Source: Mesaphorura yosii (taxonomy: Eukaryota > Arthropoda > Collembola > Poduromorpha > Tullbergiidae). From it: 64,000 nucleotides of DNA. The notes beneath the pieces are model-generated. The model made no database searches, had not been told where the DNA came from, and saw only the letters and a program-made list of their open reading frames with translations. Both the position numbers and the translations under genes were made by a program. This document shows positions 1 to 64,000 of the stretch, in pieces (within the stretch, counting starts at the first letter, position 1; each line of letters opens with the position of its first letter). The stretch is taken from NCBI GenBank assembly GCA_009869945.1, contig WIXG01000240.1, positions 1-64,000 on the forward strand, read 5' to 3'.

Positions 1-118
1 TCAGTAGCAGTTGAGGCAGGGGGCAGTTGACTAGGGGCAAATGACGGGGGCCAGTTGACAGGGGGGAATTGGGAGGGGGCAGTTGTCGTAGGGGCAGTTG
101 ACTAGGGGCAGCTGTCAT
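1..118. repeat. G-rich minisatellite-like repeat at left edge
   Basis: About eight degenerate copies of a 14-16 base unit close to GGGGCAGTTGACTA, running off the left edge. G-runs of three to six occur at 19-23, 34-37, 46-50, 61-66, 71-73, 75-79, 91-94 and 105-108, which would permit a G-quadruplex on the + strand. The array probably continues to the left. Confidence 0.75.
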
Positions 119-2047
119 GGATTCCGAAATAACAAAGTTCTCAAGTGGAGCTTAAAGCTTTGGTGGTGAGCAAAGTAACAAAGTTCATTCTGGTCCATGC
201 GCAACGCAACTCGAAAAGCAACATTTCCCAAGCATTAATTCTTACTCTCAAACATATTCTCGCATTGCGCGGAAGAAATTTACTGCTGTTTTACTACCTG
301 TGGACTAGGGCTCAATCAAGTTGTTTAAAACAAAATTGCAATGTTGAATTCGTCTGACGAAGAACACTCGCTCGTCTTCTTGTCACCGAGATCGAAGAGA
401 ATGCAGAACAAAGTAAACGAGCTCCACAGTGCGATCCTCGCCTCTTCCCATTCCAGTAGTACTGAGAGAGAATAGAGGAACTTTGCTCAGGAATTCCTCC
501 CGTGCCTTTTCGCTTCTGGCTGGTTAGAACGAGGAGCTGCTGGCTGGAGAAAGTACAATATCAGACACGCAGTCAAACCATCGTGAGCCATTTATATGAA
601 AGTATTTTAGTCTGAGCACGAATGCTGAGCATTTGTCACTTGAGTCGTAGGAAGCCCAAGAAAAATGCGTGTTAGTTTCAAAGAGAAAGTCTCCTCGTTC
701 GCGCGGGGCAAATTTCTCGCATGTTCCGGAGCGAAAGGACGAGACGAGACTTTGAGAGTTGAAGTATTATTTTATTTTTCTCCGTCCTTTACCTCAAGAC
801 ATGATTTACGTTTCTGGAACAATGTGAGTGCACGTTGCGGCTAAGCTCCAGTGTCAGCATCTTGTTGCCTCTGATGAATTTATAATTGGTCACTGCTTGC
901 GTGCGAGCAGAGCACGAGAGGACGACGTCATTGTGATCAAATTTCCAAACTGCTCCTGTGCTTGCGAACAGCGTGAGGAGACAAGAGGCACACTCCGGCG
1001 CTGTGTAACATCTGCATTTGCATATCCGCCTAAACTGTGTAAAATATCCCGTCCACGTTGCAAGTTGGAGCCCGCTGTAGACATTCGGATGGAAATCTTG
1101 ACGAGGTGGCAAGGTAATGCGTGCCACTGCACGGCGTACGCTACGCTACGGACCACAGGCCAGCCTGGAGTGCTCGCATGGGTTGGCGGTCCGAAAGGGG
1201 TAGTCTGCTGAATCATTGATGATCTTAGGAGTTATAATTCCAAGCGACGCTACAAAGATTCCGAATAACCTTTGTCATTTTTGTGGTTGCTTCAGAGTTA
1301 TAAAGCCTACCGCTTAACCTGGTCGCATTCCGCTCCTTTATGTTGCGGCGTAGCGTAATAATTTATGCTGCCTCTAATGAGACTTGAGTCAAACGGAAGA
1401 ATGCCCGTGTTGTTCTCCCGCCTGCCACCCTTGTAGGAATTGTGTACAATGCCTACTCACGTACGCAATGTCTTGCTCGCCTGGTGGCTGTGGCTGTACG
1501 CTGGGCAATATTTTATATCTTGGCTCAAATGCCAAAACCGATAACAAGTGCTCTTTGGAGCCCATAAACGCACGGAGCTCCGTATGAAGAGATTATTACC
1601 ACAACGCAACATTCTTCGTCTCTTCTGCTCGGTTGCACTGCACACGACTGTGTGCAAGTGAACCATACGAGTTTATTTATTGTGCAATATAAGAATTCAT
1701 AATAATGAGTTAAATCGTACCTGCGGGACAAAAAGAGGCATCGCATTGTTTCCACCGAACTGTTGGATTCAGAACTAGAGCGAACAGTCGTACAAGATGG
1801 ATTTGATAATCTAACATGAGCGGCGAATGCAACTTATGAACTCTACCTTCTAGAAGCGTAACTAAAACCGAGCATTTGTTACGACGTAATGAAGACGGAC
1901 AGGCCCAGTATTTATAAAGAAAACACGAGAAAGTGGAAGATAATGGAAACCAAGCGAAATTGGATGTGAGTGAAATTATACGCGGGTGGTAAGCGTTTAC
2001 CTCCGTCATCTTAATATTGCATAGGGCAAGGAGCAAGATTCACGGGA

Positions 2048-2074
2048 TATAAAACTCTGAGAGACAGCAGTCAT
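2048..2074 (+). promoter_or_regulatory. Possible TATA box and initiator
   Basis: TATAAAA at 2048-2054 preceded by CGGGA, with TCAT at 2071-2074 placing an initiator-like A at 2073, 25 bases from the first T. This spacing suits an animal core promoter. Such matches arise by chance in AT-rich DNA, and no downstream 5' UTR exon could be fixed. Confidence 0.2.
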
Positions 2075-5000
2075 ACTCGCTTCCTCGCGTTCCGGAGAAA
2101 CTTTCCGAGTTGTACGGTTGTGCTGTACCCACAAACATAAATTCATATTCAAATCCAGAAACAATGCGTGGATACAAAAGATGGAGGGAAATGAATTATT
2201 TGCAGAATAAAATTCACTTTAGGTTGCCGGAGAACAAAAATATGGGCAACATAGCCTTAGAATTATTGCCCGAACCGCATGTAAATAAATTCGGGTGCTA
2301 CCCTTTGTGTTAATGCGCGAATTCCGGATGGACCGAAACGCGTGCGTTTTTTGCCTCATTACTCATCCAAATTGATCTGTCTGAAATGAAAAGATTACAC
2401 AGAATCGTTTCGTGAGTTGGAGCTGCAGCTACCAAACTTTGTCGTTGAGGATTTAAAACACATGCCAAGGTCGCTTCCATGCTGCTTGATAATGGCGGTG
2501 ATTGTTCAAGAGAAAGCAGACTGCCTCTCACGCCATAAAATCAATATGGAACTCGAAACTTGCGTACGTTGCCGCCATGAGTTGGAGCCATTGTTGAATT
2601 ATCAAGTTGTGGCACGTCGCGAGTAAGTCCGAGTGTCATAGTCGGTAATTACCCTCTTCAACTTCCGAGTTTATAATGAACTCCCAGAAGACATCCGGCG
2701 GAACTGTATTTTGTACGCATAATTCACACCGCGATTGCTCATTGGTTTCATTATTCACTGACGTGGGGACAAGGCAAGGAAAACACAAATAAAATACGGG
2801 ACTGAGAGCACGTGCATGTGCGCGTGGAGAGAAAGTATTCATAACAAACGAATTACGCGAATTTCGCAACCCTTCATTTCCTCACGAACTCACAAAACCA
2901 CTGATTGCAACCTGAGTCTCGAGGACATATGGAAACAAGCACCAAACATAATTACGAACTTGTGTAAAATTTAAATTATAGACTCCAACTCAGGCTGAAT
3001 TCGACGTGTGGAAGCCGCAGGTTGTCCGAAAGACGAAGCCAATTTTTGCAAGGTTTCTGCAAAGTAATTGCTCGCTGGTTGTAAATTTAGCTTGAGGTGA
3101 TTCTTTTACAACTTTTTCTAAATTGTATATTTTTGGAGAAAAATCTATACACAAAATCAATAGGAACGGCAAATAGGGATAGATTGTTTGTGTATCCGTT
3201 ATATACACGCGTAATAATGCAGTCTATCGCTTACAAATGCGCACATGCAAATGATACTGACGCGGGTTCATCATCTCGCTGGTCGGCTGCAGACCAGGCA
3301 TTTGGCGTACATGAATGGTCGAACGTCGCAACGCAACGAGAAAATAAATGGCTCCTTGTTCAATATCGTTAATGACCGGAAGCCGGCATACAATTATTCG
3401 CACTTGTTTACTTTTCCGCTCGTTTTCCTTCCGACGATGTACGGCCGGCGCATTGGAACGAAGATCCGGTCGTTGGGATTCAGGAATCCGGCTCCAGTTA
3501 CTCGATGACTAACCAAAATCAGCAATTATTGCACGCCAGGTCTTCTGCATTACGGATTTGGTATCATTAATTCTGATGATATACAATTCGGCCAGAATTT
3601 CGAATTGAGACCGCCGAATAATTAAGTTCCTGACAGAAATACTGTCTAACGTACCTCAATGGCTACGTTTAAATTTAAGTTGGTGATTTTGCGATATAAA
3701 TACACTGCGCATTAAGCAGAGGAACAGAGTCGTGAATAACAATACAGTGAAGACTCAAAATGGTGTAATTACCAAGTTTACTTAATTGATCGGTATTAAG
3801 CGTCTGCTGGGTCGATTCGTTTATCGGAAATTTCCTATTGATTTTCCATGAATGCTGTATGCATATCGCCTTTTCCATCTGCGACCCGTGCCGTGAACGT
3901 GGAGGAAGTGTATTTATTTACTGTTCACACAAAGTTCAGCGAGGCTTGACAAAGAATTTTCCTGTTCACGGAAGCGAGCTAGAAACTACGGCCAGTGAGT
4001 TCTTTTGGAATATGCAGACGAATGTCTCAGCTGCAAGCACCAACCAACAAAAATTTTAAATTTGAAAAGTCTCTCTCCACTCCGAGTCGATTGAAAATAT
4101 TTATCAAAGATTTCGTTTGAAAATATTTTCATATTTATTTTACTCTCATCTCGAGTCTATTGCACGCAGTTCAAGCAAACATGTTTAAGAATTCATGCTG
4201 CCATCCATCAAAATAGACGTCCAATTTCCCTACAGCATGTTCCTTGAACAGTTAACATAAATTCGGATTTCCCGTGCCCTCCTCGAGGGAAAATGCGAGG
4301 AATTTCATTGATAAATCAAAATATGTCAATAATAAATCCGATGAGGAATTCAAGACCATGTATTCAGCTAAAATACTTCTAGCAACCATTCATTAGCAAA
4401 GGTATGTGAGTTGAAAAGGTATTCAAGGAGCAACCAACAAATGACAAATTAAATTAATAAGTATGGTTTTAACGTGCAAGAGTATTTTTATCTCGAATGT
4501 AACAAAACACGAATAAATGTCTCCCACTGGAAATGACTCACAGAGCTTTTCGTGAAGTGTCTATTTTGCCCATTCACTCACATCCTTTCGTAGTTTTGGC
4601 CATGTCTGCATGTTTCTTGGAAGAATTTTGGTCAGATTGGTGCAAGAAGTCAAGATGCCTCCCTCTTCGTTTGTACAGCGGCAAATTTAAAGCAAGGTGG
4701 ACATTTTGAGAACAGGAGCCGCTGTTATAATTACAAGGAGTTAGAAACCACACAACGTGGACAACGAGTACCTCAGTTTTGGAAGGCTTTGGCAAAAACT
4801 CATATACAATTTTGAATTGTGATTGCTGAACAAGCGGCAGATGCAAAGTCTGAAGCCAGAGCGGATTAGAAAGTGGAGCAGATGGACGAGTGCAATAACA
4901 CAATTATATTTAATTTCCACCGGGTAGAGGTCACGTAGACTTTCACGTTTAATCCGTATTCATGAACTCGTGTAATTGGGGACTGGAACGTGTTTCTCGC

Positions 5001-8000
5001 ACTTTTTCCAAGAAAATCATAGCAAAACTTTAAAATACGTGCAACGAGAAAGCCGCAGGACAAGAAATGAGTTGAAATGATAGGCGCACGCTGAAGCCTT
5101 CTGTTTTGTTGCCAAGACTTTCAATTGCTTCTTTCTCTCCTTTAAACTCTCTTCGTCCAACTTTGTTATCCTCTCTAGTGGTAGTCATTAAAAATTTCAG
5201 CGAATCACTTGAATTTGATCGCTCCAATTCTCGACTTCCTTTAAAGTAAATTTTAATTGGGAAAAGTATTATTTCTGAGGCAACGTGCAAACAAGCAAAC
5301 TTTCGAGACTTTATTTCGTGTGCGAGCCTCTTTCCAAGGAGCTCTTAAACAATGCGCTGGTCCGGGAGGTGACACAGAAACGCCAAATCTTAAAAGACAA
5401 CACAGGGGAGCTTGACGAATTAATTCAATTTCTCAGGGTAGATTATCTGATGCCTTGCGTTAGAATCTGATTGTTTTCAAAAATTTGAATTTGCATACTC
5501 ATTGAGTCGAGATTCTATTCTGTTTGACGGCGGACTTCATCTTACGGGGAATACTCATAGTGTTGTAATGCAAATTAAGGGCAGAGAGAGCAGGTTAATT
5601 TTCAAACTCGAATGCTTGTTCAGCACGTGTTGGACACAAACTCCCGCGTAGAATGTGCCAGAGCACGGGAGCGTTATTTCAGCATTCTTTTCAAGTGTTC
5701 GTGCTTATGTAAATCGACCACCAGACCACCTCAACCCTTCTCCAGCCACGTTAATATAAACTTCTGGCTGGCTTTATCCAATGAATGGGAATCTGAATTT
5801 GTTGGCTCTGTTCTTGACAGGTTGATCATTCATTTGCTGTGGCTGTTAGAAAAGAGCAGACATGAAATGATCTGAAAGAAAGGTTTCAAAAGTTCAAATT
5901 CATAAAAGAATCATTAAATGAAAAGATCAAGGTTGGGGTCGTGTACTAATTTGGCTTTATGCTGCTTGACTTGACAGCATGCGATTGATTTCATAAACTT
6001 GCGCTGTGTTTTGTAAAAATAAACTTTATGAAGTAACACAATGGAGGAAGCACATGTTCGCGATCGTAAAATGCAACCTTTGAATACATTTTCTGCCGAT
6101 TTGCTTCTTGGCATCGTGAAAAGGCTGTATGGCAGTACACTGAACACCTTCCTCAATTGCGCGTATCAGTCTGGGCAAATCTTCCGGATAGAACTTTAAA
6201 ACGTAGGAAATGCGATGTATCAATGTGTACGGAACGGAATTTGTCATCAGGAACTGAGCACCTGACACAGCGTGATTCAACATTCCTGAATTAATGAGAG
6301 CATGCGGCGTAGCTCTATCAAAATAGCAAAAGGGTTTAAGAGATTAGGCGCCAGTCGACGTAAGAATAACAGAAAGGTGGTTTGGGTTTGAATAATTCAT
6401 GATTGCTTGGTCGAGAAAATGTGTGGCCAAAAGAGCAGCACACTTTAAGCCGCGTTCTATGAAGGAAAAGAAACTGGAATCGAAATCGTCAAGTTTTGTG
6501 GGACCATTAGTGACCATTTTAGGGCTTTCAGGCCTCAGATTTACGTCCCGATTTGTTTCAGGTGTTCCAGGATATTTAAAACTCTGAGAACGAATATTTT
6601 CATTTAATTAATAAATCTGTAGCCTCTTTATGTGAACGTTGGAACTTGACATTCGTACATTTCTCTGAACGTCCTTGCCCTAAGCTGAAGGAAATGAGTT
6701 TCAGTCCACCGTCTTACGAGTAAATAATGCGTTTGTTCTTCATTTGGAGTGACGGCGTAGTGTTGGAGTAGCAAAACTCCTGAAATGTCGGAGCTGTCGT
6801 GTTGCTTCAATGTGACATGTGTCGCACGCACGTTCAATCAGTTTCAGTTTACATATTATAATCACGTAACTACGTCGTTTCTAAATGGTTTATGTTTGAA
6901 GCAGTTCCTTGGTTTGACTTGGAGAAATGTTTTCATGGCACAATCCGAATTTTACTGTCTGGACATGTGAGAATATCATTTGCTTCTCATTTCTTGGCTA
7001 TTAATGCCAGCTCAGTGACATGCCATTATACTTTGGTCTCTGCATTCGTGCTATAATCGTACTCACGTGCGCTATTGTAGTTCTCAGATGAGTAGCGATT
7101 CGAAGGAAAAACAGGCATGAAATTGCGAAACACTTTCTGTTTCTTTCGTTTCCAAGTTTCTGGAGGTATTATTATTAATTCATAATCTTTCCCGGAGAAG
7201 AAGCGTATTATGAACTCAGTGTGGGTGTAACAAATGTGCGTTCTTTCCCTCGACGAGCTGTTGCAGGGGAATGTGAACAAGAGTGCGTGAACTCCGTGAA
7301 TACATTTCTTTGTGTCTTGCTCCAGGACAAAGGAATGGAGCATATCTCGTGGGCTCTGCCAGTGCGACTTCCATGGCTTGAACCCATTTCCCGTCGCTCA
7401 GCTTATCCAATACACCGAAATCAAAATTCATAATGAGAAAGATAACGGGTTTACGCTGAGTGTAGAAGAATGCTGGGAAATGAAAGGGCGTTTTCCATGT
7501 GCCGACTGTGAACTGCGGAGCAAACAACTGCTGATGGGCTCCGAGAAAGTATTAAACAAGTTTTTAAAAGTTTAAGTGAAAAATGTAATCATCCACACGC
7601 AAATGTTGAATGGAGCTGGTTGAAACACACAAATGAGAATGAATGGAATGAGAATGAAATGGAATTAAAAATGAAATCAAAATCAAAATCTACGATCGAC
7701 TGCCTGCCCTTTTACTCTCACCATTTTCCCATTTGGCAGCGTCGGTGATAATGATATGCATAAGTAATCTTCCCAAATATTCCCACCGAAGCTGTTTACG
7801 GCTCTTGAGTGGGTGCCCACTCTTGTTCCAGCATTGCATTGCAGAGAAAGGCGTACATTAAGATTATGCACGCAAGGTTCATCGCTCGTAACGACGGAAT
7901 TTCCTATCTCTCATCTTACTTTTTGTTTCTAAAGTTTTTTATTTCTAACTTTTATACGTGCTTTCTTCGTCGTGCTTGACGGCTGGTGAGTTTTCCTTCG

Positions 8001-10328
8001 CGCTCCCGATCCCACTTATTCTCTACTGCTGGGTGTCAAAATATAATTTCTTCTTATTCTCACATCCACCCTACATTGTGCCATGTACTAGTCCCGTGCT
8101 TTTTATTTCTTTCAAAACTTGGTTGACGTTGCCGACTGGTTCATCTTCTTCCCTTTGATTGAATACAAGTACAACAAGTTTTGTTACTTATAACTCCGCT
8201 CCACGACGGCCGACCATGTGCGAGCATGCAAGCGCACAGTGTGCAGTACTCCGAAGTGCGAAAGTCGGTAATATTATGTTGGATATTAAATTGAATTGGA
8301 AATGTCTCTCTTAGACTGACTGAGGCCGGTATGACGACGACGATGGTTGCAGCGCAGTGCGCTATCATCTCCGTCAGAGCCAAAGAGAAAAGAAAGTCCG
8401 ACATTATTACACGTCGTCACAACCCACTCGCTCAACTCTTTCTACACAGATCAATTTTACTTTACGTTGATTTCGTCCTTCTTCATCGCGTGGACGAAAT
8501 AAATTACATATCAGCTCAGTAAGAGCGTGTAAATACTTTTTCTTGCGTCGTCGTTTGATATTAAATCTTATAACTCGATATTGAGCGCGATATTACTAGA
8601 CCTCTGATGCTGATCCTTCAAGGGGAGTCGTGATAGCTTGGCGAATCGAATTTGGTGGGATATACCTTTCACGCTTTTCTTAACTGTGGCATTATGCATG
8701 GGCCGAATCATAAATTCGGAGTGCACTGGGCATTTAGCCCACATTCTGATACATAGAAACAGGAAAGCGAGAAGGCCACGGTGAAAGTTCGCCAATTATA
8801 ATTCGACTCCATTTGAATGCTCTGTTGTTTTGCTTTTCGCTTTCTGTCTCTTCATTCTCGTCCCAATCAAAGTCGAATTAACTCGACTTTCTTCACGCGA
8901 GATCTTCTGTTCCAAGGTTTTATCTCTTCAGGCTTGTAACATAATGACTGCCCGAGAGATACCTTGAATTCACTTTGCTCATTCTGCAACTGCTACTTTT
9001 CTCGCCCAAACCACAACAGAGAAGCGCGTTGGACTATTTTCGCCTCTCTTCTCTCCCCATGACTCTATTTAATTAGATTTAACTCTCCATCTCTTCCACA
9101 ACACTGGCAATACATGTTCTCACTACGTAACTAACTAACTTCACAATCCAAGGATCAAATGAAGGCTTTCGCAAAGACAGGACTCGTCTCTTTGCTAGTG
9201 CTTACGTGTTTTGCTTCATTCAGTCCTTCGTAGCGAAGCGACAAAATGAAACCGAGTAATTTTTCTGTGGTCATAAATTTGATTAGTACGAAGGATGACT
9301 TGCATTTGCAGGCTCCGTGCGACATTTATGGGCCGTGTGGTCGCAAATTCCCTCAGACAAGAAGAGTCGCCCAACAATCTCAGTCAGGACGCACGAATCG
9401 AATATTTAATGGTTTCGAGCACGAGCCTTCCGTTAAGAGTTTGCATTTCATTAAATAACTCGATGCTTGTGAAGTTGTGGGTACTATTGATTCAACTTCG
9501 TTTTGAATCAGGCTACACAGTCGATTTTTCTAGAAAAGTGCTCGTGCGCAGCACTTCATATTTGAATTGCCAATACATTTCCAGACTGGACTTCTGCCAT
9601 GTACGACTCAAGCTAATGTAAACTCATTATGAATCCGCATATCATTTACTTTTACTTTATTTGCGCCGTATATCAAAAACTGATGGGCAAGGGAAGGCAA
9701 AACATGTCAAGGCAAGACAGCAATTTGTTCCTCCCTGATGACATGAGTAAATAAGAAACCAGACCAAATTGACATTGCCGGGCCATGCAAATTATTAGAC
9801 GAAACAAATAATCAAACGGCTATAAACGGAATTTACTTTTCTCCTACATTCCGTTTGCGACCAAACGAAGATGACAGACTGAGTAACGGAATAGCGTATC
9901 ATCTGAAGGAGCGCGGGAGATAAAAGGAAGTGAGAAAATAAGAAAGGAAATAAAGTCAACATTGAGCACGAGCGCAGTGAATGAGGCGCAACGTAAAAAT
10001 AAATCTCTGGAAAACCAGTCAACTGATTTTTGCTAATATTGAAGTTTTCAGCTTATGCTCTTGTGTTTGACTTTGAAGTTACTACAAGTCGAAGCCAGCC
10101 ACTTGTACACTTCAGTGTGTAGGACACAGAACAGTCGAAAGATACGTATAAGCGAAGAAGTGCAGCTCACACAGAAGAATCAGACGAATGCAATGTTTAC
10201 TTTCTTCTCGGAGTCGTCGAGTCTGGTAATAACCGGTCGTGTAAAATGCGAAACACAAAATGTGGAATGAATGAGGCACGCTGTGTCCCGGCCGTATATC
10301 ACTCACTGCAATAATAAATTATGTCTCA

Positions 10329-10343
10329 TTTATTATTATTATT
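10329..10343. repeat. Short (TTA)n microsatellite
   Basis: About five ATT/TTA units in tandem. Too short to be informative beyond being a simple repeat. Confidence 0.6.
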
Positions 10344-10386
10344 TGCCAACTTTTTATGTTTATTTCAATGAATATTTATTTCTTGG

Positions 10387-10416
10387 GGCGTATTTGGCCT
10401 TATGATGAAATACGCC
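10387..10416. other. Perfect 9-bp inverted repeat
   Basis: GGCGTATTT at 10387-10395 pairs with AAATACGCC at 10408-10416 across a 12-base loop. G and C runs just outside could add to the stem. No known RNA family is recognised; it may be a chance hairpin or part of an old repeat. Confidence 0.45.
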
Positions 10417-12234
10417 ATGACGTCCCCAGCCATTACGGCCATGGGTAGCGCAAATAAAGAGTTATGAGAATAGATTAAGAATTCCTTTGATTGAGTGCCT
10501 CGGCCAAACTACAAGGAAGGCTCGACGCACTCAATGCACACTTTACAACGTGAATTTATGTACTTGCCACTCTGCGGTGCAATAATAGTAATCGCATGAG
10601 GAAGGCGTGAATGGTGAATAGTGGTATAAGGACACACGCTTCCGGAACAGTCTTCGCCACCACTCGTACGGAGAAAGTGCCTTCCAAGTATGTGTAATTC
10701 ACGTGCAAACTCCAAACCACCAACGCACACTTTCCACTCAAAAAAGGAAGTGTACTATGAGCATGAACAGGAGCGTGTAATAAACTATAACACTTTACTC
10801 ATCAGAAATATGGTATACTCCGTATCAGACTTATTGCACAGGCAGTGTTGAAGTACATCCTGGGCTCTTTCGTATAATTCATGCAGAGCAGAATTTAAGG
10901 CAGCTCAGAAATGCAGCGTAATTGGTCCGAAATCACTTCGGACAACAATACTGCAACATGCTTTGCTCTATAATATGCTTTGCTCGAGACGCATCACGAA
11001 TTACGGTCCATGCAAATTTCTCGTCGGAACAGAATGAGCTACGTGTAAGATTAATCCAATAACGCTCGTACTTCACCTGAAACTTTGGAGCAAAACAGAA
11101 CTCGGTCTCGAATTTGCAGTGATAAAAGTTCGAAGGCTTTTGGTAATAGGATAAAATAATTTCTGTTCCCTTTGTCTTTCTCAATCTTACTCGACCGCAC
11201 GAGACGAAACAAGACAATCGCGTTGCCGTTGGCTGCTGTGCAGCTACAATCGCATGGTCTTTGTTTTCCGCCACCGGGGCACATGAAGTTTGTGTAGAAG
11301 CAGAATTATAAGTTCTTCACTCATTGCAATCTCCCCGGTGATAATAACTGAGAACAAAAATCAAAGTCCTTCGAGGAAAGCCTCCTCTCTTTTGGCGTCA
11401 TTGTCTCGCACCAAACGAATAAATTGTGTCCGACACTGCTTCCTCCTCAATCAGCGTTTGCCCAAAGGCGCAGTGTGAAAGAAACAGCGCAGAGCAGTAA
11501 CGCAATAAATCTTTTCCGTCATCATCGCTCATGTTCAGAGGCAAAACGTAAATGTAATTTCAGTTTCATAGCCATAAAGTGTGCTTAATTGTTGTAACAG
11601 AATTATAATTTTATAAAAGCACCAAAGATTTCCATCTCCTCATCATCTTTCAGGTTCTGCTGCGCGGCTCGTGCGTGTTCTCAGTGCCAGTGACTTTCAT
11701 GTTCGGCTGCATTACGCCTGAGCTCATTTTCAAAGACTGAGAAACTAATTTTGATGATTAGAGATGCTTTGTTTTCACCTTGAATCTAATTAGTACGGAC
11801 ACATGCACTAGCGTCACCACGTAACACGGGCGCTGTTCACGAAGAAGATCCAACCAAATTGTTATATTACAATGTCCCAAATTTTAGTGCACATCTCGCG
11901 AAGAGCACGCCGAGAGGAGAGAGAATGAAATTTCCACTTTTACTTTGTCACATTCTCTTAACTTTCAGCATGTCGCAGTCACAGCTTATAACTGGAATCT
12001 CGTGCGTGACCTAACTTATTCACATCCGAGCCTGCAGACTCACGCGACTAATGTAATAAACTTGGGCTCCTTTCCAGTGGCGGCCGCGCTCTCCCTTTGA
12101 TTCTGTACCCTTTCTCTGCCTGCCTGTAGAAACAAGCAAAGTCTTGACACGTTATAATCTATAACTTGGGCATTACCATGCCAAAAGTGCACGTTACGAA
12201 ATTTCATTCTAAACAATTCACTCGCTGTGTTTCG

Positions 12235-12257
12235 CACACAACACAACACAACACAAC
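12235..12257. repeat. (ACAAC)n microsatellite
   Basis: About four tandem five-base units of the type CAACA between CACA and ACGT. Simple sequence repeat. Confidence 0.65.
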
Positions 12258-14322
12258 GTAGGGAATAAAAGAACTCCACTCTCGGTTCTTCATGCAGCTC
12301 GGAAAACGAGAAGTCTGTCTACCAGCATTTGACGGGAAAGTGTCTCAAGGTCTTTCGTCCTCCACAATAGCTTGAATATCAAACTTTTTTTGCAATTCCA
12401 TTTCCTTTTCTTTCTGGTGTCGGATACATCACAGACAGACGCACGAAAACGCGTCTGAGAAAAGAATTACAAGTTGCGTACGGTTTCCTCATTATTATAC
12501 TGCAATAAAATGGGTACATGATCAAAGTTAATTCGGGTTGGCGTTCGCATCCCGAACGCTTTTTGCCTTGGAGAGCGGCACGCGGCAGATGTAACCCCGC
12601 TGCATTCTCACCGTGCCCACTCCAGGATTAGGTGCATTATGCATATCTTTTGCCCTTGCTCACGTTCACAGGTCGGAATTGAATTTTTAGGAGGCCCGCG
12701 CCCAGGAAAGGCTCTCTTAATGCTCTCGATACATTATGCAAAGCAAAAACATTGTGCAAGATGAGTGCGAGGTTCGTGCTCGAACACTGAGCACGCATCC
12801 GCAAGAAAAATTTAATTTATATTCTTGAGCTGCTTGTGAATTCCCATTTAATTGAAATAAACACCGTCGTACAACTCGTCAAGCAAAGATAGAATCAATA
12901 TGCTTCAAACTGACTGAAGAGGCTCGTGTCTGCTATTTGAGCCGAGCACGCAGGCAGTCAAGGTGAAGCGATGGCGCTAATCTTAAGGAGAGAGCCACCG
13001 ACGAGACGAGTTTGTCGGGTTTTCTTTTCTCCCGGAATAAAATTGAAATGTTGTATGTGAATTGGATTGAAAGAAGTGTGATGATGATTTAAATGAGTTT
13101 TCTCTCCTTTCATACTATGTCATGCCATGAAAGCTGTAACTCATGCACGCCAAAAGTTTGTTTGAAAAGTTGTCACTGAATGCGGCACGCCAGACGCCTT
13201 TGTGCTGCTCAGGGTGCTCAGCTCGTAAGCGTGTTTGTATGAGTACGAGTTTAAGGGCCTTAAAATTTCGATCTCCTTTCTGCTGTCAACTTGCGAAATC
13301 ATTTCAGCGAAGTGGTCTTTTATTTCAATATTTTAAACGTGGCCGTAGTTAAACTCTACTGAGGACTCGACGGCGACGATGAAGTTTTGCGAGTAAATTT
13401 CAACTGGCAGTGTTTTCCGCCTCGAATTGGTTTTTCGAGTGGAGCGTGAGAAGTACTCTAGACAAATAAACACTGAAGAAGCAAAATGTGTAGCAGCCTG
13501 ATTTACCTCGCATATTGTACATTTCAAGTCCTCATTCATCGAAATTCATTTTTATTCACACAGCTCGGTTGACTGTCACGGTTCAGGAATTTGGAGTCGG
13601 AGTTCTCCCGAGCCGAATTAGAAATGTTGACACGCACGAGCGAGGATGAATAAACAAATAAGTCTCGGTCGGAATGAGAAAGTTTGCAAAAATTGAAATG
13701 AGTTTGTTAATGAAAAAGTGGAAAGAGGACAGAATTTATCAGAATAATACCAGTTACAAAGCACTGATTTGAGCCCTGGGCTCCAGAGTGAAAGCATTCG
13801 CATAGGAAGTGAACGAGTCACGGACCACGATTGCCACTGAGTTTTGTTGACAAGACGCAAGGCAAAGGATGAAATCTTGCAAAGAAGTGGGAAACGAGGG
13901 GTAATGATAATTTAATAACGATAAATTGCTCTCCATTGCGTCCATCGAGTTGACACTGGAGTCCCGGGTTCAGAAAGGATCAAGATATGCGCTTTGAATT
14001 ATTTATATTTATTGCTCTCACTTCTTTCTCGGGTGAAAGAGAAAATTTCAAAGCAAAGCAAAGAAATTACTTTCTTTTTCATTCATCGAGTTATCTGCTC
14101 TCGAATTACGTTGCAGATAAGTCAACAAGGCTTGTTTGTCATGTACTGTATAAAGCACTGCACTGCATTCCATTATTTCAAAGAATTCATGCTAGACTAG
14201 ACACAGCACAGTCTTAGACTGGCAGCACGGGCGATGACACCACATGCAGAGCGACGTGTAAATGGAAAAGGATTGGCAATGGCAATAAAATTTATGACGT
14301 ATTTTCTGTGTTTTCTTTGCAG

Positions 14323-14449
14323 AATGAAGCCGGGAGTTCCAAGACCCTCAATTGCTAAAGACTCAAATGCACGTTCTGAGAGTGAAGTTGTCTATCCCTT
14401 CGGAGTACAAAATGATCTGGGCCATGTAGTTCTTACGAGAAACGCCAAG
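14323..14449 (+). CDS. Exon 1: probable start codon and N-terminus
   Basis: A pyrimidine-rich acceptor (ttttctttgcag) precedes one base and then ATG at 14324; 42 codons follow to the donor AAG|GTAAGT, ending in phase 0. The peptide begins MKPGVPRPSIAK and ends GHVVLTRNAK. It joins in frame to the Gly/Pro-rich exon 2. The one-base leader before ATG implies a spliced 5' UTR; if instead an upstream coding exon exists it must end with two bases of a codon. Confidence 0.7.
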
Positions 14450-17400
14450 GTAAGTACCGCCAACAACAACAACGCATGCGCAGATAACCTGCTGCCTCCT
14501 AATGTGGGAATAATCAAATGTAAATGCCATAATGCTTGAATCATGCAGACTCCATTATTGCATAGTTATGGTTATTAGGCTAATAGCTGACAGATATTGC
14601 ACATTATGAATGACTGAAGGAATTCGCCCTCTTTCTCTCCTGCTACTCAGCATTCTGCATTCTCTCTTTACCGCATCGTACTTATTAGACAACTGCATGC
14701 ACTACTGTGCCATGATTAAGCTGATGGCTTTTCATGGCTTCTAATTCGTGGCAAGTCTAATTCTAAGTCGCTAAAATCGCGTCACATATATCGCGGCCGC
14801 TAAAGTCGGGTGGCTATCGTCGTGTTACGGTTTTTCGATGAAGATAGGGTGCATACCTCCCAATTTGGGATGGTCTTAGCCTGGTTTCTGCTTGATAGGA
14901 CAAAAACTTCTCTGGTCAGACTGCAAATCCTTCAGGCGCAAGATAAGTGTGTATTTGCATGGGTGACTTTTTGTGATTTATTCCCAACGCGGTGGGCAGA
15001 GGAAATTTCAAGCAATGGAGACTTAATAGATTGACAGACGATGCAGCGCGGATAAACGTAATAGCTTTAGAGCATCCTCTCTCCTCCTCTGCCCTGAGAG
15101 GCTGAGAGAAACGAATATCCGCCATCAATTCAATCCTTTCCTGTTATCTTGCGAGTACTGGAAATCACTCTTGCTGACATGTCGGAGAAAGCGAGCGCCT
15201 GAGAAGTGTTTATCAGCCACCTCTTTTGCAAAAGCTCGCATTTATTTCCTGAACGTGAATCCTTTTCTCACTCGAAAAGCAACTTGACTCTTCAAGATCA
15301 CTGAGGTAGTGCGAGTTTCAAGGCCGGACGGTGGCAGAGACCATGAAAGAGAACTTCCGCTATTCAAACGTAACGCGACATATGTCCTCGCATTGCCGCA
15401 TTCATTCGGATCGAGTCTTGAGTTAAATTCTGCATTATTGTGGGTTACGTGCCCACCCCAAGCAAGGGAATAACTCCGACCTGTCATTTCATTGAATTCT
15501 GACTGAACCGCATTTCGATTTAGGATTCATTAATGAAATATGACTGGAGTATGGGCAATGTAGCGTGAAAGAAATTCTGGAAGGCCACCCACGGCCATTA
15601 CTCACGTAGCTGGGAAATGGCAAAATGGAATTAAATGAATCGAGTGGGTTGATTTATTTCATTAAAACAGAATAAAATTACAAAAACTGCTTCCACAACA
15701 AACAAAGCCTGATGTGTGTAGACAAAAGATCGAACTTGCGGTCACATTACTCTGACTACTGTGACTCTGCGCTGGTTCGTGTAATTTTCCTCATATGTTG
15801 TGATTTTTGACATTTTATATTTACCCAACGTACAATTGATTCTACTACAAAGACATACGTACAGACTTGTATTTACACTTGTTAATTAGGTGCAGCAGCG
15901 ACATGAAGCAAACAATGCGAATACAAACCAAAAACCGCACAAAAGCGCGCTCAAAATAGGTCTGGCTTTGAATTGCAACATGGCAGAAAGTCGACACTTT
16001 CCGCTGCGTGGCAGAGGCAGGCAAGCAGGCAAGAGCTCAGTGTTTTGCATTTGTGTATGTAACTTCAGCTTTTCGAAAGGCAGAAGGGCACTCAGCTGGG
16101 AACGTGTGAATGAAATGGAAACCAATCGCGAACCACCGTACCCAAACTGAGCAAGTGCAAATCTGTGTTTAAATAACTGAATAACAAGCATGATTCAATG
16201 ACAGTCTAGCTCAGCTCTCAAATTTCAATTTCTGGAAACAATACGCCACGCGCACTGCATGATATCTTGACATGTGTTTTTAGAAACGGAGCAGTCATTT
16301 TGTTACAAATGAGTACAAATAGCTGGCTGACATCATTTACAACAACCCATTCACTTCCTACGCAGACAGTCATCGCTAAATTGATTATGATGTGTTTGCA
16401 TTATGGCCTCAAATGGAGCCTAATGTCGAGGACACGCAAGGCTGATTAATTCCTGGGGCATGGAGGAAACGTAGATTAATGCACGCAATACTGTTTCTCA
16501 TGCGGTATTAACAGACTTTTGTAACCTGCAGTGGCACTGCAGTCAGAACATTGAACGACAACGAGGAAATAAAAGACACTTCCTGAATTTTTCAATCTCA
16601 TTTCTGGTGTAAGCTTCAAAGTTGACTAGCCTGCCTAGTGCGCTGCAGTGGAATGAGGCACAATTGAAAAACCAATAATACATGAAACGCGTGAGCAGCG
16701 GTAGAAGCAAGTACAAACAAGTACAAGCGCATGGGTTCTAACATAATCATGTTGCTGTCGAAATCAATAATCCTCATGGACAGCAACAGATCCATGACAT
16801 CCATTATTCATATGTTTATAAGAAATTTACGTGCCATTCGTTTACTGCTTTCCATTATGATTGCATCACAAATTCCTTAATTCATGTAATGTTCACAAAT
16901 TAAGTATTATTGAGTTCGTGGATGGGAATACGTGAGGTCTAATTGGGCGCGATGCTTATGCTCATGCTGCTTTGGTTTCTGTCCCTTGAATAATTGAATT
17001 TACCCATGCTTTTGTGTTCAGGGGTCCCGGGAGGACGGCCGAGGCGACGGGCACTATGGGTTCCAGGGCCCAGGGCCACCGACCCAGTACGGCTCCCTGC
17101 CGCAAACACCTCCTGCTCCAAACACAGCTTCGGGCAGTGCCGGAAGCAACGTAGCGACACCGCCGAATCCTCCTCTCTCGCCCTGCTTACCCCCACTTTC
17201 AGCACAGTCCGCCGAACCAGAATTACTTTCACCTCGTGTTCTTACAACAAGCGCATCACATTTGTCGCTCCAGTCAACTCGTCACAACAGGTAAGCTGAA
17301 ATGAAGCGGCATTCGCCGTGGATTCACACGTTAGGACTTGTCTCAGTTAAGATTGTTGCATGTTCACTTACCCTAGTTTTGGTGACAGTTACTAATGCGA

Positions 17401-20400
17401 GTGCTACGTGCTTCATGGTAGTCGGGAAATAGAAACATCTCATGACTTCGTTTTCGACTTAAACTAATTGCCAGCAGTGTTCTTGGAATTTAAGGCGAAA
17501 GATGCCAGTCAGATAGAGTCATAAACTGCATCAACTGCGCTGAAGCCGTGAGTGCTGAGTCAGGAGGATGTCGAGATGATTGTTAAATTGAAGAAGGACG
17601 ATGTCTATCATTTGCTCTTCCTCCAAAAGTAATGGGATTTAGTCTCGTGCCTTGAAGCTCAGAATCAAAGAAAAGAATTTGATTTCTTTATTCTTGAGAT
17701 GGGATATTTTTACTGGAAATTATGTTTGGTATGCCCAAAGGTCAGTTTCTGCTCGGTAATTACAAACTGACGATATCATGGAGCAATAATCGATTACATC
17801 TGAGGTATGTGTGTTTTACAGCACAGAATCTACATGCACCATGCTGCATTGACATCCACTTGCGCTCCAAGTCGAGCGAGTAGCAGGCAAGAAAATAAAG
17901 AAATAGGAATCATAATCTTCAGAGACGAGACGCGAATGTAGGTTGGATTAGGAAATTGAACGCTTTCTGCGTCTCATTTTCCCGACTAGCCTGAGGTTAG
18001 GAAGATCACGCTACGAGTACGTATTGTAGGAAAGTTTTCATTTGCTGGGCCGAGCCTTGCCGCACTACGAGTTAGAGTGAATGAAAATAGGAATGAAACA
18101 AGCAAAACATGAATAAGCTGGAACCACGTGCCATCACTGTGGCATGGTCTTGGCCGACCTGGCCGAATTCTAATAAAAAGAAATACGAGCACGAAAACTC
18201 AGGACCAAGTGAGCAGGAGGAGGAAGAAAGATGAATAGATTTAGGAGGCAGGAAAAGACCCTGACGCGACGCTGAAATTGTGAAATCAGTACTGAGGATT
18301 CGCAGTGTGAAATTGTATTATCCGCGCCCGTACTTCGTATACATACACGAATGGCCAAGCCTTGAAAGCGTCCGTCTTGTGAAGCAAAGCTTTGCTGTGC
18401 AACAATAATCTCAGCTGAAAACAAGTTTATAAATAATACGAGTTTAAGCTTCGAGGAATTATTACGATATTAAAGAAAAAAATGTTCGAGCTTGTAGCGA
18501 ACAGAAGACGCTGAGAGCTGTTTTGTACTGCAGTTTAGAAAGCAGTTTTCCCGAATATGATATAAAAAGTCAAGACATAAAAATATTATTCCATTACACG
18601 CCGCTGTCGGTGCTCGGTTGCATCAGGCCTGTGTATTGTTCATTTATGGGCCCTTTCTTTAGCGAACTTCACCACACGGCTACTAAAGCGTCCTAAGGCT
18701 GCCTCGGAATGACTACTAGAGCTCTACGGCTAATCCCACAGTGCGAAAAACGAGAGTATGAAAATGGCCAGTCATAACACTCGTTATGCTGCAGCGTGGT
18801 GCCTCTCGCCATGCTTCCCCTCGTTCCAGGAGAAAGTCATTCAAATGAAGAATGAGGCTTGAAAGTGTCATTGCCAGGCAATTTCATGTGTTTTGTCTCA
18901 ATTCGCATGAAGTCATCGATTATCGCCGTCCTGCTGCCACTGCACACAGTGCAGAAACAAGAATAGTCTTATGAGCGAATTTAACATTAATACTCTCGTA
19001 AACAAGCAGTATAAACTGTGGTAGGATAAAAATAATGTGAATATTGTAATGAGCTATCCTGTATTTGAGTCTACAAACCACAAATGAATGTCAACTCTTT
19101 GGGAATTTGGTCTTGTCTCAATTTTCCACAAAGACCTCATTGTACTTGTTGGATTTGACAGAACCCACGAAAATGCACGCTGCTAGTGGCTCACTGCTAA
19201 TTTCGGAAATGCGTGAACATTCTCTTAATTGCGAGGATACAAATAAAATTGTTGAGGCATTGGATGAAATTTTTGAGCCGTCGAAAGCTTTGCCATTGAT
19301 TTCGGGTTATCAATTACCAGTTTACATAATCGGTAATCCTCTCTAATGCACTTGCTGGTAATTTGGGTTTAATGTCGTCATATTAGACATAATGACGCAT
19401 AAGCTCATGCACAGGATTTCGGAATCCATTTCGTTCACATGATCTCGCTCTCGGAATACGAAATATGACTTGTGAAAGCACTTCCTTCCTCAGCCTCCAG
19501 ACGAGAATTATTATGTTGCATTGTTCCAATGACCTCATACTCCATTTCTAAAGAAAGTATTATTCTCTCACTCCTGCTTCCTCTCCCATTCCAATTCTGC
19601 ATTCCTTTTCCAATTTCTGCTTTCTCTTGTCAGAGCTTCATGTACGTGCGATATGAAGTGAGTAGCGACGGCGGCGTACAGTGCACGCTGCGAATGCCCT
19701 TGCACACACCATATCATATGTTCCCATTAAGAGCTCGGCTGAAGCCTATTTATCTCCATGAGACTTCGTAATAAAAACATAGTTATTGTTATTGCAAAGC
19801 ATGTGCTCCGTGTACGTTGCTGACGCCTCATCCTGGGCCAGAAACACGTTACAAGACAAACGTACAGGAGAAAGAACGAGAATCTTCAAAGCAAAAGCAA
19901 CAGATCCTGGGCGAACGAGTAGACGAGGGAACACATGACGAAGGAGAAGCAGCGTGAAGAATGCTGGTAGAGTTCCCGCATTGATCGTCAAGAAGCAGGC
20001 TTGTACAAAACCTAAGGTTGAGGTAAAGACCAAATTACAGAACAGTGAGCAATAAAAAGTTGCCAAATTATTTCTTAGGGTTGAATTACTGTAATGCAGA
20101 GAATACGGCACGACAGACCAACACGCTGCTTGCAGTTCACAGTTTTTTTTTACTGCGTATGGAATATTGCATCTTCAAAACATAATTTATCTATCTAATC
20201 AGTAAAATTATAATCAACTCAGCAAAATGCTTAAAAGTGTAACCCTATATTTAGTGCCAGTCAGTTTTAGAAACTCAGGCTCAAACCAACCTCCAACTGA
20301 ACAGCGAAATTGCAAAGCTAGAATCACGTAAACAACATTAGCACCGCTAAGTTGATGGCCCATAGTAATGTTTATGTCTGTTGTCCACCTTGAATAAAAA

Positions 20401-23400
20401 TCACACGAAATAAAATTCATGCAGTAATATTGTACACAGGAAAACCTCTCGTGCGTTCTCCTCCATTGAACTTCATATTGCATTTAATGGATGACAAGTA
20501 TTTTATTCTGTTGTAGTCACTACGAGTTTAGAGTCGTCGAGGAGTGGTTGACAGTCCGCAGTGAGTTTGGACGATGAGCAGTTGTGCGTCTGGAGTGGGA
20601 GAACTCGTACGCATTGTCATTGCGTTGTCGTAAGGAAGAAATAAGGCATTAATGATGAAAATGGATAATAAGTGGTTTTTTGTGTAACCAGAAGTTCTAA
20701 CCAGAGAGCCTTTCCACTCTCTCGACAGTTTCACTGCTCGGTGTGGCTCTCACGGCTCAGCCACACGACAGCGCGATGAAGCACGCACATTCGGTGCAAA
20801 TGTGAATGATCCGAGATCAGGCAGGCCAGACAGTTGTTGTGGCGAGAGGCGTCTGCAGTTGTCACGAAATGATGAAATACTGCTGAAAACAGCAAAGTTA
20901 CGCAAACTTTAGAGATAGATGATGGTGATAAGATAAACGGCGCGAGTATACGGCGAAGATCACTTCCTCGTCCTGGTCGCTAACTTTTTTACTTTATTCA
21001 TTACGTCAACGCCACTTCCCCAAGAAGACAAGCGCGAAGCGAGCAAGCGAAGACGTCGTATAAAATATTGAGTTGAGCAGATAAGGAATAAATTCAGTAT
21101 TGGCCTGGCTGGTATTGATTTTAAGATAGAGACAAGCGTGACCGTAAACGTGAGGCTAATTAATTATGAAAAGGCACTCACGGTGGGCACATTAAGCAAA
21201 GGCAGACTCTCAGCGCTGAGATGACGCAACGCAACACGATGACAAAACCCGAGCTTTAGCCTTTTAATTATTCACAGAGTTTTCTCAAACCCTTTGACAT
21301 TCATGTCACTCTAATTAGCCATGCATTTGGCACAAACCTCCATTAAATTCACCAAATGCAAGTGTGCTCGTCTTAAGTGTTTGGTTTCTATTTGATTTGC
21401 AGCCTCGCATCGTCGCTCAGTGACCTGAGCTACGACGTCGCAATCTTAGAGCGGGCTCTAAGGACCAATGATGTTGCTCGGGTCAAGAAATGCTTCGAAA
21501 AACATCGAAATCGCTTTCAGGTGAGTCCAAGCTGCTTTTGAAATCATATTGCAGACGAAACGACTATTGTTTCGCGACTACGAGCAAACTCGTTAAAGAT
21601 CGTCGGAGCAGAGAATGCTAACAATCAGGAGCGCATATTTTTAAATGTTCGTACTCAGCCTCATCGACCATTAAGGAAGAGTACATTAAATTATTCGCCA
21701 TGCATGCTGACGACCTAAAATTGTCCACATCCATCCGCATTGCAATGAGAATGGTATGCCTATCCTACGAAACGGGCGAGTAAGGCGAGCCTGGTAATGT
21801 ACAGTTTATAGTGTCGTTGAGGAAAGTGAGACAGAGAAACTATTTTTTTACAGCATAAAACCGACGCGGGAGGCAGTCTGCCAGGAGGAAAATTTTCATG
21901 AATTCCAGTCACGAACGTGTTGTTGTCTGGATGCACTCTCAGGCAACAAAGCAAAGCGGAAACAGAAGACAGGGAATGAAGCAACGAGGGCGAGAGAAAT
22001 TTCGTTTCAGAGTTTGCTGCTGGAAGTTGTTGTGATATCGTTAGCTCAAGCATGCAGCAACTTGATCTCACTACACTTGACTCTCATAACGATTTAAAAA
22101 ATAGAATGCAAACGACAATAAGACTTTGGGAGAAAACGGCCCATTCAAATGAAACTAAAACATTCCCGTTACCGCTATACGGCTAATGCAGATCAATTCC
22201 GGAGGAATAAGAGCGGCACAGGAGCGGACATCAGGAGAGAGCGAAGGCAGGCAGGCAGGCTTCAAACCATCTCGACATACGGCAAGAGCACGGCGACTCG
22301 AAACGAGAGAAAGACTTGTTGCTGTCAAATCAAATATTTATGATTTGACATTCTAATCGCAAGTGGATGAATATGTCGCTCCTGTAGTTGAAACCGCTTG
22401 CCATCCTATCTCATGACTTTTAATGTGCGGTTCGGAAATTTTGTATGCGAGTTGAGGTTAGACAGTCAATTTAGCTTGCCACTCAAAATAACTTCCACCA
22501 CTAATTTACTCTAACGTACCTGCCCCAGCCTGCCAAAACTCTTCTTCGTGGATGCGAAATGGTGCGTCCAAGTTTATAATCCGTGCAAATTGAAATTGCG
22601 ATCTGTGACAGTGTTTGCAACTTAATTATGACATTTTCGTTTTCGTTAGGAGTTCTTATTTAGAGTGTCAGGGGTTAACGGGCTAAGGCATATTCCAACA
22701 TTTAAAAATGATGTCAATATGCGGCAGGTGATGCATAACCTCGTGGAAACCGTCCTCCTCCGTAAAAATCCTAAAAAGAATTGTAAGTAGTGAGAAAGAA
22801 AAAGGCAAACTTGCACGAGTCGCAATCACGAATGAAAAAGTTGAAATAGACGAGTGTGAAATTAAATTGAAAATTGATGGTGGCAGAGTTTGAATTAAAT
22901 ATGAACAACTCTGAGGTAGTAGGAGCATATTCATGCACGTACGCAGAATCTTCTCATTTTATTGTACCCGTGACTGCTCCGTGCCCTTCATCTATCTGCA
23001 GACGAGACGATGCTCCGAGGATCCGGCATTCCCATGCGAATATTTATTATGCCACACATTATTACCGGGTTTAATATGTGCTTACAGTTATTGGACCGCA
23101 CAACTACTGAGACTGGTGGTGGTGGAGCTGAGGTTCCAGGTTCATCTTTCGCAGCCGCGGTAACTTCTGGGCCTTCACCGCCAACTAAACCTAGGTGAGT
23201 ACGACCGAGTATCTTGACAGTGCGATTGCAGCAAAATACGACGATAAGCAGCAAAGCAATTAATTTGCGAGGATTATGAATGGACGCCGGATCGATTGCT
23301 TCATTCTTTAATTAGAACATCATTTCCGGATTTTGCATGCTCAGTTGTCTGGCCGTCCCATCTCCTGGCTTGAGGCCGGCGGTTGTCAACTGAAAACGAA

Positions 23401-26400
23401 ACGCTTGCTACCATCTGCCATCCTCCAAATTGATTTGCATTATGCCTGTCGTAATTTATCTTTGTTTAGCAGATGTCAGAATCCATTATCCTGAGCCCCA
23501 GCAATTATTTGTGCGCGAAACAAATCCTCTCAATGAAATGTCTCCATTGAAGTCTCATGAAGTTGTTTACTTGTGTCCAGTGTTAGCAGACCAAGTGAAA
23601 CGAACGCGACTGGAGAGCCCGAGGAGAATCCTGTCGTTTTCACGAACGCTCTTCACCTGGCTGTGGAATGGGGTGCCAACGATGTGATACGATACCTGCT
23701 CCGCGAGTCAGTGGACCCAAACAAAGGCGGTCGGCTCCCTGACGCCTACGACCTGTCGGTCGCCGGAAGTCGAAGTGCCTCAGTGTCTGCGTGGGGCTCC
23801 GGCTGTGTGTTCTGTCCCCCGAGCCCCAGAAACTGCTCAAGAGACGCCTCACCAAGCAAAGAGGTTGGGCGAATATTTTCACGCAACTCTTCTCGGAACG
23901 TGTCAAGTGAATCGTCGCGCTGCGTCTCACCGTGTCGAGATCGTCTCTGGTCGACGAAACCAGACTTCAGTGAAGGTCGCAATGCTCACCTTCGAAGGGA
24001 AGCTTTCAAAAACTTGTCTACAAGGTGTGACGATTATAAAACAGAGTCTTCGAATGGCGAGCAAGAAGCGACGTCCACCGTCATTCCGTCTGAAGTGCGA
24101 CCCATCATATCAGTGGTTTACTGCACCTCAGAAGAAAGACGTCGCTCCAGCACCACCAAAACAGGCGCGGAAATACTGCTGCCTGGTTCAGGCTCCGCAT
24201 CTGGCAACGAGAAAGAGAACGAAGACTGGACCGGTGGTAAGCATGCAATTTCCCTTCCTTAGTAAAGTTGTGAGTTGTGAGTCGATACGGGTTTATCAGA
24301 GAGCTGATTAATTCTCAGGTTCAAACGTGAAGCGTCTGAAGCGACGCGTGAGCTGGGTCTCAAGTCTTCGTGAGCCAGTGGACAAAAGTCGGCTGACACT
24401 TGCGAGTCGACTCAAGAAGCAGAAACCTCGTCTTCCACGCCAAAGGTCATTCTCACTGGAGAGTGAACTGGAACTGAGAACTGTTGCCAAGCGGGCGGTT
24501 GGAGTTGCTGGAGCGCTGCAGAGCATTCGCGAGGCGAGGAGAAGCATTTCGCTGAAAAGCAGTCCACTTCACTTTCCATGGCACTTTCGTCGCGAGAGTT
24601 CTTCCGCAATGCGTGAAGGCGGTGTGTTTGCTGAGCTCAGACGAAGTTCGGAAATTTTCAGAAATATTTTACTTTCAATTGCTGGCAGAGAAGAGTCATC
24701 ACCCACAGGTTTGTTTACCATCTGCTTTCTCTCCTTTCTCACAAAATGCGTACAATAGAATCAAGTTTGTTGTCACATTAATTTCACTGTGACTGAACAC
24801 AATGCACATCGGCCTACCGATTCGACGTTTGTACTATCCTTCTATAAAAGCTGGTCTCTTGACTTTAAAAGGCACGGCTCAGTCTAATCTCGAATGGAGT
24901 TTCTCGAATAGTAATTCTAATACGGCTTTACTTTGAAATGAAATAACAATTATCAAACTAACGGCATAATTACCAGTAACTCAAACTGCCCCATGAATAA
25001 TGTGACACCTATTCCTGGTTCAATATTTAGGGCCTGAGAGGCCTCTGAATAATTAATGGTTCTATTTTCACACAAATTCTCCGTTTCCTGTAGGAAAAGC
25101 AGACCCAAGTAATTAAGGTAGAAATTTCATCGAGTACATCGAGCAAGCATCTTTGCCATAATTGATCAATTTTGGGAATAGAAATTCTCAAAATATGAAT
25201 AAATTATGTGATCATCAAAAATTCCGCTAGCTTTGCAGCTGACAGAAAGTTTCCTCGTGCCTTCCAGTCGGCCAACAGCCAGGGAGTAATGCTTTATGAC
25301 AAAGTTTTGTGGTTGGCCTGGTTCTTTGAACCCCGCCCGAAATTTCTCGTCTTTCATCCGGAGGCATTCGAGATGCAGATGTATAATTCCCCATTAAGAG
25401 ATTATGAGTATTCAACTCAAGGCATTAATTTTTAATTGGTTTCTCCCTCTGGAGGCACATTTATGGCTGATCTCACAAAGACACTCACACATACATTCTT
25501 ACATAGTGTTACGAGTTTTGGATCTCCAAAATTAAAACTGTTTTTGTTTATTGTCCATAAAGATGACGATCAATACGAGCTGGACGGCAAAGATTTGAGC
25601 TTCTCCTCTCTCCTCGCTGCACACGGGCGTCGTCGTTCCGAGCGGAGCGTGTCATACTCGTCCTGCTCCTGGTCAGACGTCTCAATCGGTTCGGAGACGT
25701 TCCCAAGAAAACCACTCAGTATTAATCCAGCCATTTCGAAAGGACTTTTGGTAGTGTCCGTCGAACCGCGTGGACGTGAAATAACTTTTGTTGAACACTA
25801 TTCTTCTTCACACTTGATGACACTTCCACCGCTCTTTCTGGCCTGCTCTCGTGGACGATCCACTCCAGTCGGGCTTTTGCTGCAATACGGCGCTAAAGCT
25901 ACAATACAAGTAAGTCCCACTCTTTGCTTTCTTCATCTCTCCGCTGTTTGTTTTCTCCTCCTCGATGGAACATGATGATACTTCACGGCGTGTACTTAAA
26001 TACGAGCTTACCTTCCAAACTCATTTATTTTCCGTTTGCCGGATCAGAGGTTCTTTTCTCTGATAATTCATTTTTGAAGATGAAAATGACCTCAAGTTTG
26101 AAGAGTTCAATTCAATTTAAGAGCAGTAGATCGGAATGTGATGAGGATGATGAGTGGAAACAAGTCTCGAGAGAGATAAGCGAACCAGGAAATCATTGAA
26201 CCTTCTTTCCTTCTTATCCCCTGCTCATCTCTTCGACTGAGTTCATTCCTCCATCTAATCCATTCTCACATGTGCTCATTGTTGCTAACTTTCTTCGTTC
26301 GGGTACTCGGTATCATAATTGGGAAACATTCACTTTGCCCAAATTCATAATACGAACCTTTTCTTTCTCCTCGTCTGTCTTTGCCGTGTGTGCGGACAAT

Positions 26401-29400
26401 ATTTGGTTGGCAGTTTAGGTTTCTGCGTAATTGGCTCTCTCCTCCGTCTGTGCACATGTACTTTATCTTAATCTTAAGCGAGCGAAACAAGCCTAAACCT
26501 AATGCCATGTAAGTAATCGATTAATAGCTCAACGTGCCAAAAATGATTTTTAGGATTCTCTTGGCAATACTCCGCTTCATTTGGCTGTAATACAATCCTC
26601 AACTCCCTGGGATCCCATTCTTGACCTGATGGAGGCTGGTGGTAAAATCGGAGTGCGAAATCAACACGGAATCTCGCCGCTCGAACTCCTTCCACCTTTG
26701 GCTCGCCTGCAACAGCAGCTTGTGGCTGACTGCTGGCTCGGTTTGGTGCTTGAGGATGCTGCACATTTGATTGAACAGCCCGAGCAAGGTAACGAGAATA
26801 ATTGGAAGCGTCGAATTGTAACACGGAACAGCGAGAGACACTTCGAACCCAAAATTTTGCTGTTGCATATTTCAGGAACTCGAGAACAAGCGTCACGGTC
26901 AAGCCGTCTCTTCAAAAAGCTGCACGAAGCTCGTCATCATCGCGATAAGGGAGATGGACGAGGAACACTTCCGAAATCGGGTCCAGGAAGGCCAGGCGAC
27001 CAAATGCCGACAATCATCTCCGACTTACCGAGCATGACAAATGAGGGACCAACCCCGGCGGTTGCCACTACTTCATACCAAAAGATTCCAAAGGTTAGAA
27101 CGTTCGAACAAGTCACGCATTAGAAGCAGTTCCAAAACCGAAGCACGAAAGACAGAATGAGAACTAGCAATAAAGGCACAAAATGAAATATTCCGCTTCC
27201 TATATTTCTACAATAAGCAGCTCTTTTACGCACTTCGATGGATGAAGATGAAGGATGGATTGCAATGATATTTTTGTTTGCTGCTTGAATAGGCCAGTGA
27301 AGAGGTACCCGAGCCGAAAAAGAAGCTGAGGCGACGGAAAGACAAAGGAAGCAAACCACACATCGAAGCAGGTTGGTTCCGACGACTCGAAAATTTCTCA
27401 CTCACGCACTCAGCTTTTCTTAAACTTACTGTTCTGTTGTCATTCAGATTCTTGCAAATTGGAGTGGTCAGAATTGGCACGCTGCTTACTGACTCTCAAA
27501 TCACTTGCTACGAATGACGAGTGCCTTGACGACGTTCTACAGGGTTTAGTCCTTCATTCTCAATCTCTACTGGAAAGATTTCAACAGGTTCCTCCCACCA
27601 CAGACGTACCTCATGATCCTCATCAGTGTCTCTCCGGCCTTTTGCACACTCTTATACTCGTAAGTCAATTGCCATTGTAAACAGAAAGCAATTTTTTTCT
27701 CCTTCATAGAAAATTTTACCTGTGAGCGCTGGTTTTTCCATCAGGTCGCAGTACAATGTCACACGATGCGTGAAGAACCAAAGAAATACTTGTCGGACGT
27801 GTTGTGTATAATTTGCAAGTCCTGCCTACTTCTTGCCACCGGACCTCATCCACTGCAATACACGGCGATGGTGGCCCTCAATAAAATAATTGACATTTCT
27901 ACCGCATACCGATTAACGAAGGAGAGGTAAGCTCGAGAACATTAAATTAGACTTTATGATGCATAACTTGATGCAAGAGTTCAGACTCGTCATATGCATT
28001 TTGCGTTTTCATGATTCTTTAGCCGGCAGATTGACGCCGAGAAGATGAATAGCAAGCACGTGCTCGCTCCGAGTGGGAACTCAATAAGCAGTGCCATCGT
28101 TTCCTCGTCTGGACAATCAGCGACAGCCCCTTCACAAACGGCGAATCACAGCAGCGCCGCTGTATCAGCACACAAGTCTTCCGGCAAAGGACACTTGACG
28201 AAAGCAAAGTCGAAAGACATCGCCTCCAAAGTGCACAACACCGTTCTGTCTGGTCAAGATCTTCTGGGTGAGTAAACTTCGTCGTATTTTGCGTGCATTA
28301 ACACGAATAGAGAGCTGAGGATTTATTGCAAGCAGCAATAATAATGTAATTTGGTATTGTTCTTCGAGTAACGCAACATCCGAGACATTCGCAGCTAAAA
28401 GTGGCATAAGTGATGTGCATGAAATACTTTCGGGGATCCAGTCAAGACATCAGTTCAACGTTTCCGTTCCCTTTCAATCTCTCGCCTCCGTACATCATGA
28501 CCCATACATTTCCCAAGTATTCCAAGGTTCGAGTAAGTAGGATGGAAATGTTGTTATTGCCTGCCTGACTGCCTGGCTTGCCTAACCCTTCGCGTTTGCT
28601 TTCTTTCCCACCTTGGATTGAATTACCAGTGTAAAACAGTAAAACTTGACAGTCTGAGAGGAAGGTGTCTTGGGAACGTTTCAAAAATGGATAGAACCTG
28701 TGAATTGATCGTCCTTTCTTCCCTTTTATTGCGATTCGACCAGAAGACTCCGTTTCGAACCTGCGCTACACTTCACAATGTTTCGTTTGTCGTACAGTAA
28801 TTTGGAAGCGCAACTCGCTCACTCTTGGTGCGAGGCAGGAGTCGTGCCATGCAGAAATTGAAATAGCGTGCACCTGAAGTGAGTCCCTCACGAGGAACGA
28901 ATTTGTGCTGCTCGTCTTTTAGCTTTCACTGCATTGTGATCGGACAAATTGCAGCGTGCAAATCGTTTGTGCAACATTTTGCCAAGCGATATTATTCTTC
29001 CTAGTCAATGCTTGTGAATGGGCTAAAGTCATGAACAATACAATTATACGATGATCGTTCTCGGCATTAGCAAACCGATCGAATATACACACGAACAGGC
29101 AAGCAGATATCTTGAATTCACGAACAGTTGAAAGTTCAGGTAGTTTGAACGCTCTATCAAGTGTCTGACCGAACTTCATGATGCGCCTGGGTTTATTCGT
29201 TTCACATTGGCTAGACTCCCTTGACATGAGCCCAAACTCGGGTTACGTGTCTTGAAATGCTTCCGTGCTTGACTCGGAATAAATAAAGTGGGTTCAGTCA
29301 ATAATCGTGTGACGGGGGCGATGTTTGCCTGTTATTCCAGTCTTCAATATTGTGGCTGCTGTCATTCGTATTCCTTTCTCTCATCTCATTCTTCTCAATC

Positions 29401-32400
29401 AAAGGCATAAAAAATTCATTGCATAGTCCAACTACTCGTCAGTGTGCTGCAAACGCAACTTTTCCGATGTCACGAGAGTAGTTTTTGCTGTGCGCTTTTA
29501 TAGTCCGAAAGCGCATAAAACTTCCTCAGGTAGCTGCGTTCCTCTCTCATTGATTCCTCGGTCTGGCAGGTATTTTCTGCGCTATGCAGGGATCTCGACT
29601 ATAGTGCAGGACCTCCAAAAGCTCATAGCCTAATTGAAATTCGCTCGTGTTGCTCGTGGCGTGAACGCAGACCGAAGTCGAAGGCGTAAGGCGAGTTGAG
29701 TATGTAGTATTCATGAGCCACAGAGTCAATTGTGGATAATGAGAATAGAAAGTTAGAAACTAAAAAAATTACGCACATACTTTCTCTTCACGTGAACTTG
29801 GCGATGTGAAGCAGGAAAATGTTAAAATTTCGTTAATCTTTCCAAGGTGAATATTGCGACTTAGCTAGGCCATGGCTTCATTTTCCATCCTCCACCATTG
29901 CGAGTATGGAAGAGAGAGCAGGAAAGGGAAGGACGCAACTTTATAAGAAAGTCGCTTTTGTACTTTGTCTTATGAATAAATCCAGTTCATTTTCCAGGAA
30001 ACACTCGATCGAGGCCTAGAGTAGTAACTCACTTCTTAAAATCTTGAATCAAAATGTCACACTCCTAAATTATAAAATCGTCATTGTCAGCCAATCAGCC
30101 TCCGTTACGTTGCTGTGTCTCAATGATTTTCCCAATTTTGAATTATTCTGTAGACGAAATCACGAGTCAGTAACAAGAACGCAGTTTCATGTTTGTCTCA
30201 CCCTGTCAATTTAATATTTAATTTTGCTTTTAGTTCAAGGGCCCAATAGAGTGCTCCAAAATTAGTTCTAAAGCGTTTCCTTTTTTCCTTTGGACGAAAA
30301 ATTAAAGCAAACTACAAATACATAATTTACTCCGCGACCTGCGTTGTGACAGATTCAGTGGGAGTATTTCCCTACGCAATGAATTCCTATCCAAATCCCA
30401 ACCGCATTTCTGTTTTCAATTACGGAAAGTATAACGAACTGCGCTGCGTCTATTCGTGCGTAGGCGATCATTCCGCGCTGAAGTGCGTGCGTTTACTTCC
30501 AATGCTCTCGTGTCATGTGCTGCCAGACCCAGGAGAACACAGAACGCACTTTCTTTTCAAAAATGTGCGTGTCATGTAAAACACGAGTTTCTGCAGGAGC
30601 ACTTTGTCCTTGTGCATTAAATCACCGGTTCCTGTGAGAAAGACTCTAGCAAATTGCGTGCTTAACTTTAATAATATGATTACATGTTATTGCAGTCTGC
30701 TCTCGATTGCACTGCATCAACGTGCCCTCAGTCGTGTTCATAACGTAAAACATTTCCTGTGCAGAAAGTTTGATTGCCGTAATTAGGTGTGGAAGTCTCA
30801 ACTTTCCTTGTCCATTGCCCGGAGTAATGCGACTGCGTTTCCTGAAATGTGGTCATTTCATTTGAGACTTGATATGGCATGTAAAAATTAATTTCCTCTT
30901 CCAACCCACCAAATTCTGCCATGAATGAATGTGCATTGGGAGATGGATGGGCTCGATTTGACGTTTCGCTCTAGGAGATGCACGCACCAGTGTGGTAATT
31001 ACTTGCTGTTCTAATTACATCAGCCAACAGAGCTTAAACCACCTGCGGCGAAAAGATCGTGCTAATCATGTCGTATTGGGATTCGGGTGCGGGACTCGTG
31101 ACATCGGCAGAAGGATCCTCTGTCCAATTATGACACCCTTTACGGAAAAACGACTCCGCTATATTCCGACTTTCTGTTTTCTGTACACATTAACCATGAG
31201 GTCGTACTTGATCAGAACATGACGTTTTGATAGTAGATCCGAGTAACGGGGAAAAACCTAGTGGTCTTAACCTTTCTAGTCTCACTGTAGACACATTTTA
31301 AGCCCAAAATATGAATTGACTTGTGAAAGTGTTTGCAAAACATTTCTGCACTGAGCGACAGCAAAATTTAGGACTTGACATGTGAATGATGGCTACATTG
31401 ATATCATTTACTTAAAACCGAGCTACTCCGAGTTTCCAACCTGTGTTCGGCGCAATGATTGACATCTTGTCTGCTGATGGCTGAACATCGTTTGACAGGC
31501 AAAATAAAAATGAGTGATAAGTATTGTAATTTTACGGTGTCTATTTAGGAATTTTTGTTTTCATGACTACGTGAATGGAGAAAGGTTTCACTGAAGCGGA
31601 GGTTTCGCTGATTGGAATATATAAAATGTGGAGCAGCACGTAATGTGTTTTTTTACTGAGCCCAGCCACAGCCTGTTATATGAAATCTATGTAAGACAAA
31701 ATTGCGAATAGCTGGAGCCGTGGTATCTTTGCTCATTAGAAAGGTCGTTAATCACGAAATACTACATATGTAAACGTAAAACCGAGCCATGTTTCCCTGC
31801 ATTACTCTGCACTCATTAACTTTCTCTGGGGAGCGTCAGAGTTTGCAGTCGCAACCAAAAACACTCATAACAGCGTGAATTTATAATCCCTGAAGCTTAG
31901 GGAATTTAAACGCTTTATTTGCCTGTGAAATTCCGTGTTCATGGCGTTCGTGATTTGCAGCATGTAAAGTACATGTAAGGACAATGCTCCATGCCAATTC
32001 TTTACCATGCTTAATAATCTACAGAAGTCAGACTCATCGGCAAGGCAAATTTTTATCTGAACGCGGTGTACGTTTCACCCCAAACGGGACGAAAGCCTTT
32101 GTCAATGTAGTTTTTCATGATTCACCAAATTGAAGGCCACTACAGCCATTTTTACATTGACAGTTTTGTGCTCATTAGTAATGAGTCATCACTCACTTCT
32201 TATGAAATTGAATGTGTTTGCTTCTTATTCCATTGTCCGCATCAAAAATCCCAACTTGCTATGTGCAAATTAAAAATCTTTTTTGAGACTGTTTTCAGCT
32301 AAAGATTTATTGCCTTGACATTTTTTTCGCTGTGTTATTTTTATCGACCAAGTTCATTTTTCTTTTGTCTAGGCCTTCTTTTATCCTGTCTCAAGGCTGC

Positions 32401-35400
32401 ATTTAATGATGTCCAATTTGCAAGTTGACTTCTCGGTCTCATCAAGTGAAGCAATGTTTGCAATTAAAGTTTTGAAGAAAGTTCCCCTCGTCTGATTTTC
32501 TATTACTAAATTGCACAATGAGCCAGCTGAGAAAGAGAAGCCGGACAGGTAGCACCAAAGTTTATTTTCGAATGAAACGGCAATTATTAAGTACGATTTC
32601 ATGCGTCGAGACTGCAGAGAGCGTTTTTCGTTTGTTTCTTGACAGCAAGTGACACATCCTGACGCTTGGCATGTGACTCGACGTTGTGTTAGACGAGTGG
32701 CTTGCGACCCGACTGGCAACAATCATGGTTGGAGCAAATGAAATGTGTTTGGGTTCCCGGCCCTGCGACATCCACACGCGAATATGAAAAGCATTTCGAT
32801 TTCGGAGACCGGACTACGTTATTTGAGTAATCAACTTGTCACATTGGAGCTGCAGGAAAAATAAAACTCACCTGTCTAAGAGTTCAACAAGAAAACAGTG
32901 AATATTTTTATGCCGTTGTAGGATTCGTTATCGCAGCCCGGTTATCGCGACGAGTCTATCACCGAGTCACATTATCGCAGTGCCATATTATTGCCATCGA
33001 CATGTTATCGTGAAAATCTTATCACCGGACAACGTTATTGCAGGTCAAATTATTGCTGGCAAAAATCATGAACCCTAATTGCCACCCCGCAATGAACTCC
33101 CGCTCCCTGAGCTACAAATTGCTTGAGGGGTCACCCCACAATGAGCTCCCAGTCGCGATAAAGTGTTCTCTCGATAATCGGGCGCGATAAACTGTCGTAG
33201 GATCCTTTTATGCTCACTGAATTGCACAACCAAGCGTGCGCAATTGCCCATGAATAATGAACTTCTAACAGCCTGCACTGTGCTAAACTGAGAAAATATG
33301 GTAAATCATTGGCAATTGACAATGCAGGATACGCATCGATTGGCATCGTACCGATGCTATACTACTTTTTGGTGGGATGGCAGTAAACGAAAGTATGCAA
33401 CCAACTGACATCATTCTGAAAGCACGATGCCGTAGGACAGAGATGTGTCATGCACTCATTTTATGCAAGAATTAGTTTAATTACCAAAGAGGACAATGCG
33501 TTATTACTCTAATGGGACAAAATAATCACATTTCCCTGCCACACTCATATACGTGCACAAAATTCGAAGCAGTACGCGCTGCATTGCGGATGTGAGCGCG
33601 TTACAAGCCTGACATTTATTTCCGGGTTCCTGTGCCCAACTTGGATCTGGTACTTAAAACCAGACATGAGGACATTACCTGAATACTTATGCTCCAACTT
33701 TAATTACACTTTAGTATATTAAAATGTGGAGGCGAGCGAAATAGTATGAGAATCTTCTATGCTGCGTTTGATTCATCAAAATTTTAGTCTGTTTGACCAA
33801 TCTTAGTTTAAGTTTAACTTTACGAGAGGAATAATTCAGGCATGGCGAACAATTCCACGCATAAAAGTTGCTCAAAACTCTCTCCACCTTGGGCATGAAA
33901 ACGTATGTTTCAATCTTAGACGCGGGAGCCGATCCACTACGTTTTATTTAATTCCTATTTTCCTGTCTAGTGACAACACTACTTTCAAAAATTATGGATC
34001 TGAAGAATGCTGGACGCAATGATTCGAATTTAAGGAGAATAATGTCATTTTCCGTCTTGTATTTCCAACAATACTCAATAGCCGCCTTTTATTTGCCCGT
34101 CAACCGTCTCAGACTTTATATTCACAATTTTACGAGATCATTCCGAAGAAAAGCTCTCTGTAGCAACATTTTATGCGTTCTTCATTTTTATGACTTTTCC
34201 TTCTGTTGCAGAAATTCTGGAGCCCGTCGTCGGGCCCATCGTGAACATTCTTCACAACGCAGTCACGCTGTACAAGAGAACCATTGGATCGCGTCAAATA
34301 TGCACACCATCCGTGAGGTAATCAAGCTTATTACTATTCAATATCTTAATGGCTTCGCTGCGCTACGCGCTGCTCGACAGAATAACGGATTACATGCGAG
34401 CCAGACAGAAGCATAGCGAACGGTGGAATTATTCATGACAAAGGCTTTAGCTCCTCTCCAACGCCCGCGCCCGCACATCTTTCTCCAGTTGACGCTTCTT
34501 AACGTATTTGTACGTGAGACCAGTTCCTTTCAGAAAATCCACGCACGACCGTGTCAAATGTGAAGATTGATTCGGCATCTGTTTTAACCTGGTCACCTGA
34601 TGAATAATGGAAACGTGCTAAAGCGTGAGTGAACTAGTTGCCAAGGAAAGACAGACAAATAGTAAAGGACGCAAGGCTCGAATGGAAAGCATACATCATT
34701 GCTTGACACTTGACGCTGGACGTCGTCGTCGTTCCTTCATTTCCGATCACTGGACCATGTTAGCTTTTCGGTGTTCAGCAACAATCGCTTTTATATCAGG
34801 CCCGACAATTGGTCGCGCTGGAACTCGAATTGCGTAGTTCAGCTGCTTATGAAAGCACGCATTTTGGAATGCGGAATTTTCAGGCTGTCTGTCAAATATT
34901 GCTTTGCCCTGCATTCAGAGGGCAGGCAGCAGACCAGACGAAACCAACGTTCCCTCGTTAGAATTTCATGAGGAAATAAAGCATGGGTCGCTTGCGCTTA
35001 TCAAATTTGCAATTACATGAAATGTTTTCACCTCGCGTGGCGCGAGCCGAGGCAGAACAAATGGAAATCTCAGCTTTTGTATTCCGCCTGCATCGAGAAG
35101 GTGTCCGAGTGTGCTAAAGCGAGTCTGCTTCTTGATTCTTTTATTCACAGGCGGAGGAGTTGCAGTGCCCATTGCTTACAGTTGCTGAGTGCAAGATTGC
35201 TGGTCTTCCTTGTCCACGCAACGACCGTCCAAAAGGCGCTGGTTTCCGACGCACCGCTCAGAATATTTGTTGCCGCCTTGGATGCTACAAACGATCCGGT
35301 AATTGATCACTGCCTTGTTGATTTGTGCAAATCGTGCCGTAGCGTGGCGATGATGAGGCTTGTCTCAGTCGGTCTCGTAATTTGATTCCCTTCACTTCGA

Positions 35401-38400
35401 GCCTGCTACCTGGTGACGGTGGTGAAGAATGAATGAACCTGCGCTGAATGAACCATGAATTTCTCAGTAAAGCATATGCTTCATAAAACACGTCCTTGTG
35501 GTTCACGAAACAGTTTCAGAACCAGAAACTATCAACTTGTGTAACTACGGGAGGAGAAACTCATAAAACATACCAAGCGTAAACATTTGCAGAATCGACG
35601 AAGAGTGCGGACTTGTTGCTAAATCATTTCTAGCCATGGTTTGCCTTGCCTTGATGCCTTTCGTTCGCCTTGAAACGTGAGCGTATGACTCGAGAGTATT
35701 GGAATGGTTTGGTTGACTGCACCACCTTCAACCTTTATTGTATCTCAGAATCATTAAATTGCGATTCGTAATGAAATTAATTAACTATAACGGCCACTTT
35801 CAAACCAGCGAAAACACACTTTCACCGTCCGCCGAACACACGGCACGAATGTGAACGAAGGTATTCGAAAGGCAGGCATACGAAATGGGAAAGATTCAGG
35901 AAAGTGTTCACATTATCATCGGCAATTATACTTTTACTGTGCCAGCCAGCAGTTGCATTCGGAATGCTCTGCAGTAGAACGAAGGCAATTCGGCAATTAT
36001 GAGATGGAGGAATCGATAGGATGGCTTTATGAATCAGTTTGAAACAAGAAAGAAAAGAAAGCCAGCCGAAAATGCGTATTAAATATATTTCTCAGGAGAA
36101 AACAATCCATTTATTTCTGTGTCGGAAGTATTTATACTTTTTAATTTGCTGTTGATGCACAATCTCACAGATCGTACTGATAAAAGCATATCGACTTCCA
36201 GAATTATTGACTGGATTCACGAGCTTCAGAGCCCGGTTTCTGAAATCGATCAGTTCCAAGTTGCTATTTCTCAATGGAAAGATCTTAATAGGGCAAATAT
36301 TTTTATATTTCAGCAATTGCTTTGTTTAGTTCTCCAAATTCTGGCAACCCTGGCCTTAGACCCTGCCCACCACAAACCGCTGATGGATGCTGGGATTGCT
36401 GAAGCGCTCCCTCCACTGCTGCTGCCCGCAGACGAATTTTTCTACACAAATCACACCACTCTTTTCGCCCGATACGTCAAGCACCACGCCGCCCGAGTGT
36501 TGGTTTACCTGGGCCTGCATCACAGATCGGCACTCCGAGTGAGCGTGTTTGATCTCATCACGTCAGGTTGGTTGATGATAGCGAGCGTCATTATAATTAC
36601 ACTTGGCTAGAGTTTCTTAAAAGTATAAATTTACTCGATCAAAGCCCTCTGTCCATCCTGAATTTTCCGAGTCTGAAGCAACATCAAAGCCTAATTCGGG
36701 GGACGCACACTGAATGAATGGTGCACATATAATTAATCTTGCTTTAAAATATTGCAGAAGAGTCTACGATACAAAGTGGGTCCTTGGGCAATGAAGACCT
36801 GTTCATAACATGGACCTGCTCAACTCCGCCACCTGTGCTCGGTCATCTTCACCAGCAGGGCGGAGGCCTACCGACTGTTGTTGCCATGTCGGTGGAGTCC
36901 ACGCTTCTCCGGGTTCTAAAGTCTCTGGAGGTAATTTTGGCCTAATACCGTAAAATCACTCCGTTTGACTCGTATTGATCTATTTGTGACCATGAGGAAT
37001 TTACAATCGTTTACTCTTTCCAGGTGAGCGTGGCGCCAAGTTCTCCTTATTTAAGGGATAACAACCCATCCAACTGGCTAAGCCAAAGTCCAAGCCGAAA
37101 TTGCTTTTCACCGGCCATTCTACATTACCGTCGTCATTCCGCCGAGAGTAAGTTGACTGGCTTAAATTGAACCAAGAATCAAGCCGAAGTAGCACACGGA
37201 TGTTTCCCTTTTTTGCAGCTGGACGAAGAGACAGTTTAGGTGGTCCAGAGTTGGATCCGGCATTTGTTCGTGTGTTTCAGACGTGTTTCTCTTCAATTGT
37301 TCATCCGACAATACTCCTGAGACTTCTACTACATCGACTTCTCAGTACCGGACTCGCACTGCGACGATGGAAGAGTTGTGCTTCGCGGGCCTCGTTTGCA
37401 TCAGCGTACTCGGGGCACTCTGGTCACTCTATCTTTTCGATATTTTCTGGGGATTCGAGAACGTCAAGGAGCCGTGCTTCATCGACTGACACGGAATCAA
37501 TTCCATTACGGCGGCGAAGACAAGTGAGAAGCGCTGCTGTGTCTTTCTGCTTGCAATGCCACGTTGTAGAAATGTCCCAACAGGAAAAGACAAGCAAGAT
37601 TCCACTCATTTAATAATTGAGATTGAAAACTGGTCCCCAGACCAATTTAGGCGAATGTCGACTTAAGAGCGCTCACTTCAAACAAAGTGTTGATCGATTC
37701 GTGAATATTTTATGCAAAAATGAACAATTTTGTGATTATTCAGAAACAGTGGCAGGAATTCCAATAAATCAATTTAATTGTACTTGATTGCTACCCAAAT
37801 CGTGAAATCCAATACCCAAATCCAGGCAGGAATCCAATACTCACTCGTTTTCGTTCTTTGCTTAGGTGAGCCTGACGGTTGACTGCGGAACCGGAGCCAA
37901 TTTAGCAGAAGGCGAGGAGAGTTCAGTCTTGCATGAGCTCGAAGAAACTGCGTCCCCACCGGAACCAACTGCCCCGTTGTCGCCGAAGAAGAGCGTTGTG
38001 CGAGGGATTTTCTCGAAATGGAGGTCCTCCAGCCAGGAAGTGAGCGTGGACAAGTCACTGGATCAAGACCAAAGACTGACGACCGAGTCAAGCAATCACA
38101 GCAAAGGAAGGGAGAGTTCGATCTTTGGCCTTCTTCCCCTGGCTGCTCTGCGAAGCGCAACTTCCAGAGAAAGCTTGCAAGGTGGCGGGAGCGGACAGAA
38201 CAGCCAAGCCGGCTCGCCGAGTGGATCTCCTTCCTTCCTGTCAAAACAGGTATGACCGCCTGGAATGAGATAACTGCTCAAATCAAAATCTTTACTAGCA
38301 CGCAATTTTAAGCTTTTATGACGTTTCATTAGTTTTTCATTATCGTTATTCTTGTTAATTATTCTGCCTTGCTTCAGCCATTGCTCAATTGACCAGAAGC

Positions 38401-41400
38401 TCTGGCGCAGAACAGTCTCGTATGAGAAGAATGCATGGGCAAGCAGAGTACAGTGCAATGCATATAGCACAGCACTGGCATCAGTAGTGCCACAGTTTCA
38501 TCGTTTGTGTACATTTCTGTCAATCTATTTCATTTTCAACCTAAGTACGACCCGCACGCGTTGAGGACGGCTGCGTTCAGCTTCTGTCATTAAAGTAAAG
38601 TTTTCGGTGCTGTTCCTTAGTTTGAAAGATTTGTTTGAGTTGTTTTGGAACTGAAAAACTGTTTTAGTTCTTTAGTTTCACTCTAAAAAGGAATGGTAGT
38701 GTTAAGAAAAGTAGTCGTGAGTGGACTGTGCTTGTGAATTGAGAAAGTATAAAATTTCCAAACTCTTAATTTCTTCCTCAGAGTTTTCGATTCGGAAGTC
38801 TCCATCAACGAAAATCAAGTGCTCGTCGATTAAGTCGGAACCGATCGTTGGATGTCTCAACGGAAGCGACCTCGCCGAAGGACACGCCGGAAGATGAGAT
38901 TCTTGCCTTTCAAAGGCGTTTGCAAAATCTACCTGATTTTTTAGACACGTCAATCGAGCCACCGTCGCCTCCAGCATTGCCGCCGCCGTCTCCTCGACCT
39001 CGTTCGCGATCTGTGCCTAAAGTGACGCTCGATGCACCGTTGCCACTCGACCTGCCGGGTCTCACGACGTCGTCACCGCCCTCGTCACCCACGCTCCCAG
39101 TTCCACAAACAGCGCCACACTTGCTCAGTCCTTCAAGTCCCGTTCGTGGGTGTCCGCTCGTGTTGCCACCGTCCACGTCGCCTTCGCCACCATCGCCCGG
39201 ATTTTTAACACCGCATTCGCCGAAGGCACAGTCTCGCGGCGGTACACCTTTCGAGGAAAAGATTTCGGTGTCTGAGAAGACCGAAAGGCAGGATGGCAGT
39301 CGTCGAAGCTCCGTGTCGCCTGTGAGCTCAATCACGGCTTCCAGGAGGAATGACAGCATCTTCATTTCGGACATGCCGGCCATGCATCGAGCAGTTCTTC
39401 TTTTCGTAGAAGTAATTAACATCAACATGAAATACATGCCTCGAACTTCCAGGCTTGGGCAGATCTTTAGCCAATTCTGTAAAGATAAAGATGGGTTTCA
39501 ACAATTATCTAGATAATTGATAAAGATAAAAACAAGAATTTTCTGCACAGATAAAAGATAAAGATAATTCATCTAGATAAACTTTTTCCACAAAGATAAA
39601 AATAAAGATGACAGTTAATATTTGTTCATGTGAAAGGAATATATGGCATCAAATGACGACGGCAGAGAACCAAGCTCTCATTGTCGTCATTGCACGGAGC
39701 CAAGCAGCATTTCATATCATATGTTGCGTATTCGCAGTGTCTTCTTGACATGTTCGGACTTGTGAAAATTAAAACGCCACGTTAAATCAAGCAGAAAATC
39801 TGAAAGATGCAACTCACGCGTCATTCTCTCTTGAGAAAGATCTGGATGAGTTGCAGATAAAGATAATGAAATTTTGCAGTGTATCTAGATAAGCCGTAAA
39901 GATAGATCCCGTTCCGACAATTTATCAAGATAATTTTATCTAGACAAATTATCTTCAGATACAAAGATATCTAGATAAAATATCTGCCCAAGCCTGCGAA
40001 CTTCTAACGGAGCAGTGATAAAATCGTATTGCATTTCATTGCAGGACTGGATCACAACATGCCGGCCGAATGGGAACACAATTGTCATCCGAGAACTGAA
40101 AGACTTTGTTGCGCGTGTTTCGTCGTGCGGTCCGCCCTACCTACGCTGGGCCGATCATATTAGGATGTTGTGTCCTTCTTTGGTACGTCAATACTGCCGT
40201 GCTGGCTGATTTCTTTCAAAAATAAATATTACGCAGTCGCCATTCACCTTGTACGTCTTGTCAGGAGATTGTTCTGCTGCCACGAATTTCCACTCTCTTG
40301 TTTTGTGTAAATCCTGATTCTGGCAGCTAAACCCTGAAATGCCATTATGTAAAGCCGGCGAATGTCAGTCAGTCAATCGGCCTCTCAGTCAGTGTTTACG
40401 CGAAAAGTGATCCAGTTCCCTGCACACGTCTCACTTGCTACTGTCTCTTCTTTTGTTCGTAGGTGGGTGAAGAGGATGCGAGCGAGCTTGAATCTTTAGA
40501 AGCGATTGAGAACGAGTACTGGGAGGTATGTTTCAGGCACAAATTATGAATTATTCTTAAGCACATTGTATACTACATATTGCACAGTTTGTTGGGCTCC
40601 TGTCAAAGTTATTTCAATAAATATAAAACATATAAATGTCTAGCAATTTTACGGTGAAGTTCAGCACGATCTTCATCTTACTATTGTTATGACTTTAATA
40701 CCAGCTATTGCTATTTGTTATTGTAAGAAAGGCCAACCGAACAGAAGGTTGCCTGCCAGTCTGGACAGTTCATCCTTCAACTTCCGATTTCTTGCATTTC
40801 GTCTTTGGCAACATGACCGTAATATTTGCCAATTATTTGAACAATGGGAAACAGACACGAATAATATTTACAGCAGAATGTCTTTCCCGTCCTGGCTTCA
40901 AACTCGTTTTGAAAGTCGTAAACTTGAATTCTCTCCTTCACACTGAAATTGTAGAACAGAAACAAAACTTCACTTTTCGTTTGTTCCAAGACCTTCCTAT
41001 TTTCATTCATATAGAAAAATCAGTTATTGAGACTTTGATGAGGGAGAGAACAGGAATGTGAAAAATGTAGCCGTTACATAACCTGATTACTTTTACGAAT
41101 GCGTACACATTCTTTGAGTCGATGAGTGAAAGCATCTCGTTGCAATGTTGATCTAAATTCCTTCTCGACTTATGGTCAATGTTCAGAGTACAGAAATTAA
41201 CAAGATTGTGAAAGCCCACATAGAACTTAGTGCAGGAGTTGACAGATTTTATATTTGTAGATTAAACGAATTTCGGGTGTTGTTCTAAATTGAGACTGGA
41301 GCAGAATCAAGTGTTGGGTTAAAGGAATTCCTCAGGATGACCTAGAAATTGAATTATCTTTAGAATGACGCATTCCTTCGGGTTAGGGCGAAGTGACGAT

Positions 41401-44400
41401 GCAGAAAATAGGTGAAATTCGCCGTGTTTGTTTGCTTAAGATCTCGTCCCCGCGATGCTAGACTGTTTTCATACACTTCCGTATTTTTCCAAAACAGTTC
41501 TCAGAATCAAACGCATAATTGACAGATTGAATCGAAAACAAAGACGAAGTTCATCATAATAGTAAACATCTCACATTATGCGTGATGCTGTCCATTCACA
41601 GATGCAGAGGTTGGTTGTATGTGGGACCCTGCCATGCAGCAAGGAAGAGGCTGCTGTTTTGGCCGGAATCCAACTCCGTCTTGAGGAGTGCTGGCCGCGT
41701 GCTCGACCACCACGAACAACTGCGCCTGCTGGAGTTAACGCAACTTCTGCACCTCACACTCCCAATGTCAACTCGGAGCGCACGGGGAAACCAGAAGAGG
41801 AGCGGGTGAGTGATAAGAAAGCAACGAAATCCATGTCATAATCAATTCTTCAAATTCTGAACTTCATGGGCATGACGCATTGTTTCTTTACCGCCATTTG
41901 CGCTAACCGAACGCAGGAGTCCTCCTTGGTTCCTCTTGTGAACGAGAGTCCGGCTCACGGGAGGCTCGCCTGGCATTCTGGAGATGGCGGTGAAGAGCAC
42001 TTTTCTCTGGAAGAACCAGCTCCGCCCGCACCAAAGAAGTCCGGAGTCGGACGCGCAGTTTACCTCTTCACAACCTGTTACTCGTCTTCCGAGGATAATG
42101 AAATGTCTTTGTCAGCCTCAACCAAAATTGAAGATCTCGTTCCGCCGTATTACGTTCACGCAGGAAATATGCATCGTTTGATTAAGGTGAGTACTAAAAT
42201 CTTCCTCAAAATTCACATATTTCTACGGTCATACCAGCGCAGCAGCAGCATCGGTATTACAATTTTATTTCCTTTCTCACATTCCCCGTCACGAACTCGT
42301 ATCCCCGGAAAAAGAATTTCATTCCTTGTCTGAAAAACAAGATTTCACTTTTCACATCCTTATTTTTACTTGTTCTTCTTACATTTGCGGATTACCATTA
42401 CACACGCATCAGTTCACACTTTTTTAAGTTCCGAGAATCTCTTTTGAAATCTTTCTCAAGTTTCGAATTGTGCATCGGATTGAACAAGCGAGAACTGTGC
42501 AAATCTTATTTTATACAGATTTTAAGCATGTTTCTGAAACCTATGGAGTTTTCAATTAGGAACAATTTGTTACAACTTTTGCTAATTTCTACAAAGTCCA
42601 TTTCAAAGTCCAAGTTTGCAATTAGCGCTTAAAGCTTTACATGCCTACCTCGGCATATTTGGAACAAATCACAGTGTGACTCATTTGGGTCAAATGGACG
42701 AATTCATGCGTGTAACAGGCAGAAAAGATTTGGTCGAATTATTATCCATGTAGTTTTTTTTATATTTTCACCTGTGTCTCAAGTGCGCTTCCCAGCCACT
42801 TGCCATGCAAAAGACGCAAAACGCACAGGAGACAGGAAGCTTGACTGACTGTTACTTTTGCTACATGCAGAACGTTATTGGCAAAGTAGAAATACAGTGA
42901 AGTGAGCCCGATGGAGGAATGTAATCAAGAAAGTATTAAAAAGACAGATTTGGCATTTTCAACCTTTTTCCCTTCACTTGTTCCTCAAGTCTCAGCGAGC
43001 GTGTGTCTTCCTGCCTTCTCGTCTCTCTCTTTCTTGTTCTGCTGTTCCACTCACTTGAATGAGTAGCAGGAGTATTATTATACATTTATGCATTATTGCA
43101 TGTACATACAGAATGAGATTACTTGCTGGGGAAAGGAATGAGATTGAGATATTCATAGAGCTGTCTCGGAAGACTTTTACTTTATCTCTTTCTATTCACT
43201 CTGGCATGCCATGCAGCAAGCAATACGCAGCACGGCACGGCTCTGTTCTTCTCTGTCACGTTTGCGTGCGAATTCCGTGCAGAACATCAAAATGCGGTGC
43301 CGAGTGCGAGTTATGCATTCAAGTGTGTGTGAATGTGAAGGCAGAAGAAAAGTATTTTACATGCATCTGTCTAATGCCCAGTCATCCTTCTTACCTCCGT
43401 GCGATTATGTGGCAGGAGGTAAGCAATAAAGTTATTGTACTCAGATTTTATCGATTTATATTTATAGCAGCAGCAGCGGTATAAAATTGTACAATAATGT
43501 AAAGTGTGTGTAAAACTATAAGCCGCAGAGTCGATCAGTGAACGCTGGTGATGTGATACTTATTATTTATGCTCAGTGCATTTATGGTTGGTCTGTTGCG
43601 TGGGGAATCCGAAAACTTCCTACCTTTCCCGCTAACCACAAACGACAGCAGCAACGGCAGATGCAAAAGTGTTGGGAATACGTTGCAGTAGGGCAGCGGG
43701 AGAGAAGCAGAAATGATAATTCCATCAAGGCTGACTTTCTCCCGAAAAATTAGGGAACAAGAAGGACAAAATTTGGAGAAATTTATTATCAATGCCCCAA
43801 AGATTTATTGCTCATCTTCCTTCGTTCTGAAATCGTTTGGGGAAGTCACACGAGCATGATGAACACCATGGACTTCATTTTCCCTTCCGCCTTTCCCCGT
43901 CGCCTTTCACTATAAATTTATGCACTTGGTGCTCTGACACAGTACGCGGGCTTAGAAATGAGCAAAATCTGAATCGACATATTCATTTGTGCGCTTTTCC
44001 TTTGCCACAATTCAATAAGTTCAAGAGTACCTCAAAATCACGAATGCTCTCTGACAGTAAGAGTATTGATTTCGTGAATTCGGGAAAAGACTCAAGCCAG
44101 ATACCCGCACAGTGGAAATTGGACGATAAAATTTCTGATCCCTGTAATAAGAATTAGAACTTGTGTCGGACGTATTCAAAAGTATTCAGCTTCTGCACGT
44201 CAGGCAATTTCAATGACAGGCTGAATAATGTGGCACAAAATATTGCTTGAGCTGTAAATGATGGAATTCCTTCACTAGATGGGCCACTTTCGTAGCATGC
44301 CTTTGTACTTACACAAACCAGTGGAGCGAGCGCATACAACTAAGATGACTTTCTAAGCAACACTGTCAACTCTTGACATTTCCTTGATGTGCCTTTATTT

Positions 44401-47400
44401 CATTCGAATCATTTTCACCGGGCAGCTGTACACATAGTTCGGCCCCATCGCAAGGTACTGTTGTCTTCCAAAAATCTATTTTACACGCACACATTTTGTG
44501 TCTGCCTTTACCTGGCTTTCAATTTCGCTTTCTCGTTCGGTGACTGACACTTGACCAACAAATACAAGGTTTCCATTTTAATGGCGACCAAGGAATGCCT
44601 ACATGGAAGCCAGACACTTGTAATTATGCATTGAGCTTGCATCTACAAAATTCATAAACACGAGATCATAGTCCAAAATGAACCCAGGAGGAATTCGTAC
44701 GATTTCATTCCATTGCTGCCTGGTTTATCGTACACACGTAATCACGTGTTATTATTATTTTTGACTCCAACTTTTTGTAGATTCCATTCTATGAGCTTTT
44801 TGTAAACACAATTTTGCTCGATGATGTTGAAAGTTGAAGCCTACTTCATTTTTTGCTTTCTCAGCATGAGCATTCGCCGCTGCACAAAGAGCAGCGAAAT
44901 GATAAAATTTATAGAGGCAGAAACATGCGCACAGCACAATTTATCAAATTCGATTATCGTGAGCCAATTTGTTTCTCTTTGATCGTATTCGTCAGAATTT
45001 TTGACTCGTGAAATGAATTTTCTTGGAGGCTGAACTTGTTTCATGAAGGTGGTGTCAGGTTCATTGACGACTTCCAGAAATTATCGCTGGGTTTGAGGAT
45101 TTCACGGGCTAAATCCAGTAATTGTGTCTGTGTTTATTCCGATCATTTAACGAGTGCATCTCAGTTGCTTCGTTACTTGGTGGCTCATCTCTAGCGTAAG
45201 TCAACGCGAGAGCGGTCTCAACTCGTTGACATTTAACTGTGACATTCTTCCACTTCTTCTTTCAATACATCAAAACCTTCATCCTCCTTTACTTTATAGC
45301 ATAGTAGCGATACATTTCTACAAGCTTTTGTGATGACAGCGTGACATGATTATAGAAGCTTTTAATAATGAGAGAGTAATTCAAGAACTACCCATCACCA
45401 ATTTATTTCGCTGATGCATAGAATATTTAGCTCCGTGCAAATTTGAACCGCAAGTTTCATTAATCCAAAGCTGGTGAATCGGTTTCGGTTTCTGATTTCT
45501 TGACAACTTCTTTCCTGCAGCAAGGTTTCAGATGCCATTCTACCATTCCACAACCTAATGCCAGTTATGCCAGGAAATCGCAGGTTGCATAATAACTTAC
45601 TACTTTTTTGGCATTAAACTCACTCAAATCCTCAGGGAATTCGCTCCAGCTTTTGTTTTGTAGTTAGACAGACCGCGAAGATTAAATGCGAGGTATAAGA
45701 AATGATTCTCAGCACAGGATTCGCGAGTGAAGCGACGAGAGCGAGAAGCAATCAGGAAGACAATTGAATATTTATAAGCGCATTGTTTTGGCTGCATGGA
45801 GAAATTTGTATCACGACATTCTGCTTTCTGCCGCTCAGCCTGAAGTGCTCTTTCCACCTGACTCTCTTGCTGCTCCGTACTCTTAACCTTATTTGTTTTT
45901 GTAATGATATCGAAAATATTGATCTTGCCAAGCATTAGTCCCTGACTGATGCGCTCCACGTACATGCAAAGTAATATTAAAGTATTCAATCTAAGATTAT
46001 TGCCTATTGCAACACAAGAACTAATAACATTAAAAAGTCGTCTCATGTGATCAATCTTTTCAATACGGCAAGCACTTTTCCAACTTCTTGCCACATCACA
46101 TCTCCAGCGAATTGCAGCCAATCCGGAACGCTTATGATAAAGTGAGCTCGGTCCGCGATGCATAGTCTAATATTTTAAAGAGTTTTCCATCTCCATTTAG
46201 CAAATTACGTGATCCACCACAAACCTGGATAATCGCTCAATATTCAGCAACGGACATTCAGCCGTTTTGTGTTCAATATAAAAGCAAACCCAATTCTACG
46301 ACTCCCTATTGTGTTGGTTGTACTTTTGATCGGACAGCGGAGACGAAGACACGAATTGCGAATCGCGACCTTTTATTGAGTCATTGCGTAATCATCATTA
46401 TTTTAATCTATTGATGTAGAAATCACATTCGATATTTTACTTTTGTAACAATGTATTTTCTCTGAATTCTACCTGGGACTCGAAAAATTTCCTACATCCT
46501 TGTAACTATATTTAGATTCTCTCCGACTGAGCACTGAGCATGACAAACGAGAACCCGGTACTCAATTTTCCAATACGAATCGAGTGAACATTAGATTTTG
46601 AAACAATGGTAATGATGTTGCTTATTATGCGAGTTTCTTCCCGTGCCGTGACTTTTCTCTTGGGGAAATTGAATACTCCGAAATGTCCGAATGTCCGTCC
46701 CCTCTTCCACTCGCCACTCTGTTGCCATGACTGTGTCTTCAAGTGAAATAGACGCGAATAGGAATTATTATTGCATAAACATGGAAAATAACGGCAATAT
46801 GATGAAGGCAAGTGCTTCACGAGAATGCCATTACAGGACAATGGTCACATCACCATACGGATTTCTCGGATTGACATGTATCGCATTAAAAATAATTGAA
46901 TTAAAAATAATCCTCGATTTGCTGTCCTGATGGAAGCAGAGGCAGCAGCTCGCGTCATGCACGCGCATCATGTTGACGTGGACAGCCTCCATCCACTCAT
47001 GCTTAATGCAATAAATGACAAACGAATTATTTGTCATACAAAAGTACTCTCCAACTGCCCGGGCAGGCAGCAGTCAGTTATTAGTCACGATCTGTAGCTC
47101 ATCAGTGCGGCGGAGATCAAGCGGAGAGATGTGAGGGAAGAACTGTTGCAAGTTTGCCAAAGCGCCTTGTAGACGTAGATAGTTTTGTAGTTCAGGTGCT
47201 CAGGCCCTGAAATAATTTAATTTCAGAGCTCTTCTCTTTCTTAAGCCTCGCTGTCTCAGAATTAACTGACTGGTACAAATGTCAATACACGGTTGAACCC
47301 CTAATTTCATTTCTAATCTTTAATTACATTTCGTGCTACACACGACTTGATTAACGTGAACTCGGGAGATTATTTCCAAGTAAAGATCACCGTCTCCGAC

Positions 47401-50400
47401 CGTGGAGTGATATTGAAAAGAATTATAACTGACGGCAGCAACGACGGTTTATTTGGCTTCCGTCTTGCCACGGCACGGCAATGAAGACCAGGCGAAGAAG
47501 AACATCACTCAGGCTCAGGTTGGTTCCTTCAAGCATATGAAATAGTTTCTTTTTCTGTCTTCCATATCGCATGGCATCACAATGATTGTTGGGTCGGTTG
47601 AAGTGGTTTTGTGAGAAACGGATTCATAAAGACAAAGGAAGGATTTTTATGAAACAATAAAGGAACTTTTGAAATGCAATCGACAGAGCGAGCACTCCAA
47701 CAGAAAGGGAACGGAAAACAAAAGAGCCTGCTTTATTTTCTGCGAAACAATACAAATTGATTTTGAACTCGACTTTTAAACAAAACTACTTTGAGTTTGT
47801 CATATTCCGCGTAAAGTGCTGTCGCTGTCACCGTCGGATTTTCTTAAGAAACCGTGAAAGCTTTTGTCTACATGGCCGTTCTTAATGTTTGAAGCCTACC
47901 TTCGCCTTTGATGAGAAATGGACGGACGCTTCGGCTTCATTTTCATGGCATCATAAAATCGCCACGTGTACTTTACTAAAATTAAAGATCTGCTCGTTTC
48001 ATGGCTGCAAGTCAGATAGTGACAAAGTCGGGAAAAACAAGGAAGGCACATGTAAATGTACGACTGGCTACGTGACTGAATTATGAGTCGATATATTGAG
48101 CAACATGATGTGTGCCAACCGCAGAAGCAGGACAGAGCGAAAGGGCGAATCGATTCGACAGGTGAAGCCACTAATAAATTATAAGAAGCTACAGCGTTAG
48201 CTATCACATCGGGCGACTGGCTGTTCGTGTTCTATCTGAGTCGGTGCTCTGTTCTTAATTTGAAAGCGTATCACCGAGCCACTGCGGCCAGAGTCGTAAT
48301 TGGTTGCAAACCTCAACTTCATAACCCGTAACGTGGTGCAAAATCAGGAGGAAGTATTATGGTGGAGCGTGCATGGGAAGCATGAACCTGCAGAAAATAA
48401 AATCGCACAGTCGCATGCACACGTACGGACGGGAAGAAATGAAAAGAAAAGAAAGTTGAAATGTGGAAAGGATGGATAAGTGAAAGTGCACGTGATGAAG
48501 ACGGACAGGGCGAGCGAAAGAGAGAAAGAGTTGAGAAAAAAGTTTCAGTAAGGCCTTACATAAATACAGCCATTACTAGTTCACTAATAGCTTCATTTAA
48601 CTCGCATTAGTGATCACTCGCTTTCCTGCCGGCTCACGCTCGCACAAGACGTGTGCTTCATCTACGATCAGGGAACAGAGGCCTCACATATCATATTCGA
48701 TTGTAGAAAACTGCAAAGACAGAAGCCATGCAGTCTCTGATCAGGGTGAAGCAAGACGCACGAAAAAGACAGAGTTACGGGACAGGTAACTCTGTCTCGT
48801 AACTCTTGTGGTGACTGAAAGAGGGAAGACAATATGGAAAATGTCTCCGTACGTTGCAGTAATGACTATAAAATGCCCGACTTGCACTTTTTCCTTCACG
48901 ACATATTTCACGCTCGAATCTGATCAGCTCAACAGCCGCTCTGAAGAAATTTGGAATCGGTCTCATAATTATGATTGCTAGCTTTGCAGGTCTTCTCGGT
49001 CAATAGCGCAAATCGCTGCTGTGGGAGTTGACTCTGTCTGGCTTTGTCTGTACTATTTTTATCAGTGCGGAAAAATAAATCACAAATTCAAGCGTCAGAG
49101 TTGCAAACGCTCAAATCCGGGCATTTATCTGGGGCACAAAGTAGGAGAAAATTAGATTTACATAATGCACTCACAAATTGATTTGTGAAGATAAATACTC
49201 TTTCTTTGTATTTCCCTTTTATTTAAAGTAAGCAGTCATGGCGAGGCGAAGCAATAACAAATTGTCAATTTGGAGTTTCTTTTTCTCTGAATCTCGTTGT
49301 TTACTTTGTGTGGCAAGTGCACAATAAATTGATTTATATAAACAAAAGAGAGGCGCGCAGATTGATAGACAGTTAAGTTAAATAAGAAATGAAAGTAATA
49401 GTAATAATGCAATAAAAGTGGAAAGGGACTGTGAAATAAAATGGTTCCTGCTGTGGCGAGAAGTCTCTCCTGCCAGCCAGATGAAATTGATTTTTATCCC
49501 ACATCACTCAATTTGCGCGTCGTAGTGCCATAAAAGCAGACACTCCTTGCTTTCCAAGATCCATTTTAATTTCATACTTTCTCGGAAAAGAAATGCAAAG
49601 AGTTTACGATCAACTTTGAACAGCTTTTAGTGCGTCCCAGCTTCTCTTTAATTACACATGTGAAGGAAAATCTCTTTCAAGCCACTGCTTTTAAGCACTT
49701 GAAATGAAACCGTGCATTTCCAATTTCTTTCCCGGCCATGGCTTGCTTTGGGTATGGGCGCAATCACATAATCCGGCACAATGTCTGCGCACGGCGCTTA
49801 CATAATTACAGGATCTATTTCTAATCCATCACAGGATCCGCGCTCCTCTCGCATATTGTTATGAACCTGCTGAGCCTTGTTTAGCTGCAGGGGCAGGATG
49901 CGATTCCTCTCCGCCCGAAAAACTTTATAAATCTCCAGCCAGTCGACTTGCTCTTCGTGAAAATGCTTTGTGAGCGAAAAATAGTCATTCGAGCCTGACC
50001 TTGCCTTTGAACAGCGGTGTGATGGTAACCCAACCTCTGCAATCTGCATAGTGCTGCTCCGATTCCCGAAAAACCAAGCAGAACAAAGAAACGCGGAATG
50101 AAAATGAAAAAGGAAAGTTTTCAAATAACAACCGTTTAACATGTTTCCCGACAAAAGCAAACACGATTCACGGAGGACGCATTATTTAGGCTTTTAAAAT
50201 ATAGCTAGTCTCGACTTCATGTTAAACACACTTCTTTGTTTGAATTCTGTCGTGTTTTGGTACTTTCTCTTCCTTGAGACCGTTCCGTTACATTTCCAAC
50301 ACTTGCTCGAAAGGTTAACTGAAGCAAACAGAATATTTGGGAGCGTCGCCTGAGTCCTGCGTCTGCGGAAGCATAATACTGATGCGTAGCCGTTCTTGCG

Positions 50401-53400
50401 TATTTTTTGCGGTGAAAAAAATTAACATACGAACCAATGAACATAAGCGCTGTAAACGAGAGAAAAACACGATTCTAAAAAATTTTCAGGGCTGGTCTTT
50501 GTAGTGTTACCTTACGCCTGAATGAAGAGTGAATGGACGCGAGTGGCTGGCTTCGCTTATTTTCAGACATTTTCCGCTGTAAATTCGACTTGCGAAGTGC
50601 TGAAGCAAGACATTTTGTACCGAGTTTGTTCAGGTGAGTTCATAATCAAAGCAACGCGAAATTAATAACTTTCCGAGCGACTTGCTTCGTTGTTGGATTC
50701 TGAGAGACGCGTTCTATTTTTCGTCGTATTCCAAAAGCCGCGTCCGGGCCAGGTCTTTAAAAATAAATAATAAACAGGTGAGTACTTTGAATAGGCTTTG
50801 TGTGAGTGACTTCGCTTTTGTCTCGAAAACTTTCTGGAAACTGAGAGCCTGGCATCGGTATCAGTACCACATGCTATTGGCCTGGAGGATGTTGATGTTG
50901 CGAGTCTGAGAAGATGTAAACTAGATGCTCTGAGCGGATATTTCACAAAAGAGAAACCATTTGTTGACAAGCTTGCGCTTACTCTCGCAGAGGAAGTCGA
51001 ATATTGATGCTCTGCCAGCGTCTGCATTAGCATTCAACACGTGAACGCAATAAAGCTCGCTGTTTAACGAGGTCGATTTCATATTAGTTCTCGAGTCTTG
51101 TCCGAAATCAAACTGCGCAAGAATTCTGGCATCCGTATTTTGGGACAAAAAGATTTGAAGTCTATACTTTCCCAAAGATGGTCGGGAACTGTGCGAAGGA
51201 TGCGCGCAGCAGATTATGCATTGGTCGACCATAAAACTTGGGTTGATTCGAAAATGCTGCTTCATGCGCCATACGTTCATAGGATACGGTATAATAGTGC
51301 TTCGAATTCAATCAGCATAATAATGTCCCGTTCACTTGTTAAGACCTCAATCTTTTCGAATATTCTTTATCTGGCTGGCTGCTTTGTGTGCCCCTTCTGA
51401 CTTGCTTCTCCATCTCAGAAATTAAATTGGGGATCTATTGCTCCTGCTTGCTCGGCCGAAATCCTTTCTTCTCTTTCTCCTCCTCGCACTCGCGTCGCGA
51501 GACATATAAAATATTGTGAATGACAAAATAGACGACCAAACATCTTTTTTCAGTTCCTTTGCGGCGACACGGGAGGAAATTATATTTTAATGGAGACGCG
51601 GACTTGGATTCTGCATTTCGGGTATCGCATCTTGGGTTTTAATCAAGTTCACATTATACGCGTGGTCTGTCGCTTTCTGTCGTTCCGAAAATTACAATTG
51701 TATTTATTTGTACGCCAAGTGCGGCGGCAGCAGAGGCTAGACACACGGAAAGGCAAAATAATAGCTGTTAAAAATATTCATAATGGGCAAAACACTTCAA
51801 AGTCGAGATCTCCGTCAAAGGCGGCTGTTTTGTTGCCGGGTGCTTCCAAGAACGTTGTCATCAATTTGTGAATCATGTGAAATATGAAATTGGCAAGCAT
51901 TGTTCGCATTCCAGGCACTCAGCATCTGTACATTCAGGCCCGCGAAATTAAAAACCCAGGCGCATTTGTGGGGAATGAGGACCGCACTCTCGCTCAGGAT
52001 CGTTTTCCGCTTGTCGCTTCCCTGCAAAAGGTGATCACGTGCGTTCGGCGTGATTAATCTTAAAACGCGAGCTGTTCCACAAAATGAAGCCTTCAGAAAT
52101 GACACATCATTTGTAATGATAATGGTGATAAGATGACTCGGATTTGAGTGACAGTTGCCGTCGGTTGCAGGCAATGATAATAATAAAGTAGGAGTGAGTA
52201 TGAGTTCAGCAGATTTGAAGCATTGTCACTGTTGTCATTTTGTCGTGCAAGCGAGCTAGCTCTTTAATGACGGCAACGCGTAATACAGCGAGTGATGGGC
52301 CCCAGATAGATGAGAGTGAAAGTAGGGGCTTTCCCCACAATAATACATCAACAGGATCCATCCACAATTTGAAAGGAGCAGTTAAAAGATGATTTCTCAA
52401 ACACATATTTCTTCGGGCCGTTCGTTGTTGTTGTGCTCTTATACTATTATTTATTATGATTATTCTCAAAGCTACGCACTGTGCTCGTCTTTAGCCCGTC
52501 TCAACTTCTCCTGCCTTTTGCGACCGAGTTGTGAGTGCTTTGTAATTGTAATAGATGAAGTGAAATCCGTCACATTCAGATCTCTTCATTTCTCTTTGTC
52601 ATCTGCTGTATCTCCTTGTTTGTCCGCGTCTTAGAGACCATAAAATGACTGCTTGGCTTTGCGGATAATTGCTCTTGCTTCGCTCTGCAAGCTCAGCGAC
52701 CAGATGGAGTCCAAGCTTCCAAGGCGACGTAGAAATAACAAATAGGCCAGCAATTTTGGGTTTGTCCCTGCCGATCGTCCATCATATTACTCCAATGAGA
52801 GATGTTATTATCGTGGTTTTTATGTGGAAATCAGAAATTAAGGCTGCAATTGTACGCACGTCGTTATTGAAAAGAATGTTCGATTCGGTGTGAAGATGCT
52901 TCTACCACATTTGAATAAAAATCTTGAGGTGGTTCATTGAAATTCTAGCCATGGCGAAATCATTGGAAACAGATAAGAAAGCGGAGAGTTGTTAGATTGA
53001 CAGATAATGTGCAGGTGGACTAGCTGCAAACAATTTTTCTCTTCTGCTCATCGACGATGAGTCTCTTGAGTTCTATTGTTTCGGTGATTGGAAAGAGAAA
53101 GACGGCCAACAAGCACGTAGCCACGTCGAGCGGATGAAGAGACAATTCAAAACCTTGCAGGCGAGTTACTCTCGACTTCTAGCAGCAAAAGCAATATCAC
53201 ACAGCGCGAAGCGCGGACCTTTGCACTGTGCACAGTGCTAGGAGATATATAAGATGAGTTTGTTGTGAAGAGAGTAGATAGCAAGGCAAATGGGACGCGA
53301 GGTCGGCTGGTTTGAGTACGTGGAGAGGAGCATGAATCAGTTTGCAAGCAAAAGTGGATGGTGGCAGAAGGAAAGTGAAAGTTTGAAGTTACATTCTGCA

Positions 53401-56400
53401 TTCCGCATACTAATTGACGACACACACGGCACACTCACTCTGATTGCCATTTTCAAATATCTTTAGTCTCTACTGTTTTACATTTCAATAGACAAAGCAC
53501 GTGTCTGATGACCCGGTATTGTCTAAACATAATCTGGCACTAATGGTACAAATACAACTAATAACTGCATGAGTTGCCAACTCTGAAAAGAAACCACAAC
53601 GCACCTTCTCAACACGGCAGCACAAAAGCTCCTCTTTTGACTCGTCTCTGCTCTTGTCTTCTGCGCGTCACGACGTAAGTTCGCAATTCCCTATTTTTAT
53701 TGCAATGCAAAGGTTGTGATTTTGATCGAGCCTGCTCGACTGCATTCTCATTCCAGGTTTCTCTGTATTTACTTTACAAATATGCGGAGTTAACTTCACT
53801 AATTGCACATTTTTGTGTGTGGTCGTGTGCTTTGATGAATCCACTTGATTTCTTTTGTGTCGTTTGCAGTTTGCGCACTTTATGCTGACTCTTGAAATGC
53901 GAGATATTGCGCAAGTTGTGCCTGGATTAATTAATGCTCGTGCAAACAATCTGTTACGTTAACCGAGCATCGTCCGGTTGAAGCTGCTGTTTGGTTGAGA
54001 AAGTTGATTGCTTTGAATGGAGTTGGTTGATGGTTTTCAAGATCAGTATAAAGTATAAAAACCGGGAAGAGTGCGAGCTCAGCAAACTTCTTGATTAATT
54101 ACTTGCGTCTTGTAGGCACGACGAAAGGAATTATTCAGGTAGAAGCTTGCTTTCTCTTCTTTCTCGATTGCGCGATTAATTTTATTTCATTATTATTGTT
54201 TCTTGATGGCGAAGCAACTTAAAAGAGCAGTGGAGGCAAATTTTTATTAATTACTACAAGCAATTATACGATGCTATTTCCCGGCTCACTTTGCAATTTC
54301 TCCATGCATGCGCGGAAACGTCTGTTAAGAGATTTATTCTGACGCTGATGAAAATACGGCGTTGAATCTTGAATATGTTGGGCCTCCAATTAATTCTTGG
54401 TGTTGAATTACAAATTTATTTAATGAGTAGCAACTTTACGCGGACGTGGGCTCCGAGTCGTAGAATGCGATGGAATCTGACTTCATCATTCTGACGGTAT
54501 TCGTCATTATCTTGCGGTGGCGGATAAACAAATCTGAAACTCCTGCATCATACCCACAATTTTCCAAAGTGTACTCAAATTTGTCATTCATTGTGACGAT
54601 CGCAAGTCTCTCCCACTATTAAGAGACACTGATTCGTGGTGGAACTGCGCACTTTTCTTATAAGTTGATATTCGCTTGTGGGCGGCGGGTCATAATTGAG
54701 TTTAAAGCAATTCAGTTAGGTTCAATTTTCTTCAAGGTTGGAAGTTCCAACTTATGAGATGTATGCCAGAATTTATTATTAAGCTAATCATGTTCTACGT
54801 CTAATTTGTGGATTAATCCCACTATCATATTGGAATACTGTGAAAGTCAGCAAATGACAAAAATAGACTTTCTATTTCAAACACCAAGTTTTAAGGCTGC
54901 CTTTTTGCCTTAATGCGATTTGCGACATTTCGACTATATAAAATGGCAAATGTTGCTGCGATGAGACCCAGACCAACCTTCCAAACTTGAATGTAATGCG
55001 ATTTTCCTCATGCCAATCAAAGGTACGTCGAACTTCTTTCATGTCTCGAGTTCAATAATTTGATCTTTCGACAAAAAAGCTCAAACTTCGCCGCAAATTA
55101 TGCTAATGGCCAAAATATGACAACAGTTAAAAGGCGGCTACCGTTTCCCCGCGAATCTCTGTCAACTGAAAGTCAGTAAAAGTGTGGAGAGGCTTAAGAC
55201 GTGTCACGCATTATTTGTTATGCTGCTAAGTATTTACTTATGGCCTTGACAGTTTTTAAATGCGTCAATAATAAGCACGGCAGTAACACAAATAAGCACT
55301 TAGGTACTTTTTCAAGTGTAATAATTGAATATTTCGTTTGATTCCACATAAGTGCACGAGGAAGAAATAAATAATTGACACAAAATCACAGTTACTTGTT
55401 GTTGGCGAAATTCAAGTAAGGATAAATTATAATGATTTTGATGACACAACTCGAATTTCCAATTTTGTTATCGTTTGATTTTGTCATTTGTTGTCTGTTC
55501 TTTCTCCTGTGATGTTTTCGATCAGGGCACGCAACGAAACAACAACCTCTTTACAAACGTCCGTCTCTGCCAGCAAATTCGGCAAGAGCAGGCCGAGTAC
55601 AAACGAACACTCACCAAGCACTGCTGGCTTCTGTGCCCTTCCAATATGACAGGACTGTGATTTATTCCTTTGAGTGCACTTTCGTTATCAAAGGTAGACC
55701 TCCTGCAGAAGCAGAGACTCGGTTTTCTGTCTCCATTCGTGATGGTGTGCTTTCATCTTCTCTTCTGATCATTTGTGGAGGCATATTTTAGGTTATTATG
55801 ATATTGAATATTAATGAGCACAGCCAAGAAGAAGTGTATCAATATCTGGTGCGCAGGCATTTAAAATTTGGATGCAGCAAAGCGCCATCAGAAATAGAAT
55901 AGAACTCTTGATTTGGGCTTTCCGAGCAATTTGAATTTGATCTGCTTGTAATTTGGTCTGTGACTTTGTCGTGCTGCGTTGCAAGATTAATTGAACCAAG
56001 TTTAATATCCGTATGCTGGGAATCACAAGCCGAGGCATGCCTGAAATCATCGGAATGAAGTACGACACCACTTTGAGCTTTTATCTTGTTGAATCTCACA
56101 GCGTGCTCTCTGCCGTGATGGTCCAAAACACACACGGCATGAACCGTGATCGAGTTCTCATCACTGCCTTTGAAGTTTCATGTCGAATGCTTTCGCGTTC
56201 TGGCGGCTGAGAGAGATACGCTAAAGCAAGTATAAGTTCTCATCAGGGAGACTGGATAGGTTTCTGGAGAGGGAAATTTGTCGGAATTAAAGCATCACGT
56301 TGCAAGACGGCCGCGATGTATTGGTCAGTGGTTCATAAAATCGTCCAAGTTCAAGTCCCATGCATGATTGAATATTTGCTTGGAAGCGACCGCCGAGGCC

Positions 56401-59400
56401 AGCGCCCGCTGGTGAAATCTCATCTAATATTCTTAATGCAAATTGACCTTTCTTCCTCATGAATGCTTCTCGCACATTCGACTTGGTGTTGGTTGACAGC
56501 GACGTACGAGCGTCTAAACGAAAACAACTTCTTCCTTTCAGCTTTCACTCCGTGCGCGTTTAATTTCCAAATTTTAGATGGAAAACAACGGGAGTGCGAA
56601 TCATAAAGACTCTTTCCACATTTTGATGAAATTTATTGCCGCTTGTTCTTTTCCAATCTGTTATGAGTAGTATTAGGCAGCCAACGCCAACTTGTGTGTG
56701 AGCTGTTTCTAATCTGTGTTTTTGTAAATGATAAACTTACACTTTCTGCACCGAAAGTTGTTTATGTAAGTGCGTTTGTGCCTGTGCGGGGCAGGCAGGG
56801 GTCTGTGCTCTGCTTCTGTCTTTCCTTCCTTCCTGCAGCGTTCTTGGGCTCAGATTACACGCTACACGCGTACTGGGCTCGAGAGCGGGCGGCTGAGAAA
56901 GTAGAAAAACAAGATTTTAGGAGAGAGAAATAAATTGATAGTCGTGAGCAATCGCACACGGAGAGTGCTGAGAGTGTGGAGAAATTGTTCTTCGAAATGT
57001 CAAAGACACTCTTTTATAATAAAGTTTGCGTCAGACTCAATTGGAACTCGTTTTTCCTTTGTTGTTCATACCTACTCTGGCATAAACTGCTCCGCCACTT
57101 TGCTCTGTTCTGCCAATGCCTTCCATCACCCTCCTTTGAATATGATTACACATGTAGTTCTAAAAATACACATTTCGGTCCGCACGCTGTCTCTGCTTCA
57201 AAGGTGCGAGTTCGAAGGCAAAAAGTACTCGAGCTGTGCTGTGAGTATAAGCAGGTCAAAAAGTCCCCCAATGATTGAGTTTCTCCTGCTTTCTTTACAT
57301 CTCAATTGTTTCTTCAGTTTTTACTTTCCATTTCGTGTTGATGATAAAATGAAAAGCTGAAACAAAAGTGCTGCTGCGCTGCTGTGAGCTGTAGAAATTG
57401 AATCCATTTTTGTCTGCTGCTGACTTTCGTATCCCGGCCTCATCTCGCTCTTTTACAGCTCCCTTTTCCCTTTTGTCATTTGGTTCTCCCTGTTTATTAT
57501 TACTCGTTTATCTTTTCGATTCGATTGGATTCCTTTCATCTTGTGTACGTTTATAAATGCGAATATAAGTGATATTTTGCGTTAGCCCTTTCCTGTTGTT
57601 TCATCTCTCTCCAAATCTCGTGGCATGGATTTATTGTGTTCTCTTTTATTTTGGCAGGAACAAAAACGCAAGCTATTCCACACGTCCGTATACGAGTCGG
57701 CGACACAGCTTCAAAAGTTGTATGTTCAAAGCTGTCGAAGGCTACCAGCTTACGGTTGTCGCCTGGTGGTTGTTAAAGAACTTCTCCGGGGAAAAACCAA
57801 AAAGAAGGTAAGAGAATAAAAGAAAAGATCAAAATCTTGTTCTTTTCTGTTCGCTATTTCTATGTGTGTGACATTATTAATATTATTATTACTTTTATAT
57901 ACTCTAAAACCCTCAATCAACCCAGACTCCCAGAACAGACCGAACAGGCGACATGCACCAGATTAGGTTTTTAATCAATGCCTGGCCGCGAAAGTCTGTT
58001 CAGGCACCTGACATGTGAAGCTTGAAAGCTACAAGTTTTCCTTTTCTCAGGAAATGATTACAGAATTGAATTCCTCATCACTGTCGATACAAGACAAGCG
58101 AATGCATGTAGTCTCGTGTTTTGCTTCATGCATGCTTTCTCTCCATCAACATTTCCACATCCAAGCGGAGGCTCGGACCCAGCCTCGTGCGTGGAGGTCT
58201 CTCTCACTCACTCTAAACGTTTGCGAACTTCAGAGTATGGGTATTTTCCATCAGGTATATATTTGGAACTAGCAATTACGCAATACTAGTTGCTCAATAT
58301 GTATTCGAGCTTTATTAACATCACTAGTAATGAATTATATGTTTTCACCGACCAAATCGTCCTCAGTGCTTGCGAGAATATCCTGTAAAATAGTTATGAA
58401 AATTGGTGCAAAATAATCCCCGGTGTCGCACCTCCGCATGAATACGGCACACATGTGCTTCTAGAAAATGCCAGATTCTCGAAACACCTTCTCGCATTGA
58501 TGAGCACTAAGCGTGCCATGAACATATGTGCAAATGCGCACTTATCGAAAAGTATTCTGATGCTGACGGTCTCGGAGTGGTGATCAAAATTGAGCCATGT
58601 CTGAGCTCTTGAACTCTGAACTTTGTTCCTAATGCAGAATCTGAGCTGAGGCTGAAGTTCTCGAATGGCAGCTCGTAGTTGAATTTAAACTTATTCAGTA
58701 TCTGCTTCTGAAGGCATTGAACCAGATTAAAGTTTAAATTGTTGCTCAATACATACTGACAAATACTTGTTCTGGGAAGTCGTAATTCGAATGCTCACAG
58801 TAAATAAAAAGCTGTCAACACAAATCGTGCCATTTCGTACTGAATTATGCACAAGAAGTCTATTTGCTTAGGGAAGAGCTTGGCCCAGCAAAGGCTGCAT
58901 TTCTAATTGCTATGAACGGCGACGGTACATATTTGCATTGTCACTGTGCTGAAATGAGGCACAACTCAATTTTGCTACTTGATTATGCGTGAACACATCG
59001 AAAATTCATTGAATCTCCAAATATTCACGTATCGACTTTGTCGCCCTTCGTACGAGCAGGCCAATTTCGCAGGTAGAGAAAGTGGAGTCGAGGCATCCTT
59101 CCATGTAATAGGAAATATTGCATAGTCGTCTAATGAAATACCTCTTTCAGCTTTCAATTAACTTAAAATTACAATAGCAGCAAAATTGGTTTCAGATTCA
59201 CTCGAATTGTCGTGCTCGGGCAGTTGAGGCTCGATTCCCATGCGTGCAATGATGAGGACGCTTGATACGCTTTCTCTTCTGGAGCCCACATTGAATTGCG
59301 TGGCATGGCACATGTCTCAGAATCACATCTCGCACTTATTAACATGGTGATGGCGTATTTAGAGGAGCGCGTCGTCGAGCCGAGGCACCAGTGATGCTTC

Positions 59401-62400
59401 GAAGCTCATTGAGGAAGGTTTCCTGACTTTCACTTTCGTCATCTAGAGGACTTTTGCTCTCTTCTTCTTGACTCTTCTCGAGAACCTGTGCTCAGGCACG
59501 CCACAGTGTAGTGATTCACCGAGCAGGAATTTCTTGATTTGCTTTTAATGAAAATATTATTCGATACTCGTACTAAATTCAGGAACAGGAAACCAGTATA
59601 GCAGCACATAGAGCACTAATTTTGAGTAATAAGTTGTATCGTTGCAAGCTTCACATGTTTCCATCGACGCTTACTGGAGCGATAGGAGTGTAGTGCGTGT
59701 GGTCGAGTTTTGGGGTCTTAGGAATGTCTTATTCCGTTTTGAGAGCGTGTTTTGATTACGTGAAATATAAGTTTTCATTACTTCCCAACTTTTTCTTTCC
59801 ATCCCGTCTCGTGCTCAGTGTTCTCTTCGTCTGTATTGAGTTCCTCCTTAAATAATCTTCCACATTAATAATATATTCTCATTTCTCTTCCAACTCGCCA
59901 CCACGACCAAAGGCCACGAGGTTATTAGGAATCGGTCCTGAGAAAATCATTCTTCTCGATTGCCGAACCAAAGTTCTCGCTCGATCGCAACTGACTTCGG
60001 ACCTCATTCAGGTACGTGTATTTCAGTCTCAGAGTTCAATAGATTTATTGCTAAATCTTTGCAACAGCGCGCGCTGCACTTTCCTGTGCGGATAATATCA
60101 ATTTGTACCTTTTACAATTGCTCTTTCTCATTTCGTTAATACACTTTCCATGCATCGGCTGCAACTGCCTGGTTGTTGGCTTTGCTCCGGTTCGTGCTGG
60201 CAGTCGGCATGCGGTCTCACTATGCTTCTCGGGATATTACAATTACGCGTGCAATGTGTCGTTTTATTTTCCTGAGTAGAATGATATCAAAGTTTTTGCT
60301 ATTTTTCTGACCAAAACTTTCTCCTTTCTCGTGCTTATCTGCCTGTCTTGCACGCTCCGTGTCTGTCTCTCTCCTCTCCAGTGCACGAAATCCTTCTTGC
60401 AAAACTTGCTTGAAATAATTTCTTTCGTTGTCTCGTACTTGCTATTCTCCAGTCTCTGTGGCTTGCAAGGCTGCAAAGCAAACAGGAAGACGAGCGTGAT
60501 ATTTATCATATCTCGCGAATTTGCTTCGAGCCTGTCCGCCCTGGCTTGTTGTCTCGTCATAACCAAAGAATTCTCATGGTCACTCACGCCAGACTTGATC
60601 TTGGTGTCTGCGCAATAATTGGATTTTGCTCTTGCAAGTCGTTAGCATTTCAATACGTTTCAAAGTGTTCGGCGCGTTTCGTCTCACCATTGCCAAACGT
60701 TAAATGGTAAAACCGAATGATGACTTTGCAGTGGCGTGCTGGTGGCGGACGAAATCATGATCGGCTAACTCTCGAGTTCCGCAGCACGAGATGGGCTTTA
60801 CTGGTTCCACCAGTTGGTAGTGCGCCGTCTTCATCAGGGGTTTCATGCGGACATTTGGGGTCTGTTGGCGGACTCCGTGAAGCAGGAAGAGCTTTATGGG
60901 CACTACTTCGTGAAATGGACACAACTTTCCTTGATGACTTTACTGTTCCCAAGAAGAATGCGCCAACCGAGTCTGGTAGGTGGACGGGCGAGTTCCGCTC
61001 CGCTTGTTTTGTCGTGGAAGGACGCTGATGGCTGACCTAAAAGGCTAAACAGGTTGCGGGGCAATAAATTTAACGTATAAAAACTTTATAGCAGGCACCA
61101 AGAAAACATGGCAAATGAAATCAAATGTCAGTCCCGAGTTGGAACAGCTGGAGAAAATCCTGCACTTCCCCGAGGAAGTCGCTGCCGCCTTGGCGGAGAC
61201 CGAAAGCCAACTCTTCTGTCAGGTAAGAGCTTATCACTGGAGGAAAATCCTCATTTTGTCACAGCGGCTGCCTGACATCGTGTACCCTGTCATTTCTGTC
61301 CAATCAGGTTGCGCCGTTAGAGTACTTGAGGCACGTCACTCACGACCTGGCAAATAATGACGGCCAAAATCGAGACCCAAATGCTCAACCAGTGCTTGGC
61401 GTTCAGAGTCTCATTGATCGCTTTAACGAAGTAAGTTCCTCCGCTCACTTATGTCCTCATTTGAAATGACAGCCCGAAATGCCTGAATCAAGCTCCTCGA
61501 TTTGGTACCCGTTTTCCTAATGAGTTTTATTATTTAGCGACTTAATAATACAGTTCATTATGACGAGTGCTTATTAGCCCGTCTTGATGAGACGGAATCT
61601 TTGCATGTGTTTTGTTTTCTCTTTCCACAGATTAGTTCCTGGGTAACTCATTTACTTGTGTCTCCGCCAAGTCACGATGAAAGAAAGGCGATGCTTTCAT
61701 GTCTCCTTCGTGTTGCCAAAACCGCATGGAATGTCGGGGCTTTCGGAACTTCAGTCGAAGTCATCGCCGGGCTCAAGTAAGTTTCCCTTTTAATTTCCAA
61801 CTTTTAACCAACATATATGGAACGTTCTTTTCCTCGTCCGCTCTGCTTTCTCGTCTTGTAATCCTTTGTGCTTGGCTGATATGCCAAAACCGCATAGAAC
61901 TTCATCCTTTCATGCAAGACAGAAACAAGAGTTTAGACTTAATGCATCATCCCGGGACTCAGCTCAGCGATTTCTTTGTGTTCTTATTTATTCAAATAGT
62001 CTCTGTGTTCAAAATAGCACTGCCAGATGCAATCAGCTCTCTTGGAGCAAGTCAAAAGTTCTGTGTCCTTTGTAGTAGTAAATCCAATCTCTTTATGGTG
62101 GAGCCTGCTGGTTGTTTCTCAGCTCTTTAATAGAATCATCAGATTTGAATTTTCAAAATAATGAGACATGTGGTCACATTAACTTTAAGGCGCTGCATAT
62201 TGTTACTTCTTCGTAATCGTAGATTGTTACAATCCCAGCGTTGATTGAATGTATGCATTGGCATTTATTAAATATGATCGGCACGTATTTTTTAAGTCAA
62301 AAAATGTGTTAAGAATTTTTGTAGTTTATAGTTCTAGAAGCTCCGGCAATATGAGTACATTAGACGGGCAAGGTGCTTTGACTTCTTATTGAATATGACA

Positions 62401-64000
62401 TAACGTTTTACTCCCTCATAGCCAGATAGTTTATAGTGTGAGATCTGTACAGCATAGTTTGTGGAGATAAACTAAGATGAAATGTAGGTCGTTATTCGCT
62501 GACATTTCGCTAAGATTTTAAAGATATTAAACGAGCGAAATGTGTGTTATCCATTAAGCCATCTGTCCAAACTCTGCAGCGTAGTTTTCGTGTTTCTCTC
62601 GCGCACCCACTTAATAACAGGAAGAAATTTGAAAAGAAACAGTTTGCGAAGAAGATGATGAAACTTGCCTCAAGTGATTCCCGTCACCGTGAAATGCTAA
62701 ACTTTTCCCGCTTCGAAGCTGTGAAGATGAAGTGCAAATTGTCAAGAAAGAAGACGAAGTTTGTGTTTTGACAGGCGATTGAACAGAATAGTAGAGGCAG
62801 GGGTTTCTTTCGGCCTCCAGCCGTTAAAGCATGTTGTAGGCCGACGGAAACTACTTGCCTCTACGACTCTGGACCTCAACCCTTTCTGTTTCCATTCTTG
62901 TCTTGTTTTCTCTCCACTCGACATCATCTGGCGTCCCACGTCGTAAATTCAAGCCTCAGCTCTTTATGGACGACCGGGCACTAAAACCGTCATCTGCGAA
63001 ATTATTCCAAGTGCGCGACGCCGTCCTCTCGTCATGATTATTTACATTTATTCAAGTATTTAATTGAAGGAGCACAGGACACACTCGTAAAAGTTTATTT
63101 GAGAAATTGATATCGACATCAAAATCAGGAAATCATGCCTCAGTGAACGGCACATCATTAAATATTTTATTATGTGACGTATAATAAACATAAAAATGGG
63201 ATTTGCAGAAGGTGCCCAGTCCCTGCTTCCGGCTGACTGAGAGCGAAATTGATTTCAGTCAAATTTTTTACGACTACCTTTGCTAATAAAATGTTGACAT
63301 GCCTCCCGCTCATTATTTATATTGCATGCAGGTCTTCCAAACTGAAGCCGTTCTGGCTGTCACTGCACGAGAAAGAGGATGTCGTGCCGACGCTTGACAT
63401 ATTGACGAAGGCGCTGCTCGGCGAGAAGATTGGCATCGGCGGACTCGACACGGAGAAGAATGACTTGCACTGGAGTGCTCCCGAGTATGACGTCGCGCTG
63501 CAGAGGGCTTTAAAGATTCCTACCTGTCCGGTCGTGCCATTCTTCGGAGCGTACCTCAAAGAACTGAGAACGATTCTTGGCAGCCCCTCTTTGGTTGTCC
63601 TTTCGTCGAGCACAGAACAATCTCAGCTTCAAGTAAGTTACAATTTCTCTACACTTCAAACAAACTCCATTAACTTTACTTTAAAGTTTGCGTTGAGAGT
63701 CGATTCTTTCGTTGCCGTCAAAACGAAACGAGTTCTAAAGTACAAGAGGCTGAAGTGCGATCAGAGATTTTTAGTGTGTATCGTCATATTTGCGAAGTTC
63801 TCTCAGGTCCCTACATCAAATAACGTATCAGGATTCTGAGTCATGGAAGCTCGCACTGGCATACGACAGGAAATGATCAAGTTCTTTACTCCTGCTCATT
63901 ACTTAATTTTTCGTGCTTGGAAACCGCAGGTTCTAATGAGTCTTGACGTGGAGGATGAATTTTTTACGAAAATTGGTCCCGGAGGACTGCTTAACATGAA
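14323..64000 (+). CDS. Ankyrin-ARM-FERM-RasGEF multidomain protein, 33 exons, 3' end outside the window
   Basis: Thirty-three exons join with matching phase into one frame of about 2,415 residues, open to the right edge. Domains by residue: ankyrin-like repeats around 135-250 and 640-720; ARM/HEAT-like helices 850-980 and 1060-1430; Pro/Ser-rich linker 1430-1755; FERM F2 lobe 1837-2044 with a loop insertion; FERM F3 (PTB-like) 2045-2150; RasGEF from about 2180. FERM lobes bind membranes or receptor tails and RasGEF domains load GTP on Ras or Rap, so a cortical GTPase activator with scaffold repeats is inferred. No signal peptide or membrane segment is evident. The start is taken as the ATG at 14324, one base after an acceptor, so a non-coding upstream exon is expected; a coding upstream exon is not excluded. 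I do not recognise the gene by name. Confidence 0.9.
14450..17021 (+). other. Intron 1 (2.6 kb)
   Basis: GTAAGT donor and TTCAG acceptor. I see nothing in it that I can name; open frames on both strands are short and overlapping. Confidence 0.7.
17022..17290 (+). CDS. Exon 2: Gly/Pro/Ser-rich N-terminal region
   Basis: Acceptor TTGTGTTCAG and donor CAG|GTAAGC bound a frame with no stop, entering in phase 0 and leaving with two bases (phase 2). The peptide (residues 43-132) is low-complexity: Gly/Asp-rich at first, then Pro/Ser/Ala-rich with motifs such as PPNPPLSP and PCLPPLS. It is probably disordered. GC content is clearly higher than in the flanking introns. No domain is recognised. Confidence 0.85.
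17291..21402 (+). other. Intron 2 (4.1 kb)
   Basis: GTAAGC donor and TTGCAG acceptor. It contains a 93-codon frame (19065-19343) with no recognised similarity and no paired splice sites, so it is left uncalled. No repeat family was recognised. Confidence 0.75.
21403..21520 (+). CDS. Exon 3: helical segment, start of ankyrin-like region
   Basis: TTGATTTGCAG acceptor; CAG|GTGAGT donor; phase 2 in, phase 0 out. Residues 132-171 include DLSYDVAILERALRTNDVAR and then VKKCFEKHRNRF. The pattern (L-x-A-L-x-x-N-D-x-x-x-V-K-x-x) resembles the paired helices of an ankyrin repeat or its N-terminal cap. Strong splice sites and phase fit on both sides make the exon secure; the ankyrin assignment is an inference from pattern. 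Confidence 0.88.
21521..23087 (+). other. Intron 3 (1.6 kb)
   Basis: GTGAGT donor and TTACAG acceptor. A short (GGCA)n run at 22246-22260 is the only repeat noticed. Confidence 0.72.
23088..23194 (+). CDS. Exon 4: Gly/Ser/Pro linker
   Basis: Acceptor GTGCTTACAG, donor CCTAG|GTGAGT; phase 0 in, phase 2 out, 107 bases. Residues 172-207 begin LLDRTTTETGGGGAEVPG and are rich in Gly, Ser, Thr and Pro. It links the helical segment of exon 3 to the first clear ankyrin repeat in exon 5. The frame fits only in this phase. Confidence 0.8.
23195..23580 (+). other. Intron 4 (386 bp)
   Basis: GTGAGT donor and GTCCAG acceptor; nothing else recognised. Confidence 0.75.
23581..24236 (+). CDS. Exon 5: ankyrin repeat followed by Ser/Arg-rich insertion
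   Basis: Second longest exon (656 bases), acceptor TTGTGTCCAG, donor GGTG|GTAAGC; phase 2 in, phase 1 out. It opens with an ankyrin-type helix pair, NALHLAVEWGANDVIRYLLR followed by ESVDPNKGG (about residues 228-256). The remaining 170 residues are Ser/Arg/Cys-rich, for example FSRNSSRNVSSESSRC, and likely disordered. Repeats normally stack without a break, so this is the start of a long insertion in the ankyrin array. Confidence 0.9.
24319..24708 (+). CDS. Exon 6: basic, Ser-rich insertion within the ankyrin region
   Basis: Separated from exon 5 by an 82-bp intron; acceptor AATTCTCAG, donor CACAG|GTTTGT; phase 1 in, phase 1 out. Residues 426-555 are very basic and carry repeated R-x-x-S motifs, such as LKRRVSWVSS, RLPRQRSFSLE and EARRSISLKSS. 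These resemble sites for basophilic kinases and 14-3-3 binding, which is an inference. No folded domain is recognised. Confidence 0.87.
24709..25562 (+). other. Intron 6 (854 bp)
   Basis: GTTTGT donor and ATAAAG acceptor; nothing else recognised. Confidence 0.72.
25563..25909 (+). CDS. Exon 7: end of insertion and second clear ankyrin repeat
   Basis: Acceptor TTGTCCATAAAG (pyrimidine tract moderate), donor CAA|GTAAGT; phase 1 in, phase 0 out. Residues 556-671 start acidic (DDDQYELDG), pass a Ser-rich stretch (SVSYSSCSWSDVS), and end in an ankyrin unit, LPPLFLACSRGRSTPVGLLL with QYGAKATIQ. The ankyrin turn continues directly into exon 8, so the boundary lies between repeats. Confidence 0.87.
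25910..26553 (+). other. Intron 7 (644 bp)
   Basis: GTAAGT donor and TTTTAG acceptor; nothing else recognised. Confidence 0.75.
26554..26788 (+). CDS. Exon 8: canonical ankyrin repeat and helical cap
   Basis: Acceptor GATTTTTAG, donor CAAG|GTAACG; phase 0 in, phase 1 out. It encodes DSLGNTPLHLAVIQSS, which matches the ankyrin core G-x-T-P-L-H-L-A, then DPILDLMEAGGKIGVRNQHG and ISPLELLP, the start of a further repeat. The end (QQQLVADCWLGLVLEDAAHL) looks like a C-terminal cap. This is the most typical ankyrin unit in the protein (residues 672-749). Confidence 0.92.
26789..26875 (+). other. Intron 8, 87 bp, stop-free and in frame
   Basis: GTAACG donor and TTTCAG acceptor. The length is a multiple of three and no stop lies in the reading frame, so retention would insert 29 residues (starting NENNWKRRIV) without breaking the protein. 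Other short introns of this gene are 71-96 bp, so the size is normal for splicing. Confidence 0.7.
26876..27093 (+). CDS. Exon 9: basic linker after the ankyrin region
   Basis: Acceptor GCATATTTCAG, donor AAAG|GTTAGA (weak); phase 1 in, phase 0 out. Residues 750-822 are basic, including SRLFKKLHEARHHRDKGD, then Gly/Pro/Thr-rich. The 87-bp gap to exon 8 is open in frame, so exons 8 and 9 could also be read as one longer exon adding 29 residues. Short size and good sites favour a real intron. Confidence 0.82.
27293..27371 (+). CDS. Exon 10: lysine/arginine-rich linker
   Basis: Short exon (79 bases), acceptor TGCTTGAATAG, donor GCAG|GTTGGT; phase 0 in, phase 1 out. It encodes PEPKKKLRRRKDKGSKPH. 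Such a cluster could serve as a nuclear-localisation or phospholipid-contact sequence; the sequence alone does not decide. It bridges the ankyrin part to the first ARM-like helices. Confidence 0.8.
27448..27659 (+). CDS. Exon 11: first ARM/HEAT-like helices
   Basis: Acceptor TGTCATTCAG, donor CTC|GTAAGT; phase 1 in, phase 0 out. Residues 849-919 are amphipathic and Leu-rich: WSELARCLLTLKSLATNDEC, then LDDVLQGLVLHSQSLLERFQ, a polar loop (PPTTDVPHDPHQ) and LSGLLHTLIL. The spacing of hydrophobic residues fits ARM/HEAT-type helical repeats. Exon 12 continues the last helix. Confidence 0.88.
27745..27926 (+). CDS. Exon 12: ARM/HEAT-like helices
   Basis: Acceptor TTTTCCATCAG, donor GAGAG|GTAAGC; phase 0 in, phase 2 out. 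It encodes VAVQCHTMREEPKKYLSDVL and then CIICKSCLLLATGPHPLQYT and AMVALNKIIDISTAYRL. The helix-turn-helix rhythm and the conserved-looking core favour a folded repeat domain (residues 920-979). An 85-bp intron separates it from exon 11. Confidence 0.9.
28023..28267 (+). CDS. Exon 13: Ser/Ala-rich linker inside the ARM region
   Basis: Acceptor GATTCTTTAG, donor CTGG|GTGAGT; phase 2 in, phase 1 out. Residues 980-1061 are Ser/Ala/Thr-rich (SSAIVSSSGQSATAPSQT) and end with lysine-rich sequence and a short helix (KVHNTVLSGQDLL). It is probably a disordered loop between two ARM-like blocks. The next exon lies 5.9 kb downstream. Confidence 0.87.
28268..34211 (+). other. Intron 13 (5.9 kb)
   Basis: GTGAGT donor and TTGCAG acceptor. 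It holds the TTATCGC foldback repeat (32926-33196). No nested gene or RNA gene could be supported. Confidence 0.8.
32926..33196. repeat. Foldback element made of TTATCGC-type units
   Basis: Nine copies of TTAT(C/T)(G/A)C start at 32928, 32942, 32956, 32972, 32988, 33005, 33019, 33035 and 33050, spaced 14-17 bases (the third reads CTATCACC). After about 100 bases the inverse, GCGATAA or CGATAA, appears at 33155, 33172 and 33184 with similar spacing. The outer ends pair imperfectly (TTATCGCAGCCCGGTTATCG against its partner). GTAGGAT flanks both sides (32918-32924 and 33197-33203) and may be a target duplication. Between them CACCCC(G/A)CAATGA(A/G)CTCCC occurs twice. Confidence 0.6.
34212..34317 (+). 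CDS. Exon 14: ARM/HEAT-like helix pair
   Basis: Acceptor CTTCTGTTGCAG, donor GTGAG|GTAATC; phase 1 in, phase 2 out. It encodes EILEPVVGPIVNILHNAVTL and YKRTIGSRQICTPSVR. Strongly helical and hydrophobic, with the feel of a repeat cap. The phase links exon 13 and exon 15 correctly across a 5.9-kb and a 0.8-kb intron. Confidence 0.88.
34318..35150 (+). other. Intron 14 (833 bp)
   Basis: GTAATC donor and TTCACAG acceptor; nothing else recognised. Confidence 0.75.
35151..35298 (+). CDS. Exon 15: ARM repeat
   Basis: Acceptor TTTATTCACAG, donor CCG|GTAATT; phase 2 in, phase 0 out. Residues 1097-1146 include CLQLLSARLLVFLVHATTVQ and APLRIFVAALDATNDP. The pattern (helix, short turn, amphipathic helix ending in a D-x-x-N-D-P turn) is typical of armadillo units and continues directly into exon 16. 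Confidence 0.9.
35299..36313 (+). other. Intron 15 (1.0 kb)
   Basis: GTAATT donor and ATTTCAG acceptor. The reading frame of exon 16 stays open upstream to 36119, but no acceptor there fits the phase of exon 15. Confidence 0.75.
36314..36566 (+). CDS. Exon 16: ARM repeats
   Basis: Acceptor TTTATATTTCAG, donor TCAG|GTTGGT; phase 0 in, phase 1 out. It encodes QLLCLVLQILATLALDPAHH then KPLMDAGIAEALPPLLLP, a classic ARM repeat (helix 2, G-I/A turn, helix 3), and a second unit ending HHAARVLVYLGL. An earlier GTGAGC after CTCCGA would put exon 17 into a frame with a stop, so the later donor is preferred. Confidence 0.9.
36758..36930 (+). CDS. Exon 17: continuation of helical region
   Basis: Acceptor AATATTGCAG, donor GAG|GTAATT; phase 1 in, phase 0 out. 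Residues 1231-1288 start polar (EESTIQSGSLGNEDLF), pass ITWTCSTPPPVLGHLHQQGG and end in a helix (SVESTLLRVLKSLE). No named domain is recognised; position suggests a loop and helix within the ARM-like block. Confidence 0.87.
37024..37147 (+). CDS. Exon 18: Ser/Asn/Pro-rich loop
   Basis: Acceptor TACTCTTTCCAG, donor GAGA|GTAAGT; phase 0 in, phase 1 out. Residues 1289-1329 (VSVAPSSPYLRDNNPSNWLS, then SPSRNCFSPAILHYRRHS) are polar and Pro-rich, likely an exposed loop. Short introns on both sides (93 and 71 bp). Confidence 0.85.
37219..37523 (+). CDS. Exon 19: last ARM-like helices and Ser/Arg-rich tail
   Basis: Acceptor CCTTTTTTGCAG, donor CAA|GTGAGA; phase 1 in, phase 0 out. It encodes FVRVFQTCFSSIVHPTILLR and LLLHRLLSTGLALRRWKS, two strongly hydrophobic basic helices, then a Ser/Arg-rich stretch (RTSRSRASSTDTESIPLRRR). 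The helices could close the ARM block or form an amphipathic membrane-contact element; neither is proven. Confidence 0.88.
37524..37865 (+). other. Intron 19 (342 bp)
   Basis: GTGAGA donor and GCTTAG acceptor; nothing else recognised. Confidence 0.75.
37866..38249 (+). CDS. Exon 20: acidic/Ser-rich linker
   Basis: Acceptor CTTTGCTTAG, donor ACAG|GTATGA; phase 0 in and out (128 codons). Residues 1432-1559 include an acidic start (GEESSVLHELEETASPPEPT), SPKKSVVRGIFSKWRSSSQE and a Gly/Ser-rich end. Likely disordered. Since both ends are phase 0, skipping it would keep the frame. Confidence 0.88.
38250..38781 (+). other. Intron 20 (532 bp)
   Basis: GTATGA donor and CCTCAG acceptor; nothing else recognised. 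Confidence 0.75.
38782..39411 (+). CDS. Exon 21: proline-rich linker with SH3-ligand-like motifs
   Basis: Acceptor TTTCTTCCTCAG, donor GAA|GTAATT; phase 0 in and out (210 codons, residues 1560-1769). It opens with basic Ser motifs (RKSSARRLSRNRSLDV), then an acidic helix (PEDEILAFQRRLQNLPDFLD), then poly-proline sequence such as PPSPPALPPPSPRPRS and PSPPSPGF. P-x-x-P next to Arg suits SH3 or WW binding, an inference. The final DMPAMHRAVLLFVE begins a helix completed in exon 22. Confidence 0.92.
39442..39449. repeat. Left target-site duplication of the hAT MITE
   Basis: CGAACTTC directly before the CAGG end, identical to the copy after the element. Confidence 0.9.
39450..39996. mobile_element. 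Non-autonomous hAT-type DNA transposon (MITE), 547 bp, in intron 21
   Basis: The ends are perfect 15-bp terminal inverted repeats, CAGGCTTGGGCAGAT at 39450-39464 and its complement at 39982-39996. Both sides carry the identical 8-bp direct repeat CGAACTTC (39442-39449 and 39997-40004), the target-site duplication length of hAT elements; a CAGG start is also usual for that superfamily. The element has no transposase frame. Its interior is packed with AAGATAA and TCTAGATAA motifs in both orientations, probably subterminal repeats. Confidence 0.9.
39997..40004. repeat. Right target-site duplication of the hAT MITE
   Basis: CGAACTTC directly after the CCTG end, identical to the copy before the element. 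Confidence 0.9.
40045..40182 (+). CDS. Exon 22: helical domain before the FERM lobes
   Basis: Acceptor CATTTCATTGCAG, donor TTTG|GTACGT (TTG|GTA in frame); phase 0 in and out. It encodes DWITTCRPNGNTIVIRELKD then FVARVSSCGPPYLRWADHIR. The helical pattern looks folded. It sits where a FERM F1 (ubiquitin-like) lobe would be expected but looks all-helical, so I leave it unnamed. It joins the last helix of exon 21. Confidence 0.88.
40463..40525 (+). CDS. Exon 23: short acidic helix
   Basis: A 63-base exon with acceptor TTTGTTCGTAG and donor GGAG|GTATGT, phase 0 in and out. It encodes GEEDASELESLEAIENEYWE, an acidic helix leading into the FERM F2 lobe. The size is small but sites and frame are good, and the helix runs on smoothly into exon 24. 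Confidence 0.83.
40526..41601 (+). other. Intron 23 (1.1 kb)
   Basis: GTATGT donor and TTCACAG acceptor. A 117-codon frame at 40708-41058 shows no recognisable domain and overlaps another long frame; it is left out. Confidence 0.75.
41602..41805 (+). CDS. Exon 24: start of FERM F2 lobe
   Basis: Acceptor GTCCATTCACAG, donor CGG|GTGAGT; phase 0 in and out. MQRLVVCGTLPCSKEEAAVL followed by AGIQLRLEECWP matches the first helices of a FERM F2 lobe, where the G-x-L-P-C-S/T-x-E-E-A-x-x-L-A pattern is typical. The rest (RPPRTTAPAGVNATSAPHT) is a Pro/Thr-rich loop insertion. Confidence 0.9.
41917..42186 (+). CDS. Exon 25: FERM F2 loop insertion and mid-lobe helix
   Basis: Acceptor CGAACGCAG, donor AAG|GTGAGT; phase 0 in and out (90 codons, residues 1905-1994). 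The first 70 residues are a polar insertion (LEEPAPPAPKKSGVGRAVYL). The end, KIEDLVPPYYVHAGNMHRLI, matches the FERM F2 region just before the helix continued in exon 26. A 15.5-kb intron follows. Confidence 0.88.
48767..48797. other. Perfect 12-bp hairpin with a competing third arm
   Basis: AGACAGAGTTAC (48767-48778) pairs perfectly with GTAACTCTGTCT (48786-48797) across a seven-base loop. A further CGTAACTCT at 48798-48806 could pair instead with AGAGTTACG at 48771-48779. No RNA family is recognised. Confidence 0.5.
54054..54138 (+). promoter_or_regulatory. Possible internal promoter with 5' UTR exon and donor
   Basis: TATAAAA at 54054-54060 is followed by TCAG with its A at 54081, 27 bases from the first T, as in arthropod core promoters. 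The stretch from there reaches a donor-like TTCAG|GTAGAAG at 54138. It lies 3.5 kb before exon 26, so a transcript from here would begin inside the FERM domain. All of this rests on short motifs. Confidence 0.2.
57658..57807 (+). CDS. Exon 26: end of FERM F2 lobe
   Basis: Acceptor TTTATTTTGGCAG, donor AAG|GTAAGA; phase 0 in and out. EQKRKLFHTSVYESATQLQK, LYVQSCRRLPAYGCRLVVVK and ELLRGKTKKK match the FERM core (K-L then S-x-x-x-A-x-x-x-Y-x-x-x-C-R-x-L-P-x-Y-G), the most recognisable FERM signature in the protein. It directly continues exon 25, so no exon appears to be missing from the 15.5-kb intron. Confidence 0.93.
57808..59912 (+). other. Intron 26 (2.1 kb)
   Basis: GTAAGA donor and CCAAAG acceptor; nothing else recognised. 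Confidence 0.78.
59913..60011 (+). CDS. Exon 27: FERM F3 (PTB-like) lobe, first strands
   Basis: Acceptor CCACGACCAAAG, donor CAG|GTACGT; phase 0 in and out (33 codons). ATRLLGIGPEKIILLDCRTK then VLARSQLTSDLIQ follows the F3 pattern of a strand carrying L-G-I, a strand with I-x-L-L-D, a turn, and a strand leading to the I/L-x-x-W motif completed at the start of exon 28. Confidence 0.92.
60012..60731 (+). other. Intron 27 (720 bp)
   Basis: GTACGT donor and TTGCAG acceptor. A 95-codon frame (60331-60615) lies inside but carries no recognisable sequence. Confidence 0.78.
60732..60975 (+). CDS. Exon 28: FERM F3 lobe, remaining strands and C-terminal helix
   Basis: Acceptor GACTTTGCAG, donor TCTG|GTAGGT; phase 0 in, phase 1 out. 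WRAGGGRNHDRLTLEFRSTR and WALLVPP supply the W and the F3 strand pattern (L-x-L-E-F). A Gly/Ser loop follows, then a helix (LREAGRALWALLREMDTTFL) in the position of the F3 C-terminal helix. The tail leads into the RasGEF domain. Confidence 0.92.
61092..61222 (+). CDS. Exon 29: FERM to RasGEF linker and first RasGEF helix
   Basis: Two acceptors three bases apart (TATAG and GCAG) allow a start at 61092 or 61095; both keep the frame and differ by one residue. Donor TCAG|GTAAGA, phase 0 out. ELEQLEKILHFPEEVAAALA then ETESQLFCQ matches the opening of a RasGEF domain, where a helix with E-x-x-L-F precedes the P-x-E-Y-L motif of exon 30. Confidence 0.88.
61308..61430 (+). CDS. Exon 30: RasGEF domain, N-terminal part
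   Basis: Acceptor TGTCCAATCAG, donor GAA|GTAAGT; phase 0 in and out (41 codons). VAPLEYLRHVTHDLANNDG is the P-x-E-Y-L motif of CDC25-type exchange domains, and GVQSLIDRFNE corresponds to the conserved V-x-x-L-I-x-R-F-N helix that precedes the W-V motif in exon 31. Confidence 0.93.
61631..61776 (+). CDS. Exon 31: RasGEF domain, core helices
   Basis: Acceptor CTTTCCACAG, donor CTCAA|GTAAGT; phase 0 in, phase 2 out. ISSWVTHLLVSPPSHDERKA, MLSCLLRVAKTAWNVGAFGT and SVEVIAGLK fit the RasGEF core (W-V-x-x-L, R-x-x-x-L-x-x-x-I/L-x-x-A, then the N-x-F-N-x-x-x-A-I-x-x-x-L-N region). Here that last motif reads GAFGTSVEVIAGLK, so its usual Asn residues are absent. Confidence 0.93.
61777..63331 (+). other. 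Intron 31 (1.6 kb), within the RasGEF core
   Basis: GTAAGT donor and TGCATGCAG acceptor. The split codon AAG joins GLK to SSKLKPFW. Nothing else recognised. Confidence 0.8.
63332..63632 (+). CDS. Exon 32: RasGEF domain, helical hairpin region
   Basis: Acceptor ATTGCATGCAG, donor CAA|GTAAGT; phase 2 in, phase 0 out. SSKLKPFWLSLHEKEDV follows the L-N/K-S-x-x-x region. YDVALQRALKIPTCPVVPFF with GAYLKELRTI matches the C-V-P-F-x-G-x-Y-L-x-D-L segment of CDC25 domains, which in Sos-type exchangers packs under the hairpin that opens the Ras nucleotide site. An insert rich in Gly and Asp lies between. Confidence 0.93.
63930..64000 (+). CDS. Exon 33 (partial): RasGEF domain, cut by the window edge
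   Basis: Acceptor GGAAACCGCAG, phase 0 in; 71 bases are visible and remain open. VLMSLDVEDEFFTKIGPGGL then LNM corresponds to the segment where RasGEF domains read F-x-x-x-I-G-x-G-G-L-x-N / I-N-F-x-K, ahead of the last helices. The rest of the domain and whatever follows lie outside. Confidence 0.88.

Follow-up and report, generated by a model that had tools for sequence, protein, structure and literature searches.

A probable PLC-epsilon gene with ankyrin and talin-like FERM modules predicted ahead of its CDC25 domain in the collembolan Mesaphorura yosii

What kind of protein is encoded by the long series of plus-strand exons found on a contig of Mesaphorura yosii (WIXG01000240.1)? The window, i.e. 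the whole stretch of DNA analysed, covers positions 1-64000 of this 122,966-base contig from a 93.0 Mb genome, and the 20 kb flank past position 64000 was also analysed. The original prediction described a single polypeptide combining ankyrin repeats, an ARM/HEAT-like block, a FERM F2-F3 pair and a RasGEF domain, which, if conserved across invertebrates, would be a little-described Ras/Rap activator. We find it fairly probable that the region is instead the bulk of the 5' portion of one animal PLC-epsilon gene with an unusually long N-terminal part. The order of the modules would then be ankyrin, helical (possibly ARM/HEAT), Ser/Pro-rich, talin-like FERM F2-F3, CDC25, PH, EF, X, Y, C2, RA1 and RA2, in a protein of about 3400 residues, and we infer a single mRNA joining all of them.

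The coding signal was measured by an exon-chain score, which uses codon use from 2535 training codons, some of them from the lipase half of the same gene, together with generic splice matrices. Between 14 and 61 kb this score reaches 123.0 on the plus strand and 53.0 on the minus strand, whereas none of 10 dinucleotide shuffles exceeds 11.3. The multi-exon coding signal is therefore real, and it lies mostly on the plus strand. It is strong in two blocks, 14-28.5 kb and 34-42.5 kb, where the minus strand also scores above the shuffles (17.4 and 33.8), probably as a shadow of the plus-strand exons. On the plus strand the signal is weak at 42.5-57.5 kb (6.3 vs a shuffle maximum of 2.7) and at 57.5-61 kb (3.0 vs 2.0), and by the same score it is absent from 28.5-34 kb. 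In positions 1-14000 of the window both strands (0.1 and 0.9) score below the shuffle maximum of 4.3; coding signal is missing there, and this stretch is a long gene desert or the 5' region upstream of the gene.

Exons were assembled in an anchored gene model, whose hand-set anchors include the FERM exons, the ankyrin exons 25563-25909 and 26554-26788, and the F3 exon 60732-60975. As the predictor is small, home-made and guided by such anchors, exon boundaries away from the domain-supported junctions are provisional. The model has 35 exons and 34 introns, and 27 of the exons start within the window, not the 33 proposed originally. Nor does the gene end at 64000; it runs on, and the model ends at 71601 in the flank. 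Several introns are short, 60-125 bases.

The first block contains the start of the model, the ankyrin part and a few exons of less certain character.

14324 to 14449, plus strand: candidate first coding exon from the gene model, with its ATG at 14324, a donor of 5.6 and an acceptor-like AG right before the ATG; without homology.
17022 to 17290, plus strand: candidate low-complexity Pro/Ser-rich exon, from the gene model only.
21403 to 21520, plus strand: possible first, degenerate ankyrin exon (LSYDVAILERALRTNDVARVKKCFEKHRNRFQ), found in unanchored models, absent from the anchored one, plausible by eye.
23581 to 24236, plus strand: ankyrin-repeat exon (NALHLAVEWGANDVIRYLLRE), Pfam Ank E 4.9e-4, slightly under the cut-off of 21.1 bits.
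25563 to 26788, plus strand: ankyrin repeats over a phase-0 junction, exons 25563-25909 and 26554-26788.
27448 to 28267, plus strand: helix-rich-looking exons 27448-27659 and 27745-27926 and a Ser/Ala-rich exon 28023-28267, from the gene model.

Searched one at a time, all three ankyrin exons tested stay below the Pfam cut-off (20.7, 14.8 and 15.0 bits). Once the last two are joined, the repeats that had been proposed do rise above it, with whole-sequence scores of 24.7 vs 22.3 bits for Ank_3 and 24.3 vs 21.1 bits for Ank; three further Ank models are under the cut-off in this joined segment. The exons at 27448-28267 have no relevant match in Pfam or PDB.

The second block opens with the exons that had been labelled ARM-like.

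34212 to 36566, plus strand: "ARM-like" block, exons 34212-34317, 35151-35298 and 36314-36566, within the strong coding signal of 34-42.5 kb.
37866 to 39411, plus strand: two long low-complexity Ser/Pro-rich exons, 37866-38249 and 38782-39411, with high coding scores.

The ARM/HEAT label finds no support in Pfam or PDB: no ARM/HEAT profile matches the block at E<=1, PDB yields no match up to E 10, and its only two Pfam matches are sub-threshold and to unrelated families. The structure predicted for exon 36314-36565 is all-helical, with a mean pLDDT of 58.6, too uncertain to use. A search of this genome that scored the best candidates only found no second copy of the segment. None of five exons tested, the Ser/Pro-rich ones among them, matches a family in NCBIfam, a prokaryotic library.

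The gene model is the one link by which the ankyrin half would be connected to the FERM half, across the 5.9 kb (28267-34212) that separate the ankyrin and ARM-like parts. The ankyrin block (14-28 kb) might instead be a gene of its own, with a second gene from about 34.2 kb carrying the helical block, FERM, CDC25 and the lipase. The lack of coding signal between 28.5 and 34 kb would fit such a division, as would the stop immediately past the donor at 28267. Just ahead of exon 34212 there is also an in-frame ATG (34190), which could be the start of a separate gene. However, the donor at 28267 (3.2) and the acceptor at 34212 (3.5) are good and phase-compatible, there is no AATAAA or ATTAAA in the first kilobase past 28267 (the nearest is at 29278), and by eye helix-rich-looking exons lie on both sides of the gap. 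We consider a separate ankyrin gene unlikely, yet a reading to be kept in mind beside the single gene that we prefer.

Following the Ser/Pro-rich exons of this preferred gene, the FERM part is spread over exons on both sides of a long intron.

40463 to 42186, plus strand: first part of FERM F2, exons 40463-40525, 41602-41805 and 41917-42186, with a Pro-rich insert.
42187 to 57657, plus strand: 15.5-kb intron within FERM F2, whose two flanks align to consecutive stretches of a single Pfam profile in phase 0/0.
57658 to 57807, plus strand: second part of FERM F2, with talin nearest in PDB.
59913 to 60975, plus strand: FERM F3 (PTB-like), exons 59913-60011 and 60732-60975; the start aligns to talin, the remainder is assigned by eye.

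Neither half of F2 reaches the FERM_M cut-off of 23.8 bits by itself. Exons 41602-42186 score 13.5 bits over profile positions 23-50, and exon 57658-57807, in which the motif RRLPAYGC lies at 57736 on the plus strand as originally reported, scores 13.8 bits over positions 88-111. The cut-off is passed only when both sides of the 15.5-kb intron are joined: the score is 30.5 bits (profile 5-111) when the linker exon 40463-40525 and the F3 exons are included, and 25.1 bits for a longer segment without the linker exon. The model also placed an exon at 51938-52030, which is distrusted as it interrupts the FERM domain, and it was excluded from every FERM test. Two ordered parts of one profile, on the same strand and joined at phase 0, are unlikely to arise by chance, and they bridge the intron. 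Nine open frames inside it (42.2-57.4 kb) have no credible Pfam match and neither has the open frame 828-1208; these ten frames gave only two sub-threshold matches, to unrelated families.

In PDB, talins make up all 24 matches listed for the FERM part (E 1.3e-5). This likeness begins in the last part of F2, runs through exon 59913-60011 and stops four codons into exon 60732-60975. Of the F2-F3 pair originally proposed, F2 stands by its joined FERM_M score and F3 is not confirmed, having no Pfam match at E<=10 on its own and only its start aligned to talin. The acceptor at 59913 is weak (-2.3), and exon 60732-60975 has a codon score of -4.2. No F1 lobe is matched by Pfam in the joined FERM segment, which begins late in exon 38782-39411. 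A genome search scoring the best candidates only found no second copy of the FERM segment, save one weak match (29% identity, E 8e-6), perhaps talin itself.

Whether FERM and RasGEF belong to one chain depends on a single short intron.

60976 to 61094, plus strand: intron of 119 bases between FERM and CDC25, GT-AG and phase-compatible, with a TGA at 61026 and an AATAAA at 61063 when read through.

The donor at 60975 scores 2.9 and the acceptor at 61095 scores 1.5; one base before the intron and two after it complete a codon, and no stop arises at the join. Both unanchored runs omit exons 59913-60011 and 60732-60975 and use 60838-60979 in another frame. This rival exon has the better codon score (2.5 vs -4.2), which weakens the F3 label, and a poor donor (-0.3). 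It too joins 61095 in phase, and since both candidate exons do so, the FERM-CDC25 join is independent of the choice of frame.

The intron itself looks in part like the end of a gene, with its TGA, its AATAAA (0.12 expected by chance in 119 bases) and a GC-rich start, and these features count against the join. The first 50 bases have a GC content of 0.62, the highest among the 34 model introns, and the codon score of stretch 60976-61025 is slightly positive (1.6). There could thus be two neighbouring genes or an operon, in which an ankyrin/helical/FERM scaffold ends at the TGA and PLC-epsilon begins with CDC25 about 70 bases further on, trans-spliced at 61095; both proteins would be complete in their domains. 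Against this, coincidence would have to explain the good in-phase donor at 60975. Donors this good occur at 0.56 per kb, so the chance of an in-phase one in a tail of about 75 bases without an intron is about 1%. A separate PLC-epsilon start at 61095 is also awkward because the first ATG after it, at 61108, is out of frame; the in-frame ATG at 61115 is the second. Further, there is scant room for a promoter, and PLC-epsilon would be left without any N-terminal region. An SL1 spliced-leader model has 0 matches in this genome, which says little, the control genomes likewise being without a match. All in all, we judge two genes at this point to be improbable.

Weighing these points, we favour one gene at the FERM-CDC25 junction, perhaps with an intronic poly(A) form. 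Of the single polypeptide originally claimed, the part that is likely to hold is a chain carrying both FERM and RasGEF, suggested by the phase-matched 119-base intron and by the FERM domain split over the big intron; the inclusion of the ankyrin repeats remains a matter of the gene model. It can be speculated that one gene gives two products, one being the complete PLC-epsilon with all its front modules (ankyrin, helical, talin-like FERM), the other a scaffold-only ankyrin/FERM form ending in the FERM-CDC25 intron at the TGA and AATAAA. We regard this as doubtful. If true, the cell could switch between a silent competitor at adhesion sites and an active Rap1-GEF/lipase using the same dock.

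The favoured single gene continues across the end of the window into the lipase half.

61095 to 63632, plus strand: CDC25/RasGEF domain, exons 61095-61222, 61308-61430, 61631-61776 and 63332-63632.
63930 to 64000, plus strand: exon crossing the window end (to 64105), followed by PH, EF, X, Y, C2, RA1 and RA2 to about 71601, from Pfam, PDB and the gene model.

The RasGEF domain that had been recognised is clear, with 61.0 bits in Pfam against a cut-off of 23.1 (profile 1-162 of 181), and its motif VAPLEYLRHV lies at 61308 on the plus strand. A genome search places a PI-PLC X domain at 68151-68692 on the same contig and plus strand, 4.2 kb past the window. In the flank Pfam finds X (143.9 bits), Y (123.3 bits), C2 (48.0 bits) and two C-terminal RA stretches (85.3 bits). 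EF hands are just under the cut-off (EF-hand_like, 19.1 bits vs 21, from a single exon); the EF and start-of-X exons are among several lipase-side exons that unanchored runs include and the anchored model skips. The motifs SHNTYL, YHGHT, ELDCWDG and IENHC, which we take to be the catalytic motifs of the lipase, are intact, and an acidic X-Y stretch is present. In a phmmer search of PDB, the best match of the Y/C2 part is PLC-epsilon (E 8.5e-91), with the best other isoform at 5e-39, and both matches of the PH stretch at E<=1 are PLC-epsilon chains, 9ax5 and 9b13 (E 3.1e-21). Four of six listed PLC-epsilon features are found: CDC25 N-terminal to the lipase, an epsilon-type PH, X/Y/C2 and two RA domains. 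Judged by sequence likeness, the RasGEF module is the CDC25 domain of an animal PLC-epsilon, because X, Y, C2 and RA follow it and the Y/C2 part has PLC-epsilon as the closest structure. The Ras/Rap activator of the original prediction is accordingly replaced by PLC-epsilon, whose X, Y, C2 and two RA domains lie just past the window.

A Ras/Rap activator complete in itself, with the scaffold modules but lacking a lipase, would agree with the confirmable modules lying on one strand in the stated order, but it is very improbable, as the PH region of PLC-epsilon's own type comes after CDC25 and the lipase and RA domains follow on the same strand.

Further along the same contig, at about 80.7-84.0 kb, the next downstream genes resemble, by eye, an acyl-CoA dehydrogenase and a chitinase-domain protein. 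Elsewhere in the assembly, contigs 454 and 647 have long open frames that match RasGEF and PI-PLC-X (1112 and 948 aa). By eye these look like a PDZ/cyclic-nucleotide RapGEF and a PLC-gamma, with long uninterrupted coding, unlike the FERM/PLC-epsilon gene. The Taeniidae antigen, TTR-52 and COX1 families have 0 matches in this genome; for the first two the control genomes gave none either, and those two results say little. Pattern searches for relatives of the FERM-CDC25 peptide gave 41 matches in genomes and 5 in viral contigs, and those with a two-row PLC-epsilon alignment gave 83 and 62; 0 were confirmed in these collections, where few relatives are to be expected as they hold prokaryotes and viruses only.

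How could such a protein work? The CDC25 domain of PLC-epsilon is a known Rap1A GEF, and Rap1A-GTP binds RA2 and sustains lipase activity, as stated in a 2026 review (PMC13022664). From the families present, we suggest that the FERM and the ankyrin/helical part would hold the enzyme at adhesions or at the cortex, plausibly at a site of integrin or cortex type given the likeness to talin. At the docking site CDC25 would load Rap1 with GTP, and Rap1-GTP would bind the RA region and keep the lipase working, so that IP3/Ca2+ and DAG would be produced locally. The front part would thereby set where the known Rap1 feed-forward loop runs.

Among known systems, KRIT1 combines ankyrin repeats with FERM and is a Rap1 effector. 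The protein proposed here shares with it the order ankyrin then FERM and the Rap1 setting. However, KRIT1 is absent among the 24 PDB matches listed for the FERM part, and to our knowledge it is without the CDC25 and lipase that are found here. For the FERM part, PDB has nothing closer than talin F2-F3. Talin differs in that here no F1 is recognised in the segment tested, F2 has a Pro-rich insert, and the likeness stops at the start of F3, with CDC25 coming next.

The closest system is PLC-epsilon itself (PLCE1; PLC-1 in C. elegans), in which CDC25, PH, X, Y, C2 and the two RA domains follow one another as they do here; it shares the acidic X-Y linker and is the best PDB match. The difference lies in front of CDC25. 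The 2026 review calls the role of the N-terminal ~300 residues unclear and describes the mammalian N-terminus as lacking homology to any other protein; its main text nowhere uses the terms FERM, ankyrin or armadillo (PMC13022664). In the present gene, FERM and, it appears, ankyrin repeats stand in front of CDC25. Titles and abstract starts in the open-licence literature contain no description that we found of FERM or ankyrin repeats in PLC-epsilon, and in the part of PMC2394772 consulted FERM and RasGEF occur in separate table rows only. In C. elegans, the consulted part of PMC2274882 names CDC25 and PH domains in PLC-1 and reports defective epidermal cell migration in plc-1 mutants, a defect that fits an adhesion- or cortex-addressing role but is no test of it. 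PLC-epsilon itself is well known; the added front modules are the new part, and they may already be annotated in public proteomes. A PLC-epsilon with a talin-like FERM and ankyrin repeats before its CDC25 domain would suggest such an addressing role, and this architecture would tie Rap1 activation, docking and IP3 signalling together physically in a single chain.
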